From: an uncultured Bacteroidales bacterium
Lineage (GTDB): Bacteria; Bacteroidota; Bacteroidia; Bacteroidales; Paludibacteraceae
Assembly: GCA_900321605.1 (NCBI GenBank)
Contig: ONWR01000010.1
Coordinates: 51,620-115,619, forward strand
Length of the DNA: 64,000 bases
Direction: 5' to 3'
A model generated the notes under the pieces. That model worked only from the letters and a program-made list of their open reading frames with translations. It was not told the DNA's origin and made no database searches. A program made the translations under genes and the position numbers. Of this stretch, positions 1 to 64,000 are shown piece by piece. Position 1 is the first letter of the stretch, and each line of letters starts with the position of its first letter.

Positions 1-3000
1 GTTTTTTGCCCTGCCGGTCTTGGCGAACCCTGCATCGGGTGTCGTTCTTGACAAGGCTACGGGTGAGCCGATCATCGGAGCCAGTATCTTGGAAAAAGGT
101 ACCACCAACGGAACGGTTACCGATTTTGACGGTGCGTTTACGCTGGAGGTAGCCGAAGGAGCTACGCTGGAGATCAGTTACATGGGTTATGCTATGCAGA
201 GTATTGCTGCCGGTGAAAACCTAAGTGTGCAGCTGGCGGAAGACAGCGAGATCCTCGATGAAGTAGTAGTCACCGGTTATACGACCCAGCGCAAAGCGGA
301 TCTCACTGGTGCAGTGACAGCAATCAGCGCTTCTGACTTGGAGAAACAGCAGGAGAACAACCCGATGAAGGCGCTGCAAGGTAAAGTGCCGGGTATGAAC
401 ATCGCTGCGGACGGTAACCCTGCCGGAGCTGCTGTCGTTCGTATCCGTGGTGTGGGTACGCTCAATGACAACGACCCGCTTTATATCATCGATGGTGTGC
501 CTACCAAATCCGGTATGCACGAACTCAACCCCAATGATATCGAGTCTATCCAAGTTCTCAAAGATGCAGCGTCCGCTTCTATTTACGGTTCGCGTGCTGC
601 CAACGGTGTCATCATCATCACCACGAAGAAAGGTGCGGAGGGCAAACTCAATATCACCTTGGATGCTTCGGTCTCCTCGCAGATGTATGTGAATAAGATG
701 AAGGTGCTCAACTCCGAGGAGTTCGGTAAGGTCATGTGGCAGGCATATGTCAATGACGGCTTGAATCCGAACAGTAACGCCCTTGGATACCACTATGATT
801 GGGAATACGATAACCAAGGCTATCCTGTTCTCAATGGTATCACGATGAATAAGTACTTGGACGAAGCCGGTACTACTCCGGCGGCTAATACCGATTGGTA
901 TAAAGAGACTACTCGTCCGGGTTGGATTCAGAACTATAACGTCTCCGTTTCACACGGTGGTAAGAAAGGTAGCAGTTTCTTCTCCCTCGGTTACTACCGC
1001 AATGACGGTATCATCAAATATACCAATTTCGATCGTTTCTCTGCTCGTGCGAACAGCGACTATAAACTCTTCAATGACAAAGTGACTATCGGTGAGAACT
1101 TCACCCTCAGCCGCACTTCTGAAACGGCTGCTCCGGGTAATTTCTTGGAGAATGTGTTGCAGTTCAACCCCTCTCTGCCGGTATATACCAAGGATGGCGA
1201 TTTCGCCGGTCCTGTAGGCGGTTATCCGGATCGTGAGAACCCGCTTGCTCGTCTCAAACGCAACAAAGACAACCACTACGTCTATTGGCGTATCTTCGGT
1301 AACGCATTTATTGACATCAACCCTATCAAGGGTCTGCATATCCGTACCACAGCGGGTATTGACTATGCGCAGAAACGTCAGCGTATCTTCACGTATCCTA
1401 TTACCGAAGGAACGATGGCGAATGACAAGAATGCCGTGGAAGCCAAACAGGAGCATTGGACAAAATGGATGTGGAACGCCATCATTACCTATAACTTGGA
1501 GAAAGGCAAACATCGTGCTGACTTCCTCGTCGGTACGGAGTTGAACAAATCCATTGACGAGTCCTTCTCCGGTTATAAAGAAGGCTTTATTGTTCTGGAT
1601 CCGAATTATATGTGGCCGGATGCAGGTTCCGGTCAGGCACAGGCCTATGGTTCCGGTGGCAGTTATTCGCTTCTCTCTTTCTTTGCCAAAGCGAACTATA
1701 CCTATGACAACCGCTATCTGCTCTCGGTAACGGCTCGTTGTGACGGTTCCAGCCGTTTTGGTAAGAACAACCGCTTCGCTTTCTTCCCCTCAGTCTCGGC
1801 AGGATGGCGTATCAGTCAAGAGAAGTTCATGAGCGGTGCTTCGACATGGATGGACGACCTCAAACTGCGTGTTTCGTGGGGTCAGACCGGTAACCAAGAT
1901 ATATCTCCTATCGCGCGTTATACCATTTATATTGCCAACTATGGTGTGAACGAGAACGGCGGTCAGTCTTATGGTACCTCCTATGATATTGAGGGTACCA
2001 ACGGTGGTCACACGCTCCAATCCGGTTTCAAACGCGACCAGATCGGTAACGATGATATCAAATGGGAGACCACCACGCAGACCAACGTAGGTCTTGATTT
2101 CTCGTTCTTCAAACAGACCTTCTACGGCTCGTTCGATTGGTATTACAAACAGACGAAGGACATCCTCGTGCTCATGAACGGTATCGCTGCTATGGGTGAG
2201 GGTTCGTCCCAATGGGTGAATGCCGGAGCTGTGAAGAACATGGGTGTGGAGCTCAGTCTCGGTTATCGTAACCAGACCAAAGGGGGCTTCAAATACGATA
2301 TCTCTGCCAATATCTCGCATTATGACAACAAAGTCACCAAACTGCCGGAGACGATCGCTGCCAAAGGTACGTTCGGCGGTAACGGTGTGAAGTCGGTAGT
2401 CGGACATGCGATCGGTTCGCAAGTGGGATATATCGCAGATGGTATCTTCAAATCGCAAGAGGAGATCGATAACCATGCTTATCAGGAAGGTGCAGGTCTC
2501 GGACGTATCCGCTACAAAGACCTGAACGGCGACGGTGTGATCAACGAGTCTGACCAAGATTGGATCTACTCGCCGGTACCTGCCGTTTCGTTCGGTGCCA
2601 ATTTCTATTTCGAGTACAAAGGTTTTGACCTCACCCTTTTCTTCCAAGGCGTAGGCAAGGTGGATGTCATCACTGATCTCAAGCGTGAGACGGATATCTG
2701 GGCTGGTCTGAACATCGGTTTCCTCAACAAGGGTACACGTCTTCTTGACGCTTGGAGTCCGACCAATACGGATAGTAATATCCCGGCTCTCTCCCTCTCG
2801 GATAACAACAATGAGAAACGTGTCTCTTCCTATTGGGTAGAAGACGGTTCGTTCCTCAAACTGCGTAATATCCAGTTAGGTTACAACCTCCCTAAATCAG
2901 CTACGGAGAAGATGAAGATGCAAAGCTGGCGTTGGTACATCTCTGCCCAGAACGTCTTCACGATCCATAGCAAGTCCTTCACCGGTGTGGATCCCGAGAA

Positions 3001-3061
3001 CCCTAATTTCGCATATCCTATTCCGCTGTCGGTAACCCTCGGAACGAAAGTGACCTTCTAA
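1..3061 (+). CDS. susC: SusC-like TonB-dependent outer membrane transporter (5' end cut by window)
   Basis: Outer-membrane importer of oligosaccharides, working with the SusD lipoprotein just downstream and powered by TonB-ExbBD. The reading frame is open from base 2 and begins inside a signal peptide (FFALPVLA, then N), so the true start lies upstream of the window; the in-frame TTG at 20 is not a real start. In order: a carboxypeptidase-regulatory-like beta domain (about 30-260; motif GEPIIGASI), a plug domain (about 265-620) with EVVVTGYTTQRK, RIRGVGTLND, LYIIDGVP and the SusC-typical ANGVIIITTKKG, then the barrel, ending in an aromatic residue (KVTF). The length of over 1,010 residues is normal. 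SusD follows after 41 bases. Family assignment is certain. Substrate is inferred only from the neighbours. Confidence 0.97.
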   Translation, partial: FFALPVLANPASGVVLDKATGEPIIGASILEKGTTNGTVTDFDGAFTLEVAEGATLEISYMGYAMQSIAAGENLSVQLAEDSEILDEVVVTGYTTQRKADLTGAVTAISASDLEKQQENNPMKALQGKVPGMNIAADGNPAGAAVVRIRGVGTLNDNDPLYIIDGVPTKSGMHELNPNDIESIQVLKDAASASIYGSRAANGVIIITTKKGAEGKLNITLDASVSSQMYVNKMKVLNSEEFGKVMWQAYVNDGLNPNSNALGYHYDWEYDNQGYPVLNGITMNKYLDEAGTTPAANTDWYKETTRPGWIQNYNVSVSHGGKKGSSFFSLGYYRNDGIIKYTNFDRFSARANSDYKLFNDKVTIGENFTLSRTSETAAPGNFLENVLQFNPSLPVYTKDGDFAGPVGGYPDRENPLARLKRNKDNHYVYWRIFGNAFIDINPIKGLHIRTTAGIDYAQKRQRIFTYPITEGTMANDKNAVEAKQEHWTKWMWNAIITYNLEKGKHRADFLVGTELNKSIDESFSGYKEGFIVLDPNYMWPDAGSGQAQAYGSGGSYSLLSFFAKANYTYDNRYLLSVTARCDGSSRFGKNNRFAFFPSVSAGWRISQEKFMSGASTWMDDLKLRVSWGQTGNQDISPIARYTIYIANYGVNENGGQSYGTSYDIEGTNGGHTLQSGFKRDQIGNDDIKWETTTQTNVGLDFSFFKQTFYGSFDWYYKQTKDILVLMNGIAAMGEGSSQWVNAGAVKNMGVELSLGYRNQTKGGFKYDISANISHYDNKVTKLPETIAAKGTFGGNGVKSVVGHAIGSQVGYIADGIFKSQEEIDNHAYQEGAGLGRIRYKDLNGDGVINESDQDWIYSPVPAVSFGANFYFEYKGFDLTLFFQGVGKVDVITDLKRETDIWAGLNIGFLNKGTRLLDAWSPTNTDSNIPALSLSDNNNEKRVSSYWVEDGSFLKLRNIQLGYNLPKSATEKMKMQSWRWYISAQNVFTIHSKSFTGVDPENPNFAYPIPLSVTLGTKVTF

Positions 3062-3063
3062 TG

Positions 3064-3102
3064 GAAGATTTGAAAATTTGAAGATTAGAAAATTTGAAAA
3101 TT
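3064..3102. repeat. Degenerate AT-rich tandem repeat between susC and susD
   Basis: Imperfect copies of a unit close to gatttgaa/aatttgaa fill nearly the whole gap between the susC stop and the susD start. It belongs to the same repeat family as the arrays at 21079, 41985 and 45291. Copies have drifted more than in the 41985 array. Confidence 0.6.
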
Positions 3103-4809
3103 ATGAAAACTATTATAAACAAGCTTTTAGCTTTTAGCGTAGTGCTCTGTTTGGCAGGCTGTTCGTTCTTGAACGATAATGTGCCGCAGGCAACCCTGAG
3201 CGAGGAGGAAGTACGCGACCCGAAGCAGATAGATAATATGGTCATCTCAGCCTATGCTATCTTCATCTCCGCAGAGGATATCAACTCATCTTTCTCCATG
3301 TGGAACTTCGATGTCCGCTCCGATGATGCCTACAAAGGCGGAAACGGTGAATCGGATGGTGATGTCTTCCATCAGTTGGAGATCTCCAGAGGTATCCTTA
3401 CCACCAACTGGAATATCAATGATATGTGGAGCCGTCTCTATAACTGTCTGAGCCGTGTAAATGCAGCTATCGATGTGCTGCTGGAGATGGATGACAGCTA
3501 TAAACTCAAACAGCAGCGTTTGGGTGAGATGTATTTCCTGCGTGCTTACGGGCATTTCCTCTTGAAACGCCTCTATAAGAATATCCCCTTCGTAGTGACG
3601 CCGAATATGTCTCCGGACGAGTATAACACCATCTCCAACACCGCTTATACCAACAACGAAGGGTGGGGTGTCATTATCACGGATCTGGAGAACGCCTATA
3701 AGGTGCTGCCCGCTACTCAGGAAGACAAAGGCCGTCCTACCAAAGCCGCCGCTGCGGCGCTCATGGCAAAGACCTATCTCTACAAGGCGTATCGTCAGGA
3801 CAACCCTGCTTCCCATAAAGTGACGGAGATCAACGCGGACGATCTGCAAAAAGTGATCTTCTATACCGATCCTGCTATTTATGGCGGATATGGTTTGGAT
3901 CCGGATTTCCATAATAACTTCCGTCCCGAACCTCAGTACGAGAACGGTGTGGAGAGTATCTGGGCAATGCAGTACTCCATGAATGACGGTACGAAGAACG
4001 GTAACTGCAACTGGGCGTATGGTCTGATTGTACCGAATATCCCGGGTGTGACCGATGGTGGTTGCGATTTCTATAAACCGAGCCAGAACCTCGTCAATGC
4101 TTTCCATACCGATGATGCCGGTCTGCCCTTGGAGAACTTCAACCAGAAGGATTTCAATGCCGCTACGGATAACGCAGACCCCCGTCTGTGGCTCACCGTG
4201 GGTATTCCCGGATTTCCGTATATGTTCAACCCCAACTATATAATGGCGAAGACCATGACTTGGAGCCGTTCCAACGGAAAGTACGGATACTATGTATCGC
4301 TCAAGCATAATGTGGATCCCGATAGCGAGTATCTCATCAAAGGTGCTTGGTGGGGATCCCCGATGAACCGTATCGTGCTCCGTTATGCCGATGTGCTCCT
4401 CATGCGTGCGGAAGCATTGGCGCAATTAGGACGAGACGGTGAGGCTATCGAACTCGTGAACCAGATTCGTAGACGCGCTGCGCAGAGTGTCAATGCTATC
4501 TCCGGATATGATGTCAAATACGGTGCGAAGATCCTTGTCAGACCTTATACCGACGCTTCGGATGCGCTCAATCGCGTGAAGATGGAACGCCGTCTCGAAC
4601 TCGCAATGGAATCTGAGCGATTCTTTGACCTCGTGCGGTGGGGTGAAGCAGAAACTACGATCAATAAGTACTACGCCGAGGAAGCGGACAACTGCGATAT
4701 CTACACCGTTGCCCACTTCACCGCCGATAAAAACGAGTATCTGCCTATCCCGTATGAGCAGATAGCTGCTTCCAACGGACATTATACACAAAACATAGGA
4801 GGATGGTAA
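3103..4809 (+). CDS. susD: SusD-like glycan-binding outer membrane lipoprotein
   Basis: Surface lipoprotein that caps the SusC barrel and captures oligosaccharides. Start placed at the ATG at 3103, because the TTG nine bases upstream lies in a repeat tract. From this ATG the signal peptide has a lipobox ending at Cys20 (CLAGC). The middle is helical and TPR-like, with SusD-typical stretches such as GEMYFLRAYGHFLLKRLYKN and ALMAKTYLYKA. The C-terminal RagB/SusD domain shows VLLMRAEALAQLG, INQIRRRA-like VNQIRRRA and ERRLELAMESERFFDLVRWG, and ends LPIPYEQIAASNGHYTQN. The length of 568 residues is normal. The next gene starts one base after the stop, so the pair is clearly one transcript. Confidence 0.97.
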   Translation: MKTIINKLLAFSVVLCLAGCSFLNDNVPQATLSEEEVRDPKQIDNMVISAYAIFISAEDINSSFSMWNFDVRSDDAYKGGNGESDGDVFHQLEISRGILTTNWNINDMWSRLYNCLSRVNAAIDVLLEMDDSYKLKQQRLGEMYFLRAYGHFLLKRLYKNIPFVVTPNMSPDEYNTISNTAYTNNEGWGVIITDLENAYKVLPATQEDKGRPTKAAAAALMAKTYLYKAYRQDNPASHKVTEINADDLQKVIFYTDPAIYGGYGLDPDFHNNFRPEPQYENGVESIWAMQYSMNDGTKNGNCNWAYGLIVPNIPGVTDGGCDFYKPSQNLVNAFHTDDAGLPLENFNQKDFNAATDNADPRLWLTVGIPGFPYMFNPNYIMAKTMTWSRSNGKYGYYVSLKHNVDPDSEYLIKGAWWGSPMNRIVLRYADVLLMRAEALAQLGRDGEAIELVNQIRRRAAQSVNAISGYDVKYGAKILVRPYTDASDALNRVKMERRLELAMESERFFDLVRWGEAETTINKYYAEEADNCDIYTVAHFTADKNEYLPIPYEQIAASNGHYTQNIGGW

Positions 4810-4810
4810 T

Positions 4811-6178
4811 ATGAAACGAATCATGGTATATATCTTTGCGCTTTGCTCATTGATACTGGCAAGTTGCAAAAAAGACAACTCGTTCAATCTGGACGGTGAT
4901 TGTAATATCTTGTCCCTCACATTGGATGAGAAATATCCGGCTGTTATTGACCAAGTCAACAGGACAGCGGTAGTACAACTCCCGGAGATATATGATAAAT
5001 CGAATATGCGACTCACGCAGCTCACCCTTTCCGAAGGAGCTACCTCTTCTGTGCCGGTAGGAGCACATCTGAATTTGTTCACTCCGGCGATGATCCGCGT
5101 CACTAATGGTAGTGTGTATCGCGAGTTTTCTGTCTCCGTCAAACATGACGAGGCACGGATCCTCTCTTTTATGCTGAATGGTAAATATATCGGTATCATC
5201 AACGAGGCGAACCATACCATCAACGTCCAAGTGCCGGAAGGAGTAGATGTCAAGCAACTCGTTCCCTCGATCACCATGACCGAAGGGGCTACTGTGACTC
5301 CCGCAGTCGGCGTTGCCTGTGATTTTACCGAACCGGTGGACTTCACGGTAACTTGCCGCACCGCTTCCTATACCTATAAAGTAACAGTGAAGGAGATGGT
5401 GCCGCCCCATGTTATCTATCTGGGTTTGGCAGCAACCATGCAACAACTCAACATGGAGGAGCAGACCGCTTGTACGTGGATGCTGAATAATGTGGAGAAA
5501 TCGGCATATGTATCCTTTGCGGACTTTGCTGCCGGAAATGTGGATATAAGTGATTGTAAGGTTATCTGGTGGCATTTCCATAAGGATGGTGGTATCGATA
5601 GTAAAAGTAAGTTTGAGACCAACGCTGCGGATGCAATGCCTGCTGTAGATAAACTCAAAGCCTTCTATAACAACGGTGGATCATTCCTCCTTACCCGCTA
5701 TGCTACCTATCTGCCTGCTTATCTCGGAGAAGCCGACTGCGTACCTAATAACTGTTGGGGACAGAACGAAGACAACGCCGAGACCATCAATAACCCGTGG
5801 GAGTTCAGCATTGCCGGTCATACCGATCATGCGATCTGGCAGAACCTACTCATGAACCCCGAGAACCTCAATTCGGTCTATACCTGCGATAAAGGCTACC
5901 GTATCACCAACTCCACCGCTCAATACCATATCGGTGCCGATTGGGGTGGATATGCAACCAAAGCGGAGTTCTGCTCCAAGACCGGTGCGGTCGATATAGC
6001 CGGAGGTAACGATGCCGTGGTGGCTTGGGAGTATCCGTCTAACGGCACTCACGGACGTATCATCTGTATCGGTTCCGGATGCTATGATTGGTACACCGTT
6101 GCCGAAGGCGTCACCGAATACTACCACGTTAACGTGGCTAAAATAACTGACAATGCTATTAACTATCTATCGAAATAA
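4811..6178 (+). CDS. DUF4960-like surface lipoprotein, PUL accessory protein
   Basis: Lipoprotein with lipobox ILASC (Cys19), placed where PULs usually encode a surface glycan-binding protein. Residues about 30-110 and 115-195 look like two tandem beta-sandwich modules. Each has an L-x-G-K/Y start, a TEGAT or SEGAT motif followed by P-x-x-G, and a closing Y-x-V-x-V strand. Residues about 200-455 resemble the DUF4960 family (from memory, not searched): VIYLGLAATMQQL, VIWWHFHKDGG, a GGSFLLTRYATYL strand-helix and GRIICIGSGCYDWY. The same signature appears twice in the protein at 9430-12336. Such proteins are frequent in Bacteroidales fructan-type PULs; a binding role is inference. It starts one base after susD. 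Confidence 0.75.
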   Translation: MKRIMVYIFALCSLILASCKKDNSFNLDGDCNILSLTLDEKYPAVIDQVNRTAVVQLPEIYDKSNMRLTQLTLSEGATSSVPVGAHLNLFTPAMIRVTNGSVYREFSVSVKHDEARILSFMLNGKYIGIINEANHTINVQVPEGVDVKQLVPSITMTEGATVTPAVGVACDFTEPVDFTVTCRTASYTYKVTVKEMVPPHVIYLGLAATMQQLNMEEQTACTWMLNNVEKSAYVSFADFAAGNVDISDCKVIWWHFHKDGGIDSKSKFETNAADAMPAVDKLKAFYNNGGSFLLTRYATYLPAYLGEADCVPNNCWGQNEDNAETINNPWEFSIAGHTDHAIWQNLLMNPENLNSVYTCDKGYRITNSTAQYHIGADWGGYATKAEFCSKTGAVDIAGGNDAVVAWEYPSNGTHGRIICIGSGCYDWYTVAEGVTEYYHVNVAKITDNAINYLSK

Positions 6179-6183
6179 GAGTT

Positions 6184-7761
6184 ATGAAAGCAACTATGAA
6201 TAATTCCTTATCCTTCCGTTTCGGGTGGGTTGGAGTAGGGCTGATCGCCCTGTGTACCCTCTTCTCTTCGTGTGAGAAGAAATCCGAACCCGAGCAGAAA
6301 AACTGGGACGGTACTACCACTTATTTTGCCTCCTCTGATGAGAAACAGGCTACCACCTATTATGCGCCTTACACCGGTTTTGTAGGTGATCCGATGCCTT
6401 TCTTTGATGCCAATACACGTACTTTCAAGGTACTGTATCTGCAGGAGTATCGTCCGAACCAGACGACTTTCCACCCCTTCTGGGGAATCGAAACCACCGG
6501 TGCGGCAAACTACAACCCATTGAGTCAAGTGCTCCCTACCGGTTCCGCTACCGAGCAGGATGCGCACCTCGGTACCGGTTGTGTGGCATACAGCGAAGCA
6601 GAACACCTCTATTACATCTACTACACCGGCGAAAAGGAGATGCCCAAAGCCGGAGAAGATGTGCAAGTGGTGATGAGAGCTACCTCACGGGACTTCAAGA
6701 CGTGGACCAAAGATCCGCTCTTCCGTCTCAGAGGCGTGGAGAACGGATATAGCGCACAGGACTTCCGTGACCCCTGTATCTTCTTTGCCGATAACCTCTG
6801 GCACATGATTATCTCTACCCGTGTGGGAGGCAAAGGAAACCTCGTGGAGTACACTTCGCCTGACCTCAAAGATTGGACCCATGTCGGTATCTTCATGCCT
6901 ATGATGTGGGATCGTTTCTACGAGTGCCCCGATATCTTCCAAATGGGTGATTATTGGTACCTCGTCTATAGCGAACTATCCTACGGTAAAGGCAAAGAGT
7001 GGGGACGACATGTGCAGTATTTCAAAGGACATACCCTCTCCGACCTCAAAGCTTGTACCGTAGGCGATGCCGGTATCTGGCCGGATGACCATGATGGCTT
7101 CCTTGATAGCCGTGGTTTCTACGCCGGTAAGACCGCTACCAACGGTACCGACCGGTATATCTGGGGATGGTGTCCTACACGCGAAGGAAAAGATAACACC
7201 AAAACCAACCCCGAAGGAGAACCCCAATGGGCTGGTTCCTTGGTGGCACACCGTCTGGTGCAACATGCCGACGGCTCACTCACTCTCGGCGAAGTACCTG
7301 CTATCAAAGCCAAGTACAATAGCATACAACCGGTCAAGGCGATGATCAAAGAGGATACCTATACCCTCTACAGCCGACTGGGCTACCATAACCACCTCTC
7401 CCTCACCGTGGAGACTGCCGGTAAGTTCGGTTTATCGTTCGTACGTGGCTCCGATAGCCAGAAATGGTACACCTTGGTGGTTAATCCCGAGGACAATGAT
7501 GCGAAACGAAAGATCAATTTCGAGGAAGAGGGACCCAAAGGCATGGGTTTCATCGGTGCTATCGACAGCTATATGTTCAATAAGCCAGCTGATAATATCT
7601 ACCATATCGATATCTATACCGATAACTCTGTGCTCGTGATGTATATCAACGATTGTCTCGCTTATACCAATCGTATCTATGGTATCGCCCGTAACTGCTG
7701 GTCTGTCAACAACTACGGCAACGAAATCAAAGTATCCAATATCCAACTCAAACAATATTAA
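6184..7761 (+). CDS. GH32-like fructan hydrolase, lipoprotein
   Basis: Predicted beta-fructosidase or fructanase of glycoside hydrolase family 32, lipid-anchored (lipobox LFSSC, Cys30). Three family motifs are visible. The N-terminal nucleophile block is GFVGDPMPFF with Asp69, in place of the textbook WMNDPNG. The transition-state block is FRDP (Arg195-Asp196). The acid/base block is YECP (Glu247-Cys248). The five-bladed propeller ends near residue 370. The remaining 150 residues form a beta-sandwich like the C-terminal domain of GH32 enzymes, possibly the DUF4975 type. ATG at 6184 gives a good signal peptide; a second ATG at 6196 is also possible. It lies five bases after the previous stop and is followed by a paralogue. 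Confidence 0.85.
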   Translation: MKATMNNSLSFRFGWVGVGLIALCTLFSSCEKKSEPEQKNWDGTTTYFASSDEKQATTYYAPYTGFVGDPMPFFDANTRTFKVLYLQEYRPNQTTFHPFWGIETTGAANYNPLSQVLPTGSATEQDAHLGTGCVAYSEAEHLYYIYYTGEKEMPKAGEDVQVVMRATSRDFKTWTKDPLFRLRGVENGYSAQDFRDPCIFFADNLWHMIISTRVGGKGNLVEYTSPDLKDWTHVGIFMPMMWDRFYECPDIFQMGDYWYLVYSELSYGKGKEWGRHVQYFKGHTLSDLKACTVGDAGIWPDDHDGFLDSRGFYAGKTATNGTDRYIWGWCPTREGKDNTKTNPEGEPQWAGSLVAHRLVQHADGSLTLGEVPAIKAKYNSIQPVKAMIKEDTYTLYSRLGYHNHLSLTVETAGKFGLSFVRGSDSQKWYTLVVNPEDNDAKRKINFEEEGPKGMGFIGAIDSYMFNKPADNIYHIDIYTDNSVLVMYINDCLAYTNRIYGIARNCWSVNNYGNEIKVSNIQLKQY

Positions 7762-7774
7762 CCCCTTATACGGT

Positions 7775-7797
7775 ACAGGCGGCTGATTACCGCCTGT
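7775..7797 (+). promoter_or_regulatory. Intercistronic hairpin between the two GH32-like genes
   Basis: An 8-base perfect inverted repeat (ACAGGCGG / CCGCCTGT) with a 7-base loop sits in the 47-base gap between the two paralogues. There is no T-run after it, so it does not look like an intrinsic terminator. It could be an mRNA-stabilising or processing site; that is inference. Confidence 0.4.
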
Positions 7798-7808
7798 GCT
7801 GACACGTT

Positions 7809-9416
7809 ATGAAAAGAATATTACCTATAATATTCCTTTGTTGCAGCCTCGCAGGCATGGCTTCCGAAGGTTTTTACTACCAACCGGCGAACGGCTGGTG
7901 TGGGGACCCGATGCCGTTTTACGATGTGCAAAACCAACTCTTCCGGGTATGTTATCTGCAAGAGTTCCGTCCCAATGACTACGCTACCTATCACCCTGTT
8001 TATGCTTTGGAAACGGAGGATATGGTGCATTATACCGAGTTGGGCGAAGTGCTGCCTACCGGTGACAGATGGGCGCTGGATGCCGCTATCGGTACCGGTT
8101 CAGTAATTTGGTGCGAGGCGCAGCAGAAGTATTATTTTTTCTATACCGGTAATAAGTTCCAACCCGGTCAGGACGAGTGCGGTCAGGTTGTGCTATCCGC
8201 TACTTCGACCGATGGCGTCTCTTGGACGAAAACCAATTTCCGGCTCGATGGCGCAGCGGGGTATTACTACCGCAATGATTTCCGTGACCCGGAGGTGTTC
8301 CTCGGCGAGGACGGCAAGTATCATATGCTGGTAGCAACCGGCAAGAACGGGCGTAACGTACTGGCGCATTTCACCTCCACCAATCTCGTGCAATGGACGG
8401 ACAGAGGCGTATTTATGAACACCCTCTGGGATCGTTTCTACGAGTGCCCGAATGTCTTTAAGATGGGCGACTGGTGGTATCTCGGCTATAGCGAGTTGCA
8501 TCGAGAGATACGCCGCGTGCAGTATTTCAAAGCCCGCACGTTCGAAGGCTTGGCGGCTTGTACGGCGAACGATACACCCGTTTGGCCTGATAACCATGAG
8601 GGCTATCTGGACAGCCGCGGGCTTTATGCCGGTAAGACCGCTTCGGATGGCACCAACCGCTATCTGTGGGGATGGTGTCCCACACGCCGCGACAATAACA
8701 ATACAGCCGTTAATAACGACAACGGAGAACCCGATTGGGCAGGCTCGCTCGTGGCGCACCGCCTGATACAGCATGCCGACGGTTCGCTTACCTTGGGAGA
8801 GATAGAGAGCGTGCATAATTGGTTTAACGACGATGTACCGGTATCTGCTACCTCCGCTTCGCTCGGCGAAGGAGCTTCGCTTGATCTGCCCGCGTTAAGC
8901 GACAAAGTGCATCTCTCTTTCACCGTCACAGCGAGCTCCGCACAAACGAAATTCGGTGTCTCCGTAGCCAAAGAGAGTTGGTCGGGACGTTTTTACTCCA
9001 TTATCGTCAATCCCGAAGCAAACAACATGGCGAAGGTGAACTTCGAGCAAGAGGGACCCGACGCGATGGGCTTCATCCCCTATATAGACGGCTATTTCTT
9101 CGCGCAGCCTGCCGACCGCGTCTATCATATAGACATCTATATTGACCGCTCGGTGCTGGTGATGTATATCAACGACAATGTGTGTTACACCAACCGTATA
9201 TACGGCCTCTCCGGCAAGCCTTGGACAATCCGTTGCTATGACGGATCGGTGCAGATAACCAATATCCGGCAGCTGTATCATGATCCGAATATCGTCAGTG
9301 CCATAGATGAGGTGGTCAATAAATCGCAACGACAGGAATACAAACGCCTCGAGAATAGCAACATCGTTATCTACCGCGGTCATGATAAATACACCATTAC
9401 AGGTCAAAAACTATAA
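7809..9416 (+). CDS. GH32-like fructan hydrolase, secreted paralogue
   Basis: Second GH32-type enzyme, a clear paralogue of the gene before it. Shared stretches include GDPMPF, LWGWCPTR versus IWGWCPTR, AGSLVAHRL and QHADGSLTLGE. Signal peptide MKRILPIIFLCCSLAGMAS without a lipobox Cys at the cleavage site, so it is probably secreted, not acylated. Catalytic candidates: Asp33 (GDPMPF), Arg159-Asp160 (FRDP), Glu212-Cys213 (YECP). The C-terminal beta domain is followed by a 40-residue tail ending VIYRGHDKYTITGQKL. That tail resembles those of the proteins at 12860 and 60886 and may be a sorting signal. One lipid-anchored and one secreted copy would let the cell cut polymer outside and trim products at the surface. 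Confidence 0.85.
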   Translation: MKRILPIIFLCCSLAGMASEGFYYQPANGWCGDPMPFYDVQNQLFRVCYLQEFRPNDYATYHPVYALETEDMVHYTELGEVLPTGDRWALDAAIGTGSVIWCEAQQKYYFFYTGNKFQPGQDECGQVVLSATSTDGVSWTKTNFRLDGAAGYYYRNDFRDPEVFLGEDGKYHMLVATGKNGRNVLAHFTSTNLVQWTDRGVFMNTLWDRFYECPNVFKMGDWWYLGYSELHREIRRVQYFKARTFEGLAACTANDTPVWPDNHEGYLDSRGLYAGKTASDGTNRYLWGWCPTRRDNNNTAVNNDNGEPDWAGSLVAHRLIQHADGSLTLGEIESVHNWFNDDVPVSATSASLGEGASLDLPALSDKVHLSFTVTASSAQTKFGVSVAKESWSGRFYSIIVNPEANNMAKVNFEQEGPDAMGFIPYIDGYFFAQPADRVYHIDIYIDRSVLVMYINDNVCYTNRIYGLSGKPWTIRCYDGSVQITNIRQLYHDPNIVSAIDEVVNKSQRQEYKRLENSNIVIYRGHDKYTITGQKL

Positions 9417-9429
9417 AAGATATGAAACT

Positions 9430-12336
9430 ATGAAACGAAACTGTTTATTACTTACTATGATTATCGGCTTGACATTCACTTGTCATGCCAAAGTAGCATT
9501 ATTGGTTGTGGGAGACTCAGATGCAGACACTGCTCTCCCGTTTGATGGGTATTGGACAGGGTCAGAAAATAACCCTGTGCTGTCTCCTGAACAGGCAACC
9601 TATACTTGGTTTAATAACTCTTATACAACTTCTCAGGATAAAACCCGTATCTTGATAGGTAGTCTGCAAGCAGCCTCATCGTCAGTACCGGAGGATGTAG
9701 ATGTACTTTGGATTAATCTGGATAGAAATGAACATGATATCAGTTTTAATAGTTGGGAAACTCAGTACTACGACAACATATTTAATAGTAATGTAGTGAC
9801 TGCTTTGAGCAACTTTGTAAAGCGTGGAGGAAACCTGTTGCTAACCAAACAAGCAGCACGTATTGTTACGATGATAGGACGAACAGCTTCATATCCGACT
9901 TGTGGAATATCGTGGATACAAAAGGAAAATCCGGGCCCCAAGACAGCTTACACCCAAAAAGTTGTCTCCGCGCATAAGATATTTGCTGATACAGGCGAGG
10001 ATCCCGACTATAATCTGGTCAGTACTTATTATCCGACATTTCGTGAGAGTTTGTGGGATAATCTGACTACGGACGAAGCTCGTTCTACCTTTGAAACAGA
10101 TAATACTTGCAAGATATTAGGATACAACGATAACGATAATACGAAAGCAGGAATCGTGGAGTTTTACCCTGAGGGCGATTACAAAGGCACTGTTCTGGTC
10201 ATAGGTGTATTCGGGTATCAATGGTGTCCGGATGCAGAAACTCCTGTCAATACTTACTTAGACAATGTGAAACAGTTAACCCAAAACGCCTTGGATTATC
10301 TGACGGAAACGTCGGAGTTAACTGTTTCTACCCCATCTGCCAATCCGGTTATCTGCGCACAAGAGGACATCAACGTCTCAGGAGACTATCTCACGCCGGT
10401 ATCCTATGCCACCACGAATGCAAACGTAGCCAATATCAATGAAACCGGACATATTTATTATAACCATTTCGGGGAAGTGATCTTCACAGTCCATGCAGAA
10501 GGCGATGGTATCCATATTCCGAAGAATACGGTTTCCGCCTCAGTCACCTGTACTGTCACCGGCGGTGCTCCTGCGCCATTTGCCTATGTGCTGCCTTACT
10601 CGCTGCATGTGGTTTCCGAACATACCTACGATGACAGTTCCAATGGCAATATACCGGACTATCTGTCAGCCAAATGGTTCTACGACACGTATGTAGTCCC
10701 AGGCAAAGGCTGTTTTATCCGGCCGACGGATTACAGCGACGAGGCGGCTATCCCTTCTGTCATCAAAGTGCTTTGGGTACATAACGACCATGTGGGGCAG
10801 GTGTCAGACAACTATAGAAACGACTTGGGATATAACACAAGTACAAGTACTTTTCCTTTCCTGGATGCCTTGCGGGCATTCATCAATCGTGGTGGCAACG
10901 TATTCCTCTCCAAACAAGCTACGCGTCTGGTAGGCGATCTTGAGAGGTTGGGAGCCACCGTCTATCCCTCTTTTGGAAACGGCGAGTATTCAAATCAAGC
11001 TGTTAATTGGGGAATAAAGAATAAGTTCTTCGGTACATTAGGAAGCGAAACCTATGATCTCAGTACGCACCCGGTATATACCACCCCTAATAACCTAGGC
11101 GGAAACCCGCAACTGATAGATGCAGCCGACCATACTTGGCGAACGAATAATAACTGTATATTGTTTGATGAAAAGACCTATAATACCGAGGAAGGATATT
11201 CGAGTTACCAAACAACACAGAACTGCCGTCTGTTGGGGTGTTGGGACAATTCCGGTACAAACTATCAAGGAGGCGTGTTCGCGGAGTTTTATCCGCAAAG
11301 TCCGGGGCAAGGCACGATTATCATGTTAGGTGCTGCGGCTTACCAATGGACCTGCGGAGAGAAAGATGCTTTATTGGGAAACGTACACGAGAACGTGAAG
11401 AAACTAACCCAAAACATATTGGAGTATCTTGCTCCGGTGATAGTAACCCAACCGGGTACCGAGATACCTTCTACGGTTAGTAATCTCATTATCTATCAGG
11501 GCGGTTCGGTATCCAATACCGGGAATATTACAGTGACCAATTCTATTACCTATATCCGTCCGGCAGTAGGCGGTGCCGCAAGCAACGAATTGGGACATTG
11601 GTACACCTTCTGCCTCCCATTCACCCCCTCGCATTGCTATGTGTATGAGGAGGGCGACCAAGATTACGAGATCAATTCGGTCTATCTGTCAGGTGCAGAA
11701 GGAGAGACCGAATCCAATCCTTTAGGCCCCGGCAGTTTTTACTTGCAGACCTTTGCCCCGCCCGCAGGTTGGGCGTATATAGGCGGAGAAGGTAAACCGC
11801 ACAAAGATGAACCGTATATCATCAAGTTTCTCAATGCTACGGAGGACAACGGCAAGGGAAGCGATTTAGCTGCGTATTTTACAGACAATCCGACCATTAT
11901 GTTTGTCGGCGGTCCGCAGGGTATCAGCGGAACAGACGACGGCACAGGCGGGACGCCTAATGGGGATTACTCCTATCATGTCAATCACACCCTGCGGAAA
12001 TTAACGATGAGCCATGTCTATCCGCTTAATACCGCTACGAATATGTTTGAGTATGACTACGGTGGTCCGTCTGAAATCATGCCGTTTGAATGCTATATCA
12101 AGGCCTCCACTCCGGCATTGGCGGCGGCTCGTCCGCGATTTGCCATCGGGCGCGGTGCGCAGCAGGGAACGGAGATCACAACGGCGGTGGAGACGGTGGC
12201 TGCACCGCTGCAACCGTTGCGCATCTATGACATCACGGGACGGCTGTTCCATACCGGCAATGAACCCCGGCAACTACCGCAAGGCATATGGATTGTCCGT
12301 CAAGGAGAAAAGAACCGAACCATTGTTGTACCCTAA
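9430..12336 (+). CDS. Large secreted protein with two DUF4960-like modules and T9SS-type C-terminus
   Basis: About 968 residues. Start placed at the ATG at 9430: upstream in-frame codons overlap the previous gene and lack a signal peptide, while this ATG gives MKRNCLLLTMIIGLTFTCHA. Modules: first DUF4960-like domain (about 21-290; LSNFVKRGGNLLLTKQAAR, GTVLVIGVFGYQW, LTQNALDYL); a Big-like domain (295-380); second DUF4960-like domain (383-668; LRAFINRGGNVFLSKQATR, GTIIMLGAAAYQW, LTQNILEYL); a beta-rich region; and an end reading LRIYDITGRLFHTG ... LPQGIWIVRQGEK, typical of type IX secretion C-terminal domains. The two modules are an internal duplication. Function unknown; glycan binding is inferred from the locus. 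AT-richer than the hydrolase genes. Confidence 0.75.
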   Translation: MKRNCLLLTMIIGLTFTCHAKVALLVVGDSDADTALPFDGYWTGSENNPVLSPEQATYTWFNNSYTTSQDKTRILIGSLQAASSSVPEDVDVLWINLDRNEHDISFNSWETQYYDNIFNSNVVTALSNFVKRGGNLLLTKQAARIVTMIGRTASYPTCGISWIQKENPGPKTAYTQKVVSAHKIFADTGEDPDYNLVSTYYPTFRESLWDNLTTDEARSTFETDNTCKILGYNDNDNTKAGIVEFYPEGDYKGTVLVIGVFGYQWCPDAETPVNTYLDNVKQLTQNALDYLTETSELTVSTPSANPVICAQEDINVSGDYLTPVSYATTNANVANINETGHIYYNHFGEVIFTVHAEGDGIHIPKNTVSASVTCTVTGGAPAPFAYVLPYSLHVVSEHTYDDSSNGNIPDYLSAKWFYDTYVVPGKGCFIRPTDYSDEAAIPSVIKVLWVHNDHVGQVSDNYRNDLGYNTSTSTFPFLDALRAFINRGGNVFLSKQATRLVGDLERLGATVYPSFGNGEYSNQAVNWGIKNKFFGTLGSETYDLSTHPVYTTPNNLGGNPQLIDAADHTWRTNNNCILFDEKTYNTEEGYSSYQTTQNCRLLGCWDNSGTNYQGGVFAEFYPQSPGQGTIIMLGAAAYQWTCGEKDALLGNVHENVKKLTQNILEYLAPVIVTQPGTEIPSTVSNLIIYQGGSVSNTGNITVTNSITYIRPAVGGAASNELGHWYTFCLPFTPSHCYVYEEGDQDYEINSVYLSGAEGETESNPLGPGSFYLQTFAPPAGWAYIGGEGKPHKDEPYIIKFLNATEDNGKGSDLAAYFTDNPTIMFVGGPQGISGTDDGTGGTPNGDYSYHVNHTLRKLTMSHVYPLNTATNMFEYDYGGPSEIMPFECYIKASTPALAAARPRFAIGRGAQQGTEITTAVETVAAPLQPLRIYDITGRLFHTGNEPRQLPQGIWIVRQGEKNRTIVVP

Positions 12337-12350
12337 CGAAAGGAAGAATG

Positions 12351-12695
12351 ATGAGACCCATTGTATTATCCCTGCTTCTGACATGTCTGCCGCTTGGTGT
12401 CTGCTTTGCTCAGACGGAGTTACCATCCATCGGGATGCAGTCGGTGAATAATTCTGCTGTGATGTCTTCCGGTAGTGCATATACTTCCGCTACCTATGAG
12501 GTGGGGGCTTCCGGAGTAAGGGCTTCCGTCCCGGCAAACGGTCCGCGTAAGGCACCTCCCACAACCACTGGCGGCACAACCAACCAGCCGGGATTCACCA
12601 CTCCCCTTGCCGATGCTTACCTGCCGCTCATGCTGCTGGCTGTTGCTTATGCTGTCTGTATGAGCCTCAGAAGAAGAAAGAGAATCTCCACGTGA
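12351..12695 (+). CDS. Small exported protein with tripartite C-terminal anchor
   Basis: About 115 residues. Signal peptide (RPIVLSLLLTCLPLGVCFAQ), then a Ser/Ala/Gly-rich body, a Pro/Thr/Gly linker, one hydrophobic helix (PLMLLAVAYAVCMSL) and a terminal RRRKR cluster. That order of linker, helix and basic cluster is the layout of sortase- or exosortase-type C-terminal signals; no such enzyme is seen in the window. Adjacent ATGs at 12348 and 12351 both fit; 12351 leaves better spacing from AGGAAG. Twelve to fourteen bases follow the previous stop, so it is probably cotranscribed. I recall similar small proteins in other Bacteroidales but can give no function. Confidence 0.65.
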   Translation: MRPIVLSLLLTCLPLGVCFAQTELPSIGMQSVNNSAVMSSGSAYTSATYEVGASGVRASVPANGPRKAPPTTTGGTTNQPGFTTPLADAYLPLMLLAVAYAVCMSLRRRKRIST

Positions 12696-12736
12696 GCAGA
12701 AAGACGCTTCTGTTTGTTGTATTATATGTAACAAAT

Positions 12737-12749
12737 GTTGCAATGCAAC
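12737..12749. promoter_or_regulatory. Palindrome upstream of a promoter, possible operator
   Basis: GTTGCA-A-TGCAAC, a perfect 6-base inverted repeat with a single central base, about 28 bases upstream of the -33 box at 12778. TTGCAA recurs at 12765-12769. The position would suit an activator site; no regulator is known for it. Confidence 0.3.
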
Positions 12750-12777
12750 AAATGTGCTATATTTTGCAACATTATTT

Positions 12778-12809
12778 TTTGCACAAGTACGTAAATAGTA
12801 GTACCTTTG
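12778..12809 (+). promoter_or_regulatory. Bacteroidota-type promoter
   Basis: TTTG at 12778-12781, 20-base spacer, TACCTTTG at 12802-12809. This matches the Bacteroidota primary sigma consensus (TTTG, 19-21 bases, TAnnTTTG). It serves the gene starting at 12860 and gives an untranslated leader of roughly 45 bases. Confidence 0.8.
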
Positions 12810-12859
12810 CACCAGATTTTGACAACAACATTTACAAACCCCTTTAAATTTAACACATT

Positions 12860-13708
12860 ATGAAAAAGATTTCTCTTGTAGCGCTCTTCGCAGCGCTGGT
12901 AATGAGTGTGAACGCAACCGACATCTGGACCGGTTCTAAACATGTGTCTTGGGATGATGGTGGTCTGCAGATCGCAGCTGATCAGTTTGCTAATGCACAA
13001 CCCGGTCAGAAGATCGTACTCCATTTCACCGATGCTACCGATGGTGTGGAGTTCAAAGTGATGAACGAGAATTTTGACCACCTCGCAGGTAGCCGTGAGG
13101 CTGCTTGGATCAGCGGAAACGGTATCTTCGAGCAGTTCCTCACACAAGAAGCTGTAGAGAGTCTCAAAGCACACGGCTTGGAGATCATCGGTGCTAACTT
13201 CACCTGCACGCAGGTTGAACTGGTGGACGGCAAGGTACTCAAAGATGGTGTCACCGTTTGGACAGGTTTCTTCTGGGCTGACGCATGGACCACACTCGAA
13301 CTCTATCGCGACGGCTACAACTATGTCGATTTCGCCAAAGCCACTGCTCTCCGCATCTATTCGGAGGCAGGTCGCTCGGACTTTGTTATCAACATCAAGG
13401 AGAACTGGGAGACTGAAGGCCAGATTGCAGACCAAACAGCTATGACCGCAGGTGAGGGATACATGGACCTCCCGCTGACCGATGACCTCCGTACGCGTCT
13501 CGCTAACGCAGGTCACTGGATGATCCAGTTCAACAAAGAGGATGGTAATCCCTTCAACGTAACGGACATCGTGCTTGTCGGCGATTTCACTACCGCTATC
13601 GACAACACCGCTGTAGAGGCTAAGACTGTCAAAGTCATCCGTGACGGTCAAGTTCTTATCCTCAAAAACGGCAAGACCTTCAACGCTCTTGGTGCTGAGA
13701 TCAAATAA
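12860..13708 (+). CDS. Secreted protein with two tandem WTG beta modules
   Basis: 282 residues with a signal peptide (MKKISLVALFAALVMSVNA). It has two similar modules of about 105 residues: one begins DIWTGSKHVSWDD, the other VWTGFFWADAW. Each has a Phe-Ala motif (DQFANAQPG; VDFAKATA), and the two end ITYPE-like in FTCTQVELV and VTDIVLVGD. This pattern resembles beta-sandwich modules appended to Bacteroidales glycanases, so carbohydrate binding is plausible but unproven. The last 25 residues, VKVIRDGQVLILKNGKTFNA and LGAEIK, match the tails at 9416 and 62553. It has its own promoter and terminator, so it is a single-gene unit. No catalytic motif seen. Confidence 0.75.
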   Translation: MKKISLVALFAALVMSVNATDIWTGSKHVSWDDGGLQIAADQFANAQPGQKIVLHFTDATDGVEFKVMNENFDHLAGSREAAWISGNGIFEQFLTQEAVESLKAHGLEIIGANFTCTQVELVDGKVLKDGVTVWTGFFWADAWTTLELYRDGYNYVDFAKATALRIYSEAGRSDFVINIKENWETEGQIADQTAMTAGEGYMDLPLTDDLRTRLANAGHWMIQFNKEDGNPFNVTDIVLVGDFTTAIDNTAVEAKTVKVIRDGQVLILKNGKTFNALGAEIK

Positions 13709-13738
13709 GCCCATGTCTATCTAATTAGTATCATTCCC

Positions 13739-13774
13739 GAGCAGTCTCGCAAGCATGCGAGGCTGCTCTTTTTT
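13739..13774 (+). terminator. Intrinsic terminator after the WTG-module gene
   Basis: Stem GAGCAG-T-CTCGCA paired with TGCGAG-G-CTGCTC (one T-G wobble), loop AGCA, then six T. It ends the monocistronic unit at 12860-13708. Confidence 0.9.
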
Positions 13775-13824
13775 ATGTAAAACCCAATTAATCAACATCA
13801 AACAACAATAAAAATCAAACAACA

Positions 13825-14106
13825 ATGACCCCCAAAAAAGAAATTTCGTGCAGGGCACAACGCCTTGACTATCGCAACGCCTTAGTCGAGGCGTTGTTTT
13901 TGCATCTGACAGTCGACGAAAAGTACTCGTTCTTGGATGTCTATGTGTTTTTAGAGAAGATTTTCGGTATTGATGAGCGACAAATCCGAAAAATCGTACG
14001 GTCTCCTCAAAAAGTGGAACTCAGTTCCGAGAACTTGTCAAAATTTGCAGTAATTTTGCAGAAAATTACGTTAACGCTCTCGTCGGAAGCAACGATCAAC
14101 GATTAA
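13825..14106 (+). CDS. Small unrecognised protein
   Basis: 93 residues, mostly helical by composition, with no signal peptide or membrane segment: SFLDVYVFLEKIFGIDERQI and RKIVRSPQKVELSSENLSKF. I recognise no family. Near its 5' end (13876-13895) the DNA forms a hairpin, AACGCCT / AGGCGTT with a 6-base loop, followed by GTTTTTG; that looks like an attenuator lying inside the frame. No consensus promoter is visible upstream. It converges with the ATPase gene, 40 bases from its stop. Frame length and composition favour a real gene. Confidence 0.5.
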   Translation: MTPKKEISCRAQRLDYRNALVEALFLHLTVDEKYSFLDVYVFLEKIFGIDERQIRKIVRSPQKVELSSENLSKFAVILQKITLTLSSEATIND

Positions 14107-14146
14107 GTTACTGCGTAACAAATGTAGTGATCTTTGACATATTGGA

Positions 14147-15295
14147 TTACTGATTCATATTTCTTCGCATCCAAAGGACAAAAACAGGATCAGCGAAAAC
14201 AACTGCGCCTTGATTTGTATCAATAAGCTCCTTTTCGATAAGTGCGGTTTTAATGCGTGCAATATTACTATAGGAACCCAATTGGTATTGTTCACGAATA
14301 TCTTCTTTCGCAAAATCAGATGTTATTCCATCCAACATGGCGTAAAGAAAATTTAGTTGATAAGGAGTTAAGTGTTCCGTCTGCTGAATGAAAAGTGCGC
14401 TATTCTCATTAATAAGGTCGTCCAGTCCTTGTTGAAGGGTACTTTCAGTCGCTTCTGAATCTGTATTGAGCAGCGTAAGCCACGCTAATTGCTGTATATA
14501 AGAAGGATGTAATTGAACTTTTTGACATAATTGGCGGGCTATGTCGTCGGAGATATTTTTACCCCAAGATTTAAATCCCTGTTGCAGGTATGGTAGCCAT
14601 GTAGCTTCCTCAATAGGATCCAAAGGTATAATATCGCCGAATTTATAGAAAGGATAACTACTTTTGAGAAACATATTCTGTAGTAGATGTTTTTTACTTC
14701 CAAATAAACAGTAGTTAACATGTTCTTGGTGTTGCCAAACGCTTCGCATCCGCTTTTGCACAGTCATGCTATCCGTAAATTCTCCAATTTGTTGGAACTC
14801 ATCTATGCAAATCATTAAATGGATATTTTTTCGCTGAGCTATTATTTCCGGTAATTGAAGAATCTCCTCCGGTTTATGAGTGCGAGGAGTTATACCTAAT
14901 GATACAGAATACTCATCAGCCGAAGGTATATTGTAGGAAATCTTAGGTGTCAAGCGCATAAGAAACTCACTGGCTGTTTCCGCCCACTGCTCGAACTTTG
15001 AGTTGGTTTGATGGAGAATACACTCTGCGAAATGATTGTAGAAATCATATTCGTTTCGACAAAAATAGGCATCAATGTAAATGACCTTTATAAAGTCATT
15101 TTGAATTTCGGCCATCGATCGTTTTACCAAAGAGGTCTTTCCCCATCTACGAGGAGCCATCAGAATGGTGTTGATACCATGTGCGAAATTGGCGGTTAAA
15201 CGTTTTAATTCGCGTTCACGACCAATAAAGTGGTTTTCACCAATAGCTTGACCAAAAACAAAAGGCTTTTGCAGTTCATTTTGAGCAGATTTCAT
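14147..15295 (-). CDS. AAA-family ATPase (ATPase_2 type)
   Basis: 382-residue P-loop ATPase of the archaeal/STAND-like ATPase_2 group, often seen singly in Bacteroidales genomes. N-terminal HFIGRERELKRL box, Walker A APRRWGKTSLV (Lys53), Walker B HLMICIDEFQQIG (near residue 160), and a sensor-like CLFGSKKHLLQ. The C-terminal third looks like a winged helix (IREQYQLGSYSNIARIKTAL, then FADPVFVLWMRRN). Cytosolic. The target is unknown; members have been linked loosely to mobile DNA and to stress. It is single, with its own promoter at 15332-15363, and converges on the small gene at 13825. Codon use looks AT-richer than the PUL genes. Confidence 0.85.
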   Translation of the reverse strand: MKSAQNELQKPFVFGQAIGENHFIGRERELKRLTANFAHGINTILMAPRRWGKTSLVKRSMAEIQNDFIKVIYIDAYFCRNEYDFYNHFAECILHQTNSKFEQWAETASEFLMRLTPKISYNIPSADEYSVSLGITPRTHKPEEILQLPEIIAQRKNIHLMICIDEFQQIGEFTDSMTVQKRMRSVWQHQEHVNYCLFGSKKHLLQNMFLKSSYPFYKFGDIIPLDPIEEATWLPYLQQGFKSWGKNISDDIARQLCQKVQLHPSYIQQLAWLTLLNTDSEATESTLQQGLDDLINENSALFIQQTEHLTPYQLNFLYAMLDGITSDFAKEDIREQYQLGSYSNIARIKTALIEKELIDTNQGAVVFADPVFVLWMRRNMNQ

Positions 15296-15331
15296 AGCGT
15301 AATATTTTTATTGTTATTTCAAAATTTGCTG

Positions 15332-15363
15332 CAAAGGTACAACTTTTTTTTGATATATGCAAA
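15332..15363 (-). promoter_or_regulatory. Bacteroidota-type promoter for the ATPase gene
   Basis: On the minus strand: TTTG at 15363-15360, 20-base spacer, TACCTTTG at 15339-15332. The start codon lies about 37 bases downstream. Confidence 0.8.
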
Positions 15364-15490
15364 TAAATATAACACAAAGTTGTGTGATACAAATTTGTGT
15401 TGTATGTAAAACGTACATTTTGTGCTAATTAACAATTTCTATTTTTTTAATCAGTAGTCCAATTGATTTAGAGGGAAAAGGGTAGACCGA

Positions 15491-15572
15491 GCGGACGGGC
15501 GGACACCCTTTCCGTAAAATACATACATATACGCGTGTGTGAGTTTATAAAAAAGGGTGTCCGCCCGTCCGC
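15491..15572. repeat. 21-base perfect inverted repeat with 40-base spacer
   Basis: Left arm 15491-15511 begins gcggacgggcgg; right arm 15552-15572 is its exact reverse complement, beginning aaagggtgtccg. The arms are GC-rich and the spacer is AT-rich and contains alternating purine-pyrimidine (acgcgtgtgtg). The right arm is followed by a further partial copy, cgtccgcc. Confidence 0.9.
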
Positions 15573-15762
15573 CGTCCGCCAAACTTAGGATGGCATCCGG
15601 CGGAACTACCAAGAAGGACAAACCCGCATGCGATGCGGGGCTAACGGACGAAGACGATACATACGGAGGTAAGACGGGACGTAGATGTCCGTAATGCGAA
15701 CGAGATGCGAACGGTGGAAGAGGCAAAAAGGAGGCTAATAAACCAATAAACAGATACACATT

Positions 15763-16011
15763 ATGAACGGCTCAACGAAGGGAGGGAAAGAGAGCGCCGC
15801 CCGATCCGCCAATCTTGGCGGATGCAAAGGGCGGGCGGCGAACGAAGATAGAAGGCAAACAAAGAGAACTCGTTCGAAAGACCTGATGAAGATCAGTGCC
15901 GACCAAGCCGCTTTCGCAGCTCAGAAAGACGCCCCGAACGGCAAAAAGACCATGAAGGCCTTCCTCTGGAGCCTCGAAAAGGCTGCCTATGATCAGGAGC
16001 ACAACGGCTAA
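15763..16011 (+). CDS. Small basic protein, uncertain
   Basis: 82 codons from the ATG at 15763. The first 40 residues are very basic (ANEDRRQTKRTRSK) and are encoded across a large nested palindrome (15795-15840), so they may be a by-product of repeat DNA. The last 40 residues look like ordinary protein (ISADQAAFAAQKDAP, MKAFLWSLEKAAYDQEHNG). An internal ATG at 15886 would give only this part. A tandem repeat and a good terminator follow, supporting a transcribed unit. No family recognised. Confidence 0.45.
   Translation: MNGSTKGGKESAARSANLGGCKGRAANEDRRQTKRTRSKDLMKISADQAAFAAQKDAPNGKKTMKAFLWSLEKAAYDQEHNG
15795..15840. repeat. Nested palindrome inside the small basic ORF
   Basis: Outer arms CGCCGCCC (15795-15802) and GGGCGGCG (15833-15840) enclose an inner hairpin, ATCCGCCAA-TC-TTGGCGGAT (15804-15823). 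It is the third strong inverted repeat within 350 bases. Confidence 0.8.
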
Positions 16012-16015
16012 AAGC

Positions 16016-16046
16016 CGATGTACGATGTACAAATGTACGATGTACG
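16016..16046. repeat. 7-base tandem repeat (cgatgta)
   Basis: Units cgatgta, cgatgta, caaatgta, cgatgta directly after the stop of the small basic ORF and before its terminator. Related in sequence to the acaatgt array at 19624. Confidence 0.75.
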
Positions 16047-16053
16047 AAAAAGG

Positions 16054-16080
16054 AAAAATCGCTCACACCGAGCGATTTTT
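16054..16080 (+). terminator. Intrinsic terminator
   Basis: Stem AAAAATCGCTC / GAGCGATTTTT with loop ACACC. The T-run is part of the stem. It separates the 15.4-16.0 kb unit from the cytidine deaminase operon. Confidence 0.88.
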
Positions 16081-16121
16081 CTGCATTTTTAATTCTTAAT
16101 TTTTAATTTTTAATTTTTTTC

Positions 16122-16152
16122 TTGCATATATGCAAAAAAAGTTGTATCTTTG
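16122..16152 (+). promoter_or_regulatory. Bacteroidota-type promoter for the cytidine deaminase operon
   Basis: TTG at 16122-16124, 20-base spacer, TATCTTTG at 16145-16152. The leader to the ATG at 16252 is about 95 bases long and holds two direct repeats (see 16171). Confidence 0.8.
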
Positions 16153-16170
16153 CACGCTAATTTGATATTT

Positions 16171-16224
16171 AAACAAGGACGTAGTCCTAAACATGTGCAA
16201 CCAAACAAGGACACAGTCCCAAAC
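16171..16224 (+). repeat. Direct repeats with GGAC-N3-GTCC cores in the cdd leader
   Basis: Two 22-base copies start 32 bases apart (16171-16192 and 16203-16224). Both begin aaacaaggac and contain GGAC-gta-GTCC or GGAC-aca-GTCC, which can form a mini-hairpin. They differ at three or four positions and lie between promoter and start codon. Role unknown. Confidence 0.6.
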
Positions 16225-16251
16225 TAAGAAAAATTTTAACCTCTAAATAGT

Positions 16252-16734
16252 ATGAAAGAATACAATCTTACCACCAAAATGCGTTCCTATCAATGGGATG
16301 AGTTGAGTGATGAACAACGCGAAGTGCTGAACATCGCCAAAGAGCAGACCCAACGGAGTTATTGCCCGTACAGCCATTTCCATGTAGGCGCCGCTGCTAA
16401 GTTAGCGAACGGAGTAGTGATCCGTGGTTGCAATCAGGAGAACGCAGCTTATCCGAGCGGTTTGTGCGCAGAGCGTAGCGCGTTGTTTGCAGCAGGAGCG
16501 CAGTATCCGGAAGAGCCGGTAGAGCGTTTGGCTATAGCTTGCTATACGGACGGACATTTTACCAAGGAACCGGGCGCACCGTGCGGCGCATGCAGACAGG
16601 TGATGCTCGAGACCGAACACCGCTATGGTGGAAAGATGGAGGTGCTGCTCTATGGTGAGAAGGAGACCTATGTCTTTGAGTCCGCTGCCGACTTGCTGCC
16701 TCTGATTTTCGTAAGCGAAAATTTGAAAGGATAG
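16252..16734 (+). CDS. cdd: Cytidine deaminase
   Basis: Zinc-dependent deamination of cytidine and deoxycytidine to the uridines; cytosolic pyrimidine salvage. Canonical motifs: PYSHFHVGAA substrate loop, NAAYPSGLCAERSALF (Cys72 zinc ligand, Glu74 proton shuttle) and PCGACRQVM (Cys111 and Cys114 zinc ligands). The length of 160 residues fits the homotetrameric bacterial form, with about 20 additional N-terminal residues. The permease gene follows 18 bases after its stop. Confidence 0.96.
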   Translation: MKEYNLTTKMRSYQWDELSDEQREVLNIAKEQTQRSYCPYSHFHVGAAAKLANGVVIRGCNQENAAYPSGLCAERSALFAAGAQYPEEPVERLAIACYTDGHFTKEPGAPCGACRQVMLETEHRYGGKMEVLLYGEKETYVFESAADLLPLIFVSENLKG

Positions 16735-16752
16735 CGGTCATAAATATAGAAC

Positions 16753-18237
16753 ATGAAACTGATAAAGAAAATAGACATTTATTTGCTCCGGAATTTTCTG
16801 GGGCTGTTTTTGGCTACGTTCTTTATCGCGATATTCATTCTGCTGATGCAGTTCATGTGGATGCACGTGAACGATTTAGTGGGTAAGGGTATCGAGATCA
16901 GCGTCTTGGCGGAGTTTTTCATCTATGCCTGCGCATCGGTGGTACCGCTCGCTTTGCCGCTCGCTATTCTTCTTAGTTCGCTGATCTCGTTTGGTAACCT
17001 TGCCGAGAAATTCGAGTTGACGGCGATGAAAGCGGCGGGTATATCCCTCTTCCGCATCATGCGACCGTTAGCGATCGCGGTAGCAATGCTGAGTGTCGGG
17101 GCTTTCTTTTTCAGCAATAACATCCTGCCCAAATCGCAGATGAAGCTCTGGGCGCTTATCTTCTCACTGCGTCAGAAGAGCCCTGAGTTGGAGATCCCGG
17201 TAGGGGAGTTTTACGACCAGATCAGCGGCTATCACATCTTCGTTCGCGAGAAGACCTCGAAAGGCGATCTGCTGAACATGATGATCTATGACTACTCGGG
17301 CGGTTTTGATAACGCGAAAGTGATGGTAGCGGATACAGGTCACTTGGCTGCCAGCAAGGACAAACGGTACCTGATCTTGGATTTGTCGCAAGGCGAGTCG
17401 TTTGAGAACCTCGACGCGCAGCAGCAACGCACCACCGGTACGTCGCAGAGTATTCCGTACCGAAGAGAGACCTTCTCCCACAAGCGTATCTTGATAGATT
17501 TTGCTACCGATTTCAGCCGGTACGACGAGTCCGTTTTGGCGGATCAGCATGTGAGCAAGGATTTCAAAAGGCTCAACGAGTCGATCGACTCCATGCGCGT
17601 GGTAGCCAACGAACGAAGCCATGAGCAGAGTTGTAAACTGCTGCAAGAGCGCTATTTCGGACGTGAGACAGGCAGAACGGCGGTACTGCCGGAGAAAGTG
17701 ACGCAAGACGAGAAACGCATCTACAACCTCGATTCGCTTTGGAACAGTCTGGATGCCGTGCGTAAGAACCAAGTACTGACCTTGGCGGAGGAGAAAGCGC
17801 ACACCTACGGCGATCAGATAGCTTATAACTCCATCATGTTGGACGATGCGGAGCGTTATATCCGCAAGCATCAGATAGAGCTCTACCGTAAGTTCACCTT
17901 GGCTTTTGCGTGTCTGATCTTTTTCTTCATCGGTGCTCCGCTCGGCGCGATCATCCGAAAAGGCGGTTTGGGCGCACCGGTGGTGATCTCGGTGGTGATG
18001 TTCATCGTCTATTATATCATCGACAACACCGGATATAAGATGGCGCGTGAGGCGTTGTGGCCGTGTTGGGCAGGTATGTGGCTCAGTTCGTTTGTGCTGC
18101 TGCCGATAGGTATGTTCCTGACCTACAAAGCCGCTACCGACTCGCCGCTCTTTAACCCCGAAGCGTGGGTAATTACGTGGAAACGATTCTGGGGAAAAAT
18201 TCATAATTCACAATTCACAATTCACAAAGCGTCATAG
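16753..18237 (+). CDS. lptG: LptF/LptG family permease (YjgP/YjgQ)
   Basis: Inner-membrane permease subunit of the LptB2FG ABC transporter, which extracts lipopolysaccharide and passes it to the periplasmic bridge. Three N-terminal membrane helices (LGLFLATFFIAIFILLMQFM; SVVPLALPLAILLSSLISFG; LAIAVAMLSVGAFFF), the coupling motif ELTAMKAAGIS, a periplasmic beta-jellyroll (about 130-360) and three C-terminal helices. 494 residues is long for the family because the periplasmic domain carries an additional helical stretch. The last 13 residues (KIHNSQFTIHKAS) are encoded by a 7-base tandem repeat, so the native stop was probably overrun. LptF and LptG cannot be told apart by eye. Confidence 0.88.
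   Translation: MKLIKKIDIYLLRNFLGLFLATFFIAIFILLMQFMWMHVNDLVGKGIEISVLAEFFIYACASVVPLALPLAILLSSLISFGNLAEKFELTAMKAAGISLFRIMRPLAIAVAMLSVGAFFFSNNILPKSQMKLWALIFSLRQKSPELEIPVGEFYDQISGYHIFVREKTSKGDLLNMMIYDYSGGFDNAKVMVADTGHLAASKDKRYLILDLSQGESFENLDAQQQRTTGTSQSIPYRRETFSHKRILIDFATDFSRYDESVLADQHVSKDFKRLNESIDSMRVVANERSHEQSCKLLQERYFGRETGRTAVLPEKVTQDEKRIYNLDSLWNSLDAVRKNQVLTLAEEKAHTYGDQIAYNSIMLDDAERYIRKHQIELYRKFTLAFACLIFFFIGAPLGAIIRKGGLGAPVVISVVMFIVYYIIDNTGYKMAREALWPCWAGMWLSSFVLLPIGMFLTYKAATDSPLFNPEAWVITWKRFWGKIHNSQFTIHKAS
18199..18226. repeat. 7-base tandem repeat (attcaca) at the lptG 3' end
   Basis: Four units: attcata, attcaca, attcaca, attcaca. They are translated as the final residues of the permease and run directly into the palindromic element at 18219-18312. 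Confidence 0.85.
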
Positions 18238-18312
18238 GGGCTTTTGTACAAACAGAAGAGTCCGTACGGGTTTTAAAACATTGTACCAAATTCCGTAAGC
18301 CCTTTGTGAATT
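18219..18312 (+). repeat. Palindromic element, copy 1 (left of ribBA)
   Basis: About 94 bases. Outer arms AATTCACAAAG (18219-18229) and CTTTGTGAATT (18302-18312), second arms GGGCTT (18238-18243) and AAGCCC (18297-18302), and a central CGTACG. An ungapped reverse-complement match lies at 19645-19735 (about 14 differences over 90 positions by eye). Size and terminal inverted repeats resemble a MITE or a REP-like element. No target duplication is obvious because tandem repeats border it. Confidence 0.8.
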
Positions 18313-18339
18313 GATAATTGATAATTAATAATTGAAATT

Positions 18340-19602
18340 ATGAAAATAAATACTATAGAAGAAGCATTGGACGATTTCCGACAAGGACAGTTTGTCATTG
18401 TCGTAGATGACGAGGATCGCGAGAACGAAGGCGATTTCATCATTGCGGCAGAGAAGATCACGCCGGAGAAAGTCAATTTTATGTTACAACACGGACGCGG
18501 TGTGCTCTGCTGTCCGATCACAGAGCGTCGTTGCGCAGAGTTGGATCTGATGCATCAGGTAGCGAACAACACCTCGATGCTCGGTACACCGTTCACGGTG
18601 ACGGTAGATAAGTTAGAGGGTTGCACGACGGGTGTGTCGGCTGCCGACCGAGCAGCTACTATCCGCGCCTTGGCAGACCCCTCCAGCAAGCCTGAGACCT
18701 TCGGTCGTCCCGGACATATCAATCCGCTCTACGCCAAGGCAGGCGGTGTGCTGCAACGCGCAGGACACACCGAAGCCGGTGTCGATTTAGCGCGTCTGGC
18801 AGGTCTGCAGCCTGCGGCGGCGCTGATTGAGATCATGAACGCCGATGGCACGATGGCTCGTATGCCGCAGTTGCAGGAAGTAGCGAAAGAGTTCGGACTG
18901 AAGATCATCACGATTAAAGATTTAATCGAGTACCGATTAAATCATGAATTCAGAAGTCAGAATTCAGAATTCAGAAGTCAGAAATCTGAAATCTCAAATC
19001 TGAATACTTCTCTTATCGAACGCGGTGAGACGGTCTTTCTGCCGACTGAGAACGGCGAGTTCTTGCTCACCCCCTTCCGCGATCTGACGACCGGTCTGGA
19101 GCACGTGGTACTGACCAAAGGCACATGGAACGCCGACGAACCGGTGCTCTGTCGCGTACACTCCAGTTGCATGACCGGTGACGTGTTCGGCTCCAAGCGT
19201 TGTGAGTGCGGCGAACAGCTCGCCAAGGCGATGCAGATGATCGAGAAAGAAGGGCGAGGCATCATCGTCTATATGAACCAAGAGGGACGAGGCATCGGAC
19301 TCATGAATAAGATACGCGCCTATAAACTGCAGGAGCAAGGCGAGGACACCGTGGAGGCAAACGTACACCTCGGTTTCCGTCCCGACGAACGCGATTACGG
19401 CGTAGGCGCACAGATCCTCCGCGAAATGGGTGCCCTTAAACTAAGACTCATGACCAATAATCCCGTCAAAAGGGTAGGTTTGGAGAGTTACGGCATCGAA
19501 ATCGTTGAGAATGTGCCGATTGAGATTCAACCAAACCGCTGGAACGAACGCTATATGCGTACCAAAAAGGAGAAAATGCACCACAATCTCCAACTCGTTT
19601 AA
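18340..19602 (+). CDS. ribBA: Bifunctional 3,4-dihydroxy-2-butanone-4-phosphate synthase / GTP cyclohydrolase II
   Basis: Supplies both precursors of riboflavin. The N-terminal RibB domain (1-200) converts ribulose 5-phosphate to dihydroxybutanone phosphate: [45 protein letters not shown]. The C-terminal RibA domain (about 225-420) opens GTP: zinc ligands in [36 protein letters not shown] and [13 protein letters not shown]. The linker, residues about 203-221, is unlike the family: it is encoded by eight 7-base tandem units (18948-19003). The gene is flanked by the inverted palindromic elements at 18219 and 19645. No FMN riboswitch is visible in the short leader. Confidence 0.97.
18948..19003. 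repeat. 7-base tandem repeat inside ribBA linker (attcaga/agtcaga)
   Basis: Eight consecutive 7-base units: attcaga, agtcaga, attcaga, attcaga, agtcaga, aatctga, aatctca, aatctga. It encodes the Ser/Arg/Glu/Asn-rich linker between the two enzyme domains and keeps the frame open. Confidence 0.9.
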
Positions 19603-19623
19603 GAACTTTGGCACGGAATTTGA

Positions 19624-19644
19624 ACAATGTACAATGTACAATGT
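19624..19644. repeat. 7-base tandem repeat (acaatgt)
   Basis: Three exact acaatgt units after the ribBA stop, running directly into palindromic element copy 2. Confidence 0.85.
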
Positions 19645-19735
19645 ACAAAGGGCTTTGGGAGTTTGGTACAGCGTTTTAAGATACGTACGGATTTTTCAGT
19701 TTGTACAAAAGCCCATAGGACGCTTTGTAAATTGT
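19645..19735 (-). repeat. Palindromic element, copy 2 (right of ribBA, inverted)
   Basis: Reverse-oriented homologue of 18219-18312. Shared blocks include caaagcgtc, ggcttttgtacaaac, tccgtacg, ttaaaac, tgtaccaaa and aagccctttgt. Similarity continues into an attgtga tandem repeat (19732-19756) on the outer side, as in copy 1. Confidence 0.8.
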
Positions 19736-19768
19736 GAATTGTGAATTGATAATTAAAATTTAACGATT

Positions 19769-21043
19769 ATGAAACGATTAACTACACTTTTGATGACGCT
19801 GATGCTGATGTGTGCAGCGTTGTGGGCAGACGAAACAGTGACGGTTTCTGCCAACAGTTCGGACATCTCTGAAGGACTGGACTTAAAGGTGGTAGCTAAG
19901 CTCTTTGCAGAAGCTAAGAACCTTGAGGAGTTCGAGACGATGCTCAACAACCCCGACAGCGCATTCTGCAACCTCGATCTCAACGGAGACGGACAAGTGG
20001 ATTATCTGCGCGTAGTAGAGACCGGCGAGGGCAACAAACGACTGATCGTTTTGCAGGCTATACTCGCCAAAGATATCTACCAAGACGTAGCTACCATCTA
20101 TGTCGAGAAAGACGAGAATGAGCAAGTCACAGTACAGGTAGTCGGCGATGAGTATATATATGGTACCAACTATATCATCGAACCGGTGTACGTCTATCGT
20201 CCTGTTATATATGATTGGTTCTGGGGAACCACTTGGGTAGCATGGCATTCACCTTGGTATTGGGGTTATTACCCTGGTTGGTGGTACGTACACTCCTGTT
20301 GGGCACATGATTGGTATTGGCATCACTGCTACGCCTACCATCATCACCACCACTGCTGTTCGTTCCGTCCGGGACGCGAGATCCGTCACGGTTACCGTGA
20401 GTTACACAGCGGTGTAGCACGCAGAGATTTAGCAGCGGCTCGTCCGGATCGTTCGTTCGAACGTCGTAACGTAGGAATGACCAACGCTCGTGAGATCCGC
20501 AGAACATCCGCAGCACAAGCTCGTGTAGCCTCCCGTGAGGCATCGTCGGCAAGCCGCAGTGCAGGCGTCAGCGGTCGCTCAGCCGGAGTCAACAGCCGTA
20601 CTTTCGGTAGCCAGACTACTGCAGCCGCACGCTCGGCATCCGCAAGTCGTTCAACAGTTTCCCGTTCAGAGTCCGCTCGTAGCGCAGGATCGTCTTCGGT
20701 TTCTCGCTCTGCAGGATCGACCGCAGGTACCCGTTCCGCAACAGCTACTACCCGTTCTGCAGCATCGACCGCAGGTACGCGTTCCGCTACCGCAACTACC
20801 CGTAGCTCCAGTTCCGTACAACGTTCGCCTGCATCCAGCTCGTACCGCGGCAGTTCGTATAGCGGCAGCAGCCGTAGCAGCAGCTCGTACAGCGGCAGCA
20901 GTCGTAGCAGCAGTTCCTATTCCGGCAGCAGCCGTAGCAGCTACTCAGGTGGAGGTTTCTCCGGCGGCGGTGGTCGCTCCAGTGGAGGTTACTCCGGTGG
21001 CGGTAGCCGAGGCGGCGGAGGCAGTTCCGGAGGACGCAGATAA
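19769..21043 (+). CDS. Exported protein with W/Y/H-rich segment and Ser/Arg/Gly-rich tail
   Basis: 424 residues. Signal peptide (LTTLLMTLMLMCAALWA), then a conserved-looking domain (20-150) holding an EF-hand-like loop (NLDLNGDGQVDYLRVV). Next comes a segment dense in Trp, Tyr and His (GTTWVAWHSPWYWGYYPGWW; HHHHHCC) and a tail of about 220 residues made of Ser/Arg/Ala repeats (SAGTRSATATTRS-type units, SYSGSSRSS units) ending in Gly/Ser. Related exported proteins occur widely in Bacteroidales without a known role. The tail looks disordered and cell-envelope associated. A strong bidirectional terminator follows. Confidence 0.75.
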   Translation: MKRLTTLLMTLMLMCAALWADETVTVSANSSDISEGLDLKVVAKLFAEAKNLEEFETMLNNPDSAFCNLDLNGDGQVDYLRVVETGEGNKRLIVLQAILAKDIYQDVATIYVEKDENEQVTVQVVGDEYIYGTNYIIEPVYVYRPVIYDWFWGTTWVAWHSPWYWGYYPGWWYVHSCWAHDWYWHHCYAYHHHHHCCSFRPGREIRHGYRELHSGVARRDLAAARPDRSFERRNVGMTNAREIRRTSAAQARVASREASSASRSAGVSGRSAGVNSRTFGSQTTAAARSASASRSTVSRSESARSAGSSSVSRSAGSTAGTRSATATTRSAASTAGTRSATATTRSSSSVQRSPASSSYRGSSYSGSSRSSSSYSGSSRSSSSYSGSSRSSYSGGGFSGGGGRSSGGYSGGGSRGGGGSSGGRR

Positions 21044-21046
21044 GAT

Positions 21047-21076
21047 AAAAAAGGTGGTCGGGTGACCACCTTTTTT
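21047..21076. terminator. Bidirectional intrinsic terminator
   Basis: AAAAAAGGTGGTC-GGGT-GACCACCTTTTTT: a 7-base GC stem extended by A/T pairs, with a U-run in either direction. It serves the exported-protein gene on plus and aspA on minus. Confidence 0.93.
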
Positions 21077-21078
21077 AT

Positions 21079-21118
21079 GATTTGAGATTTGAGATTTGAG
21101 ATTTGAGATTTGAGATTT
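21079..21118. repeat. 7-base tandem repeat (gatttga)
   Basis: Between five and six exact gatttga units in the convergent gap, directly followed by a second array of another unit. Confidence 0.9.
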
Positions 21119-21121
21119 CTC

Positions 21122-21168
21122 TCATCCACTCATCCACTCATCCACTCATCCTCTCATCCTCTCATCCA
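21122..21168. repeat. 8-base tandem repeat (tcatccac)
   Basis: Six units, three tcatccac, two tcatcctc and one tcatccat, ending next to the aspA stop codon. Two unrelated arrays lie back to back here. Confidence 0.9.
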
Positions 21169-21171
21169 TTC

Positions 21172-22566
21172 TTAGTGCGAAGCAAGCATGCGAGCGGGAT
21201 CTAATAACTCATCGAGTTGCTCCTTGCTCAGCAAACCATGTTCCAGCACGAGATCATAGACACCGCGACCGGTCTCCAGCGCTTCCTTGGCAATCTTCGT
21301 CGAAGCTTTGTAACCGATAACCGGATTGAGGGCGGTGACGATACCAATAGAGTTGCGTACGGTATCGGCATTGTGCTCGCGGTTGATGGTGATACCGTCG
21401 ATACATTTCTCGCGGAGGATACCCATGACGTTACGCAGCCAAGTGATGGACTCGAAGATACACTCGGTGATGATCGGCTCCATGACATTGAGCTGTAGCT
21501 GTCCTGCCTCTGCTGCAAAGCAAACAGCGGTATCGTTACCAATGACCTTGAAGCATACTTGGTTCGTTACCTCGGGAATGACAGGGTTCACCTTACCCGG
21601 CATGATTGAGCTACCCGGAGCCATCGGCGGGAGGTTGATCTCATGCAGACCGCAACGCGGACCGGAAGCCATGAGACGCAGGTCATTACAGGTCTTGCTC
21701 AGTTTGACAGCGAGACGCTTGAGGGCTGCCGAATAGCTGACATACGCGCCGGTATCGGGAGTAGCCTCTACGAGGTCGCTGGCTTTGGAGAAAGGCTCGC
21801 CGGTCAGCTCACGTAGTTTCTGGGTGCATAGCTCTGCGTACCCGGCTACGGCATTCAGACCAGTACCGATAGCCGTACCGCCCATGTTGATCTCATAGAG
21901 CAGGTTGACGTTGCGCTCCAAGTTCGCTACCTCCTCTTCGAGGTTGTTGGCAAAGGCGTGAAACTCCTGTCCGCTGGTCATCGGCACAGCATCTTGCAGC
22001 TGCGTACGTCCCATCTTGATAGAATCGTTGAACTCGTCGCCTTTCTTGCGAAGAGACGCGATAAGGCGCTTCAATTCTTCTTCGAGACCGCGGTTCATGC
22101 GAATAAACGCATAGCGGAAAGCCGAAGGGTAAGCATCATTGGTCGATTGTGCGCAGTTCACATGGTCGTTCGGCGAGCAGTACTGATACTCTCCGCGTTG
22201 GTGTCCCATGATCTCCAGAGCACGGTTTGCAATCACCTCATTGGCGTTCATGTTCACGGTCGTACCTGCGCCGCCTTGTACCATGTCCGTCGGGAACTGG
22301 TCGTGCATCTTACCGTCAATGATCTCGCGGCATGCCTGAGCAATAGCTGCATGAATCTCATCCGGAATGATACCTAACTCATGGTTCGCCTCCACTGCCG
22401 CCAACTTGATGTACGCCATGGCGATGATGTACTCCGGGAAATCGGACATCTTCAGGTTCGATACCTTGTAGTTGTTAATGCCTCGTTGGGTTTGTACACC
22501 GTAGTAGGCTTCTGCGGGGACTTGCAACTCGCCCAGCAGGTCGGATTCAATACGATACTTTTCCAT
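21172..22566 (-). CDS. aspA: Aspartate ammonia-lyase
   Basis: Reversible deamination of L-aspartate to fumarate and ammonia in the cytosol; it feeds fumarate respiration and succinate production in anaerobic Bacteroidales. Fumarase/aspartase superfamily signature GSSIMPGKVNPVIPEV, plus the DMVQGGAGTTVNMNANEVIA, SPNDHVNCAQSTNDAYPSA and GRTQLQDAVPMTSGQEF blocks. The length of 464 residues is normal. It lies 27 bases downstream of ftsY on the same strand and ends at a bidirectional terminator. Confidence 0.96.
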   Translation of the reverse strand: MEKYRIESDLLGELQVPAEAYYGVQTQRGINNYKVSNLKMSDFPEYIIAMAYIKLAAVEANHELGIIPDEIHAAIAQACREIIDGKMHDQFPTDMVQGGAGTTVNMNANEVIANRALEIMGHQRGEYQYCSPNDHVNCAQSTNDAYPSAFRYAFIRMNRGLEEELKRLIASLRKKGDEFNDSIKMGRTQLQDAVPMTSGQEFHAFANNLEEEVANLERNVNLLYEINMGGTAIGTGLNAVAGYAELCTQKLRELTGEPFSKASDLVEATPDTGAYVSYSAALKRLAVKLSKTCNDLRLMASGPRCGLHEINLPPMAPGSSIMPGKVNPVIPEVTNQVCFKVIGNDTAVCFAAEAGQLQLNVMEPIITECIFESITWLRNVMGILREKCIDGITINREHNADTVRNSIGIVTALNPVIGYKASTKIAKEALETGRGVYDLVLEHGLLSKEQLDELLDPARMLASH

Positions 22567-22593
22567 ACGAATTTAAATTTAAGGGTTAATAAA

Positions 22594-23553
22594 TTATTTC
22601 ATCGATCCTAAAAGGGATTTGACAAATTCTACGCGGTTGAAGCACTGCAGGTCGGTCATCTGCTCGCCCAGACCGATATAGCGAACCGGTATCTTGAACT
22701 GATCGCTGATGCCAATGACCACACCGCCTTTGGCAGTACCGTCGAGTTTGGTAATCGCCAACGAAGTGACTTGCGTAGCGGCAGTGAACTGCCGTGCTTG
22801 CTCGAAAGCGTTCTGTCCGGTAGAGCCATCGAGGACGAGCATGACGTCATGCGGCGCATCGGGTACCACTTTCTGCATTACGTTCTTGATCTTGGTCAAC
22901 TCGTTCATGAGGTTGATCTTGTTATGGAGACGTCCTGCTGTGTCGATGAGTACGACATCGGCATCGTTCGCCTTGGCGGACTGCAGGGTGTCGAAAGCGA
23001 CCGACGCAGGGTCTGATCCTTGCTGCTGCTTGATGACCGGCACGCCGACGCGTTCTCCCCAGATACACAACTGCTCTACCGCTGCTGCGCGGAAGGTATC
23101 GGCTGCGCCGAGATACACTTTCTTGCCTGCCGCTTTGTACTGATGGGCGAGTTTGCCGATGGTAGTGGTCTTGCCGACGCCGTTCACACCCACCACCATG
23201 ATCACGTACGGTTTGGAGGGCAGCGGAGCGGAGAAATCAAGCACGTCTTCCACATTGTTCTCCTGCAGCAACTGTGCAATCTCATCCACCAAAAGGGCGT
23301 TGAGTTCGCTTGTACCGATATACTTGTCGCGTTTGACACGCTCTTGTACACGGGTGATGATGCGTAGTGTGGTCTCTACGCCGACATCAGAGGTGATAAG
23401 CGCCTCTTCAAGGTTATCCAGCACATCATCGTCAATCGTTGATTTACCGGCGATGGCGTGACTGATCTTACTGAGGACAGATTCCTTGCTCTTCTCGAGA
23501 CCTTTGTCGAGGGTCTCTTTCTTTTCTCTGTTGAATAATCCGAAAAATGCCAT
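22594..23553 (-). CDS. ftsY: Signal recognition particle receptor FtsY
   Basis: GTPase that docks SRP-ribosome complexes at the membrane for co-translational insertion. NG domain: P-loop VVGVNGVGKTTTIGKLA (about 120-136), DTFRAAAVEQL, DTAGRLHN and TKLDGTAKGG, ending VRYIGLGEQMTDLQCFN. The short N-terminus (MAFFGLFNREKKETLDKGL) lacks the long acidic A domain of the E. coli protein, as usual in Bacteroidota. 319 residues. It lies 15 bases downstream of the aminotransferase gene, so it may share the capsule transcript. Confidence 0.97.
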   Translation of the reverse strand: MAFFGLFNREKKETLDKGLEKSKESVLSKISHAIAGKSTIDDDVLDNLEEALITSDVGVETTLRIITRVQERVKRDKYIGTSELNALLVDEIAQLLQENNVEDVLDFSAPLPSKPYVIMVVGVNGVGKTTTIGKLAHQYKAAGKKVYLGAADTFRAAAVEQLCIWGERVGVPVIKQQQGSDPASVAFDTLQSAKANDADVVLIDTAGRLHNKINLMNELTKIKNVMQKVVPDAPHDVMLVLDGSTGQNAFEQARQFTAATQVTSLAITKLDGTAKGGVVIGISDQFKIPVRYIGLGEQMTDLQCFNRVEFVKSLLGSMK

Positions 23554-23568
23554 ATTATTACATTTTAG

Positions 23569-24816
23569 TTAGTGAATCAAATTATCTTTAATATTCTGTA
23601 TAATATACGATACATCTTCATCAGTAACCATAGGTCCGCTGGGCAAGCACAAACCGCGTTTAAAAAGTGACTCAGCTGTACCATTAATATATGCCGGAAC
23701 ACCCTTGAATACAGGTTGCTTATGCATAGGTTTCCAAAGCGGACGACTTTCTATTCCTGCCTTATCCAATTGAATACGCATAGCTTCAACATTACGGTTT
23801 GGTTCACAATCAGTATGAATCGTACCTCCGGAATGTACTACTCCTGCGGCTCCGCCTACTGCTCCGTGAACAGCTTCTTTGTATGTATCATCCTCTCCGC
23901 GTACGTGTAAATCTTCATCTAATAGGATTGTGCAAAGCCAATAATTGCTATCATGGTTCTCGGAGGGATTACTATGGAAAGATATGCCCGGAACATCCTT
24001 AAATGCATCCGCGTACATTTTGGCTATATGTTTGTGATGCGCTAAGTGCTCGTCAATGATTGTCATTTGACCGCGACCTATACCGGCACATATATTACTT
24101 AGGCGATAGTTGTAACCAATAGCCTCATGCTGGTAATACGAGTATGCTTCGCGTGCTTGAGTAGCAAGCCACATAATTTTATTTTTAGTTTCTGTATCTT
24201 TGCAGATCAGTGCTCCTCCGCCGGAAGTGGTAATCATCTTATTGCCGTTAAAGGAAAGGATTCCGAATTCGCCAAAGGTGCCTAATACTTGCCCTTTCCA
24301 CTTGCTACCAAATCCTTCTGCAGCGTCTTCGATTACCGTAATGCCATATTTGTCAGCAATAGTCATTATGGCATCAATATTGTACGGCATACCATACAGT
24401 GCAACAGGGATAATGGCTTTCGGATATTTGCCGGTTTTGGCTTTACGATCCACGATGGCTTGCTCAAGTAGGGCAGGATCCATATTCCAACTATCTTTCT
24501 CTGAATCGACAAAAACGGGCGTGGCTCCAACATAGGCTACAGGGTTAGCAGAAGCGCAAAAAGTGAAACTCTGACAAATCACTTCATCTCCGGCTTGTAC
24601 ACCGCAAGCGATCAATGCCAAATGTATAGCAGCAGTTCCGGCAGAAAGCGCAACTACTTCCTTGTTTTGCCCTACAAATCGTTTCAAATCATCTTCGAAA
24701 CCATTGACATTTGGTCCTAATGGAACTACCCAATTGGTGTCAAAAGCTTCTTGAATAAATTGTTGTTCCTTACCGCTCATATGAGCAAGGCATAAGTAAA
24801 TTCTTTTTTGCATCAT
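23569..24816 (-). CDS. DegT/DnrJ/EryC1 sugar aminotransferase (PglE-like)
   Basis: PLP enzyme predicted to transaminate a UDP-4-keto-6-deoxy-HexNAc to the 4-amino sugar, which the PglC-like transferase next door would load onto undecaprenyl phosphate. Motifs: VALSAGTAAIHLAL, EDAAEGFGSKWKG and the PLP lysine in SFNGNKMITTSGGG, then REAYSYYQHEAIGYNYRLSN. It ends with SRPLWKPMHKQPVF and GLCLPSGPMVTDEDV. Near residues 310-345 there is an unusual Gly/Ala/His-rich stretch (AVHGAVGGAAGVVHSGGTIH), not part of the common core. No matching 4,6-dehydratase (PglF) is encoded in the window. Confidence 0.9.
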   Translation of the reverse strand: MMQKRIYLCLAHMSGKEQQFIQEAFDTNWVVPLGPNVNGFEDDLKRFVGQNKEVVALSAGTAAIHLALIACGVQAGDEVICQSFTFCASANPVAYVGATPVFVDSEKDSWNMDPALLEQAIVDRKAKTGKYPKAIIPVALYGMPYNIDAIMTIADKYGITVIEDAAEGFGSKWKGQVLGTFGEFGILSFNGNKMITTSGGGALICKDTETKNKIMWLATQAREAYSYYQHEAIGYNYRLSNICAGIGRGQMTIIDEHLAHHKHIAKMYADAFKDVPGISFHSNPSENHDSNYWLCTILLDEDLHVRGEDDTYKEAVHGAVGGAAGVVHSGGTIHTDCEPNRNVEAMRIQLDKAGIESRPLWKPMHKQPVFKGVPAYINGTAESLFKRGLCLPSGPMVTDEDVSYIIQNIKDNLIH

Positions 24817-24829
24817 AACTATAATAGTG

Positions 24830-25441
24830 TTAAATTATTTCGTTATTATATATCATATGTTTGCCAAGAATTGTACAGAAAATCATCTGTATGTCTTTGG
24901 TAAACGAATAGTGCTCCGCATAATATCTGTTTATTCTTACTTTGTCCGGATAAATCACCTCATCATTATATTTAATAGGATCAGAGACGGTAGCTAATAG
25001 GTCCTCTTCATTACGGTATTTGAGTGTAGCAGGTCCGGTAATGCCGGGACGTAAACTAAGCACAATCCGATCTTCTCCCTCCAACTTATCGGCATATCCC
25101 GGTACATCCGGACGTGGTCCCACGAATGACATGTTTCCAATGAGAACATCCCATAGTTCCGGCAGTTCATCTAACTTATAATGTCTGAGTTTGGCACCCA
25201 GTGGTGTGATACGGCTTTCTCCGGCTACACTAACGCTACTTCCGTTGTGACTTAAGGTCATAGAACGGAATTTGTGGCATGCAAAGAGTTTGCCTCCTTT
25301 GCCGACCCGTTGTTGCACAAAGAGCACTGGACCGGGCATGTGAATCTTAATAAGCATTGCTACTATCAGCAGTACAGGCCAAAGAAACAGGATGCCAAAG
25401 AATGCCATCGTTCTATCGAATATGTATTTTAGTGTCTTCAT
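24830..25441 (-). CDS. PglC-like initiating sugar-phosphate transferase
   Basis: Monotopic membrane phosphoglycosyltransferase, which moves a sugar phosphate from UDP to undecaprenyl phosphate and starts the repeat unit. N-terminal reentrant helix (FFGILFLWPVLLIVAMLIKI), then GPVLFVQQRVGKGGKLF, CHKFRSMT, LRHYKLDELPELWDVLIGNM and SFVGPRPDVPGY. The 203 residues match the minimal PglC form, not the larger WbaP form. It lies 13 bases upstream of the aminotransferase start and two bases after the acyltransferase stop. Confidence 0.93.
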   Translation of the reverse strand: MKTLKYIFDRTMAFFGILFLWPVLLIVAMLIKIHMPGPVLFVQQRVGKGGKLFACHKFRSMTLSHNGSSVSVAGESRITPLGAKLRHYKLDELPELWDVLIGNMSFVGPRPDVPGYADKLEGEDRIVLSLRPGITGPATLKYRNEEDLLATVSDPIKYNDEVIYPDKVRINRYYAEHYSFTKDIQMIFCTILGKHMIYNNEII

Positions 25442-25443
25442 AA

Positions 25444-26244
25444 TTATTTATTCTCTAATCTACTTTGCATTCCATGCATATTTAAAATCGCCTTAACAGC
25501 GTTATTGGGTATAAAATGACGGAAAGGATATAGTCCCCATATTATAATCCCGAGCCACCATTTGTAATATATTTTTAGATGACAATATGCTTTTCTAAAA
25601 TTAAACTTACTTTCTAAAAATGGTTGAATGTTTGAGTGCTCCGTAATACTTCTTGCTCCATCGTTTACAAAATCCAATTTCCTTTCTTCCAAATAATACT
25701 GATTCATTACATATATAAGCGCATAATATGCGTAGTTTTTCATATCTTCAGGAAAAGCTTTCATCGTTTGGTAGTCGCAAAAGGTATCTATAACATGATT
25801 AATAGAGAAAGCTACCATTTGGTTATTTGAATTAAATGCTCCCCAAAACTCAATCGAGGAATCTGCTTCTTGAATTCTTCTATTATAACTACTCAGAGAA
25901 GGGGTATCCAGATGTATTTTATAGGAAGCTGCTGCTGCGGTAAAAATGGAATAGCCAAATTGCATCATTTCGTCTTTTGTCACACGTCGTACGGTATAGT
26001 TTGCTAATCCTTTTCGTACTTGGTTGCGTGTTTTTGTACTTAACTCCTCCATTCCTCCAAATGTGTCTTTCAAAACAAACCAAAAGTTGGTTTGTGACTG
26101 ACAATCAAAATCATAAATATTACGAACCATCCATCCACCATGGGATAGTAGTTCATTGACTTGTTCTTTGTTTAATTTAAGCTCTTTCGCTATAGAACCA
26201 TCATATATCCAAGCATGTTTATATAATTTGTAATCTAATGGCAT
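25444..26244 (-). CDS. GNAT-like acyltransferase of unknown substrate
   Basis: 266 residues. The layout (LSTKTRNQVRKGLANYTVRR; SYNRRIQEADSSIEFWGAFN; MVAFSINHVIDTFCDYQTMK; YYALIYVMNQYYLEERKLDF) fits the GNAT/FemAB-type N-acyltransferase proteins found in polysaccharide loci. The C-terminus has a hydrophobic stretch (WWLGIIIWGLYPF). It would acylate an amino sugar, perhaps the 4-amino group made by the neighbouring aminotransferase; that is inference. AT-rich, as are its neighbours. Confidence 0.65.
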   Translation of the reverse strand: MPLDYKLYKHAWIYDGSIAKELKLNKEQVNELLSHGGWMVRNIYDFDCQSQTNFWFVLKDTFGGMEELSTKTRNQVRKGLANYTVRRVTKDEMMQFGYSIFTAAAASYKIHLDTPSLSSYNRRIQEADSSIEFWGAFNSNNQMVAFSINHVIDTFCDYQTMKAFPEDMKNYAYYALIYVMNQYYLEERKLDFVNDGARSITEHSNIQPFLESKFNFRKAYCHLKIYYKWWLGIIIWGLYPFRHFIPNNAVKAILNMHGMQSRLENK

Positions 26245-26250
26245 AGAAAC

Positions 26251-27018
26251 TCAATGTTTAATAAATTTTGTATATCTAATTTTTTTATATAGTCCGCAAA
26301 CCAAATTAACTAAAGTATGATATAAAGAGGTAGTAATTCTCATTTTTTCTGCATCTCGAAATAGTTTATAGTGCCATTTTATCAGATGGAAAATGGTATG
26401 ATTGCTAACAGATCCTACACGTCCTCTACGATATTTTGCTAAAACTTCAGGTAATAAATAGCAATTAGCCTTCTTACAAACTTTCAGCCACATAGCGTAA
26501 TCGTTATTTTTCCGGATGTTTTCTATTTGAATTACACCAACTGCTTCTGCATCATACATAATAGTAAGACATCCTGGCCAGCAAAATGCGAACATACCGT
26601 TCTTCGTAATTCTTGAAGGACCTGTAACTAAAATCCCTGTGTCTTTACCATTACTATCCATCTCAGAGTAGCATGTATAGGAGAACTTGTAACCGTTCTG
26701 TTTCATGAAACATAGTTGCTTCTCCAATTTTTCCGGAGCCCACAGGTCATCCGAATCCAAGAAAGCAATATATCTGCCTTTTGCCTCTCTGAGCGCTCTA
26801 TTGCGCGTCAAAGCAGCACCCATATTGTGCTCATTGCGCATGTACCGGATACGAGAATCGGTATATTGGCTCACTATCTGCTCCGTGTTGTCCGTTGAAC
26901 AATCGTCCACAATGAGCAGCTCCCAATGAGAATAGGTCTGAGCGAGCACACTGTCAATCGATTCTCCGATGAACCGACCGCAGTTATATGTGGGCATTAT
27001 TATTGATATCAGTTCCAT
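26251..27018 (-). CDS. Glycosyltransferase family 2
   Basis: Inverting GT-A transferase adding one sugar to the lipid-linked repeat unit on the cytosolic face. SIIMPTYNCGRFIGESIDSV, then LLIVDDCSTDNT, NMGAALTRNRALREAKGRYI and AFLDSDDLWAPEKLEKQ (DxD site). The start is placed at the ATG at 27018, which avoids a 14-base overlap caused by an in-frame ATG at 27033. C-terminal residues after 190 are basic and amphipathic. Donor and acceptor are unknown. Confidence 0.92.
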   Translation of the reverse strand: MELISIIMPTYNCGRFIGESIDSVLAQTYSHWELLIVDDCSTDNTEQIVSQYTDSRIRYMRNEHNMGAALTRNRALREAKGRYIAFLDSDDLWAPEKLEKQLCFMKQNGYKFSYTCYSEMDSNGKDTGILVTGPSRITKNGMFAFCWPGCLTIMYDAEAVGVIQIENIRKNNDYAMWLKVCKKANCYLLPEVLAKYRRGRVGSVSNHTIFHLIKWHYKLFRDAEKMRITTSLYHTLVNLVCGLYKKIRYTKFIKH

Positions 27019-27019
27019 G

Positions 27020-27814
27020 TTATTCATACGCAATAATGGTGTGTAAGGCTGCTAATACCCGCGTGGAGTAGAAGGAGAACAAGTAGTCTTTCCCTCGGAA
27101 ATAAATACGCGTATATTGCCAAATCAAACGGATACAGTTCCAGATTGTCCGAATCCAACTCAGGGTATGCGATGCACTTCCCTGACGGATGCGGCGGTAG
27201 TACACCGCGTCTTTGCCGGTAAAATGGACTTGATGCATCCTATTGGAAATGAGGAACAAGAACAGCGAGTCTTCTCCGGATCTAAATGTGGGGTCAAAGC
27301 GTCTTGATCCAATGATGTCCCGATGGATGAGTTTCATACAAGGTCCGCCGAAATAGGTTCGTGCAGAATAGAAAGGCATCGTACCTTTGGGTGCGTATTG
27401 ATGATACGCTTTCTCTATATAATAAGGTATATAGTCGTGTGTGTCATCAAAAGCGATGGTATAAGATGCTGCAACCGTCTCAGGGGTAGCTAAAGCAGCC
27501 AACGCCTCCAGATAGGTGGGGGATACATAATCGTCATCATCTACAAACCCGATATATTCGCCTTTAGCAGCATCGATGCCTAAGTTACGGGCATTGCTCA
27601 CTCCGGCAATGTCTGTCTGAATAATACGGAGTTGCAAATCCGTATGCGCTGCGGCGTAAGCATTCAACTGCTCCAACCACGGTTCAGAACATCCGTTCAA
27701 GACCACAATGAGTTCCCACAAACGCTTGTCGAGCGTCTGTGCTGCGAAACTATCCAAGCATTGCCAGATGTATGCTTGCGGTTTATATGTCGGGATGATG
27801 ACTGAAATGTTCAT
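27020..27814 (-). CDS. Glycosyltransferase family 2
   Basis: GT-A fold: SVIIPTYKPQAYIWQCLDSF, ELIVVLNGCSEPW, GVSNARNLGIDAAKGEYIGF and VDDDDYVSPTYLEAL (metal-binding DDDD region). 264 residues. The start overlaps the previous stop by four bases (ATGA), typical of this operon. Specificity cannot be read from the sequence. Confidence 0.93.
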   Translation of the reverse strand: MNISVIIPTYKPQAYIWQCLDSFAAQTLDKRLWELIVVLNGCSEPWLEQLNAYAAAHTDLQLRIIQTDIAGVSNARNLGIDAAKGEYIGFVDDDDYVSPTYLEALAALATPETVAASYTIAFDDTHDYIPYYIEKAYHQYAPKGTMPFYSARTYFGGPCMKLIHRDIIGSRRFDPTFRSGEDSLFLFLISNRMHQVHFTGKDAVYYRRIRQGSASHTLSWIRTIWNCIRLIWQYTRIYFRGKDYLFSFYSTRVLAALHTIIAYE

Positions 27815-28962
27815 AGTATGCTGTTTTTAATTGCATTCAACCATTGATGTCCATATCGCACATCCGGCTCTACATAGTTTCCTTCCCCCCATTCGTTCCA
27901 AGATTTGAGGAAAAGAATCTGATGTTCGGGCTGTTTATGCGATATAATAGAAAGCGCGTGGCGAATGTGCTTTTCAAATGCCTCCGGAGTGGAGTTGATA
28001 TATATACCTTCCCGACTACCATTTCTCGGAGTACGATCCCATTGTGGAAGGATAGTAGGATATACATTTTCCCACGAATCCTCCGGTGCAAAGTAATTAG
28101 CTACAGTAGAGGGATAATTATATGTCTCTGCATGAATATTAAGATGCAACATTCCTAAAATCCTGTTTATCGTAGATCGCGTCATTCCCTTTTCAAGCAA
28201 TTCGCCTCTACGTTTGCCAAAAGAGTTCACTGCATCGAATCCTAATTGCAACGCATAGTTATATAAGGCAGCGCTACTCTTGAGATTAGGAATCTGTTTC
28301 TGATGTGTTTGAGGATTAAAGGTCAAAGTAGAAGGAACCATGGCAATGAAATAAAATCCCGGAAGTCCTTCTGCTTTCGCCAATTCATTCCATAATTGCA
28401 TGAAATCGCCTACTTGCGGAAAAGCGAAAGGATCGTATATCGTAAATACTAAGCGTCCTTCAATAGTATAATATCTCTGGTCTTTAAAGGCAGGAAGAAG
28501 TGCCTTAAAATGGGCAATATGATCTTCTTTGCCCGGATAAGTTTGCTCCATAAGGATAGACGATTTCTTGCCGGAAGCCGTCCACGTAGCACTTGACCAA
28601 GTATGATTAGCCCAACATATACAGAACGGGAAATCGGGTTTGCCGCTTTGTACAACCTCATTGAGGGGGCGCTCCAAGAGCTGCTTGCCACCAAACCAGT
28701 AATGATAATAGCAGAAAGCCTCAATACCTGCCTCTTTGGCGAGCATTGCTTGTTGCTCCCGGACTTCCGGTAATCGCAAATCGTAGAAACCCAAATCGGC
28801 AGGGATACGAGGTTGGTAATGGCCTTTGAACAAAGGTCGAGCCTGAGCTACGTTAGTCCATTCTGTAAACCCTTTTCCCCACCATGCATCATTCTCCGGT
28901 ATCGGATGAAACTGCGGGAGGTATAATGCTATGATGCGTGCTTTTTTAGTTGATGCTTTCAT
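27811..28962 (-). CDS. WbsX-like protein (GH99-like TIM barrel)
   Basis: 383 residues of the WbsX family found in O-antigen and capsule loci. The signature is IALYLPQFHPIPENDAWWG, then KGFTEWTNVAQARPLFKGHY, YYHYWFGGKQLLERPL and the closing FLKSWNEWGEGNYVEPD. The fold is related to glycoside hydrolase family 99 barrels. Members are annotated either as glycosyltransferases or as hydrolases, and the reaction is unsettled. Nine bases separate it from the acetyltransferase gene upstream. Confidence 0.9.
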   Translation of the reverse strand: MKASTKKARIIALYLPQFHPIPENDAWWGKGFTEWTNVAQARPLFKGHYQPRIPADLGFYDLRLPEVREQQAMLAKEAGIEAFCYYHYWFGGKQLLERPLNEVVQSGKPDFPFCICWANHTWSSATWTASGKKSSILMEQTYPGKEDHIAHFKALLPAFKDQRYYTIEGRLVFTIYDPFAFPQVGDFMQLWNELAKAEGLPGFYFIAMVPSTLTFNPQTHQKQIPNLKSSAALYNYALQLGFDAVNSFGKRRGELLEKGMTRSTINRILGMLHLNIHAETYNYPSTVANYFAPEDSWENVYPTILPQWDRTPRNGSREGIYINSTPEAFEKHIRHALSIISHKQPEHQILFLKSWNEWGEGNYVEPDVRYGHQWLNAIKNSIL

Positions 28963-28971
28963 ATTATCTTT

Positions 28972-29592
28972 TTAAAGTTGTTTCAATAATTTTGCCGGAA
29001 CTCCGGCTACTACGGAATAAGCGGGTACATCTTTCGTGACAACACTATTTGCTCCAATGATAGCCCCATCGCCGATAGTTACTTTTCCTATGATACAGGC
29101 TTTATCTCCAATCCAAACATTATTGCCAATAATAATTTCCCCTTTGGATGATAAAGATCTATCTTGTGGGCTGATTTGCAAATCTTTCTTTTCTATGACA
29201 CCGTGGTTATTATCACTAATGAGTACATCGTTTCCTGTGAGCAGATGGTCTCCTATTTGTATCTTGTTAATCGCTGTGATATGAACTCTTTGGCGAAAAG
29301 TGCATCCATTTCCAATGATTATGGAAGGTTGGTATTTTATTTCCCTGTAGGAAGTCCAAGCGGTGAGTTCACAATTTTGGCTGAATGTACAATCGTCTCC
29401 AACTTCTATGCATTCAGCTCCTTTTAAGTGAGACCATCTTTTTTTTACCAGACTTCTTTGTCCCCATTTCTTAAACTGAGCACAATAGTATCCTGTGTAC
29501 AAATAATTGCTTATTTGCGACAGATAATATGCCATCTTTGGGCTAAAAAGACAAGCCCACAAGCGACCTATGTATAATAATATATTTTTCAT
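28972..29592 (-). CDS. Left-handed beta-helix O-acetyltransferase
   Basis: Hexapeptide-repeat acyltransferase of the serine/sugar O-acetyltransferase group. Repeats such as [17 protein letters not shown] and [17 protein letters not shown], the catalytic His in DNNHG, then [38 protein letters not shown] and a closing AGVPAKLL. The N-terminal 45 residues are hydrophobic and aromatic, perhaps membrane-associated. Predicted to acetylate a sugar of the repeat unit. Confidence 0.92.
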
Positions 29593-29594
29593 AT

Positions 29595-30764
29595 TTATTT
29601 TTTATTTATTATATACTTATACCAATCAAACACTGTTTGTTGATGGCTTTCAATCGAATAGAGCTTTTGTACAGTAGTTTGTCCTCTCTTTATCATAGGA
29701 ATAAAAGGCTCAATACCATCCTTTGTAACTTGTAAAAGATGAGCTATCAGTTCATTTTGAGTGTTATATCTCAGTCCGATTTCTTGACCGGAAATAGTTA
29801 ATCCGTTGTCAAACTGCTCTTTCGTGCCTCTGGTGTTTCTACCAATGACAAGAGCCCCGGAAAACATGCCCTCAGCCGTAATGAAGCCAAAGCCTTCTGC
29901 TTTGGAAGGAACGATTAGTGCCATAGTACGTTGCATCAACGATAAGATATCTTCTCTCATTCCGAGGAAAGTGACGTACGGAGTACAATCTGTGGATGAG
30001 ACCATCCGTTCGAGTTTTTTCTTATAATCTGCATCCTGTGTATCACCGGCAATCCATAATGGAACAGGATGATCCGTTTGTTTCACATAAATGGCATATG
30101 CCTCTAATAAATCTTCGATTCCTTTTCCTTGCTCTAATCGACCAGCAAACAAGAAGTATGGTTGTTTTGGGACGATTAATGCACTTTGATTTTTGGATAA
30201 TACACCATCGTATATCACGCGTGAAGAAGGCCAATTATGTAAATTGTTGTATTTTTGTATATCCTTCGTTATACATATTGTATATGATTGGTCTTCTTTG
30301 AGTTTTTTGAGGAAACAAGCTTTCGAAGGAATGTAGTGCAAATTAAAATCCAAATCGGCATATTCGCGTATATGCCACACATGAGGAATATTCAATCTTC
30401 GTGATGCAACGTATCCTATATTATTGACACTGGTATTGGTATGAATAATGTCCGCTTTGAATTCCTTAGCGATGCTATAAAGTTGTTTTGCAGCAGTCCA
30501 ATTAACGAAAATACGTCCGACCAAACGAGGAATAAAGAGTAGTATGTCTTTGGCACATCGGAGGGGAGGATAGACGGACATACGATAGGTTAATACTTCG
30601 TAAGGAATGCCCTTTTGACGCAGTATATGCGCAATGCCGGTATCCGAAGGAAGAATAAATAGCGGTTGGATAGACTTCGCTACTTCTCCCTCTAACAGAT
30701 TCATGACGGCTTTTGTGGCTCCGCCGTACATGTCGGTGGCATTTAGTATATATATAATGCGCAT
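29595..30764 (-). CDS. Glycosyltransferase family 4
   Basis: Retaining GT-B transferase. N-terminal glycine-rich loop [20 protein letters not shown], acceptor-domain [16 protein letters not shown], donor domain [20 protein letters not shown] and the E-x7-E region [20 protein letters not shown]. 389 residues. Likely adds an inner sugar of the repeat unit. Two bases separate its stop from the acetyltransferase start. Confidence 0.94.
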
Positions 30765-30783
30765 AAGCGTTTTTTATTAGTTG

Positions 30784-31896
30784 TTATTCCTTGTTCTCAA
30801 TAGCATCAAGTAAAAACTTTTGTGAAGGATTTACTATTTGTTGCAATATGTTTTTTACTATTTGGTAATTGATGGGGATGGTCGGAGGGTCGGCATGATC
30901 ATCAATTAAACATTGGGATATATGTAGTTGATTGAGTAGGGAACTTACTCGTGAAGAATTGTTTCCCATACCCAACGCGCAGAAAGGTTTCTCAAATATG
31001 ATGGAGAAAGCCGTTCCGTGAAATGAAGTTGTCACCACATACTCGGCATGTCGTATGTACGTAATAAACTCAAATGCATCGACTGTTTGTTTATATTCTT
31101 TACCGATTTTTAACGGATTCACCGCTCCGGTGATTTCTATGTAACGGCAATTCAATTGTTGTGCTTTTTTTCGAGCCAGTTGTTCTGCTGCTTTGGAAGG
31201 ATTCAAATTGTATAAAAGTACGTATTTTTCTTTGGGAATAAATGCATCTGCGTATTTTTTCCAAAAGTCAATACCCATCAATAATGTCGGATCAACGGTA
31301 GTAAGAATATTTTTTGATGTTAATGGCTGCAATAATTGTCTTAAACCCTCTTCCCGAACGGAAATATGATTAAAATGAACTAATGCATTTTTTATGAAAT
31401 CCTTGTCATGCGAGTCTATATCCATCTGTCCCATACTGGCTGCATATGCAATTTTTTTACTTGACGAAGGAATATATTCTCCCCAAAAAACCGGATCAAA
31501 TCCCGGATATGTGGGGAATGGTGAATGTCTCCACCATATTTGATCGCTTCCATATATTACGCAGTCATAATCCAAATTAGCTAATTCTTGTCCTTTCTTA
31601 AATTGCGGAGAGGCAGGTATATCTAAATATTTGGCTCGTAATACATCCATTTTACAGGTACGTTTCCTATATTTATGATATCGGAGCAGATTGTATAAAG
31701 TTTGTTTTATGCGTTTTATACCAGCTAAAGCCGGATTGATAAAGAGTGGTTTATACGCACAGGCATGCTCATCTGGCCAATAATCTATAATGGTCACATG
31801 ATGATTATGGGACTCAAGAAAACTCTTGAGAGCGAAGGCCTGAAGGAATGCCCCATAGTTTAGTGCGCGATGATATGTGAGGATACCTATTTTCAT
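30784..31896 (-). CDS. Polysaccharide pyruvyl transferase family protein
   Basis: Transfers a pyruvyl group from phosphoenolpyruvate to a sugar, forming a ketal that adds negative charge. MKIGILTYHRALNYGAFLQA start, YDCVIYGSDQIWW, KIAYAASMG, ISVREEGL, VDPTLLM and the C-terminal VVTTSFHGTAFSIIFEKPF are all family features. 370 residues. Its start overlaps the nitroreductase stop by four bases, a pairing often seen in EPS loci. Confidence 0.93.
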   Translation of the reverse strand: MKIGILTYHRALNYGAFLQAFALKSFLESHNHHVTIIDYWPDEHACAYKPLFINPALAGIKRIKQTLYNLLRYHKYRKRTCKMDVLRAKYLDIPASPQFKKGQELANLDYDCVIYGSDQIWWRHSPFPTYPGFDPVFWGEYIPSSSKKIAYAASMGQMDIDSHDKDFIKNALVHFNHISVREEGLRQLLQPLTSKNILTTVDPTLLMGIDFWKKYADAFIPKEKYVLLYNLNPSKAAEQLARKKAQQLNCRYIEITGAVNPLKIGKEYKQTVDAFEFITYIRHAEYVVTTSFHGTAFSIIFEKPFCALGMGNNSSRVSSLLNQLHISQCLIDDHADPPTIPINYQIVKNILQQIVNPSQKFLLDAIENKE

Positions 31897-32864
31897 GATT
31901 GTTCGCCGTGTTTAACTATGATTTGAGAAACAGGTATTCGTTCCGAACGAGCTACTTTAAATGTCTCAGGACAGCTACCGATGGCTATTATAGCAACGGC
32001 TACATCCTCGGTCTGCAAGGCTTCACGAACTTGCTTTTCTTCATCAGGCAGGAATGAGCAGTTGAGTGTACATGAAGCAATCGAATGATATTGCAATGCA
32101 TAAAGCAGGTTCATTAGGAAAATACCACCATCCACGTATGTCGCATTGCGCTCGTTGAATCCGGAATATCCTTCTTCTGATACGGTTAGTACTAAGAGAT
32201 ATTCGGCATCGGAGCCAAAACCTCTATTGCCGTGTTGCAGGTTTAGCAACCGATCGAATAATGCTCCGTGAGGAACGATATGTACCCGTACGGGCTGCCT
32301 GTTACAAGCCGAAGGAGCAGTTCGAGCCAAATCAATCGATTTGATGATATTCTCATATTGGATGTGCCCATCAAAATTACGCACAGAATGACGATGATGT
32401 GCGATATACGCAAAGTCTCCATGCTTAAATAACTCGCTTGATTGCACCTCCGGTTGATTATGCTGCGGAATAGCCGGGCAATGCTCAATGATTTCCTTTA
32501 AGCCGGAAGTTATCAGCGGATGGATGGACTTGCCCATAGATTCATGTACCCGCTTGTATTCACATAATACACTCAGAGCTTCAACAAACAGCGTTTGTCC
32601 GGTGTCATGTTTTGCCTCTATATATTGTTTGCATAGGGTAATTAGCGCCAATATATTCTCTTCTCCGAAATTAGCACGCATGTGTGGCATCGTTAGACCT
32701 TTTTCCACTACATGTGCACGAAGTGTGATCATACGCAGAAAACTGTATTCACTTTTATCATATCCGCTTATGAGTGAATGAGCGATATAATGCTTAGCAT
32801 CGCTGCTATAGATTCGGCAAGCGTGGTATAAATGAGATAATATTTGTTTTATTTTTCGTATCAT
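31893..32864 (-). CDS. Nitroreductase-family flavoprotein in polysaccharide locus
   Basis: C-terminal nitroreductase domain with FMN-binding HHRHSVRNF, TAPSACNRQPVRVHIV, and a final EDVAVAIIAIGSCPE. The N-terminal 150 residues are helical and include RAHVVEKGLTMPHMRANFG, a motif typical of the nitroreductase-like proteins of capsule loci. The role in polysaccharide synthesis is not established; a redox step on a sugar or lipid is possible. Four-base overlaps on both sides tie it to the pyruvyl transferase and the flippase. Confidence 0.88.
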   Translation of the reverse strand: MIRKIKQILSHLYHACRIYSSDAKHYIAHSLISGYDKSEYSFLRMITLRAHVVEKGLTMPHMRANFGEENILALITLCKQYIEAKHDTGQTLFVEALSVLCEYKRVHESMGKSIHPLITSGLKEIIEHCPAIPQHNQPEVQSSELFKHGDFAYIAHHRHSVRNFDGHIQYENIIKSIDLARTAPSACNRQPVRVHIVPHGALFDRLLNLQHGNRGFGSDAEYLLVLTVSEEGYSGFNERNATYVDGGIFLMNLLYALQYHSIASCTLNCSFLPDEEKQVREALQTEDVAVAIIAIGSCPETFKVARSERIPVSQIIVKHGEQS

Positions 32865-34198
32865 AGGCGTAGTATTTTAGGGGCATGAATGATATCTTTC
32901 CAGCCATATATCAAACAATGCATTTGCTGTTTGAATATAGGTCTATATGCCGGAATGAAGAAATGAATTATCATACCGGCTACGAGTGAAGTGGCAACTG
33001 CGGATATTGCGGCTCCAATTAATCCGTAGCGGGGCAATAGTATTAAGTTTAATACGATACAGACGATACATCCGGCTATATTTCGTAGGATAGCATATTT
33101 CTGCGTGTGCTCAATGATGATCAGCTGACCACTTATTTGTGCGTTGGCAACTCCGATGATGCGAAAAGCTAATAGTTGTAACACGGGAACAGCAGCTATA
33201 TATTGTAATCCGTAGCTGTATCGGATAATTAGCGGACTAGATAGACTGATAAATATTGTAATGAGGATACATATCCAAGTAGCGATATTCATGAAAATCT
33301 GTGACTTCTGACGATATATAGTTTGGTCATGCTCGTAGTTGGTTACTAAAACGGGTGTGATTGTTTGCGAGAGAATCGTTGGTATAAAAATACAGATATC
33401 TACAAATGTGCAGGCAACTGCGTAAATACCGGTTGAGGTCTTGCTCAACATATTTCCGATCATCAATTGATCGATTTTCATATATATGATGGTCATCACG
33501 GCGCTCAGGAAGAGCGGGAACGATTGGATGATATAGTATCGAGCAGTTGCTTTATCGAAACACCATTTCCGAATCGATGCAATCTTCTTTTGATAAGCCG
33601 CCACATATCCGCTTGCGATAAGGAATGCATCAAAAAGAAGAGCGGCAATAAACCAAACCAGCGAAGCCTTGCAAAGTAGTAGCACTATTTTTACTCCTGC
33701 GCCGAGGATGGTACGCATGATCTCAGTCTTGACTACGTATTCATTCCAGATAAGTGCCGTAAAATAATTGCGTATAGCGCTGAAACTATTGAGTATCATA
33801 GACACCGAATAGAGCATAATGAGCCATCGAACGTAACTCTCTTGCTCTGTAATCATCACCGAAACTCCTATTAAGCCGATGGTTAATACTGCTAACATAC
33901 ATTTCAACGCAAAAGCGGTTCCCACGAGCACATCTCTATTCGCACCTTCTTTTGCTTCTTCACGAATTTCAATTCCCTCCAAGCCGAAGTTCGCTACTAC
34001 TTGGAATATAGCTATATAACTAATGACATAACTCATAATACCATATTGCTCCGGTCCCAAATACCTTGCAACAATAATGCCTACAAGGAAACTGCCCAGT
34101 AGGGTCACTATCTTGCCGGTCATTGCCCATAATAAGTTACGGGCAATTTTTTGCTTTGTGCCGTTAAGATGAAAATATGTAGTTATGCGGTTAATCAT
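32861..34198 (-). CDS. wzx: Oligosaccharide flippase Wzx (second copy)
   Basis: Inner-membrane MATE/MOP-superfamily protein, which flips lipid-linked repeat units to the periplasm. About 12-14 hydrophobic helices in 445 residues, with the N-terminal ARNLLWAMTGKIVTLLGSFL and IIVARYLGPEQYGIMSYV characteristic of Wzx, and IYMKIDQLMIGNMLSKTSTG in the middle. It is AT-richer and different in sequence from the flippase at 38114, so the locus carries two. Confidence 0.93.
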   Translation of the reverse strand: MINRITTYFHLNGTKQKIARNLLWAMTGKIVTLLGSFLVGIIVARYLGPEQYGIMSYVISYIAIFQVVANFGLEGIEIREEAKEGANRDVLVGTAFALKCMLAVLTIGLIGVSVMITEQESYVRWLIMLYSVSMILNSFSAIRNYFTALIWNEYVVKTEIMRTILGAGVKIVLLLCKASLVWFIAALLFDAFLIASGYVAAYQKKIASIRKWCFDKATARYYIIQSFPLFLSAVMTIIYMKIDQLMIGNMLSKTSTGIYAVACTFVDICIFIPTILSQTITPVLVTNYEHDQTIYRQKSQIFMNIATWICILITIFISLSSPLIIRYSYGLQYIAAVPVLQLLAFRIIGVANAQISGQLIIIEHTQKYAILRNIAGCIVCIVLNLILLPRYGLIGAAISAVATSLVAGMIIHFFIPAYRPIFKQQMHCLIYGWKDIIHAPKILRL

Positions 34199-34218
34199 GC
34201 GTTATGTAGTTGCACTCA

Positions 34219-34953
34219 TTAAGAGAAAAACATTTTTTGTATTGTTCGCAAGCTCTCTATACTCCATTGTGAGCGTTGCTTGAGACTAACACGACCGGTA
34301 CTTACATTTCCGGTATTATTGATGAGCAGAATAGGCGCGTATAGGACCTTCAAATTCGCAGCTCGAATGAGTTCGGCAAAGAAGATCTCTTCGCCGTACA
34401 GGAATGTCGGGAATTGTAAATCATCATATTGCGCAATAAACTCTTTCGTAAAGAGCATGAACGAACCGTGACCTGCATATATGGTACAAGAAGGGGAGTC
34501 GGCTCTCTTTCTGCTTTTAAGAATATACAACAAATGATACAATTTGTATATGAAGGTATTGCTATAAATGAGGAACCATATTAAAAAGTTCCATTTCGTT
34601 GGTCTTTTCAGACGAGCAGGGTTCTCGTGAAGATCCCTTTTCCCTGTATATATATCCGGAGCAATCCAGCCCACATTTTCCGTCTTCAATTCCGTCAGTT
34701 TTTCGAAGAAATCAGGCGCCAATTGCAGATCCACATTGGAAATGGAAACGAAATCATAATCCTTCGCTTTCTCATTATAAACCGGCAGCGCTCCGCCTAA
34801 ATATCCCACATTGTGTTCTGAGTTATCAACGACCTCAATGTCAACATGTAGTGTGCCTTTTGCGTTTTCAGCGGCACGATGAACAGACTCCAGAAATAAC
34901 CGGAGTGCTTCGTCAGACTTATAGTTAACGCATATGAGCAAAAATTTCTTCAT
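34219..34953 (-). CDS. Glycosyltransferase family 2-like protein
   Basis: 244 residues. LLICVNYKSDEALRLFLESV, VEVVDNSEHN-like IEVVDNSEHNVGYLGGALPV, FVSISNVDLQLAPDFFEKL (NVDLQL in place of the usual NPD) and TFLYGEEIFFAELIRAANLK. It resembles rhamnosyltransferase-type GT2 enzymes. The central hydrophobic stretch (WNFLIWFLIYSNTFIYKLYH) may bind the membrane. The start overlaps the previous stop by four bases. Confidence 0.87.
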   Translation of the reverse strand: MKKFLLICVNYKSDEALRLFLESVHRAAENAKGTLHVDIEVVDNSEHNVGYLGGALPVYNEKAKDYDFVSISNVDLQLAPDFFEKLTELKTENVGWIAPDIYTGKRDLHENPARLKRPTKWNFLIWFLIYSNTFIYKLYHLLYILKSRKRADSPSCTIYAGHGSFMLFTKEFIAQYDDLQFPTFLYGEEIFFAELIRAANLKVLYAPILLINNTGNVSTGRVSLKQRSQWSIESLRTIQKMFFS

Positions 34954-36083
34954 CTTAGTTTCTTAAATTGTTGTGCAATAGTTGTGATAGCGTATGGTGC
35001 AATATCAATAGGTATAGCGGCTGAATAATCACCTGCCAAAAATTGTTCAAATACTTTTTGATCAAAATGATCGGCCGTACAATGGAAGACAGGGCGTTTG
35101 GTGATGCCGTAATCGATGAGTTTGGATGGCAATTGAGTACTATTGTTGTTGCCTACATTGACCAAAAAATCGCATTGACTCAATTCATATATCAGTTTTG
35201 CTCGTTCTACGCCGTACTGAATCTGTAACTTGCTTCCTAATAACTCACGGTACTTATCCAAAATAGTCTCTGTATATGGATCTTTATGGCGCAGATAAAT
35301 CCGGAAAACAAAATTCCGGTCTTGTTTCGCCATATATGCCAATAGGAACTCTGGATTACGAATGTCCTGATAAAACACACCGGCATAAGCAAAAGTAGGT
35401 ATAGAATTATTTTGATACTTAGCAAGAGGCGTCGCCTTAAAATCAAAGCCTTGAGGGATAATACAGATCTTCTCTGCGGGGATAACCTTACTATAAGCCG
35501 GTATAGCTCCCTCTGTAGGTATCGCTAAAAAGTTATATTGTTTATACACCCAACGTTCTAACCAGCGCATATAGAATGCACGTTTTGTTTGCTGACTTCC
35601 GGAGAACGGATCGCCGCTGTCGGCAATAAAAAGCGTGTTTGATAAATGATGCTTTCTGCAATATAGTGCACCAGCATATATATCCATAAATGGGGTAGAA
35701 AGGGAGATGAACAAATCGGTATCCGGATCGATCGTCAATTGTTTGGCAATTTTAGGTGCATAGCGGAATAAGTTACCTGCCAACAGATACTCCAATAACC
35801 ATCTGTATATAGAGTAGAACTTCTGTTTGACAGGATTTACAGATGTTAAGGATAATCCGGTCTGGTCTGTTTGTCCCAATTGGCGTGTGTATAATTCTAT
35901 AATATAAATATGAAAACCATATTCCTGCTGCATGGCCTGATAATCTACTCCCTTTACTTTTGTCAGTATGGAGACATGTACTTCATCACCTTGGCGTACC
36001 AATTCGCGCGCCAACTCAAAGGCCCTGAAAGCTCTCGGATGTAATTCAGGATAGAAACAAGCTGTCAAAATATGAATCTTCAT
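34950..36083 (-). CDS. Glycosyltransferase family 4
   Basis: GT-B protein: ILTACFYPELHPRAFRAFEL, DLFISLSTPFMDIYAGALYC, ICIIPQGFDFKATPLA, then TFAYAGVFYQDIRNPEFLLA and LPSKLIDYGITKRPVFHCTA near the C-terminus (377 residues). The pattern resembles GT4 enzymes that extend the repeat unit. The donor is unknown. Four-base overlap with the polymerase stop. Confidence 0.88.
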   Translation of the reverse strand: MKIHILTACFYPELHPRAFRAFELARELVRQGDEVHVSILTKVKGVDYQAMQQEYGFHIYIIELYTRQLGQTDQTGLSLTSVNPVKQKFYSIYRWLLEYLLAGNLFRYAPKIAKQLTIDPDTDLFISLSTPFMDIYAGALYCRKHHLSNTLFIADSGDPFSGSQQTKRAFYMRWLERWVYKQYNFLAIPTEGAIPAYSKVIPAEKICIIPQGFDFKATPLAKYQNNSIPTFAYAGVFYQDIRNPEFLLAYMAKQDRNFVFRIYLRHKDPYTETILDKYRELLGSKLQIQYGVERAKLIYELSQCDFLVNVGNNNSTQLPSKLIDYGITKRPVFHCTADHFDQKVFEQFLAGDYSAAIPIDIAPYAITTIAQQFKKLR

Positions 36084-37312
36084 GTCTTTTGAGTTCTATA
36101 TGTATTCAAAGTGTGTACTAAATAGAGCGACATCCAAAATAGAGGTAACATGCTTAAGGTGCGTGAAAACAAACTATATGATAGATATTGAACAAATAAT
36201 AATGTGCAAAATAGATATTGTTTCTCCTGCTCCGCCATATGGAAAGCCACTACAAGTGAATAAATGACCATAATGATAAATAAAAGACCTCCAAAGATGC
36301 CCATTCCCATGAATGACTCTAATACACTATTATGTACATACTCTCCTTCAATGAATAACGTAGAACCGATCAAAGGAGAATTTATGAAATTATGCCATGC
36401 TTTATCATATAAAATATCTCGTCCACTCGTTACGTCATTGTCCATGTTTTCGAGAGCATAAATGGAGTTATATAAGCGCTCTAAGGCATGATTGTCCATG
36501 GTGTTGAGAAGAAAATCATTCAAAATAGGCAGCAAGGCTAATAACAACACAGCCAATATAGGTAATCCTATCAACACTTTCATCTTATGACCATTTATAT
36601 ATAGATAGGCGATGAAGCAGATGATGAGTGCAACCAAAGCACCACGTGAACCGGCGGCGACGGAGATAAACAAACCCGTTACAATTGCCCAAAGGCTTAG
36701 CAGTTTATGCAGGATGTTGATTCCTTTTTGATAGAATAGGGAGATAGCCAAGAGTGTGATAGTAGTACCTAAGTGACCAAAGCCGATGGTGTCCATAGAG
36801 GCGTTACCCATAAATCGTCCGTCGGATCCTATATACTCCAGCGCTTTTCCGCTCAAGATGTAAGACATACTGATGGTTCCCATGGTGAGGAAGATGAGTA
36901 AGGCAACTGTGTTGAGTTTGCGTAAGTTGATCAGATCCCACCTGAAGAACTGAAAACCGTAGAACGGAACGATGGCTGCATTGACATAGAGGAAGACGGC
37001 AGCAAAGGGATTGGTAACGATCTCTTGTTCTACTCCCGCAATCATGAAGTCATAGAACAGCCGGACGAAATAGAGCCACACGAAGATTTGAATGCCGTAT
37101 GAGATGAGGTTCGTCGGGTGAACAGGGAGTTTGGCTTCACGCATCTGAAGGCAAGCGATGAGCACGAATGCTGTGAAGATAAAGACATAATAAACGCTTT
37201 TTAATAACGCAAAATTACTCTCTTCCGGCAGATATGTAAACCCGTCGTAAGCGAACATTGCCAGCAGTATAAACCACTGCAACAGATTTATGATGCGTTC
37301 TTTATTGAGCAT
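36080..37312 (-). CDS. wzy: O-antigen/capsule polymerase Wzy
   Basis: Polytopic inner-membrane protein of about 410 residues with ten or more helices and a large periplasmic loop late in the chain (VTSGRDILYDKAWHNFINSP, then LIGSTLFIEGEYVHNSVLES). The motif SRG in SVAAGSRGALVALIICF and HNSVLE are typical of the Wzy/O-antigen ligase superfamily. The start is set at the ATG at 37312 (MLNKERIINLL); upstream in-frame codons lie inside the preceding gene. The overlap with that gene is 11 bases. Confidence 0.9.
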   Translation of the reverse strand: MLNKERIINLLQWFILLAMFAYDGFTYLPEESNFALLKSVYYVFIFTAFVLIACLQMREAKLPVHPTNLISYGIQIFVWLYFVRLFYDFMIAGVEQEIVTNPFAAVFLYVNAAIVPFYGFQFFRWDLINLRKLNTVALLIFLTMGTISMSYILSGKALEYIGSDGRFMGNASMDTIGFGHLGTTITLLAISLFYQKGINILHKLLSLWAIVTGLFISVAAGSRGALVALIICFIAYLYINGHKMKVLIGLPILAVLLLALLPILNDFLLNTMDNHALERLYNSIYALENMDNDVTSGRDILYDKAWHNFINSPLIGSTLFIEGEYVHNSVLESFMGMGIFGGLLFIIMVIYSLVVAFHMAEQEKQYLFCTLLFVQYLSYSLFSRTLSMLPLFWMSLYLVHTLNTYRTQKT

Positions 37313-38117
37313 TTCGTTGTAATAGTCTTGTCCATTTCTCCCGCTGTTGTTCACTGCGGATGTATGTTCCTTTCGGACGTCCTTGTTTGGAAAGGACGTA
37401 TTCGTTTGATGCTAAGCGTAGTTGGTACGCCTTTTCGGAGAAGGGTCTGTTCTCCGTCGGGTGCAAATACACATTCTGAGGCATATACCGGTCATGCATT
37501 TGCGGGAAAGTGTGATGAATACGATAGTGGATATCGTTCTCTTCTCCATATAGGAAAAGGTGCTCATCAAATAATCCGGCTTTATCGAATATCTCTTTTC
37601 GTACAGCGAAGCATGCTCCACAGAAATACATATGCCGCCAAGAGAAGAAGTCAAGCCGTTTGGCGGCTATTCCTCCGAAGAGACGGATGAAACCGTTATA
37701 GTGGTTCAGCAAGGAGAACGACGTACCGCGTTTGTTGTCCGAATTGATGATCTGACGGAAACCTAAGATTGCCAAACGAGGGTCTTTCCGGTAGCACTCT
37801 GTAATCGCTTTCAAAGAGAAACGTACAAGACGGACATCGGGGTTCATGATCATGACCACAGGCGAAGAGGCATGCCGGATACCGATGTTGTTTCCTTGCC
37901 CGTAACCGCCGTTTTGAGTGTTGCGTAAGAGGATGACACTCTCTCCGTACAGACGGTGGAGTTCGGTCTGCAAATGCTCAAAATCGCGGCTGTTATTATC
38001 CACCACAATCACTTCCAGAGAATCGCCTAAATCATTATGGGCAAACAACGCCTCCAGACAGCCGTAGATGTCCGGTTCGGAATTATAGGTCACTATGATA
38101 ACAGACAGTTCTTTCAT
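37302..38117 (-). CDS. Glycosyltransferase family 2, rhamnosyltransferase-like
   Basis: SVIIVTYNSEPDIYGCLEAL, EVIVVDNNSRD, NGGYGQGNNIGIRHA, VVMIMNPDVRL (NPD motif) and FCGACFAVRKEIFDKAGLFD, then EHLFLYGEENDIHYRI. These are WcaA/WbbL-type features. The start is chosen at 38117, where ATGA overlaps the flippase stop, rather than an ATG nine bases upstream. About 271 residues. Confidence 0.93.
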   Translation of the reverse strand: MKELSVIIVTYNSEPDIYGCLEALFAHNDLGDSLEVIVVDNNSRDFEHLQTELHRLYGESVILLRNTQNGGYGQGNNIGIRHASSPVVMIMNPDVRLVRFSLKAITECYRKDPRLAILGFRQIINSDNKRGTSFSLLNHYNGFIRLFGGIAAKRLDFFSWRHMYFCGACFAVRKEIFDKAGLFDEHLFLYGEENDIHYRIHHTFPQMHDRYMPQNVYLHPTENRPFSEKAYQLRLASNEYVLSKQGRPKGTYIRSEQQREKWTRLLQRNAQ

Positions 38118-39469
38118 TTTCCCCATAGTTCTTTAATTACCATACCGGGCCATTTCCAGTTCTGATAAGCGAGTTGTGCGATGCCGGGTGCAAGGATGAG
38201 TCCCCAGAGACCGAGATGAAGCGGACTGAGGAAGATCCAAAGCAAGATGACCGTAGCGGCTCCGCTGAGTAAGGACGGAATGAAGAAAGGAATCTTGTTA
38301 TCCGCCATGATAAATCCGGCAGAGACGGCATGGTTGTGCTCTAACGTGCTGATGACGAGCATCGCCAACAACATAGTAGCCGGTACAAAATAGGTCTGAC
38401 TGCCGATGAGATCCAATGCCCAGTTGCCCAACAATATCCATAAAGCGCCCCCCACGATGTACACTGCTACCAGACTGCCGATGCACAAGAGGTAGTACTG
38501 CCTCAGGCCTGCGATATTGTTCTCCGCACGGCATTGTGCCAACTTCGGCATGAAAGACTGATAGAAGACGGTCGCACAACGGGCTAAGATGTCCATTACC
38601 TGTAAGGTAATACCATAACAAGCCACTTGCTCCAATGTCAAGAAAGCCGAGCCAATGAGGATAGCGGATTTGTTGACCATGAATCCTCCTAATTGCGTCA
38701 AGCCTATTTTGATGGCGTTCGGAGAGATAGCCTGTAAGATCGTTTTGGCGTCCTGCGGGATTGCGTTTTGCAGATGTGACTTGAGATCCGGCGTGAAGAA
38801 CACACGGTACGTGAGTACACGACGGATGATGGTCGAGACTAACTGTGAGGCTACGATGGCTGTCAAACCGAATCCTGCATAGATAAATCCGATCGCCATC
38901 ACAATATATACCGTTTGTCCGAGCATGTTGATCTGCTGAGTACGTGTGACGTAGCCTTTGCCGGTGAGGAGTGCGTCATAATACATTGTATAGAGGTTGT
39001 AGCAGTTGATGGCTATCAACAGCAACCAAGCTATGATCGCATCCTGTCGGTCTCCGGAATACTTGCGGAGGATATAGAGGAAATAAGCTGTTCCAGCCGT
39101 AGCAAGTATAGCGAAGACGGCTAATGACATCCATCGGTAGAAACGCCTCATGGCGGTTAGAGTGCCTTTGAGCAGACCGTAGTCCACTTCGGATTCGGCT
39201 GTAGTATGCGCTACGCCGTCTTTCTGCAGCGTCTTGACGCCGGAGAAGATGTAACTGATGTTACGGGCAAAGGACGGACGGAAACCGAAATCGAGCAGGA
39301 GAACCAAGGCGGTGATGGTCTGGAAGATATTCCAGATACCCACCGTCTCTTGGGGCATCATATGCAGGATGAAGGGCAGGAGGATTACTCCTGCTCCGAT
39401 CATGAATGCGGTTCCTGCATAGCTCCAAGCTATCTCGCGTTTGCCGATATGTTCGATTTTGTCGGACAC
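38114..39469 (-). CDS. Oligosaccharide flippase Wzx-like (first copy)
   Basis: 451-residue MOP-superfamily transporter with about 12-14 membrane helices. The N-terminal REIAWSYAGTAFMIGAGVIL and LDFGFRPSFARNISYIFSGV lead into a longer hydrophilic insert near residue 80-100 (KDGVAHTTAESEVDYG). Sequence and composition differ from the Wzx at 32861. Its start codon abuts a 7-base tandem repeat (39470-39518). Confidence 0.88.
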   Translation of the reverse strand: MSDKIEHIGKREIAWSYAGTAFMIGAGVILLPFILHMMPQETVGIWNIFQTITALVLLLDFGFRPSFARNISYIFSGVKTLQKDGVAHTTAESEVDYGLLKGTLTAMRRFYRWMSLAVFAILATAGTAYFLYILRKYSGDRQDAIIAWLLLIAINCYNLYTMYYDALLTGKGYVTRTQQINMLGQTVYIVMAIGFIYAGFGLTAIVASQLVSTIIRRVLTYRVFFTPDLKSHLQNAIPQDAKTILQAISPNAIKIGLTQLGGFMVNKSAILIGSAFLTLEQVACYGITLQVMDILARCATVFYQSFMPKLAQCRAENNIAGLRQYYLLCIGSLVAVYIVGGALWILLGNWALDLIGSQTYFVPATMLLAMLVISTLEHNHAVSAGFIMADNKIPFFIPSLLSGAATVILLWIFLSPLHLGLWGLILAPGIAQLAYQNWKWPGMVIKELWGK

Positions 39470-39518
39470 GTTAGTCGTTAGTCGTTAGTCGTTGGTCGTT
39501 GGTCCATGGTCGTTAGTC
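39470..39518. repeat. 7-base tandem repeat (gttagtc/gttggtc)
   Basis: Seven consecutive 7-base units: gttagtc three times, gttggtc twice, catggtc, gttagtc. It covers the gap between the flippase and ugd and includes the ugd stop codon (39513-39515). The same unit recurs inside the DUF2723 gene at 44053-44091. Confidence 0.92.
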
Positions 39519-40751
39519 GCGGCGGAAGATGTCACGGGTGTACACTTTTTCTTGTACGTCGTCCAAGGAAGCGTCATAGCGGTTAGCAATGATGGCTTGG
39601 CTGCGGCTCTTGAACTCTGTGAGGTCGTTTACCACGAGAGAGCCGAAGAACGTACTGCCGTTTTCGAGCGTCGGCTCGTAGATGATGACCTGTGCTCCTT
39701 TCGCTTTGACACGTTTCATGATACCTTGGATAGAAGACTGACGGAAGTTATCGGAGTTCGATTTCATGGTCAGACGATAGACTCCGATGACGCAGTTCTT
39801 CTCCTGTTTGGCATCAAAATCACCACGGTGGTAATAATCGTAGTACCCGGCTTTCGCGAGCACACGATCGGCGATGAAGTCTTTGCGTGTACGGTTCGAC
39901 TCCACAATCGCTTCGATGAGGTTCTCCGGCACGTCTTGGTAGTTCGCCAAGAGTTGCTTGGTGTCTTTCGGGAGACAGTAACCGCCGTAACCAAAAGAAG
40001 GATTGTTATAGTGCGTACCGATACGCGGGTCGAGACAAACACCATCGATGATGTCTTGGGTATTGAGACCTTTCATCTCCGCGTATGTGTCGAGTTCGTT
40101 GAAATAGCTGACACGCAGCGCGAGATACGTGTTCGCAAAGAGTTTGACTGCTTCCGCTTCGGTCAGTCCCATGATACGGGTCTCAATGTTCTCTTTGAGC
40201 GCTCCTTGTTGGAGGAGTGCAGCAAAGCGTTCGGCAGCCTTGGTGAGGCGTTCGTCGCCTTTGACCGTTCCGACGATGATACGGGAAGGGTAGAGGTTGT
40301 CGTAGAGCGCTTTGGACTCGCGGAGGAACTCGGGCGAGAAGAGAATGTTGTCGCAGTTATATTTGCGGCGGACAGACTCGGTATAACCGACAGGAATGGT
40401 CGATTTGATGACCATAATGGCTGATGGATTGACACGGAGTACGGTTTCGATGACGTTCTCTACGGCTGAGGTGTCGAAATAGTTCCGCTGGCTGTCGTAG
40501 TTCGTTGGCGCTGCGATCACCACGTATTCGGCATCCTTGTACGCTGCTTCGGCATCGAGTGTGGCGGTGAGGTTGAGTGCCTTTTCTGCGAGGTATTTCT
40601 CGATATACTCGTCCTGAATAGGCGAACGGCGGGCATTGATCATCTCCACTTTCTCGGGGATGATGTCCACCGCCATCACTTCGTTGTGCTGGGCGAGGAG
40701 GGTAGCGATGCTTAGACCCACGTATCCTGTTCCTGCTACTGCTATTTTCAT
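39513..40751 (-). CDS. ugd: UDP-glucose 6-dehydrogenase family protein
   Basis: NAD-dependent four-electron oxidation of a UDP-hexose to the uronic acid, giving an acidic sugar for the surface polymer. Rossmann loop [62 protein letters not shown], the catalytic cysteine in [15 protein letters not shown] and the C-terminal UDP-binding domain ([19 protein letters not shown]). 412 residues; full length. The last codons lie in a tandem repeat. Confidence 0.95.
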
Positions 40752-40886
40752 AATTTTTTATTTCTTTTGCCATCTTTTTGATTTCGGTTCGGTCATTATG
40801 GACCTCATAACTCCCTCACCGGAAATCAAAAATCTGTCTAAAACAAATTTAAAAATGGTATTTTTGTACTGTACTGATCCTAGCTC

Positions 40887-40930
40887 TGACTGTCGGTTGA
40901 CTGTCGGCTGACCGTCGGCTGACCGTCGGG
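40887..40930. repeat. 11-base tandem repeat (tgaccgtcggc)
   Basis: Four consecutive 11-base units (tgactgtcggt, tgactgtcggc, tgaccgtcggc, tgaccgtcggg) in the 258-base gap between the two dehydrogenase genes. Confidence 0.92.
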
Positions 40931-40940
40931 TTAGGAGTTT

Positions 40941-40995
40941 GTTTGTGTTGTGTTTGTGTAGTTTTTGTGTGGTGTTTGTGTAATGTTTGTGTGGT
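40941..40995. repeat. 11-base tandem repeat (gtttgtgtngt)
   Basis: Five consecutive 11-base units (gtttgtgttgt, gtttgtgtagt, ttttgtgtggt, gtttgtgtaat, gtttgtgtggt), ten bases from the previous 11-base array. The two arrays and a weak AT-rich stretch are all that I see in this gap. Confidence 0.9.
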
Positions 40996-41009
40996 GTGGG
41001 TGAGGGGAT

Positions 41010-41765
41010 TTAGATGTGCTCCTCGACACCACGGAAGTGAACGTTGAGTTCGTGGAGATGCTCCAAGAGGGTGCCAAGAGAGGTGCCTTTGGTCATCTCT
41101 GCGAAAGCGTTGACATCTTTCGGGAAACATTTACCTCCGTAACCGTATTTGCCATCGGGCCCCGGAACGTACGTGTGGGTATCGTTGATGTAACCGGAGA
41201 GGAGAACACCGGTGTGAACCTTTCTCCAATCTGCTCCCATCTTCTCGCAATACTCTTTGCAAGCATTGAAATAGGTTACTTTGTAAGCACCGAAGACGTT
41301 GTGCATGTATTTGGTGAGCTCTGCCTCAAGCGGAGACATTACGGTAAATTTCTTGCCGACGAAGATCTTGGTGAGCAGATCTTGTGCTCCGGTGAAGACC
41401 ATGGTCTGCTTGTTGAAATCCTCGATGAACGTACGCTCGGTGAGGAACTCCGGCATGTAATACACATGGTGTCCGGTTTCGCGGGAAAGCATTTCGCTTG
41501 TACCCGGAAGGATCGTAGTACGTACAAAAACAGGAACGTCCGGCAGTTTGGAAATCAATTCTTTCATGAGACGCAGATCTTGCGTACCATCTTCCTCGGT
41601 CGGCACGTGGATCTGCAAGAAAGCGATGTCGATGTCGCTCAGATCATCGTTGTAACCCTTGTACGGGTCGCTGATGAATAATTTACACTCAGGGTTGTTG
41701 TTCTCCAACCAGTTTTTAAGGGCTCCTCCCACGAAGCCGCATCCAATAATTCCAACTTTAATCAT
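41010..41765 (-). CDS. Short UDP-glucose/GDP-mannose dehydrogenase-like protein
   Basis: 251 residues. Rossmann start VGIIGCGFVGGALKNWLENN, VFVRTTILPGTSEML, YYMPEFLTERTFIEDF, the central helix ELTKYMHNVFGAYKVTYFNA and the catalytic-cysteine block GYGGKCFPKDVNAFAEM. The chain stops about 40 residues after that block, so the C-terminal UDP-binding domain is missing. It is either a naturally short subfamily, seen in other Bacteroidales as I recall, or a partner of the full-length enzyme next door. First gene of the capsule transcript, with its own promoter. Confidence 0.85.
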   Translation of the reverse strand: MIKVGIIGCGFVGGALKNWLENNNPECKLFISDPYKGYNDDLSDIDIAFLQIHVPTEEDGTQDLRLMKELISKLPDVPVFVRTTILPGTSEMLSRETGHHVYYMPEFLTERTFIEDFNKQTMVFTGAQDLLTKIFVGKKFTVMSPLEAELTKYMHNVFGAYKVTYFNACKEYCEKMGADWRKVHTGVLLSGYINDTHTYVPGPDGKYGYGGKCFPKDVNAFAEMTKGTSLGTLLEHLHELNVHFRGVEEHI

Positions 41766-41819
41766 AATTTTATTTTGTTTTTATTTATTTCGCATGAATA
41801 TGAATTCACAAAAAGCCTG

Positions 41820-41850
41820 CAAAGATAACACTTTTTTTTTATATACGCAA
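41820..41850 (-). promoter_or_regulatory. Promoter of the surface-polysaccharide locus
   Basis: Minus strand: TTG at 41850-41848, 20-base spacer, TATCTTTG at 41827-41820. The start codon of the first gene is about 55 bases downstream. This is the only strong promoter seen for the 18-kb minus-strand cluster. No flanking inverted repeat or invertase suggests phase variation. Confidence 0.75.
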
Positions 41851-41920
41851 GTGCGCGCGTACTTTTTCTAAAAAAAAGTGCAATTTCGACCCACAAAGTG
41901 GGTATTTTTCGATTTTGCAT

Positions 41921-41951
41921 TTTGGATTTTCAATAATTATGTGTAACTTTG
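41921..41951 (+). promoter_or_regulatory. Promoter of the DUF2723 gene
   Basis: TTTG at 41921-41924, 19-base spacer, TAACTTTG at 41944-41951. The predicted leader of about 125 bases is half filled by a tandem repeat. Confidence 0.8.
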
Positions 41952-41984
41952 CACCCAAATTGGCTAAATGTGTGCCTATGAGGA

Positions 41985-42048
41985 GATTTGAAGATTTGAA
42001 GATTTGAGGATTTGAAGATTTGAGGATTTGAAGATTTGAAGATTTGAG
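41985..42048. repeat. 8-base tandem repeat (gatttgaa/gatttgag)
   Basis: Eight consecutive 8-base units alternating gatttgaa and gatttgag, within the 5' untranslated leader of the DUF2723 gene. The cleanest array in the window. Confidence 0.95.
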
Positions 42049-42080
42049 GGAAAATAAATTAACAAAAAAACTAAGATAAA

Positions 42081-45000
42081 ATGAAACATTTCAAATTGTG
42101 GAATACGCTTTGCGGCTGGATGGTGTTTGCCGTAGCAGCAGCAACGTATCTCCTTACTATGGAACCCACGGCGTCCTTTTGGGATTGCGGTGAGTTCATC
42201 TCCAGCGCCTGGAAGTTAGACGTTGGACATCCGCCCGGAGCACCTTTCTTTATGCTGATGGGTCATTTCTTTAGTCTGTTTGCGTCTGACACGGCGCATG
42301 TGGCGATGTGTGTGAACGCCCTTTCGGCGCTTGCGAGTGCGTTTACGATCTTGTTCCTGTTCTGGACGATCACGGCGCTTGCGAGGAAGTTAGTAAAACC
42401 CCTCCCGACCTCCCCACAGGGGGAGGAGACAGGTTCGCTGTGGGCGGATCTGGGTGTTCTTGGAGCAGGAGTAGTGGGTGCTTTAGCTTACACTTTTAGC
42501 GACACATTCTGGTTCTCGGCTGTGGAAGGAGAAGTGTATGCAAGTTCGTCGCTGTTTACGGCTGTTGTTTTCTGGCTGATCCTGAAATGGGACGAGCAAG
42601 CAGACGAAGAGGGTAGTGACCGATGGTTGATTGCGATTGCTTATCTGATGGGTCTGTCTATCGGCGTTCACTTGCTGAACTTGCTGACGATTCCGGCTAT
42701 CGGATTGGTGTACTATTTCCGTCGTTACGAGTTCTCGTGGAAAGGATTGTTCTACGCGTTCTTGGCATCGTGTGCAATCCTGTTGGTTATCCTGTACGGT
42801 ATTATACCGGGCTTCCCGACCGTAGCCGGTTGGTTTGAGTTGCTGTTTGTCAACACTCTCGGTTGGCCGTTCAATACCGGTCTTGCCGTATATATCGTGC
42901 TGGCTCTTGTCGCACTGGGCTGGGCCATTTACGAGACGGCTGTGGATACCAACAAACTGCGTATTGCTATTTCCTGTACGGCGGCGTTTGCACTTTCCGG
43001 AGCGGCGTTCTTGTTCGAGAAATGGTGGATCGGCGTTCTGCTGTCGGTAGTGCTGTTGGCATTGCTGTTGGGTAAGAGCGAGATTATTCCTGCTCGTTGG
43101 TTGAACACAGCAACGCTGATGATTACCGTTATTCTGATCGGTTACAGCTCTTATGCGGCGTTGGTGATCCGTTCGAATGCGGACACACCGATGGATCAGA
43201 ACAGCCCTGATAATGTGTTCTCGCTGAAGTATTACCTCAACCGTGAGCAGTATGGCGACCGTCCTCTCTTCTATGGTCAGACGTACAATGCGCCGGTAGA
43301 GTTGCGAGTAGAAGGAAACATGTGTATTCCTGTAGAGAAACAAGGACACGCTCAGTATGCTCCGGCTCCTAAGAAAGAAGGCGAGAAAGACCATTATGTG
43401 ATCACGGGTTATAAGACCAATTATGTGTTCATGAAGGAGTTCTGTATGCTCTTTCCGCGCATGTATTCGAGTCAGGGAAGCCATGTGAACGCTTACAAAG
43501 AATGGGCCGATGTCAAAGGTAAACGAGTTCGCTATGACTACTGCGGACAGCAGAAGACAGATTATTGCCCGACGTTTGGCGAGAACCTAAAGTTCTTCTT
43601 CCGGTATCAAGTCAATTTCATGTATTGGCGTTACTTCATGTGGAACTTCGTGGGTCGTCAGAACGATTTGCAGTCGTATGGAGACATTACCAAAGGTAAC
43701 TGGATCTCGGGTATTGATTTCATTGATAACGCGATGTTAGGAGACCAGAGCTTGCTGCCGACTGAACTCAAAGAGAATAAGGGACATAATGTGTATTATT
43801 TCCTGCCGTTGTTGCTCGGTATCATCGGTATCGTTTGGCAGGTGAGCAAACGTGACAAAGACGGTAAGGCAGAAGGTTGGAAGAGCTTTACGCTGACTTT
43901 CCTGCTGTTCTTCCTGACGGGTCTTGCTATCGTGCTTTACCTCAATCAGACTCCGTATCAGCCGCGTGAACGTGACTACGCTTATGCGGGCTCGTTCTAT
44001 GCGTTCTGTATATGGATCGGTCTTGGCGTTTTGGCATTGATTGATTGGATCAATCAGTCGTTGGTCGATGGTCGTTGGTCGAAAGTCGTTAAAAATACCG
44101 TTGCGGTGGTTGTGTCGTTGGTATGTCTTGGTGTGCCGGCATTGATGGCACAACAGAACTGGGATGACCATGACCGTTCGGATCGTTATTCGTGTCGCGA
44201 TTTCGGAGCTAACTACTTGAAGTCGTGCGAGACACAGGCAATCCTTTTCTCCAACGGCGATAACGATACCTTCCCATTGTGGTACAACCAAGAGGTAGAG
44301 GAAGTGGGAACCGATTTGCGTGTTTGCAACCTGAGTTATCTTCAGACCGATTGGTATATAGCTCAGATGAAACGTCCGTACTATGAGTCCGCTGCGCTGC
44401 CTATTTCTTGGGAGTACAAGGATTTCATGCCGGGAGCCAATGAGATTGCTCGTGTGGACAACCGTTTGGGACAACCGATCAGCGTGAAGAAAGCGTTTGA
44501 TTTCCTGCGTTCGGATGATCCGCGTACGAAGACCCGTGAAGGCGATAACTATCTGCCTTCCGACCAGTTGTACGTAGAGACACCTGACGGCGAGCAGATC
44601 ATGCTCAAGAAAAAACGGATGTACACGCGTTCGGAGATGATGATCATGGAGATGTTGTCCACCAATAACTGGCAGCGTCCTATGTATTTCTGCGCGACAG
44701 TCGGTAACGACTACTATCTGGGTCTTGAGCCATGGATGGAGTTGACCGGTTTGGCTTATCGAATCACTCCGACCCGCAGTCGTGACGGACAGCCGCGTGT
44801 GAACAGCGAGCTGATGTATGAGAACATGCTGCATAAGTTCGCTTACGGTAATATGAACAAACCGGGTATCTATATCGACGAGAACCTGATGCGCATGTGC
44901 CGTACACACCGAATGATGTTTGCGCAGTTGGCAGAGCAGCTGATCCGTGAGAACCAACGCGAGAAAGCATTGGAGGTACTTGATTTTGCGGAAGAGCAGT

Positions 45001-45290
45001 TGCCGGGCTATAATATCCCGTACGACTACACTTCTGCTTCGATGGCGCAAATGTATTTCATGCTCAATCAAAACGAGAAAGCTCTTGCTATCATGGATAA
45101 TGTGGCAAATGGGTGCGTGGAGTATTTGCGTTTTGCAGCATCGCTCAATCGTCAGCAGAAACGCTCTATGGAGTCTTCTACGGGTCGTGAGGCGGCTATC
45201 TTAGGCTATGTGCTGCAGACCTGTGAGCGTTACGGACAGAACGAATTGGTGGAGAAATACTACGCCGATTATGCTGCGTACGCGAAATGA
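42081..45290 (+). CDS. DUF2723 polytopic membrane protein (GT-C-like)
   Basis: 1,069 residues. The N-terminal DUF2723 domain has the family start TMEPTASFWDCGEFISSAWK and LDVGHPPGAPFFMLMGHFFS, where the Asp-Cys-Gly-Glu resembles the catalytic acidic site of protein O-mannosyltransferase-like GT-C enzymes. About 12 helices lie before residue 350, with more around 560-690. A periplasmic C-terminal half follows, with TPYQPRERDYAYAGSFYAF and ILFSNGDNDTFPLWYNQEVE, and a TPR-like end. The role is unproven; lipid-linked sugar transfer to protein or glycan is plausible. Two repeat elements interrupt the gene in frame (42399-42428, 44053-44091). Confidence 0.88.
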   Translation: MKHFKLWNTLCGWMVFAVAAATYLLTMEPTASFWDCGEFISSAWKLDVGHPPGAPFFMLMGHFFSLFASDTAHVAMCVNALSALASAFTILFLFWTITALARKLVKPLPTSPQGEETGSLWADLGVLGAGVVGALAYTFSDTFWFSAVEGEVYASSSLFTAVVFWLILKWDEQADEEGSDRWLIAIAYLMGLSIGVHLLNLLTIPAIGLVYYFRRYEFSWKGLFYAFLASCAILLVILYGIIPGFPTVAGWFELLFVNTLGWPFNTGLAVYIVLALVALGWAIYETAVDTNKLRIAISCTAAFALSGAAFLFEKWWIGVLLSVVLLALLLGKSEIIPARWLNTATLMITVILIGYSSYAALVIRSNADTPMDQNSPDNVFSLKYYLNREQYGDRPLFYGQTYNAPVELRVEGNMCIPVEKQGHAQYAPAPKKEGEKDHYVITGYKTNYVFMKEFCMLFPRMYSSQGSHVNAYKEWADVKGKRVRYDYCGQQKTDYCPTFGENLKFFFRYQVNFMYWRYFMWNFVGRQNDLQSYGDITKGNWISGIDFIDNAMLGDQSLLPTELKENKGHNVYYFLPLLLGIIGIVWQVSKRDKDGKAEGWKSFTLTFLLFFLTGLAIVLYLNQTPYQPRERDYAYAGSFYAFCIWIGLGVLALIDWINQSLVDGRWSKVVKNTVAVVVSLVCLGVPALMAQQNWDDHDRSDRYSCRDFGANYLKSCETQAILFSNGDNDTFPLWYNQEVEEVGTDLRVCNLSYLQTDWYIAQMKRPYYESAALPISWEYKDFMPGANEIARVDNRLGQPISVKKAFDFLRSDDPRTKTREGDNYLPSDQLYVETPDGEQIMLKKKRMYTRSEMMIMEMLSTNNWQRPMYFCATVGNDYYLGLEPWMELTGLAYRITPTRSRDGQPRVNSELMYENMLHKFAYGNMNKPGIYIDENLMRMCRTHRMMFAQLAEQLIRENQREKALEVLDFAEEQLPGYNIPYDYTSASMAQMYFMLNQNEKALAIMDNVANGCVEYLRFAASLNRQQKRSMESSTGREAAILGYVLQTCERYGQNELVEKYYADYAAYAK
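42399..42428. repeat. GC-rich palindromic element, in frame in the DUF2723 gene
   Basis: About 30 bases with arms CTCCCC and GGGGAG around ACA. It encodes KPLPTSPQGEE between two membrane helices. The same element occurs in dsbD (same orientation) and murB (opposite orientation). Confidence 0.85.
44053..44091. repeat. 7-base tandem repeat inside the DUF2723 gene (gttggtc)
   Basis: Units atcagtc, gttggtc, gatggtc, gttggtc, gaaagtc, then gtta. It encodes NQSLVDGRWSKVVK in a loop between membrane helices. Same unit as the intergenic array at 39470. Confidence 0.85.
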
Positions 45291-45350
45291 GATTGAAGAT
45301 TTGAGAATTTGAAGATTTGAAAATTTGAAGATTTTAAAATTTGAAGATTA
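45291..45350. repeat. Degenerate gatttgaa-type tandem repeat
   Basis: Fills the entire gap between the DUF2723 stop and the CobW start: imperfect gaagattt and gaaaattt units. Same family as 3064 and 41985. Confidence 0.8.
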
Positions 45351-45351
45351 A

Positions 45352-46587
45352 ATGATAAGTGTAAATAAAATTCCGGTCTTGCTGCTAACCGGATATCTTG
45401 GTAGCGGCAAGACAACACTTCTCAACCGCATTCTGACGAATAACAAAGGTATTCGTTTTGCGGTGATCGTAAACGATATCGGAGAAGTGAATATTGATGC
45501 GTCGTTGATTCAGAAGGGCGGAGTAGTGTCCCAGAATGACGACTCGCTTGTGGCGCTTCAGAACGGCTGTATATGCTGCTCGCTGAAGATGGATCTGGTG
45601 TCTCAGCTGCATGATCTGTGTGCACAGAAAGCCTTTGATTATGTCGTGATAGAGGCTTCGGGTATCTGCGAACCGGCTCCTATAGCTCAGACGCTTTGCA
45701 GCTATGCGCAGATGGTTCCTCAGTTTGCCCAAGATGGTCTTCCTGTGCTCGATTGTATTTGCTCGGTGGTAGATGCGTTGCGTTTGCGTGACGAGTTCGA
45801 AGGCGGCGAGCAGTTGGCACACTACGTGCCGAAAGAGGAAGACCTTGCGGCACTTGTGATTGAGCAGATTGAGTTTAGCAATATTGTGTTGCTGAATAAG
45901 GCGTCGGAAGTAAGCGAAGAAGAGTTGGCGCATATTAAATCCATCGTTCGTGCTATTCAGCCGACCGCAGAGATTATTGAAACGAACTACTGCGATGTCG
46001 ATTTTGACAAGATTTTGAATACGCATATGTTCGATTTTGACAAGACTGCAACGTCGGCTGCTTGGATACAGGAAGTAGAGGATGCAACGCATCATCACCA
46101 CGATGATGACGATGACGACGATGATGAGGATGAGCATGAGCATCATCACCACCATGACCATGATCATGAACATGGTGGGCATGACCATGATCATGAACAT
46201 GGTGGGCATGACCATCTGGCAGAGTTCGGAATAGAGACTTATGTGTATTATGCGCGTAAGCCGTTCGATTTAGGACTGTTTGATGAGTTTGTGGCTGCTC
46301 ATTGGCCGAAGAATGTGATCCGATGTAAAGGAATGTGTTATTTTGCAGAAGAGTACGATATGTGCTATCTGTTTGAGCAAGCCGGAAGACAGTTCAATCT
46401 GCGCAAGGCAGGAGAGTGGTTTGCGACGATGCCGAAAGAGGAGTTGATGCAACTCATGGCAGATGATGCTCAGTTACGCAAAGACTGGGATGAGCAGTAC
46501 GGCGACCGAATGCAGAAACTCGTGTTCATCGGTCAACATCTGGACAAGCAGGCTTTGAAAACGGCTCTGGATAAGTGTTTGCAATAA
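45352..46587 (+). CDS. CobW/COG0523-family metal chaperone GTPase
   Basis: G3E-family GTPase, thought to deliver zinc or another metal to client proteins. Walker A LLTGYLGSGKTTLLNRIL, metal-binding NGCICCSLKMDL (CxCC), EASGICEPAPIAQTL and the NKxD-like LLNKASEV. A linker at about residues 245-290 is extremely His/Asp/Glu-rich (HHHHDDDDDDDDEDEHEHH and three HDHDHEHGG-type repeats) and should bind several metal ions. The C-terminal CobW_C domain includes FAEEYDMCYLFEQAGRQF. 411 residues. The alcohol dehydrogenase that follows needs a metal and may be a client; that is inference. Confidence 0.93.
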   Translation: MISVNKIPVLLLTGYLGSGKTTLLNRILTNNKGIRFAVIVNDIGEVNIDASLIQKGGVVSQNDDSLVALQNGCICCSLKMDLVSQLHDLCAQKAFDYVVIEASGICEPAPIAQTLCSYAQMVPQFAQDGLPVLDCICSVVDALRLRDEFEGGEQLAHYVPKEEDLAALVIEQIEFSNIVLLNKASEVSEEELAHIKSIVRAIQPTAEIIETNYCDVDFDKILNTHMFDFDKTATSAAWIQEVEDATHHHHDDDDDDDDEDEHEHHHHHDHDHEHGGHDHDHEHGGHDHLAEFGIETYVYYARKPFDLGLFDEFVAAHWPKNVIRCKGMCYFAEEYDMCYLFEQAGRQFNLRKAGEWFATMPKEELMQLMADDAQLRKDWDEQYGDRMQKLVFIGQHLDKQALKTALDKCLQ

Positions 46588-46599
46588 ATAACGGATTGT

Positions 46600-47748
46600 A
46601 TGCAAGGCAATTTTATATATCATAATCCCACGAAATTATATTTTGGAGAAGAGGCTTTGAAGTTTCTCAAGGACGAGTTACAGAACTTCGGTGAGCGCGT
46701 GCTGATCAATTACGGTAGCGGTAGTGTCAAACGCAGCGGTTTGTACGACGAGGTGATTGCTATCCTGCGTGAGGGCGGCAAGACGATTGTTGAGAACCAG
46801 GGTGTGATGTCCAACCCGACACTTGAGAAACTACGCGAGGGCGTGCGTATCGCGCGCGATAATAAGGTCGATTGGATCTTGGCTCTGGGAGGAGGAAGCG
46901 TTTGCGACTACTCGAAAGGTGTAGCGGCTTCTGCGTACTATGATGGCGATTATTGGCAGGCTTTCTGGCTTGAGGGTCAGCAACCGGCAGCAGATCAGCG
47001 GATTATCCCGGTGACCTGTATCCTGACGATGGCAGGAACCGGATCGGAGATGAACGGCGGATGTGTTATTACCGATGCCGAGAAGAACTATAAGACCGGT
47101 CATGTGTTTGACAGCCGTCTGATGCCGAAATTCTCGATCCTCAATCCGCGGTACACGATGACCGTTCCGATGGATCAGATGAAATCGGGTATCTACGATA
47201 TCATGAACCATATTTTTGAGCAGTATTTCTCGGGTGAGGATGACAATACGTCCGATTACATTGCCGAGGGACTGATGCGAGGGCTGATTGTGGCATCTCG
47301 TGCGGCAGTCAAGGATCCGCAGGATTATGAGGCTCGCAGTAATATAATGTGGACTGCCACTTGGGCACTTAATACGCTCATTAAGTGCGGAAAACGTCAA
47401 GATTGGATGGTTCATCAGATCGGTCACTCCATAGGCGCTTGGACACATGCTCCTCACGGTTATACCTTAGCTTCTGTGACGATGGCTTATTACAAAAGGG
47501 CGATGCAGTTTGGTCGTCCTAAGTTCGAGCGTTTTGCACAGAATGTATGGGGTGTGAAGAGTGCCGAAGAGGGACTTGAGGCTCTGAAGAACTGGATGAA
47601 AGAGATCGGTTTGCCGCTGACAATCAGTGAATTGGGCGCTAATGAGGCGATGATTGACGATATTGTCAGAACGACCAATATCTTCCCTGCCGGTTATATG
47701 GATTTGAAGCCGGAAGATGTCAAAGAGATACTCAAGGAGAGTTTGTAA
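46600..47748 (+). CDS. Iron-containing alcohol dehydrogenase (YqhD/BdhA-like)
   Basis: NAD(P)H-dependent aldehyde or butanol dehydrogenase of the group III family. FIYHNPTKLYFGEEALKFL start, GVMSNPTLEKLREGVRIAR, NAD loop ILALGGGSVCDYSKGVAA, TMAGTGSEMNGGCVITDAE, and metal ligands in YDIMNHIFEQYF and QIGHSIGAWTHAPHGYTLA. 382 residues. Twelve bases after the CobW stop. Likely reduces small aldehydes in fermentation. Confidence 0.93.
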   Translation: MQGNFIYHNPTKLYFGEEALKFLKDELQNFGERVLINYGSGSVKRSGLYDEVIAILREGGKTIVENQGVMSNPTLEKLREGVRIARDNKVDWILALGGGSVCDYSKGVAASAYYDGDYWQAFWLEGQQPAADQRIIPVTCILTMAGTGSEMNGGCVITDAEKNYKTGHVFDSRLMPKFSILNPRYTMTVPMDQMKSGIYDIMNHIFEQYFSGEDDNTSDYIAEGLMRGLIVASRAAVKDPQDYEARSNIMWTATWALNTLIKCGKRQDWMVHQIGHSIGAWTHAPHGYTLASVTMAYYKRAMQFGRPKFERFAQNVWGVKSAEEGLEALKNWMKEIGLPLTISELGANEAMIDDIVRTTNIFPAGYMDLKPEDVKEILKESL

Positions 47749-47766
47749 TTGTCGGAAGCCGGAGTC

Positions 47767-48114
47767 ATGGAAATAGTAGATTTGTTAGAATATAGCGATC
47801 GGCTCCAACTGCGGCAATGGTTCGAGGTCAATGCAGCAACGCAAAAGAGTTGTTGGGTCGCATTGTACCGCGGCAAGAAAAAGCCGGAGGGCGTGTGTCT
47901 GCCATATTTGGAAGTCGTCGAAGAGGCGCTTTGTTTCGGATGGATAGACTCCACGCTCAAACGTCTTCCGGACGGACGTTTGGCGCAACGTCTTTCTCCG
48001 AGACAGCAAAAAAGTCATTGGACGGAATTGAATAAGCAACGTTGTGCAGACCTTGAAGAGCGGGGATTGATGACCGAGTTGGGGCGCATCGCATTGCAAA
48101 AGGCAAATTTGTAG
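47767..48114 (+). CDS. YdeI/OmpD-associated family protein, C-terminally short
   Basis: The start is set at the ATG at 47767, not the TTG that directly follows the previous stop. The YdeI N-terminal half is clear: RQWFEVNAATQKSCWVALYR, YLEVVEEALCFGWIDSTLKR and LSPRQQKSHWTELNKQRC. The chain then ends at MTELGRIALQKANL, about 115 residues. Family members usually run to around 190, with a second helical domain. The missing part is not found in other frames downstream, so this is a truncation or a short subfamily. Function unknown. Confidence 0.75.
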   Translation: MEIVDLLEYSDRLQLRQWFEVNAATQKSCWVALYRGKKKPEGVCLPYLEVVEEALCFGWIDSTLKRLPDGRLAQRLSPRQQKSHWTELNKQRCADLEERGLMTELGRIALQKANL

Positions 48115-48135
48115 GATTTTTAACATAAAAATAGA

Positions 48136-48639
48136 ATGAAACGAATCATCAATCCATGGACTCAAACACCCGGGTATAACTGCTTCGGGTGTAGTCCGGA
48201 TAACCCGATCGGGACAAGGATGCGTTTCTTTGAGGACGGTGACGATATCGTCTCTATCTGGCGTCCGACGCAGAACCATCAGTCTTGGCTCAATACGCTT
48301 CATGGCGGTATTCAGGCCGTGCTACTGGACGAAGTATGCGGCTGGGTTGTGTTCCATAAGCTGCAAACAGCGGGAGTGACAGCCAAGATGGAGATGCGTT
48401 ACCATAAACCGGTTTCTACGCTGCAGGATTATATCAAACTGCGTGGGTACCTCAAAGAGATGCGTCGTAATGTGGCGATTGTGCAAGGCGAGTTGTACTC
48501 AGCGGAAGGGGAACTGTTATGCGAGTGTACGTGTACCTATTTCACTTTCCCGCAGGACAAAGCCAAAGAGAATATGGGCTATGTGCCCTCTGAAGTAGAA
48601 GAAAAAGAATATACCTTTGAAGAATGCTTGAATATGTAA
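48136..48639 (+). CDS. PaaI-like hotdog-fold thioesterase
   Basis: 167 residues. CFGCSPDNPIGTRMRFFEDG at the N-terminus and the hotdog helix LHGGIQAVLLDEVCGWVVFH, with the HGG(I)...D/E active-site region, then MEMRYHKPVSTLQDYIKLRG. Predicted to hydrolyse an acyl-CoA thioester; substrate unknown. The 3' end overlaps the PatB start by 16 bases in another frame. Confidence 0.88.
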   Translation: MKRIINPWTQTPGYNCFGCSPDNPIGTRMRFFEDGDDIVSIWRPTQNHQSWLNTLHGGIQAVLLDEVCGWVVFHKLQTAGVTAKMEMRYHKPVSTLQDYIKLRGYLKEMRRNVAIVQGELYSAEGELLCECTCTYFTFPQDKAKENMGYVPSEVEEKEYTFEECLNM

Positions 48640-49778
48640 ATCGTAAGGGCTCCGATTGCTATAAATGGGATTCGGAATGTGCCCAAGGCTGTCTGCCGTT
48701 ATGGATAGCAGACATGGATTTTGCTGCTGCAAAGCCTATTCGTGAGGCGATGCAACGCCGTCTTGATCATGGTGTTTTCGGTTATTCGATTGTGCCGCAG
48801 GCGAACTATGATGCTGTGGCTTCATGGTTTGAGCGCCGACACGGATGGAAGGGTATCAACCGTGATAATCTGTTGTACACCACCGCTGTTGTGCCTGCTA
48901 TCTCGGCTATTTTTGCGGCGTTGCAGGCAAGGAAAGGCAAGTGTTCGCCGCTTCGTGTGCTGACCTTCACACCGGCATACAACTGTTTCTTCTCTTGTAT
49001 TGAGAACATGGGCTGCGAGTTGGTTCCCTCTGCATTGGTGTTGAAAGACAACCGTTTTGAGATCAACTGGGAGGACGTGGAAGCGAAAGCCAAGGAGGCG
49101 GATGTGTTCCTGCTTTGTAATCCTCATAATCCGACCGGACGCGTGTGGACGAGGGATGAGTTGGAGCGTTTGGCAGCTATCATGCGTCGTGAGCACCTCT
49201 TTGTGTTATCGGACGAGATCCATTGCGAGTTTGCCTTCAAGGGGCATCCCTATACGCCTTTTGCTTCGATTGTGATCAACGACACGGATTTCTGCGTTTG
49301 TACTTCCGCCAGCAAGGCGTTTAACATAGCCGGATTGCTGTGTGCGAATATCTTCGTACCCAACAAAGAGCTCTTTGCGCAGATCAACCACGCGCTTGAG
49401 GTGCATGAAGTGAACGGACTTAATCCGTTTGGTTTGGTAGCGCAAGTGGCGGCTTACAATGAGTCCGAGGCATGGTTGGATGAGTTGAACGAATATGTCT
49501 ATGGTAACTACTGCTATCTGCGCGATTTCATCCGTACGGAACTGCCGATGTTGCAGATTCATGAGACGGAAGGAACGTACCTCGGATGGGTGAATATAGC
49601 CGCGCTTAAGATGTCGTCAGAGGCTTTCTGTGCGGATCTTGCCAAAAAGGCGCATGTGCTCTTTAACCCATCGGAGATGTATGGAGGCGAACATTATGTT
49701 CGTATCAATCTCGCTACCTCGCGTGAGGTATTGGAAGAAGCTTTGAATCACCTTAAACAATATATCCATGAACACTAA
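48624..49778 (+). CDS. patB: MalY/PatB-type cystathionine beta-lyase/aminotransferase
   Basis: PLP enzyme of fold type I, expected to cleave C-S bonds of cystathionine or cysteine. KGSDCYKWDSECAQGCLPLW then IADMDFAAAKPIREAM, FGYSIVPQANYDAVASWFER, LLCNPHNPTGRVWTRDEL, SDEIHCEFAF and the Schiff-base lysine in TSASKAFNIAGL. 384 residues. ATG at 48624 overlaps the previous gene by 16 bases, and the end overlaps nadE by 11 bases. Confidence 0.92.
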   Translation: MLEYVNRKGSDCYKWDSECAQGCLPLWIADMDFAAAKPIREAMQRRLDHGVFGYSIVPQANYDAVASWFERRHGWKGINRDNLLYTTAVVPAISAIFAALQARKGKCSPLRVLTFTPAYNCFFSCIENMGCELVPSALVLKDNRFEINWEDVEAKAKEADVFLLCNPHNPTGRVWTRDELERLAAIMRREHLFVLSDEIHCEFAFKGHPYTPFASIVINDTDFCVCTSASKAFNIAGLLCANIFVPNKELFAQINHALEVHEVNGLNPFGLVAQVAAYNESEAWLDELNEYVYGNYCYLRDFIRTELPMLQIHETEGTYLGWVNIAALKMSSEAFCADLAKKAHVLFNPSEMYGGEHYVRINLATSREVLEEALNHLKQYIHEH

Positions 49779-51699
49779 TTTCGGATTTGTGCGTGTTGCG
49801 GCTGCAGTGCCGACCATGCGCGTAGCAGACTGCCGCTACAATGCGGAGCAAATTAAGTTACAGATCGACGAGGCGATCGCTGAAGGCGTTGAGGTCATCT
49901 GTTTTCCTGAGTTGAGTATCACCGGCTATTCTTGTGCGGATCTGTTCTTCACGCAGGCTCTCCAGCAGAGTTCAATGCGTGAGTTGGAGTCGATATGCGA
50001 TTACACGCGTGGCAAAGCGATTATTGTGTTGGTGGGCGCTCCGCTGCAAGTGGATAACGACCTGTTCAACTGCGCGTTTGTGATGACAGACGGCGAAGTG
50101 ATGGGCGTTGTGCCTAAAGTCAACCTGCCGAACACCGGTGAGTTCTACGAGAAGAGATGGTTTACTTCCGGACGTGCCGCGCGCGAATATACGCCCGGAG
50201 GCATCGCTCCGAGGATACCGAAGATCGAGATATGGAGTGGAGAAGTGCCGTTTGGAACGGATCTGCTGTTCTGCACAAGGACCTATACCTTTGGTATAGA
50301 GATCTGTGAGGATCTGTGGTCACCGCTGCCTCCTTCTACTCAATTGGCTATTCAGGGAGCAGAGATCATCTTCAACCTCTCCTCGTCCAACTGCATCATC
50401 GGTAAGCACATCTTCCGCAAACAGATGATCAAGCAGCAGTCGGCACGCGTCCATTGCGGCTATGTCTATACCTCTTCCGGCGTCGGTGAGTCCACAACGG
50501 ATGTGGTATTCTCCGGTAGCACGTATATCGCAGAAAATGGTGATATACTGACCTTGGGCGAACGATTCCAACGTGAGAACACGATGATTATTCAGGAGAT
50601 AGATATAGAACGTTTGCGTACCGACAGACAGCGCAATACGAACTTCACAAAAGATAAAGCAGGCCACTACCGCCATATTAACGTAGCGCCTATTGATAGA
50701 GAAGAGGAGTGTACGGAGCCTATTCATCGTACTTTCTCGCCTTCGCCGTTCTTGCCCAAGAAAGGCAAAGAGGATCAGTACTGCATGGATGTGTTCTCTA
50801 TTCAGACGAGTGCTCTCGCGAGACGTTGGGAGCATACACACACGGATACGCTCGTATTAGGCATCTCCGGCGGTTTGGATAGTACGCTTGCTTTGTTGGT
50901 TTGCGTGCAGACGGCTGATCTGTTGGGCTATGACCGCGAGCGCATAGTGGGCGTGACGATGCCGGGATTCGGAACCAGCGACCGTACGTACCAGAACGCG
51001 CTGAATCTGATGAAAGAGTTGGGTATCACGCATCGGGAGATACCTATTCGCGAAGAAGCAACCCAACACATGAGCGACATCGGACATGATATCAGTCGTC
51101 ATGACGTGACGTACGAGAACGCGCAGGCGCGTATACGTACCTTAATATTAATGGATCTGGCTAACGAACTGAACGGTTTGGTGGTCGGAACAGGTGACTT
51201 GAGCGAATTGGCACTGGGATGGGCTACGTACAACGGCGACCAGATGTCCATGTACGGCATCAATGCCGGAATACCAAAGACGCTTGTTCGGTATCTGGTC
51301 AGCTATGCGGCGCAGAATCTGTATGGCGAACCTTTGCGGAGTATTCTGCTCGATATCGTGGACACGCCGGTTTCACCGGAACTTCTGCCGACGGATGAGC
51401 ATGGAGAGATTGCTCAAAAGACCGAGGACAAGGTGGGTCCGTATGAACTGCATGATTTCTTCTTATACTATTTTATGCGCTTTGGTTTCACGCGTGAGAA
51501 GATCAAGTACATGGCTATCAGAGCGTTCGAGGATCAGTATGACGAAGAGACCATTGACAAATGGCTGAATGTGTTCATGCGCCGTTTCTGCCAGCAGCAG
51601 TTCAAACGCAGTTGTATGCCGGATGGTCCGAAAGTCGTTAGCGTGAGCCTGAGTCCGCGTGGCGATTGGAGAATGCCAAGCGATGCGTGCTGTATTTAA
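49768..51699 (+). CDS. nadE: Glutamine-dependent NAD+ synthetase
   Basis: Last step of NAD+ synthesis: amidation of deamido-NAD+ with ATP, using glutamine as ammonia donor. The N-terminal nitrilase-fold amidase carries the triad Glu in CFPELSITGYSC, Lys in VPKVNLPNTGEFYEKRWF and Cys in FGIEICEDLWSP. The C-terminal synthetase has the PP-loop LGISGGLDSTLALLV (about residues 364-378), then GTGDLSELALGWATYNGDQM and KVGPYELHDFFLYYFMRFGF. 643 residues, the full two-domain form. An 11-base overlap with patB. Confidence 0.97.
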   Translation: MNTNFGFVRVAAAVPTMRVADCRYNAEQIKLQIDEAIAEGVEVICFPELSITGYSCADLFFTQALQQSSMRELESICDYTRGKAIIVLVGAPLQVDNDLFNCAFVMTDGEVMGVVPKVNLPNTGEFYEKRWFTSGRAAREYTPGGIAPRIPKIEIWSGEVPFGTDLLFCTRTYTFGIEICEDLWSPLPPSTQLAIQGAEIIFNLSSSNCIIGKHIFRKQMIKQQSARVHCGYVYTSSGVGESTTDVVFSGSTYIAENGDILTLGERFQRENTMIIQEIDIERLRTDRQRNTNFTKDKAGHYRHINVAPIDREEECTEPIHRTFSPSPFLPKKGKEDQYCMDVFSIQTSALARRWEHTHTDTLVLGISGGLDSTLALLVCVQTADLLGYDRERIVGVTMPGFGTSDRTYQNALNLMKELGITHREIPIREEATQHMSDIGHDISRHDVTYENAQARIRTLILMDLANELNGLVVGTGDLSELALGWATYNGDQMSMYGINAGIPKTLVRYLVSYAAQNLYGEPLRSILLDIVDTPVSPELLPTDEHGEIAQKTEDKVGPYELHDFFLYYFMRFGFTREKIKYMAIRAFEDQYDEETIDKWLNVFMRRFCQQQFKRSCMPDGPKVVSVSLSPRGDWRMPSDACCI

Positions 51700-51715
51700 A
51701 TGAGAAATTGTGAAA

Positions 51716-52669
51716 ATGAAAAAATACGAAAATATATCCCTTCTGCCGTATAACACGTTCGGCATAGATGTCAAAGCGCGGCTGTTCATCGAGTACTACT
51801 CGCTGGACGAGTTGCGGAAAGTGCTGAAAGAGCATAAAGGCGAGCAGATCTTGCATATAGGGCAAGGGTCGAATCTGCTCTTTACCCACGATTTCAACGG
51901 AATAATTCTGCATTCCGGCATGGCTCGTGCGCGTTTTATAGACGATGAGACAGTGGAGGCGCAGAATGGCTTGCGGCTCGATGATCTCATCGCTCAACTG
52001 ACCGACATGGCATACTGCGGCATGGAGAAACTAAGTCTTATTCCGGGCGAAGTGGGCGCTTCGGCAGTACAGAATGTCGGGGCGTACGGCGTAGAAGCGA
52101 AAGATGTGATAGAGCGTGTTTATACGATGGCTGTGGAGACGCAGGAAGAGCGGGTCTTTACCAACGAAGAGTGCAAGTTCGGTTATAGGGATAGTATTTT
52201 CAAGCATGAACTGAAAGGTAAGTATATTGTCACTTCGGTTGTCTATAAGGTCAAACCCGGCGAGGCATCCAAGACCCGCGAGGAGATTATCCAGACGCGC
52301 ATGGCGAAACTGCCGACAGTGGGTGAGGTGGGTTCCGCCGGCTCGTTCTTTATGAATCCGTTTGTGCCGGAAGAGAAAGCGAAGGAATTGTTGGAACTCT
52401 ATCCCGATATGCCGCACTTTGAAACTCCCTCCCTTGAGGGGAGGGCTGGGGTGGGGTTATTTAAGATCCCTGCTGCATGGCTAATCGAGCAATGCGGATG
52501 GAAAGGTAAGAAGCTCGGCGGTGCGCAAGTGTGGCCCAAACAGCCGCTTGTCATCGTCAATGCGAATAACGCTACGCCCGAAGACATCATCGCCCTTGCT
52601 GCACAAGTCAGCGCAAGCGTCAAAGAGAAATTCGGCATCGACATTCACCCTGAAGTGAACTATATTTAA
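51716..52669 (+). CDS. murB: UDP-N-acetylmuramate dehydrogenase
   Basis: FAD enzyme reducing UDP-GlcNAc-enolpyruvate to UDP-MurNAc, the second step of peptidoglycan precursor synthesis. The start is ATG 51716; the upstream GTG is not needed. LLPYNTFGIDVKARLFIEYY, LHIGQGSNLLFT, LSLIPGEVGASAVQNVGAYG, FGYRDSIFKHELKGKY, VGSAGSFFMNPF (catalytic Ser) and AAWLIEQCGWKGKKLGGAQV. Between VPEEKAKELLELYPDM and the AAWLIEQ helix is an in-frame repeat element (TPSLEGRAGVG, 52425-52457) not expected in the family. Confidence 0.96.
   Translation: MKKYENISLLPYNTFGIDVKARLFIEYYSLDELRKVLKEHKGEQILHIGQGSNLLFTHDFNGIILHSGMARARFIDDETVEAQNGLRLDDLIAQLTDMAYCGMEKLSLIPGEVGASAVQNVGAYGVEAKDVIERVYTMAVETQEERVFTNEECKFGYRDSIFKHELKGKYIVTSVVYKVKPGEASKTREEIIQTRMAKLPTVGEVGSAGSFFMNPFVPEEKAKELLELYPDMPHFETPSLEGRAGVGLFKIPAAWLIEQCGWKGKKLGGAQVWPKQPLVIVNANNATPEDIIALAAQVSASVKEKFGIDIHPEVNYI
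52425..52457. repeat. GC-rich palindromic element, in frame in murB
   Basis: 33 bases, inverted relative to the copies in the DUF2723 gene and dsbD. Its reverse complement shares an uninterrupted cagccctcccc core followed by caagggagggag with the dsbD copy. It encodes about eleven additional residues in a loop. Confidence 0.88.
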
Positions 52670-52703
52670 TTGTAAATTGTGAATTGTAAATTGTGAATTG
52701 AAA
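52669..52703. repeat. 7-base tandem repeat (attgtaa/attgtga)
   Basis: Five consecutive 7-base units (attgtaa, attgtga, attgtaa, attgtga, attgaaa) exactly fill the murB-murA gap. Same family, on the other strand, as the attcaca array at 18199. Confidence 0.92.
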
Positions 52704-54011
52704 ATGGCTACATTTGTAATAGAAGGCGGACATAAATTACATGGATCTATCACTCCGCAAGGCGCTAAGAATGAGGCGCTTCAAGTGCTCTGCGCTGTTC
52801 TGTTGACCCAAGAGACGGTCGTGATTGATAATCTCCCGAATATATTGGATGTGAACAATCTGATTGATTTGCTCGCATCTATTGGCGTGACGGTGGAGAA
52901 GCTGTCCAAAGGCAAGTTCGCTTTCACAGCGGCTAATCTCGACACAGCGTACCTGCGGAGTGCGGATTTCCTCAAGAAATGCAATAAACTCCGTGGCTCG
53001 GTCATGCTCATTGGCCCGCTTTTGGCGCGTCTGGGCGAAGTAACGTACGCCAAGCCCGGTGGAGATAAAATCGGTCGTCGGCGTTTGGACACGCATTTCC
53101 AAGGAATGGTGAACCTCGGCGCGACATTCACGTACGACCAAGACTTGCTCGCTTATCGTTTTGACGGTAAGCACCTCAAAGGCGCGTATATGCTCTTGGA
53201 CGAAGCGTCTGTCACCGGAACAGCAAACATCATTATGGCGTCTGTCCTTGCCGAAGGAACCACTACCATCTACAATGCAGCCTGCGAACCGTACGTGCAG
53301 CAACTTTGCCGTCTCTTGAATAACATGGGCGCGAAGATCAGCGGAGTGGGTTCAAACCTGCTGACCATCGAAGGCGTGAAATCGCTTCACGGCGCGCAGC
53401 ATAAACTCCTGCCGGATATGATTGAAGTCGGTTCGTTTATCGGCATGGCTGCTATCACCGGTTCTGAACTGCGTATCAAAGAAGCGGGAATAAAAGACCT
53501 TGGAATCATTCCCGATGCTTTCCGTCGTTTGGGTATCCGCATTGAGGAAGAAGGAGACGATCTAGTTATTCCGGCGCAAGAGCACTATCAGATTGAATCG
53601 TTCCTCGATGGCTCTATTCTTACGGTTGCCGATGCCCCGTGGCCGGGTCTGACGCCGGACTTGCTGTCTGTCCTTCTCGTGGTAGCCACACAGGCAAAAG
53701 GCTCTGTGCTCATTCACCAGAAGATGTTCGAATCCCGTCTTTTCTTTGTGGATAAACTGATTGATATGGGCGCGCAGATCATCCTCTGTGATCCTCACCG
53801 CGCAGTAGTCGTCGGCCACGACCATACCCGCCAGCTCAAACGCAATAACATGACTTCTCCCGACATCCGTGCGGGTATTGCTATGCTCATTGCCGCCATG
53901 TCTGCAGAAGGCACAAGTCGCATCGACCACATCGACCAGATCGACCGTGGTTATGAAGACATCGAAAACCGCCTCAACGCCCTCGGTGCTTGCATAAGGA
54001 GAGAGGAGTAA
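52704..54011 (+). CDS. murA: UDP-N-acetylglucosamine 1-carboxyvinyltransferase
   Basis: First committed step of peptidoglycan synthesis: transfer of enolpyruvate from PEP to UDP-GlcNAc. ATG at 52704 chosen over the TTG in the repeat. TPQGAKNEALQVLCAVLLTQ, LRGSVMLIGPLLARLGEVTY, KPGGDKIGRRRLDTHFQGMV, EASVTGTANIIMASVLAEGT, DMIEVGSFIGMAAI and PWPGLTPDLLSVLLVVATQA. Asp121 occupies the position of the fosfomycin-target cysteine (Cys115 in E. coli), so natural fosfomycin insensitivity is predicted. 435 residues. MurB and MurA adjacent suits a cell-wall operon. Confidence 0.96.
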   Translation: MATFVIEGGHKLHGSITPQGAKNEALQVLCAVLLTQETVVIDNLPNILDVNNLIDLLASIGVTVEKLSKGKFAFTAANLDTAYLRSADFLKKCNKLRGSVMLIGPLLARLGEVTYAKPGGDKIGRRRLDTHFQGMVNLGATFTYDQDLLAYRFDGKHLKGAYMLLDEASVTGTANIIMASVLAEGTTTIYNAACEPYVQQLCRLLNNMGAKISGVGSNLLTIEGVKSLHGAQHKLLPDMIEVGSFIGMAAITGSELRIKEAGIKDLGIIPDAFRRLGIRIEEEGDDLVIPAQEHYQIESFLDGSILTVADAPWPGLTPDLLSVLLVVATQAKGSVLIHQKMFESRLFFVDKLIDMGAQIILCDPHRAVVVGHDHTRQLKRNNMTSPDIRAGIAMLIAAMSAEGTSRIDHIDQIDRGYEDIENRLNALGACIRREE

Positions 54012-54050
54012 TTGTAGTGTGCAAATTTTGCATATAACAAGAAAATAAGA

Positions 54051-55037
54051 ATGAACGAAAAACCCATTGAAAATAGAGGTGAGATTATCATCTATCGTGC
54101 GGAAGACAACACGGTACAACTCGATGTGCGCATGGAGAACGAAACCGTGTGGCTGTCCGCCGCGCAGATGGCTCAATTGTTTGGCAAGGAAGAATCAAAC
54201 ATTCGCCGTCATATAATTAATGTTTTCCGCGACGAAGAAGTAGAGCGCGAGAATAACGTGCATTTTTTACACGTTAATGGGGTTAAGAAGCCTGTCCCAT
54301 TTTACTCGTTAGATGTAATCCTTTCTATTGGATACCGCGTTAACTCCAAGCGTGCTATCGCTTTCCGACAGTGGTCAACAAAGATTCTAAAAGAATTTAT
54401 TGTCAAAGGCTACGCCATCAACGAAAAGATTCGTCGTGAGCAGTTGTCGGATTTGCGGCAGTTGGTTCAGATTGTGGGTCGAACGGTACAAAGCAAAGCA
54501 GTAGAGAGTGAGGATGAGACGCAAGCTATTTTTGATGTCGTCTTGGATTACACGTACGCATTGGACACGCTCGATAATTATGATTACGAGCGTCTGACCG
54601 TCAAAGAGACCACGCCCGAAGAACGATTCCATGCGACATACGAGAATGCTATGCAAACGATTAGTGCGTTGCGTGAGAAATTCGGCGGTAGTACGTTGTT
54701 CGGAAACGAAAAAGACGATTCGTTCAAAAGCAGTATAGGTCAGATTTATCAGACCTTTGGAGGCAAAGATCTCTATCCGAGTGTGGAGGAGAAAGCGGCG
54801 ATGTTGTTGTATTTAGTGACAAAGAACCATTCATTCTCTGACGGCAACAAACGCATTGCAGCAACTTTGTTCCTCTGGTTCTTGAACAACAACGGCATCC
54901 TCTATCGCGAAGATGGCACCAAGCGTTTGGCTGATAACACCCTTGTCGCACTAACCCTTATGATTGCCGAGAGTCGTACAGAAGAAAAAGACACCATGGT
55001 CAAAGTAGTGGTAAACCTGATAAACCAAAAGAACTAA
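54051..55037 (+). CDS. RhuM-like protein with C-terminal Fic/Doc domain
   Basis: 328 residues. N-terminal RhuM (virulence protein) domain: ETVWLSAAQMAQLFGKEESN and IRRHIINVFRDEE with NNVHFLHVNG, then FYSLDVILSIGYRVNSKRAI and RQWSTKILKEFIVKGYAINE. The C-terminal Fic/Doc domain has NHSFSDGNKRIAATLFLWFL, with His260 and the Asn-Lys-Arg ending of the Doc class (not Gly-Arg). Doc-type proteins phosphorylate or AMPylate translation factors and act as toxins. No Phd-like antitoxin ORF is adjacent, so it may self-inhibit or act as a regulator. Such genes are mobile in Bacteroidales. Confidence 0.92.
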   Translation: MNEKPIENRGEIIIYRAEDNTVQLDVRMENETVWLSAAQMAQLFGKEESNIRRHIINVFRDEEVERENNVHFLHVNGVKKPVPFYSLDVILSIGYRVNSKRAIAFRQWSTKILKEFIVKGYAINEKIRREQLSDLRQLVQIVGRTVQSKAVESEDETQAIFDVVLDYTYALDTLDNYDYERLTVKETTPEERFHATYENAMQTISALREKFGGSTLFGNEKDDSFKSSIGQIYQTFGGKDLYPSVEEKAAMLLYLVTKNHSFSDGNKRIAATLFLWFLNNNGILYREDGTKRLADNTLVALTLMIAESRTEEKDTMVKVVVNLINQKN

Positions 55038-55060
55038 AACTATAAAAACAACACTCGATA

Positions 55061-55981
55061 ATGAGAAAACTATATTCAATATTGAGAGGATTTTTTGCAA
55101 TAATAGGCATTTTGTCTTCTGTGGCAATAATACTATTCTGGGCAAAAAAGGATGACTTTACTATTTCTGTTGATAGTTTGTATAGTCTGTACGAGCAACG
55201 CGTAGACACTCTTCGTGCGGCTGGAAGTTTCGAACCGGACACAGCAAACTTCTCATTTACTATCATTCAAGACACTTTGCAAGCAAAGAAAATCAAAGAA
55301 TATTTCTGTTTGGACACTCTTTATTCAGAGTCCGATGACACTTGGACAAAAGCGCTTGCAATTGGCAATTTTGTTGCAACCAATATCCCTCACGCTAATC
55401 AGACTAAATGGCCCGAACAAAAGAATGCTATCGGTCTTTGGGAATACACTAGGGATGTAGAGCCGGCTTTCAATTGTCGCTTGCATAGTATTCTGACGTT
55501 TGAGTTGTTGTTAGCAGCCGATATTCCTGCACGTTTTGTAACTTGTTTGCCGCAAGATAAAGATGATAACGATTGCCATGTCGTCAATGAAGTTTGGCTC
55601 CCCGAAAAGCAAAAATGGGTCATGTTAGATACCGATATGGGAGGACATTATGTGACGGACAAACAAGGTAATCTGCTGTCTTTGAGAGAGATAAGAGAAC
55701 ACTATGTAGGTGGAAAGAAAATGCTTATGTATCCCGAGTTTAAGAACGGCAGCAACAAGATGAATTATTACTACGCTTATTTGGCGAAGGATACCTATTG
55801 GTTCCAATGTTGGGGAACAATGTCCTATTTTCAAGAAGAATGGAATAAAGAAGATGTTGTCCGCAATAGTTATATTGTCCTTGTCCCGAAAGGCTTTGAA
55901 CCGTTTAACATCGGAGGAGGCAACACTATTACGACAAACGCAGATCTCTTCTGGTCAGAGCCTAAAATATTGCTGAAATAA
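55061..55981 (+). CDS. Membrane-anchored transglutaminase-like protein
   Basis: 306 residues with an N-terminal signal anchor (GFFAIIGILSSVAIILFWA). The papain-like core has Cys in AFNCRLHSILTFELLLAADI, His in DCHVVNEVWLPEKQKW and Asp in VMLDTDMGGHYV, the usual transglutaminase-superfamily triad. Likely faces the periplasm and acts as a peptidase or amidase; substrate unknown. 23 bases after the Fic gene, with no separate promoter seen. Codon use is AT-richer than in murA. Confidence 0.78.
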   Translation: MRKLYSILRGFFAIIGILSSVAIILFWAKKDDFTISVDSLYSLYEQRVDTLRAAGSFEPDTANFSFTIIQDTLQAKKIKEYFCLDTLYSESDDTWTKALAIGNFVATNIPHANQTKWPEQKNAIGLWEYTRDVEPAFNCRLHSILTFELLLAADIPARFVTCLPQDKDDNDCHVVNEVWLPEKQKWVMLDTDMGGHYVTDKQGNLLSLREIREHYVGGKKMLMYPEFKNGSNKMNYYYAYLAKDTYWFQCWGTMSYFQEEWNKEDVVRNSYIVLVPKGFEPFNIGGGNTITTNADLFWSEPKILLK

Positions 55982-56101
55982 TGTACATTAAATGAAAGCG
56001 AAGTGGGTGAATATAGTGGATAGTTTTCAAAACCTCAATCATAAAACAGACGATTCAAAATAGATAAAACCATTAAAGTAAATAATCCCATTTACCTTCT
56101 T

Positions 56102-56134
56102 GACACGGCAAAAACACGGCAACGACACGGCATC
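56102..56134. repeat. 11-base tandem repeat (gacacggcaac)
   Basis: Three consecutive 11-base units (gacacggcaaa, aacacggcaac, gacacggcatc) in the 210-base gap before the next gene. The rest of this gap is AT-rich with no recognised signal. Confidence 0.88.
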
Positions 56135-56191
56135 GACCTATAGGGTCAATACAAGGTAAGTATAATAATCAACTAAAATTTTAAAACGAAA

Positions 56192-56530
56192 ATGGCGCAA
56201 GCAGAATTAAATATAACTATTGACAAACTATCTGGTAAGATCTACGGAAACAGCGATGTGTATATTGCGAATCGTAACGGAAAAACGGTTATAAGTCATT
56301 ATCCCAAACATCGTGATCCGAATTCACTCACGCCACATCAGCGTGACCTGAACACTTCTTTTGCCCAAATATCCAAGCAGGCAAAACTCGAACTCACAGA
56401 TCCCGAAAAACGTGCCACTTGGCAGCAGCGTTACGACGAATACAAAGCCAATTATAAACCATCGGAAAAATACTATTTTACCCTCCGTGGATTTGTAATA
56501 GCGCAACTCTCAAAACAAATCAGCAAATGA
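56192..56530 (+). CDS. Small hypothetical protein
   Basis: 112 residues, no signal peptide. Begins LNITIDKLSGKIYGNSDVYI; the middle is polar and helical (LTDPEKRATWQQRYDEYKAN) and the end is aromatic (YYFTLRGFVIAQLSKQ). I recognise no family. Its stop overlaps the dsbD start by four bases (ATGA), which supports real translation. Confidence 0.6.
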   Translation: MAQAELNITIDKLSGKIYGNSDVYIANRNGKTVISHYPKHRDPNSLTPHQRDLNTSFAQISKQAKLELTDPEKRATWQQRYDEYKANYKPSEKYYFTLRGFVIAQLSKQISK

Positions 56531-58158
56531 AAAGAATATTATTTATCTTATTTGTGTGCTTGCCTTTATATGTGGCAGCGCAGATGGTACAACCTGTTCA
56601 CTGGAGTGGAGAAGATAGAGGGGATAGCGTGCGGATACGGGCGACAGTGGACGAGGGATGGCATATGAGCATTCTCGAAATGGGAGAGTTCATGTTTACA
56701 CAGGAATACAAGGATTCCTTTGTGATGACTGTCGCTAAAACGGAAATGGCGCCTATTCGGTTTAACGCGTGCAACGATGTGATGTGTACTGCGCCGGAAG
56801 TGTGGAGCTATGAGGAGAAAACCCATCTCCAGCCCTCCCCACAAGGGAGGGAGAATATTTCCGCGGGGGAAGATGGTTGCACAGACTCAGTTACTGGTAA
56901 TAGATCTCTTTGGCTTATCTTCCTGTTGGGATTATTGGGAGGATTGTTGGCAATCTTCACGCCTTGCGTGTGGCCGATTATTCCGATGACGGTGAGCTTC
57001 TTCTTGAAGAAAGGCGGCGGACTGAAGGATGCTGTTCTTTATGGGCTGAGTATCGTGATCCTTTATGTGGGATTAGGATTGTTGGTGACGATTCTCTTTG
57101 GCGCTTCGGCGCTTAACGAGATGAGTACCAACGCGGTAGTGAATATTGTGTTCTTCCTGATCTTGGTGATTTTTGCCCTTTCGTTCTTCGGATTGTTCGA
57201 AATCACTTTGCCGGACAGCTGGTCCACCGCATTGGACAGCAAAGCGCGGAGTACAGGCGGTTTCCTGAGTATTCTGCTGATGGCGTTTACGTTAGTGATA
57301 GTCTCTTTCTCCTGTACGGGACCAATTATTGGCACGCTGTTGGTAGAAGCGGCAGGAAAGTCTTTATTGGCTCCGGCTATAGGAATGTTGGGCTTTGCGA
57401 TTGCGCTCGCTTTGCCTTTCTCGCTGTTTGCTATGTTCCCTCAGTGGCTCAAACAGGCTCCTAAGTCAGGTGACTGGATGACGAGTTTCAAAGTGGTGTT
57501 GGCGTTCCTTGAGTTGGCGCTTTCGCTGAAGTTCCTGAGTGTGGCAGACATGGCATATGGGTGGGGTATATTGCCGAGATGGCTCTTTATTGCGATATGG
57601 ATCGTTTGCTTCCTGGGCATAGGAATCTATCTTATATGGGATATATGGAGCGTATCGACCCCACGTAAAATCATCCGTGCGATCGTGATCATCCCATCCC
57701 TGGCCTTTGCGTTTTACCTGGCACCGGGTCTTCGCGGCGCGCCGGTAAAAGCGATCAGCGCTTTTGCGCCTCCTATGGAGATTGAAGGGCGCGTCGTCTT
57801 TAACGATTATGAAGAGGGAATGGCTTATGCTCGTCAGACAGGCAAACCGGTGCTCATCGATTTTACCGGTTATGGATGTGTGAACTGCCGTAAGATGGAA
57901 GCGTTTGTGTTGGATGACGACAGTGTCAAAGCACGGTTAAAGAACTATGTCTTCATTGAACTGTATGTAGATGATCGTTTGGACAGAGACCATGACGGCG
58001 AGAGTGAAGGAACAGAGAACAGCCGTTTGCAGCGTGAGCGTTTTGGTTCGAACGCTCAGCCGTACTTCGTTCAACTCGACCCACAAGGAAATCAGGTAGC
58101 CGAGCCGATGGCGTTTACCACCGACCCGATGGAGTTTATCGAATGGCTGAGATATTAA
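56527..58158 (+). CDS. dsbD: Thiol:disulfide interchange protein DsbD-like
   Basis: Moves electrons from cytosolic thioredoxin across the inner membrane to periplasmic thiols. Signal peptide, a short DsbC/D-binding-type N-domain (20-95), then eight helices with the redox cysteines in FTPCVWPIIPMTVSFF and VSFSCTGPIIGTLLVEAAGK. The C-terminal thioredoxin domain has IDFTGYGCVNCRKMEAFVL (CVNC). 543 residues. The N-domain and first helix are joined by an unusual segment (LQPSPQGRENI) encoded by a palindromic repeat at 56822-56853. ATGA overlap with the gene before. Confidence 0.93.
   Translation: MKRILFILFVCLPLYVAAQMVQPVHWSGEDRGDSVRIRATVDEGWHMSILEMGEFMFTQEYKDSFVMTVAKTEMAPIRFNACNDVMCTAPEVWSYEEKTHLQPSPQGRENISAGEDGCTDSVTGNRSLWLIFLLGLLGGLLAIFTPCVWPIIPMTVSFFLKKGGGLKDAVLYGLSIVILYVGLGLLVTILFGASALNEMSTNAVVNIVFFLILVIFALSFFGLFEITLPDSWSTALDSKARSTGGFLSILLMAFTLVIVSFSCTGPIIGTLLVEAAGKSLLAPAIGMLGFAIALALPFSLFAMFPQWLKQAPKSGDWMTSFKVVLAFLELALSLKFLSVADMAYGWGILPRWLFIAIWIVCFLGIGIYLIWDIWSVSTPRKIIRAIVIIPSLAFAFYLAPGLRGAPVKAISAFAPPMEIEGRVVFNDYEEGMAYARQTGKPVLIDFTGYGCVNCRKMEAFVLDDDSVKARLKNYVFIELYVDDRLDRDHDGESEGTENSRLQRERFGSNAQPYFVQLDPQGNQVAEPMAFTTDPMEFIEWLRY
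56822..56853. repeat. GC-rich palindromic element, in frame in dsbD
   Basis: About 32 bases, arms CCCTCCC and GGGAGGG around a short loop. It encodes THLQPSPQGREN in the linker before the first membrane helix. Best match is the reverse complement of the murB copy, with only four differences over 32 positions by eye. Confidence 0.88.
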
Positions 58159-58162
58159 GATG

Positions 58163-58193
58163 AGTAAAAAGTAAAAAGTCGAAAGTAAAAAGC
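58163..58193. repeat. Degenerate tandem repeat (agtaaaa)
   Basis: Units near agtaaaa/aagtcga fill the gap between dsbD and rlmB. Less regular than the other arrays. Confidence 0.65.
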
Positions 58194-58199
58194 TATATT

Positions 58200-59033
58200 A
58201 TGATAAAGAAAAGTTACAACCCCAATTTCAATCACGAGTATCGCGATGAGATTAAACGCGAGCACACGAAACGAACGTACGACACCAAGCGTCCGCCGGA
58301 GAAAGAGATGATTTTCGGTGTGCGCGCTGTGATGGAAGCGATTGACGCAGGCAAGGTGCTCGATAAAGTGCTGGTACGTCGCGATATGAGTTCGGCTATC
58401 GGCAGAGAGTTGCTGATTAAGTTAGAAGGAACAGGTACGCAGATCCAACGTGTGCCGCTGGAGAAACTGAATCAGTTCACGGACAAGAACCACCAAGGCG
58501 TGATTGCTTTCCTGAGTCCGATAGAGTTCACGCCGTTGGACAGTTTGGTTCAGAGCCTCTATGATGAAGGCAAGACACCGTTGCTAATGATGTTAGACGG
58601 TGTGACCGATGTGCGCAATTTCGGAGCTATCGCTCGTACGTGTGTGTGCGCCGGTGTTCACGCGCTTATCATCGGTACGCGCGGAAGCGCAGCTATCAAC
58701 GGCGATGCAGTCAAAGCCTCTGCCGGTGCGCTGCATAGTTTGCCTATTTGCAAGGTGGAGAACCTTCAGAATGCACTACAATACCTGCAAGAAAGTGGTC
58801 TTCGCATCGTAGCAGCTACCGAACATACAGACCGTAACTATACGGAAGTGGACATGACCGTTCCGACCTGTATCGTTATGGGAAGTGAGGAGAAAGGTAT
58901 CTACGAGGAGAACCTCAAACTGTGTACGGATCAGGTGAGACTGCCGATGACGGGTGTTATTGAGAGCCTCAATGTGAGCGTGGCAGCGGGTGTGTTTATC
59001 TATGAGGCGGTTAGACAAAGGAGCGCTAAATAG
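58200..59033 (+). CDS. rlmB: TrmH-family 23S rRNA 2'-O-methyltransferase RlmB-like
   Basis: SPOUT-class methyltransferase for a 2'-O-ribose methyl on 23S rRNA (G2251 in E. coli). The N-terminal substrate-binding domain begins MIFGVRAVMEAIDAGKVL. The SPOUT core has DGVTDVRNFGAIARTC, GDAVKASAGALHSLPICKV, CIVMGSEEKGIYEENL and RLPMTGVIESLNVSVAAGVF, all SpoU motifs. A basic N-terminal tail of about 36 residues precedes the domain. 277 residues. The next gene starts seven bases after the stop. Confidence 0.94.
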   Translation: MIKKSYNPNFNHEYRDEIKREHTKRTYDTKRPPEKEMIFGVRAVMEAIDAGKVLDKVLVRRDMSSAIGRELLIKLEGTGTQIQRVPLEKLNQFTDKNHQGVIAFLSPIEFTPLDSLVQSLYDEGKTPLLMMLDGVTDVRNFGAIARTCVCAGVHALIIGTRGSAAINGDAVKASAGALHSLPICKVENLQNALQYLQESGLRIVAATEHTDRNYTEVDMTVPTCIVMGSEEKGIYEENLKLCTDQVRLPMTGVIESLNVSVAAGVFIYEAVRQRSAK

Positions 59034-59040
59034 AAGGAAG

Positions 59041-60213
59041 ATGAAGCGTCTGTTGTGGATAATAGGATTATGGATGAGTGTTTCTGCTGTAGCGCAGGAC
59101 ACGATTCCTATGTACCTGCATCCCGTGGACAGCGCTTATTTCTTGCCGATAGAGGAAGTGGCGATTCCGCCTATTCAGACTACCGAACGGCGTAAGAACT
59201 GGATCAACCGACTGTTAGATAGAGCCGATCGTTTCTTCATGAAGAACGTCAATCCGAACTATCTTATGCTGCCGCAACATCGTTTTCGCATAGCGATTAG
59301 CGGTGATTGGGGGAGTGTTTATACCTCGATGAAATGCAACGACATTCCTTATTACGAGAACGTCAATATGAGTTTTGGCTCCAATATAGCTCCTAAATTG
59401 GGACTCGTTTTCTCGTATCGGAATACGAATATCGGTTATTCGGTGGATCTGTTCCGCGGGTATTCGAACTTTAAGTTCTCTATTTTGCAGAATGGTTTTG
59501 GAATAGAGCTCTTTAGGCGTAAGACTACGTTCTCCGGAGGAGGTATTGAGTCTTCCGGAACAGGCGGCAAACTGGATGTGGGAAGCGGAGATATCTCTAC
59601 GACTACGTTCTTCCTTTCCGGCTATGTGGCGCTCAACCGGCGTAAGTTCTCTATGCCTGCGGCTTTCAATGCTTCGTTCATCCAGCGCAAGTCGGCAGGT
59701 TCTGCTCTTATCGTGGCGGATTTTATCTATTCCCGCATGGCGCTTTTGAGCGATGCGCTGGTCTCGCGAACAGGAGGCGTCAATGAGATGGAGCTTTACC
59801 AGATAGCTATCGGAGCCGGTTATGGGTATAACTACACGCCGAATAAAGGGAAGTTCCTCTTGCATGTCTCGGCGACACCGATGTTGGCTGTCTTGAACCG
59901 AATGATCATTACCGGCGACGACCGGATGTTCATGCCGGATGAAGCAGGTTATAACCTCATCTTGAGCCGTAAACTCAAACCGCAGTTCCCTGTTTATATT
60001 ACGGGACAAGCGAAAGTGGCGTTGGTATATAATATCTCGCCGCGGTTTGTGTTGGCATTTAATACCGTAGTGAATAATATCCGTTTTAAGGCAAAAGACA
60101 AGATGATTGCTACCGGTTCTACCAGCACGATTACCGATAATCCCAATATTCGAATGAGATTAATGACTTGGGACTGGAATGCCGTGCTTTATTTCGGAGT
60201 CCGGTTCCTGTAA
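59041..60213 (+). CDS. DUF4421-family outer membrane protein
   Basis: About 390 residues. The start is at ATG 59041, which gives the signal peptide LLWIIGLWMSVSAVAQD; the longer frame overlaps rlmB. After a periplasmic leader (WINRLLDRADRFFMKNVNPN) the rest is amphipathic beta-strand (KLGLVFSYRNTNIGYSVDLF; FLSGYVALNRRKFSMPAAF), ending LYFGVRFL with a terminal hydrophobic residue, as in barrels. It matches the Bacteroidota DUF4421 family from memory. Function unknown. Confidence 0.8.
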   Translation: MKRLLWIIGLWMSVSAVAQDTIPMYLHPVDSAYFLPIEEVAIPPIQTTERRKNWINRLLDRADRFFMKNVNPNYLMLPQHRFRIAISGDWGSVYTSMKCNDIPYYENVNMSFGSNIAPKLGLVFSYRNTNIGYSVDLFRGYSNFKFSILQNGFGIELFRRKTTFSGGGIESSGTGGKLDVGSGDISTTTFFLSGYVALNRRKFSMPAAFNASFIQRKSAGSALIVADFIYSRMALLSDALVSRTGGVNEMELYQIAIGAGYGYNYTPNKGKFLLHVSATPMLAVLNRMIITGDDRMFMPDEAGYNLILSRKLKPQFPVYITGQAKVALVYNISPRFVLAFNTVVNNIRFKAKDKMIATGSTSTITDNPNIRMRLMTWDWNAVLYFGVRFL

Positions 60214-60241
60214 ATGGTAAATGAGAAAATGAGAAAATGTC

Positions 60242-60949
60242 ATGACCGTTTTATACGAAGATAACCATATTATAGCCGTCAACAAGACCTGCAACGAGAT
60301 TGTGCAGGGCGATAAGACGGGTGACACGCCGCTGAGTGAGACGGTGAAGGCGTATATCAAGGACAAGTATAACAAGCCCGGTGAGGTGTTCCTCGGTGTG
60401 ACGCATCGTCTGGATAGACCGACGAGCGGAGTAGTGCTTTTTGCAAGGACCAGCAAGGCGTTGACGAGGCTTAATGAGATGTTTCGGACGAATGTACAAG
60501 GGGACAAGGTACAAGGTACAAAGTCCATTCGGAAGACCTATTGGGCAATCGTGCAGGGGGCACCGAAAGTGCCGGAAGCACGGTTGGAGAATTGGCTCGT
60601 GCGTAATGAAGCGCAGAACAAGAGTTATATCGCCAAACCGGGCGCCAAAGAGGCAAAACAGGCTATCTTGACCTATAAGACGCTTGTTAAGGGCGAACAC
60701 TATACGCTTTTGGAAGTGAACTTAGAGACCGGACGGCATCATCAGATCCGTTGCCAACTGGCGGCTATCGGTTGTCCGATAAAAGGTGATCTCAAGTATG
60801 GCGCCAAGCGTTCTAATCCCGATGGGGGTATTTGTTTGCACGCCCGTAAAATAGAATTTATTCATCCTGTAAAAAAAGAAAACATATGTATTACAGCATC
60901 CGTTCCAAACGATTCCTTGTGGCAGCAATTTGCTGCTTTGGTTCATTAG
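60242..60949 (+). CDS. RluA-family pseudouridine synthase
   Basis: Converts specific uridines in rRNA or tRNA to pseudouridine. VLYEDNHIIAVNKTCNEIVQ, catalytic Asp in VTHRLDRPTSGVVLFARTSK and LLEVNLETGRHHQIRCQLAA, then GCPIKGDLKYGAK. 235 residues, catalytic domain only, with no S4 domain. The loop after RLNEMFRTN contains VQGDKVQGTKS, encoded by a 7-base tandem repeat (60494-60523). The last 64 bases overlap the pectate lyase start. Confidence 0.94.
   Translation: MTVLYEDNHIIAVNKTCNEIVQGDKTGDTPLSETVKAYIKDKYNKPGEVFLGVTHRLDRPTSGVVLFARTSKALTRLNEMFRTNVQGDKVQGTKSIRKTYWAIVQGAPKVPEARLENWLVRNEAQNKSYIAKPGAKEAKQAILTYKTLVKGEHYTLLEVNLETGRHHQIRCQLAAIGCPIKGDLKYGAKRSNPDGGICLHARKIEFIHPVKKENICITASVPNDSLWQQFAALVH
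60494..60523. repeat. 7-base tandem repeat inside the RluA-type gene (gtacaag)
   Basis: gtacaag, gggacaag, gtacaag, gtacaaa: encodes the additional VQGDKVQGTK loop. Related to the acaatgt and cgatgta arrays through a shared gtaca core. Confidence 0.8.
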
Positions 60950-62553
60950 TAGCCTCTGCAGGCCTTTTGCCGGATACCATTGTGGCATTTCCGGGAGCGG
61001 AAGGTTTTGGTAAATACACTTCCGGCGGACGAGGAGGTAAAGTGGTGTACGTCACTTCTTTAGCGGACGAAGCTACCGGTGCTACGGAAGGTACCCTTCG
61101 TTGGGCGGTACAACAATATCCCGGTGAGCCGCTGACGGTGTGCTTTGCTGTGACCGGAGAGATCCGGCTGGTCAAGGACCTGCGTATCAATCGTAAGAAC
61201 TACACGATCGCCGGACAGACAGCTCCGGGTGTGGGAATCGTCATTACGCACAACAAGGTCAATTGTGGCGGTAGTGAGAACTTTATTATCCGTAATATCC
61301 GTTTCCGTATCGGTCGGAATAATACGAGCGGAGAGATTATCACGCAGAACGCTTTCGGAGCTGAGAATTGCAGCCATTATATCATTGACCACTGCGAGTT
61401 TGGCTGGTCCACCGAGGAGAATATGAATACATATGACAGCCATTTTATTACCGTGCAATATTGTATTGTGCATGAGGGTTTGAATAGCTCCGGTCACCCG
61501 AAAGGTGCGCGCGGTTATGGATGTCAATGGGGCGGTTCTCCGGCTACGTACCATCATAATCTGTTAGTTAATAATAACAAACGCTCTTGCCGATTCAACG
61601 GTGCGCAGAGCAATGATTATGTGGTTTATTTGGATTATATCAATAATGTGGTGTATAACTTTGAAGGTGGCAGTAATGGCTGTTACGGAGGAGAGAACAC
61701 GGCGAAGATTGATGCTTTCAATGGTTTGAACTCGGCGCACGAGTGCAATTTTGTCAGCAACTACTATAAAGCAGGTCCGAATACAACGAATAAGAAGTAT
61801 TTTGTCTCTGTCGAGAAAGCGCGTTCAGGCGCTACCAGTTGGGGACCGAGTCAATGGTATCTGGACGGAAATATATTCGATGGAGCGGCAGAGGTAACAG
61901 CAGACAACTGGAAAGGTGTAACAGGTAAAGCACCCTATGACAAAACCGATACATTGCGCGTGGATTCGCTCATTCGCCCCAAGACTCCTTGGTGGCGTTG
62001 GACAGAGGATTCTATCTATGGCCGCTATGATTTCGATATGTACGCTTATGCGGCAGAAGAATATGAGAGTGCGGAAGAGGCTTTCGAGACTGTTTTGGAC
62101 ACCGCCGGTGTTTTCCCGCGTGATCACGTTGGTCTGCGTTTGACGAGCGATACACGAAACGGGACATACAGTTATACCGGTTCTAAGACGGGTAAGAAAG
62201 GTATCATTGATACCGAAGAGGATGCAGAAGGGTTCTATGATTATACCGTAGTGGCTCCATTGACCGACACGGATCAAGACGGAATGCCGGACGTGTGGGA
62301 GAGTGCTAACGGCTGTGACCCGACGACACCGGATAATAACGTCCGTCATGCTTCGGGATACACGATGTTGGAGATGTACCTCGATTATGCGATGACGCAC
62401 AAAGAGCCGATGGATGACGGGTATAGGCCTTCTGAAGAAGGGTTTGAAGATTTGAGATTTGAAGATTTGAAGATTCAGAAGTTTATGCGTGACGGTCAGT
62501 TGCTTATCCGTCGCGGAAACCAGATATATACATTACAAGGACAGGAACTGTAA
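60886..62553 (+). CDS. Secreted pectate lyase (PL1-like) with Ca-binding repeat and C-terminal tail
   Basis: Beta-elimination cleavage of polygalacturonate outside the cell. Signal peptide after MYYSIRSKRF (LVAAICCFGSLVASAG), then AFPGAEGFGKYTSGGRGGKV, TLRWAVQQYPGEPLTVCFAV, YTIAGQTAPG, HYIIDHCEFGWSTEENMNTY and LVNNNKRSCRFNGAQSNDYV; parallel beta-helix to about residue 350. A thrombospondin-type calcium motif (DTDQDGMPDVWESANGCDP) lies near 465. The tail, FMRDGQLLIRRGNQIYTLQG, resembles those at 9416 and 13708 and is preceded by a repeat-encoded stretch (FEDLRFEDLKIQ). The start overlaps the synthase gene by 64 bases; no later ATG gives a signal peptide. Confidence 0.88.
   Translation: MYYSIRSKRFLVAAICCFGSLVASAGLLPDTIVAFPGAEGFGKYTSGGRGGKVVYVTSLADEATGATEGTLRWAVQQYPGEPLTVCFAVTGEIRLVKDLRINRKNYTIAGQTAPGVGIVITHNKVNCGGSENFIIRNIRFRIGRNNTSGEIITQNAFGAENCSHYIIDHCEFGWSTEENMNTYDSHFITVQYCIVHEGLNSSGHPKGARGYGCQWGGSPATYHHNLLVNNNKRSCRFNGAQSNDYVVYLDYINNVVYNFEGGSNGCYGGENTAKIDAFNGLNSAHECNFVSNYYKAGPNTTNKKYFVSVEKARSGATSWGPSQWYLDGNIFDGAAEVTADNWKGVTGKAPYDKTDTLRVDSLIRPKTPWWRWTEDSIYGRYDFDMYAYAAEEYESAEEAFETVLDTAGVFPRDHVGLRLTSDTRNGTYSYTGSKTGKKGIIDTEEDAEGFYDYTVVAPLTDTDQDGMPDVWESANGCDPTTPDNNVRHASGYTMLEMYLDYAMTHKEPMDDGYRPSEEGFEDLRFEDLKIQKFMRDGQLLIRRGNQIYTLQGQEL
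62442..62476. repeat. gatttgaa-type repeat inside the pectate lyase gene
   Basis: gtttgaa gatttga gatttgaa gatttgaa gatt: encodes GFEDLRFEDLKI, the linker before the C-terminal tail. Same family as the intergenic array at 41985. Confidence 0.85.
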
Positions 62554-62565
62554 GTTGTTTAGAAT

Positions 62566-63435
62566 ATGAAGATTGTGATTATAGGAGCAGGAAGTGTGGG
62601 AACTAATCTTCACCACGCTTTGGAACTGAAAGGCATCAAAGCGGAGTTGGTACATGCTCGTCCGCTGACAGCTGACCCATCGGAAGTGGAGAAGATTCCG
62701 CAAGGAGATTGTTATATTTATCCCGTAGCAGACCATGTGCTCAAGGAGATTGTGTCGTTAGTGCATGCTCCTAAAGCCTTGCACCTTCATACATCGGGGA
62801 CGATGCCGATAGAGGTGTTTGGAGAAGATAAACCTCATGCGGGAATCCTATATTTCTTGCAGAGTTTCAGCAAGACGGCTTTGATAGATGATTGGAGTCG
62901 CATCCCGTGTTTTGTAGAGGGACGTAACATCGACGATGTGGCGGCTATTTACTCTATTGCACAAATTTTGACGAGTCATATTTACGAGGCGAAACAATAT
63001 GACCGTGAGCGGTTGCACATAGCCGGTGTGTTTGCCAATAACTTTACTAACCTCATGTTCCGCATGGCGGCAGAAGTGCTCAAAGGAACGCAGATTCCTT
63101 TCGAGGCGTTATTGCCGCTGATAGACCAGACAGCTGCGAAAGTACACACGTTAGCACCTAAAGACGCACAGACAGGTCCTGCAAAACGCGGAGATATGCA
63201 AGTGATTGGACATCATCTGGAAGTACTCAATGAGTTGCAGGACGAAGAATTCTTCGCTTCGGATATCCAGTTCACGTATATGAACATGACGCAAATCATC
63301 CAAACGGCTACTAAGCAGAAGGATGCGCAGATGTCAGTCGTGGATGTATTAGCTCAAGCGCTCGAAGGCTTAGCCTCGAAAGGGCAAAGTCGTCCAGCTC
63401 AGGCAAGGAGACGGGGAAGGACTCCGGAATTATAG
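62566..63435 (+). CDS. DUF2520 / Rossmann-fold protein
   Basis: 289 residues. NAD(P)-binding start MKIVIIGAGSVGTNLHHALE, LHLHTSGTMPIEVF, GILYFLQSFSKTALIDDW and the DUF2520 core RLHIAGVFANNFTNLMFRMA and GPAKRGDMQVIGHHLEVLNE. Similar to pyrroline-carboxylate-reductase-like or ketopantoate-reductase-like folds; the reaction is unknown. The last 30 residues (SKGQSRPAQARRRGRTPEL) overlap the mutY fragment on the other strand by 125 bases and look like read-through of a lost stop. Confidence 0.87.
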   Translation: MKIVIIGAGSVGTNLHHALELKGIKAELVHARPLTADPSEVEKIPQGDCYIYPVADHVLKEIVSLVHAPKALHLHTSGTMPIEVFGEDKPHAGILYFLQSFSKTALIDDWSRIPCFVEGRNIDDVAAIYSIAQILTSHIYEAKQYDRERLHIAGVFANNFTNLMFRMAAEVLKGTQIPFEALLPLIDQTAAKVHTLAPKDAQTGPAKRGDMQVIGHHLEVLNELQDEEFFASDIQFTYMNMTQIIQTATKQKDAQMSVVDVLAQALEGLASKGQSRPAQARRRGRTPEL

Positions 63436-63658
63436 GCAGCGTATCTACCTTATGAAGAATAAAACGCGCGTGTATGCGTTGGTGTGAGAGTACGTGCGTG
63501 AGCGAGATAGCGTCTTTGACAGTGTTCAGAGGCGCTTTTTCGTGCTCTTCGCAAGGAAACTCATAGAGATGATACCAGATGTCTTTCTCTTCCCGACGAT
63601 GGATGAGGGTGTGCATATCCGAGGTGTAATACACATGATAATCAAAACTATTTTCAAC
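63311..63658 (-). pseudogene. mutY: C-terminal fragment of adenine DNA glycosylase MutY
   Basis: About 115 codons matching only the NUDIX-like C-terminal domain of MutY: HTLIHRREEKDIWYHLYEFP, LTHVLSHQRIHARF and ELDDFALSRLSLRAL. The frame is closed by a stop at 63659-63661 just upstream (VENSFDYHVYYTSD...), and no helix-hairpin-helix or iron-sulfur glycosylase domain lies in any frame up to 64000. A GTG at 63634 is the only start candidate. The missing two thirds were probably lost by rearrangement, or the contig joins wrongly here. Confidence 0.75.
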
Positions 63659-63728
63659 TCAATTATTTCGCCCCATCATGGATTTGACATTTGATTCTTC
63701 AGGAAAATATTTTTTAGTCAAATCATTA

Positions 63729-64000
63729 TTATTTAATACGCAACAAAATAAGAAATCCTTTTACTAAAAGTTTTATATTATGAATAAAACCATACTTCCA
63801 AAGCAATAAAATGGATTTCATATTAGCAAGGATATTCTTTCTTAAACTTTGTTGGCATACATATGGAATTGTTTTTCTGTAATTTTGGACAGAAAGGCAA
63901 TACATCGCATAGGAGCATTCAAGCATTACATTTCTAACCCCTGCATAATCATTCTGAATTTTATCAATTGCAAACAGATATTTTAACTTTCCATCTTTTG
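63729..64000 (-). CDS. Partial unrecognised protein, C-terminal end only
   Basis: The frame is open to the window edge, so the start lies beyond 64000. It reads KDGKLKYLFAIDKIQNDYAG, then ECSYAMYCLSVQNYRKTIPY and MKSILLLWKYGFIHNIKLLV before the stop. The basic, hydrophobic, helical end resembles C-termini of family 2 glycosyltransferases, but that is a weak guess. Very AT-rich compared with the neighbouring DUF2520 gene, which suggests acquired DNA. Confidence 0.5.
   Translation of the reverse strand, partial: KDGKLKYLFAIDKIQNDYAGVRNVMLECSYAMYCLSVQNYRKTIPYVCQQSLRKNILANMKSILLLWKYGFIHNIKLLVKGFLILLRIK

Follow-up and report, generated by a model that had tools for sequence, protein, structure and literature searches.

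BoxC-type repeats were first found in the 1990s, and dispersed heptamer tandem repeats are known as STRR, a name that comes from cyanobacteria. Palindromes that encode protein segments are, to our knowledge, known mainly from Rickettsia and Wolbachia. The accessible part of a report on the BoxC/PIT/TM motif (PMC4666352) describes it from E. coli and more than 260 genomes; the 23 BoxC/PIT copies of E. coli MG1655 are all intergenic there, the E. coli repeats show no correlation with gene classes and no promoter or terminator activity, and neither a mobile gene nor a clear function is reported for this type. Rickettsia palindromic elements are about 105-150 bp long, as given in the accessible text of the respective papers (PMC2229807, PMC10969869; Ogata 2000, 2002 cited therein). 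Our limited literature survey met no account of BoxC-type repeats within genes or of protein-coding palindromes in Bacteroidales.

The repeat studied here occurs in three genes of a 64,000-nt stretch of Bacteroidales DNA (the window, taken at its full length). Its layout and sequence make it a predicted BoxC/PIT-type intrastrand-triplex repeat. As in BoxC/PIT/TM, so far as the accessible part of that source describes it, there are a three-block layout, close arm and stem sequences, inverted pairs and no associated mobile gene found, but unlike in E. coli, where the copies are always intergenic, about three quarters of the copies here are coding. The repeat also behaves like a Rickettsia palindromic element, being a palindrome held in frame within conserved, unrelated genes, a likeness in outcome already drawn by the earlier note; yet it is not one, as its size (34 nt), triplex-type layout and Bacteroidales host set it apart. 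Unlike in the accessible Rickettsia descriptions, the loops used here are common to other repeat families.

Copies of the repeat in the window

The three copies that the earlier note had pointed out are present, with boundaries shifted by the R1 covariance model. The first (42394-42427, plus strand, 40.4 bits, peptide VKPLPTSPQGEE) is located inside a TMEM260-like/DUF2723 gene (42081-45290, plus strand; Pfam PF11028, E 1.5e-76). The second, inverted copy (52426-52459, minus strand, 51.6 bits, peptide TPSLEGRAGVGL) lies in murB (51710-52669, plus strand; Pfam MurB_C, E 2.5e-29; best E against PDB MurB chains 2.8e-55), and the third (56819-56852, plus strand, 48.2 bits, peptide KTHLQPSPQGRE) in dsbD (56527-58158, plus strand; Pfam DsbD_TM and thioredoxin-like), N-terminal to the DsbD_TM match, which begins at residue 129 of the product. 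All three keep the frame of their unrelated host genes, as had been claimed, and the murB and dsbD copies indeed differ at about four positions (88% complementary across 34 nt). The core CCTCCCN(2-8)GGGAGG occurs three times in the window, compared to a mean of 0.01 and a maximum of 1 in 100 shuffles. The placement in a loop or linker, also proposed earlier, is borne out at the closely inspected sites; in the AlphaFold model of MurB the insert is a coil joining two short strands. An Rfam scan of the window at the gathering score gave no match, and a known structured RNA is rejected on this ground as the identity of the repeat.

Structure of the repeat and similar sequences in E. coli

The consensus AAACCCCnCCCCnACCCTCCCCACAAGGGAGGGA consists of a pyrimidine block, a spacer, a second pyrimidine block, a short loop and a complementary purine block. 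The last two blocks form a hairpin, its stem positions being paired in 87-99% of 247 distinct 34-mers. The third block is associated with the stem at positions 5/27 (odds ratio 34, p 2e-15) and 9/31 (odds ratio 25, p 3e-8), in line with the BoxC/PIT/TM triplex register of third block against purine block, while at the remaining five third-strand positions it is weak or lacking (p 0.05-1); these statistics take copies as unrelated, and subfamily descent may explain part of the association. The triplex register (register 0) is the best of seven, with mean phi of 0.195 vs. at most 0.083 in the shifted ones.

When a 34-nt subfamily copy is compared with 5426 E. coli genomes, 3802 of them contain matching places, 6236 in all, which are putative BoxC copies. 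In 3098 of 3803 records the best place reaches 90-95% identity, and the first-listed places have 88-91% identity, with weak single E-values (0.2-0.8 for the five listed). None of the 60 listed E. coli places (which are not independent) overlaps an annotated feature.

Distribution in the genome and the genus

The repeat forms a family on a scale far above the dispersed palindrome initially noticed. In its own genome (2.3 Mb) the exact core is found at 27 places, vs. none for the reversed pattern, and the covariance model yields 40 matches at E<=0.0023, of which 35 are within gene-like open frames; matches past these best 40 are weaker (among them IspD and one further Mur ligase, E 0.74 and 0.25). 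Genes bearing copies include murB, murD, lysS, serS, dapB and mnmA, and Pfam matches were obtained for 37 of 40 scanned host ORFs.

Genus-wide, 61 of 151 genomes, the own genome included, have any copy, and the distribution is patchy, with 0 to 76 copies per genome (76 in G034, 44 in G021, about 50 in each of G018 and G035). Most of the searched genomes are incomplete, many-contig assemblies, and whenever more than 40 genomes were searched, the filters were stricter and few candidates were scored per genome, so that genus-wide absences are lower bounds. The named relatives in the genus are gut and rumen MAGs.

Orthologues with and without a copy

Presence of the repeat is lineage-specific, and congeneric orthologues of the host genes are mostly without a copy. 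In MurB the copy-encoded loop is absent in all 24 congeneric orthologues. Among nine relatives, the DsbD copy is clearly common to G021 only, and G022 resembles a decayed copy; for the DUF2723 gene, eight of 11 relatives have a short loop and G036 one of slightly greater length, while the peptide found at this place is related in G021 and unrelated in G002.

For 118 of the 177 coding copies in the genus sample, an orthologue is present in another locus (self left out, flank identity 0.50-0.98); it is shorter in 77 cases, in 52 of them by at least five residues. The net insertion length varies between sites. In one filled/empty pair with 0.96 flank identity, the best of the few with near-identical flanks, target bases are replaced, with a net gain of 30. 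Later indels could also yield variable net lengths, since loops drift. Length variability is missing at two of 12 focal sites (percentiles 0.15 and 0.46), and likewise in two of the 14 site groups shown in the hotspot test, in which 46 copies collapse into 15 groups. When both flanks were compared with one ORF, 154 of 161 cases were in frame, a count that carries little weight because coding copies are in frame by definition and loci from the same genomes overlap in the database.

Reading frames of coding copies

The repeat is not enriched in genes. Coding copies comprise 177 of 239, compared to 945 of 1195 random positions (Fisher p 0.09), and 74 of 102 vs. 984 of 1200 in a second sample (Fisher p 0.02), both towards slight depletion. 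Hence the suggestion of an element tuned to insert into coding DNA is not upheld: frame use suggests that copies are filtered once inserted, net lengths are inconstant, and the loops also hold unrelated tandem repeats. Reading-frame use of the coding copies is 56/41/36/32/8/4 (chi-square p 3e-13), and the two almost empty frames point to selection after insertion. The coding label combines a stop-to-stop frame with a codon score for which 25 ORFs of the window served as training set, so that a few "coding" copies are upstream of the real start (for example the first copy of L018, possibly L013). Conserved proteins retain copies in frame, and the repeat would be translated within dozens of apparently working genes, in loops that seem tolerant.

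Tandem repeats in the same loops

The DUF2723 gene that hosts the first copy also contains a heptamer-like tandem repeat AGTCGTTGGTCG... (44056-44091, plus strand; in frame, peptide QSLVDGRWSKVV), which resembles the array at 39480-39515 (repeat family D10). As in the case of the palindrome, such heptamer arrays are short, dispersed and found in frame in the same loops, but they are of a different sequence kind. In congeners the same loops are reused by unrelated 7-8 base tandem repeats: arrays are present at 16 of 134 focal vs. 55 of 3354 control windows (Fisher p 5e-9, with a loose array score and control windows not mutually independent). By the same codon score, 85 of 219 heptamer arrays are coding. 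As unrelated tandem repeats share these loops, the loop may be as special as the element. It is conceivable, and we put it forward tentatively, that permissive loops in the genus are repeatedly overwritten by whatever short repeats the genome carries (triplex palindromes in one species, 7-8 base arrays in another), with templated copying rather than an enzyme-bearing mobile element driving loop evolution; if so, this evolution would be powered by copying of non-coding repeats.

Possible origin of the copies

The reading we prefer, with a probability of about two in three, is that a BoxC/PIT-type triplex repeat has multiplied in one Bacteroidales genus, landing in and between genes, copied without a dedicated transposase and then selected. 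A replication or repair gap would be filled with the copy of a repeat located at another site, in many cases at the expense of a few target bases; the DNA structure is the most plausible trigger of such copying. Selection would then retain only open-frame events in loops tolerating extra residues, and spread would require no benefit to the host. The copying step itself is inferred. Classical Ku end-joining does not explain the copies, since Ku (PF02735) is absent in all 41 genomes searched in the genus and was not found in the own genome (B. subtilis being the only positive among 14 controls). Neither is a microhomology requirement seen, as 38 empty sites, compared in the inserted orientation, resemble the element no better than other windows do (mean percentile 0.57, p 0.15).

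Alternatively, the repeat could be a non-autonomous, REP- or MITE-like transposon moved in trans by a transposase, the in-frame loop bias reflecting selection only. Near-uniform 34-nt copies in both orientations, inverted pairs, burst-like patchy copy numbers and one site (L206/L214) holding opposite orientations in two genomes would fit, and the family shares a short palindrome, high copy number and occasional inverted pairs with REP/BIME associated with RAYT (TnpA-REP). Unlike these, however, it is not mainly extragenic, its consensus lacks the GTAG/CGTC end tag of REP, and no Y1_Tnp (PF01797, RAYT) was found in its own genome, the same search being positive in five of 14 control genomes. 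Across the genus Y1_Tnp matches are present in 16 of 41 genomes, 12 of them above the cut-off, including the copy-rich G018 and G035 (weak partial matches), but they do not track copy number: there is none in G034 or G021, and the genomes with the best matches (G027, G009, G019, G010) hold 0 or 1 copy. RAYT mobilisation is therefore rejected, and with variable net lengths and unrelated tandem arrays in the same loops, a transposon in general seems unlikely.

Retention for a useful DNA or RNA structure in genes (for example, in mRNA stability, translation pausing or replication control) agrees with the co-variation of stem and third block, but is improbable: orthologues manage without the repeat, both orientations are in use (105 same-strand and 72 opposite-strand coding copies), the host genes, inspected by eye, have no standout functional class, and the accessible E. 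coli data cited above are negative for gene class, promoter and terminator activity. Old protein loops that are merely similar, through ancestry or codon composition, can practically be dismissed; the encoded loops are proline- and glycine-rich and SPQG occurs in the MurB loops of several relatives, but identical DNA is read in several frames and on both strands of unrelated genes, most orthologues miss the copy, and the core is hardly expected in the window by chance.

A species-rich genus of gut bacteria in which copy numbers are this patchy offers dozens of natural pairs with and without the repeat in essential enzymes, which makes the spread of such repeats without a known transposase and the turning of non-coding DNA into protein loops testable. 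Annotation and modelling are affected as well, because the inserted residues do not belong to the conserved part of the proteins. Within the model of MurB, the sole stretch of at least three residues with pLDDT <50 (residues 241-244) is within the insert.

Repeat copies in the source genome and their hosts

Re-inspection of the sequence finds the three GC-rich segments that the earlier note had claimed at 42399-56853, all being copies of a 34-nt palindromic repeat. They lie in the DUF2723 gene (42394-42427, plus strand), murB (52426-52459, minus strand) and dsbD (56819-56852, plus strand), and score 40.4, 51.6 and 48.2 bits, respectively, with a covariance model based on 27 source-genome copies, these three included. 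The core pattern occurs three times in the window, versus 0.01 on average in shuffled sequences. The genome-wide consensus search proposed in the note reveals a dispersed family. In the source genome (2,315,634 bases in 64 contigs, 94.9% complete) the core pattern is found in 27 places and the reversed-pattern control in none. The covariance model has 53 matches at E≤1, of which 40 reach E≤0.0023. The element is real and striking, as noted, but its scale had been understated, and its design, described as tuned for insertion into coding DNA, overstated.

Gene-like open frames, labelled coding by codon scoring with 25 ORFs of the window as training set, hold 45 of the 53 model matches and 35 of the 40 best ones. 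A Pfam family was assigned at E≤1e-5 to 37 of the 40 host ORFs scanned (a 41st, omitted, represents the M20 gene a second time). Hosts of matches with E≤0.02 include MurB, MurD (two copies), a MurF-Alr fusion, LysS, SerS, MnmA, QueA, an RlmL-like methyltransferase, DapB, TatD, class-3 FBPase, signal peptidase, polyprenyl synthase, DsbD and an M20 peptidase, the latter with two copies. Weaker matches fall in IspD (E 0.74) and a further Mur ligase (E 0.25).

Taxonomic spread

Copies are present at E≤1e-3 in 18 of 36 congeners, up to 76 per genome, and at E≤1e-4 in 61 of 151 genomes of the genus, source genome included (46 candidate stretches scored per genome; the maximum counted is at least 47 copies). 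Among other families of the order one of 24 genomes is positive (G038, nine copies), and in the rest of the phylum 6 of 394 other genomes have 1-3 copies, a lower bound with 17 candidates scored per genome. A pattern scan of genome contigs yields at least 114 stretches; the titles of the 80 loci listed read Bacteroidales, Paludibacteraceae, Bacteroidia or Tannerella, and the sources named in them are ruminants and their gut, or pig.

Layout of the repeat

The repeat consists of an arm, a spacer, a stem, a loop and a second stem, and stem pairing in 247 distinct 34-mers is 87-99%. Two-sided stem changes are seen at consensus positions 19/27, where 38 copies change from C-G to T-A, and at 15/31 in 12 copies. 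In the third-strand register, arm and stem are associated at positions 5/27 (odds ratio 34, p 2e-15) and 9/31 (odds ratio 25, p 3e-8), kinship within subfamilies being ignored in both values, while the other five arm-stem positions show weak or null association (p 0.05-1). Mean phi is highest at register 0 (0.195, versus -0.123 to 0.083 in shifted registers). Moreover, a subfamily copy is 88-91% identical over 31-34 nt to the first-listed E. coli places. The layout is that of the E. coli intrastrand-triplex repeat BoxC/PIT/TM, as outlined in PMC4666352. Judged by its sequence, the element belongs to the BoxC-type triplex repeats, being found in an unexpected place.

Coding share and reading frames

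The count of coding and intergenic copies with their reading phases, also proposed earlier, covers 239 unique copies with enough flank from all loci fetched. Coding are 177 of them (31/36 in the source genome, 146/203 in others), compared with 945 of 1195 random positions in the same loci. In a second sample, the 80 loci listed from the pattern scan, which was made without regard to genes, the coding copies number 74 of 102, compared with 984 of 1200 random positions. Both samples lean to slight depletion in coding DNA (Fisher p 0.09 and 0.02). A few of the copies counted as coding probably sit just upstream of a start codon, e.g. the first copy in locus L018. Frequent coding copies distinguish the repeat from E. 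coli BoxC, whose 23 copies in MG1655 are all reported as intergenic in PMC4666352; annotated features were found at 0 of 60 E. coli places listed, which are homologous rather than independent places.

The use of frames by coding copies is highly uneven (chi-square p 3e-13): same-strand phases 2 and 1 account for 56 and 41 copies, opposite-strand phases 0 and 2 for 36 and 32, and two frames are rare, same-strand phase 0 (8) and opposite-strand phase 1 (4), whereas random positions use the six frames nearly evenly. The consensus as read is stop-free in six frames, except for a 5' TAA variant stopping same-strand phase 0; the rare frames give peptides of the PPHKGG and PPLWGG type. We read the uneven frame use as selection on the translated product. 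The element works like a protein-coding palindrome.

Orthologues with and without the copy

The search for MurB orthologues was positive in 25 of 41 genomes, source genome included, and none of the 24 others carries the repeat; 18 of these 24 relatives have 16-17 residues in the corresponding window, versus 24 in the protein studied here. In the AlphaFold model of the latter (20 sequences, mean pLDDT 87.2, pTM 0.84), the insert is a coil at residues 239-249 flanked by two short strands, and residues 241-244 are the sole segment of at least three residues with pLDDT below 50.

The orthologue alignment suggested in the note, extended to 12 sites in 11 genes of the source genome with 8-24 orthologues each, shows that the copy is missing from most of them. 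The exceptions seen are DsbD, with a copy in G021 and a probable relic in G022, signal peptidase, with a copy in G002 and probably one in G022, the M28 peptidase (G034), a methyltransferase (G021, probably also G022) and the DUF2723 gene (related peptide in G021); among other loci, the gene at C45:78178 has the copy in two further orthologues. Over all loci, 118 of the 177 coding copies have an orthologue in another locus (flank identity 0.50-0.98), which is shorter for 77 of them, by at least five residues for 52, whose net differences are spread over 5-17 residues.

Window stretches 49761-54045 and 56620-58172 are 90-91% identical to G021, compared with about 79% in neighbouring matched stretches, which suggests between-species recombination.

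Origin of the copies

Templated copying into gaps is the favoured explanation, and movement by a yet-unrecognised transposase its main rival. Searches for a Y1 transposase and Ku gave no enzyme candidate for copying: the former is absent from the source genome, G034 and G021, and Ku from all 41 genomes. The Y1_Tnp domain matches above the cut-off in 12 of 41 genomes, the four best of which (G027, G009, G019, G010) have 1, 0, 0 and 0 repeat copies. In the pair whose flanks match best (0.96, L162 against L258) target bases are replaced, with a net gain of 30, other pairs have other net lengths, and empty sites show no excess resemblance to the repeat. On these grounds we favour templated copying over the transposase. 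The repeat structure would provoke the copying of a repeat into a gap, a step that we infer, and selection would retain in-frame events tolerated in loops.

Loci L206 (near 7376) and L214 represent one site with opposite repeat orientations in two genomes.

Other repeats in the same loops

The MurB loop has an octamer-type tandem array in G034, another array in G015, and in G026 (L116) and G009 (L118), otherwise different species, an identical unrelated in-frame insert of about 100 nt encoding VGAPSVNQRSVCDGESGGTSCPVDLAERYQHHNLVAER, which would be either a further, third family of repeats or transferred DNA. In one methyltransferase loop (FPGRVW) the source genome and G021 have the palindrome, as G022 apparently does, and G034, G006, G035 and G032 have tandem arrays. 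In other genes, relatives have in-frame arrays such as (GGAAAAT)n, (AAAGTCG)n, (ATGTACA)n and (AATCGAC)n at the same spot.

At the 12 sites, tandem arrays occur in 16 of 134 site-relative pairs, compared with 55 of 3354 control windows (Fisher p 5e-9), and the palindrome in 4 of 134, compared with 7 of 3354 (p 6e-4), the pairs being non-independent in both tests. Length variation among relatives has a median percentile of 0.92 and a mean of 0.80 at these sites, with two sites at 0.15 and 0.46; in a wider set of 15 groups the mean is 0.73 and the median 0.83, with 0.00 in two of the 14 groups listed.

The array type of G034 murB is dispersed across the genus. Of 219 such arrays 85 are coding, so that they are, unlike the palindrome, mostly intergenic. 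In the window, octamer arrays of the TTGAAGATT type lie mostly between genes (41988-42068, 45290-45350, 3046-3126 and 62440-62484), with near copies at many congener places, among the matches listed chiefly in G034 and G002.

A further repeat, about 50-70 bp long and likewise dispersed, is found in the source genome at C45:70353-70423 (L145:4354-4424); it is 88-100% identical at several places of G030 and occurs as three neighbouring copies in G021. Two 123-nt inverted repeats (18198-18320 and 19632-19754, 82% complementary, 1.3 kb apart) surround the ORF at 18340-19602.
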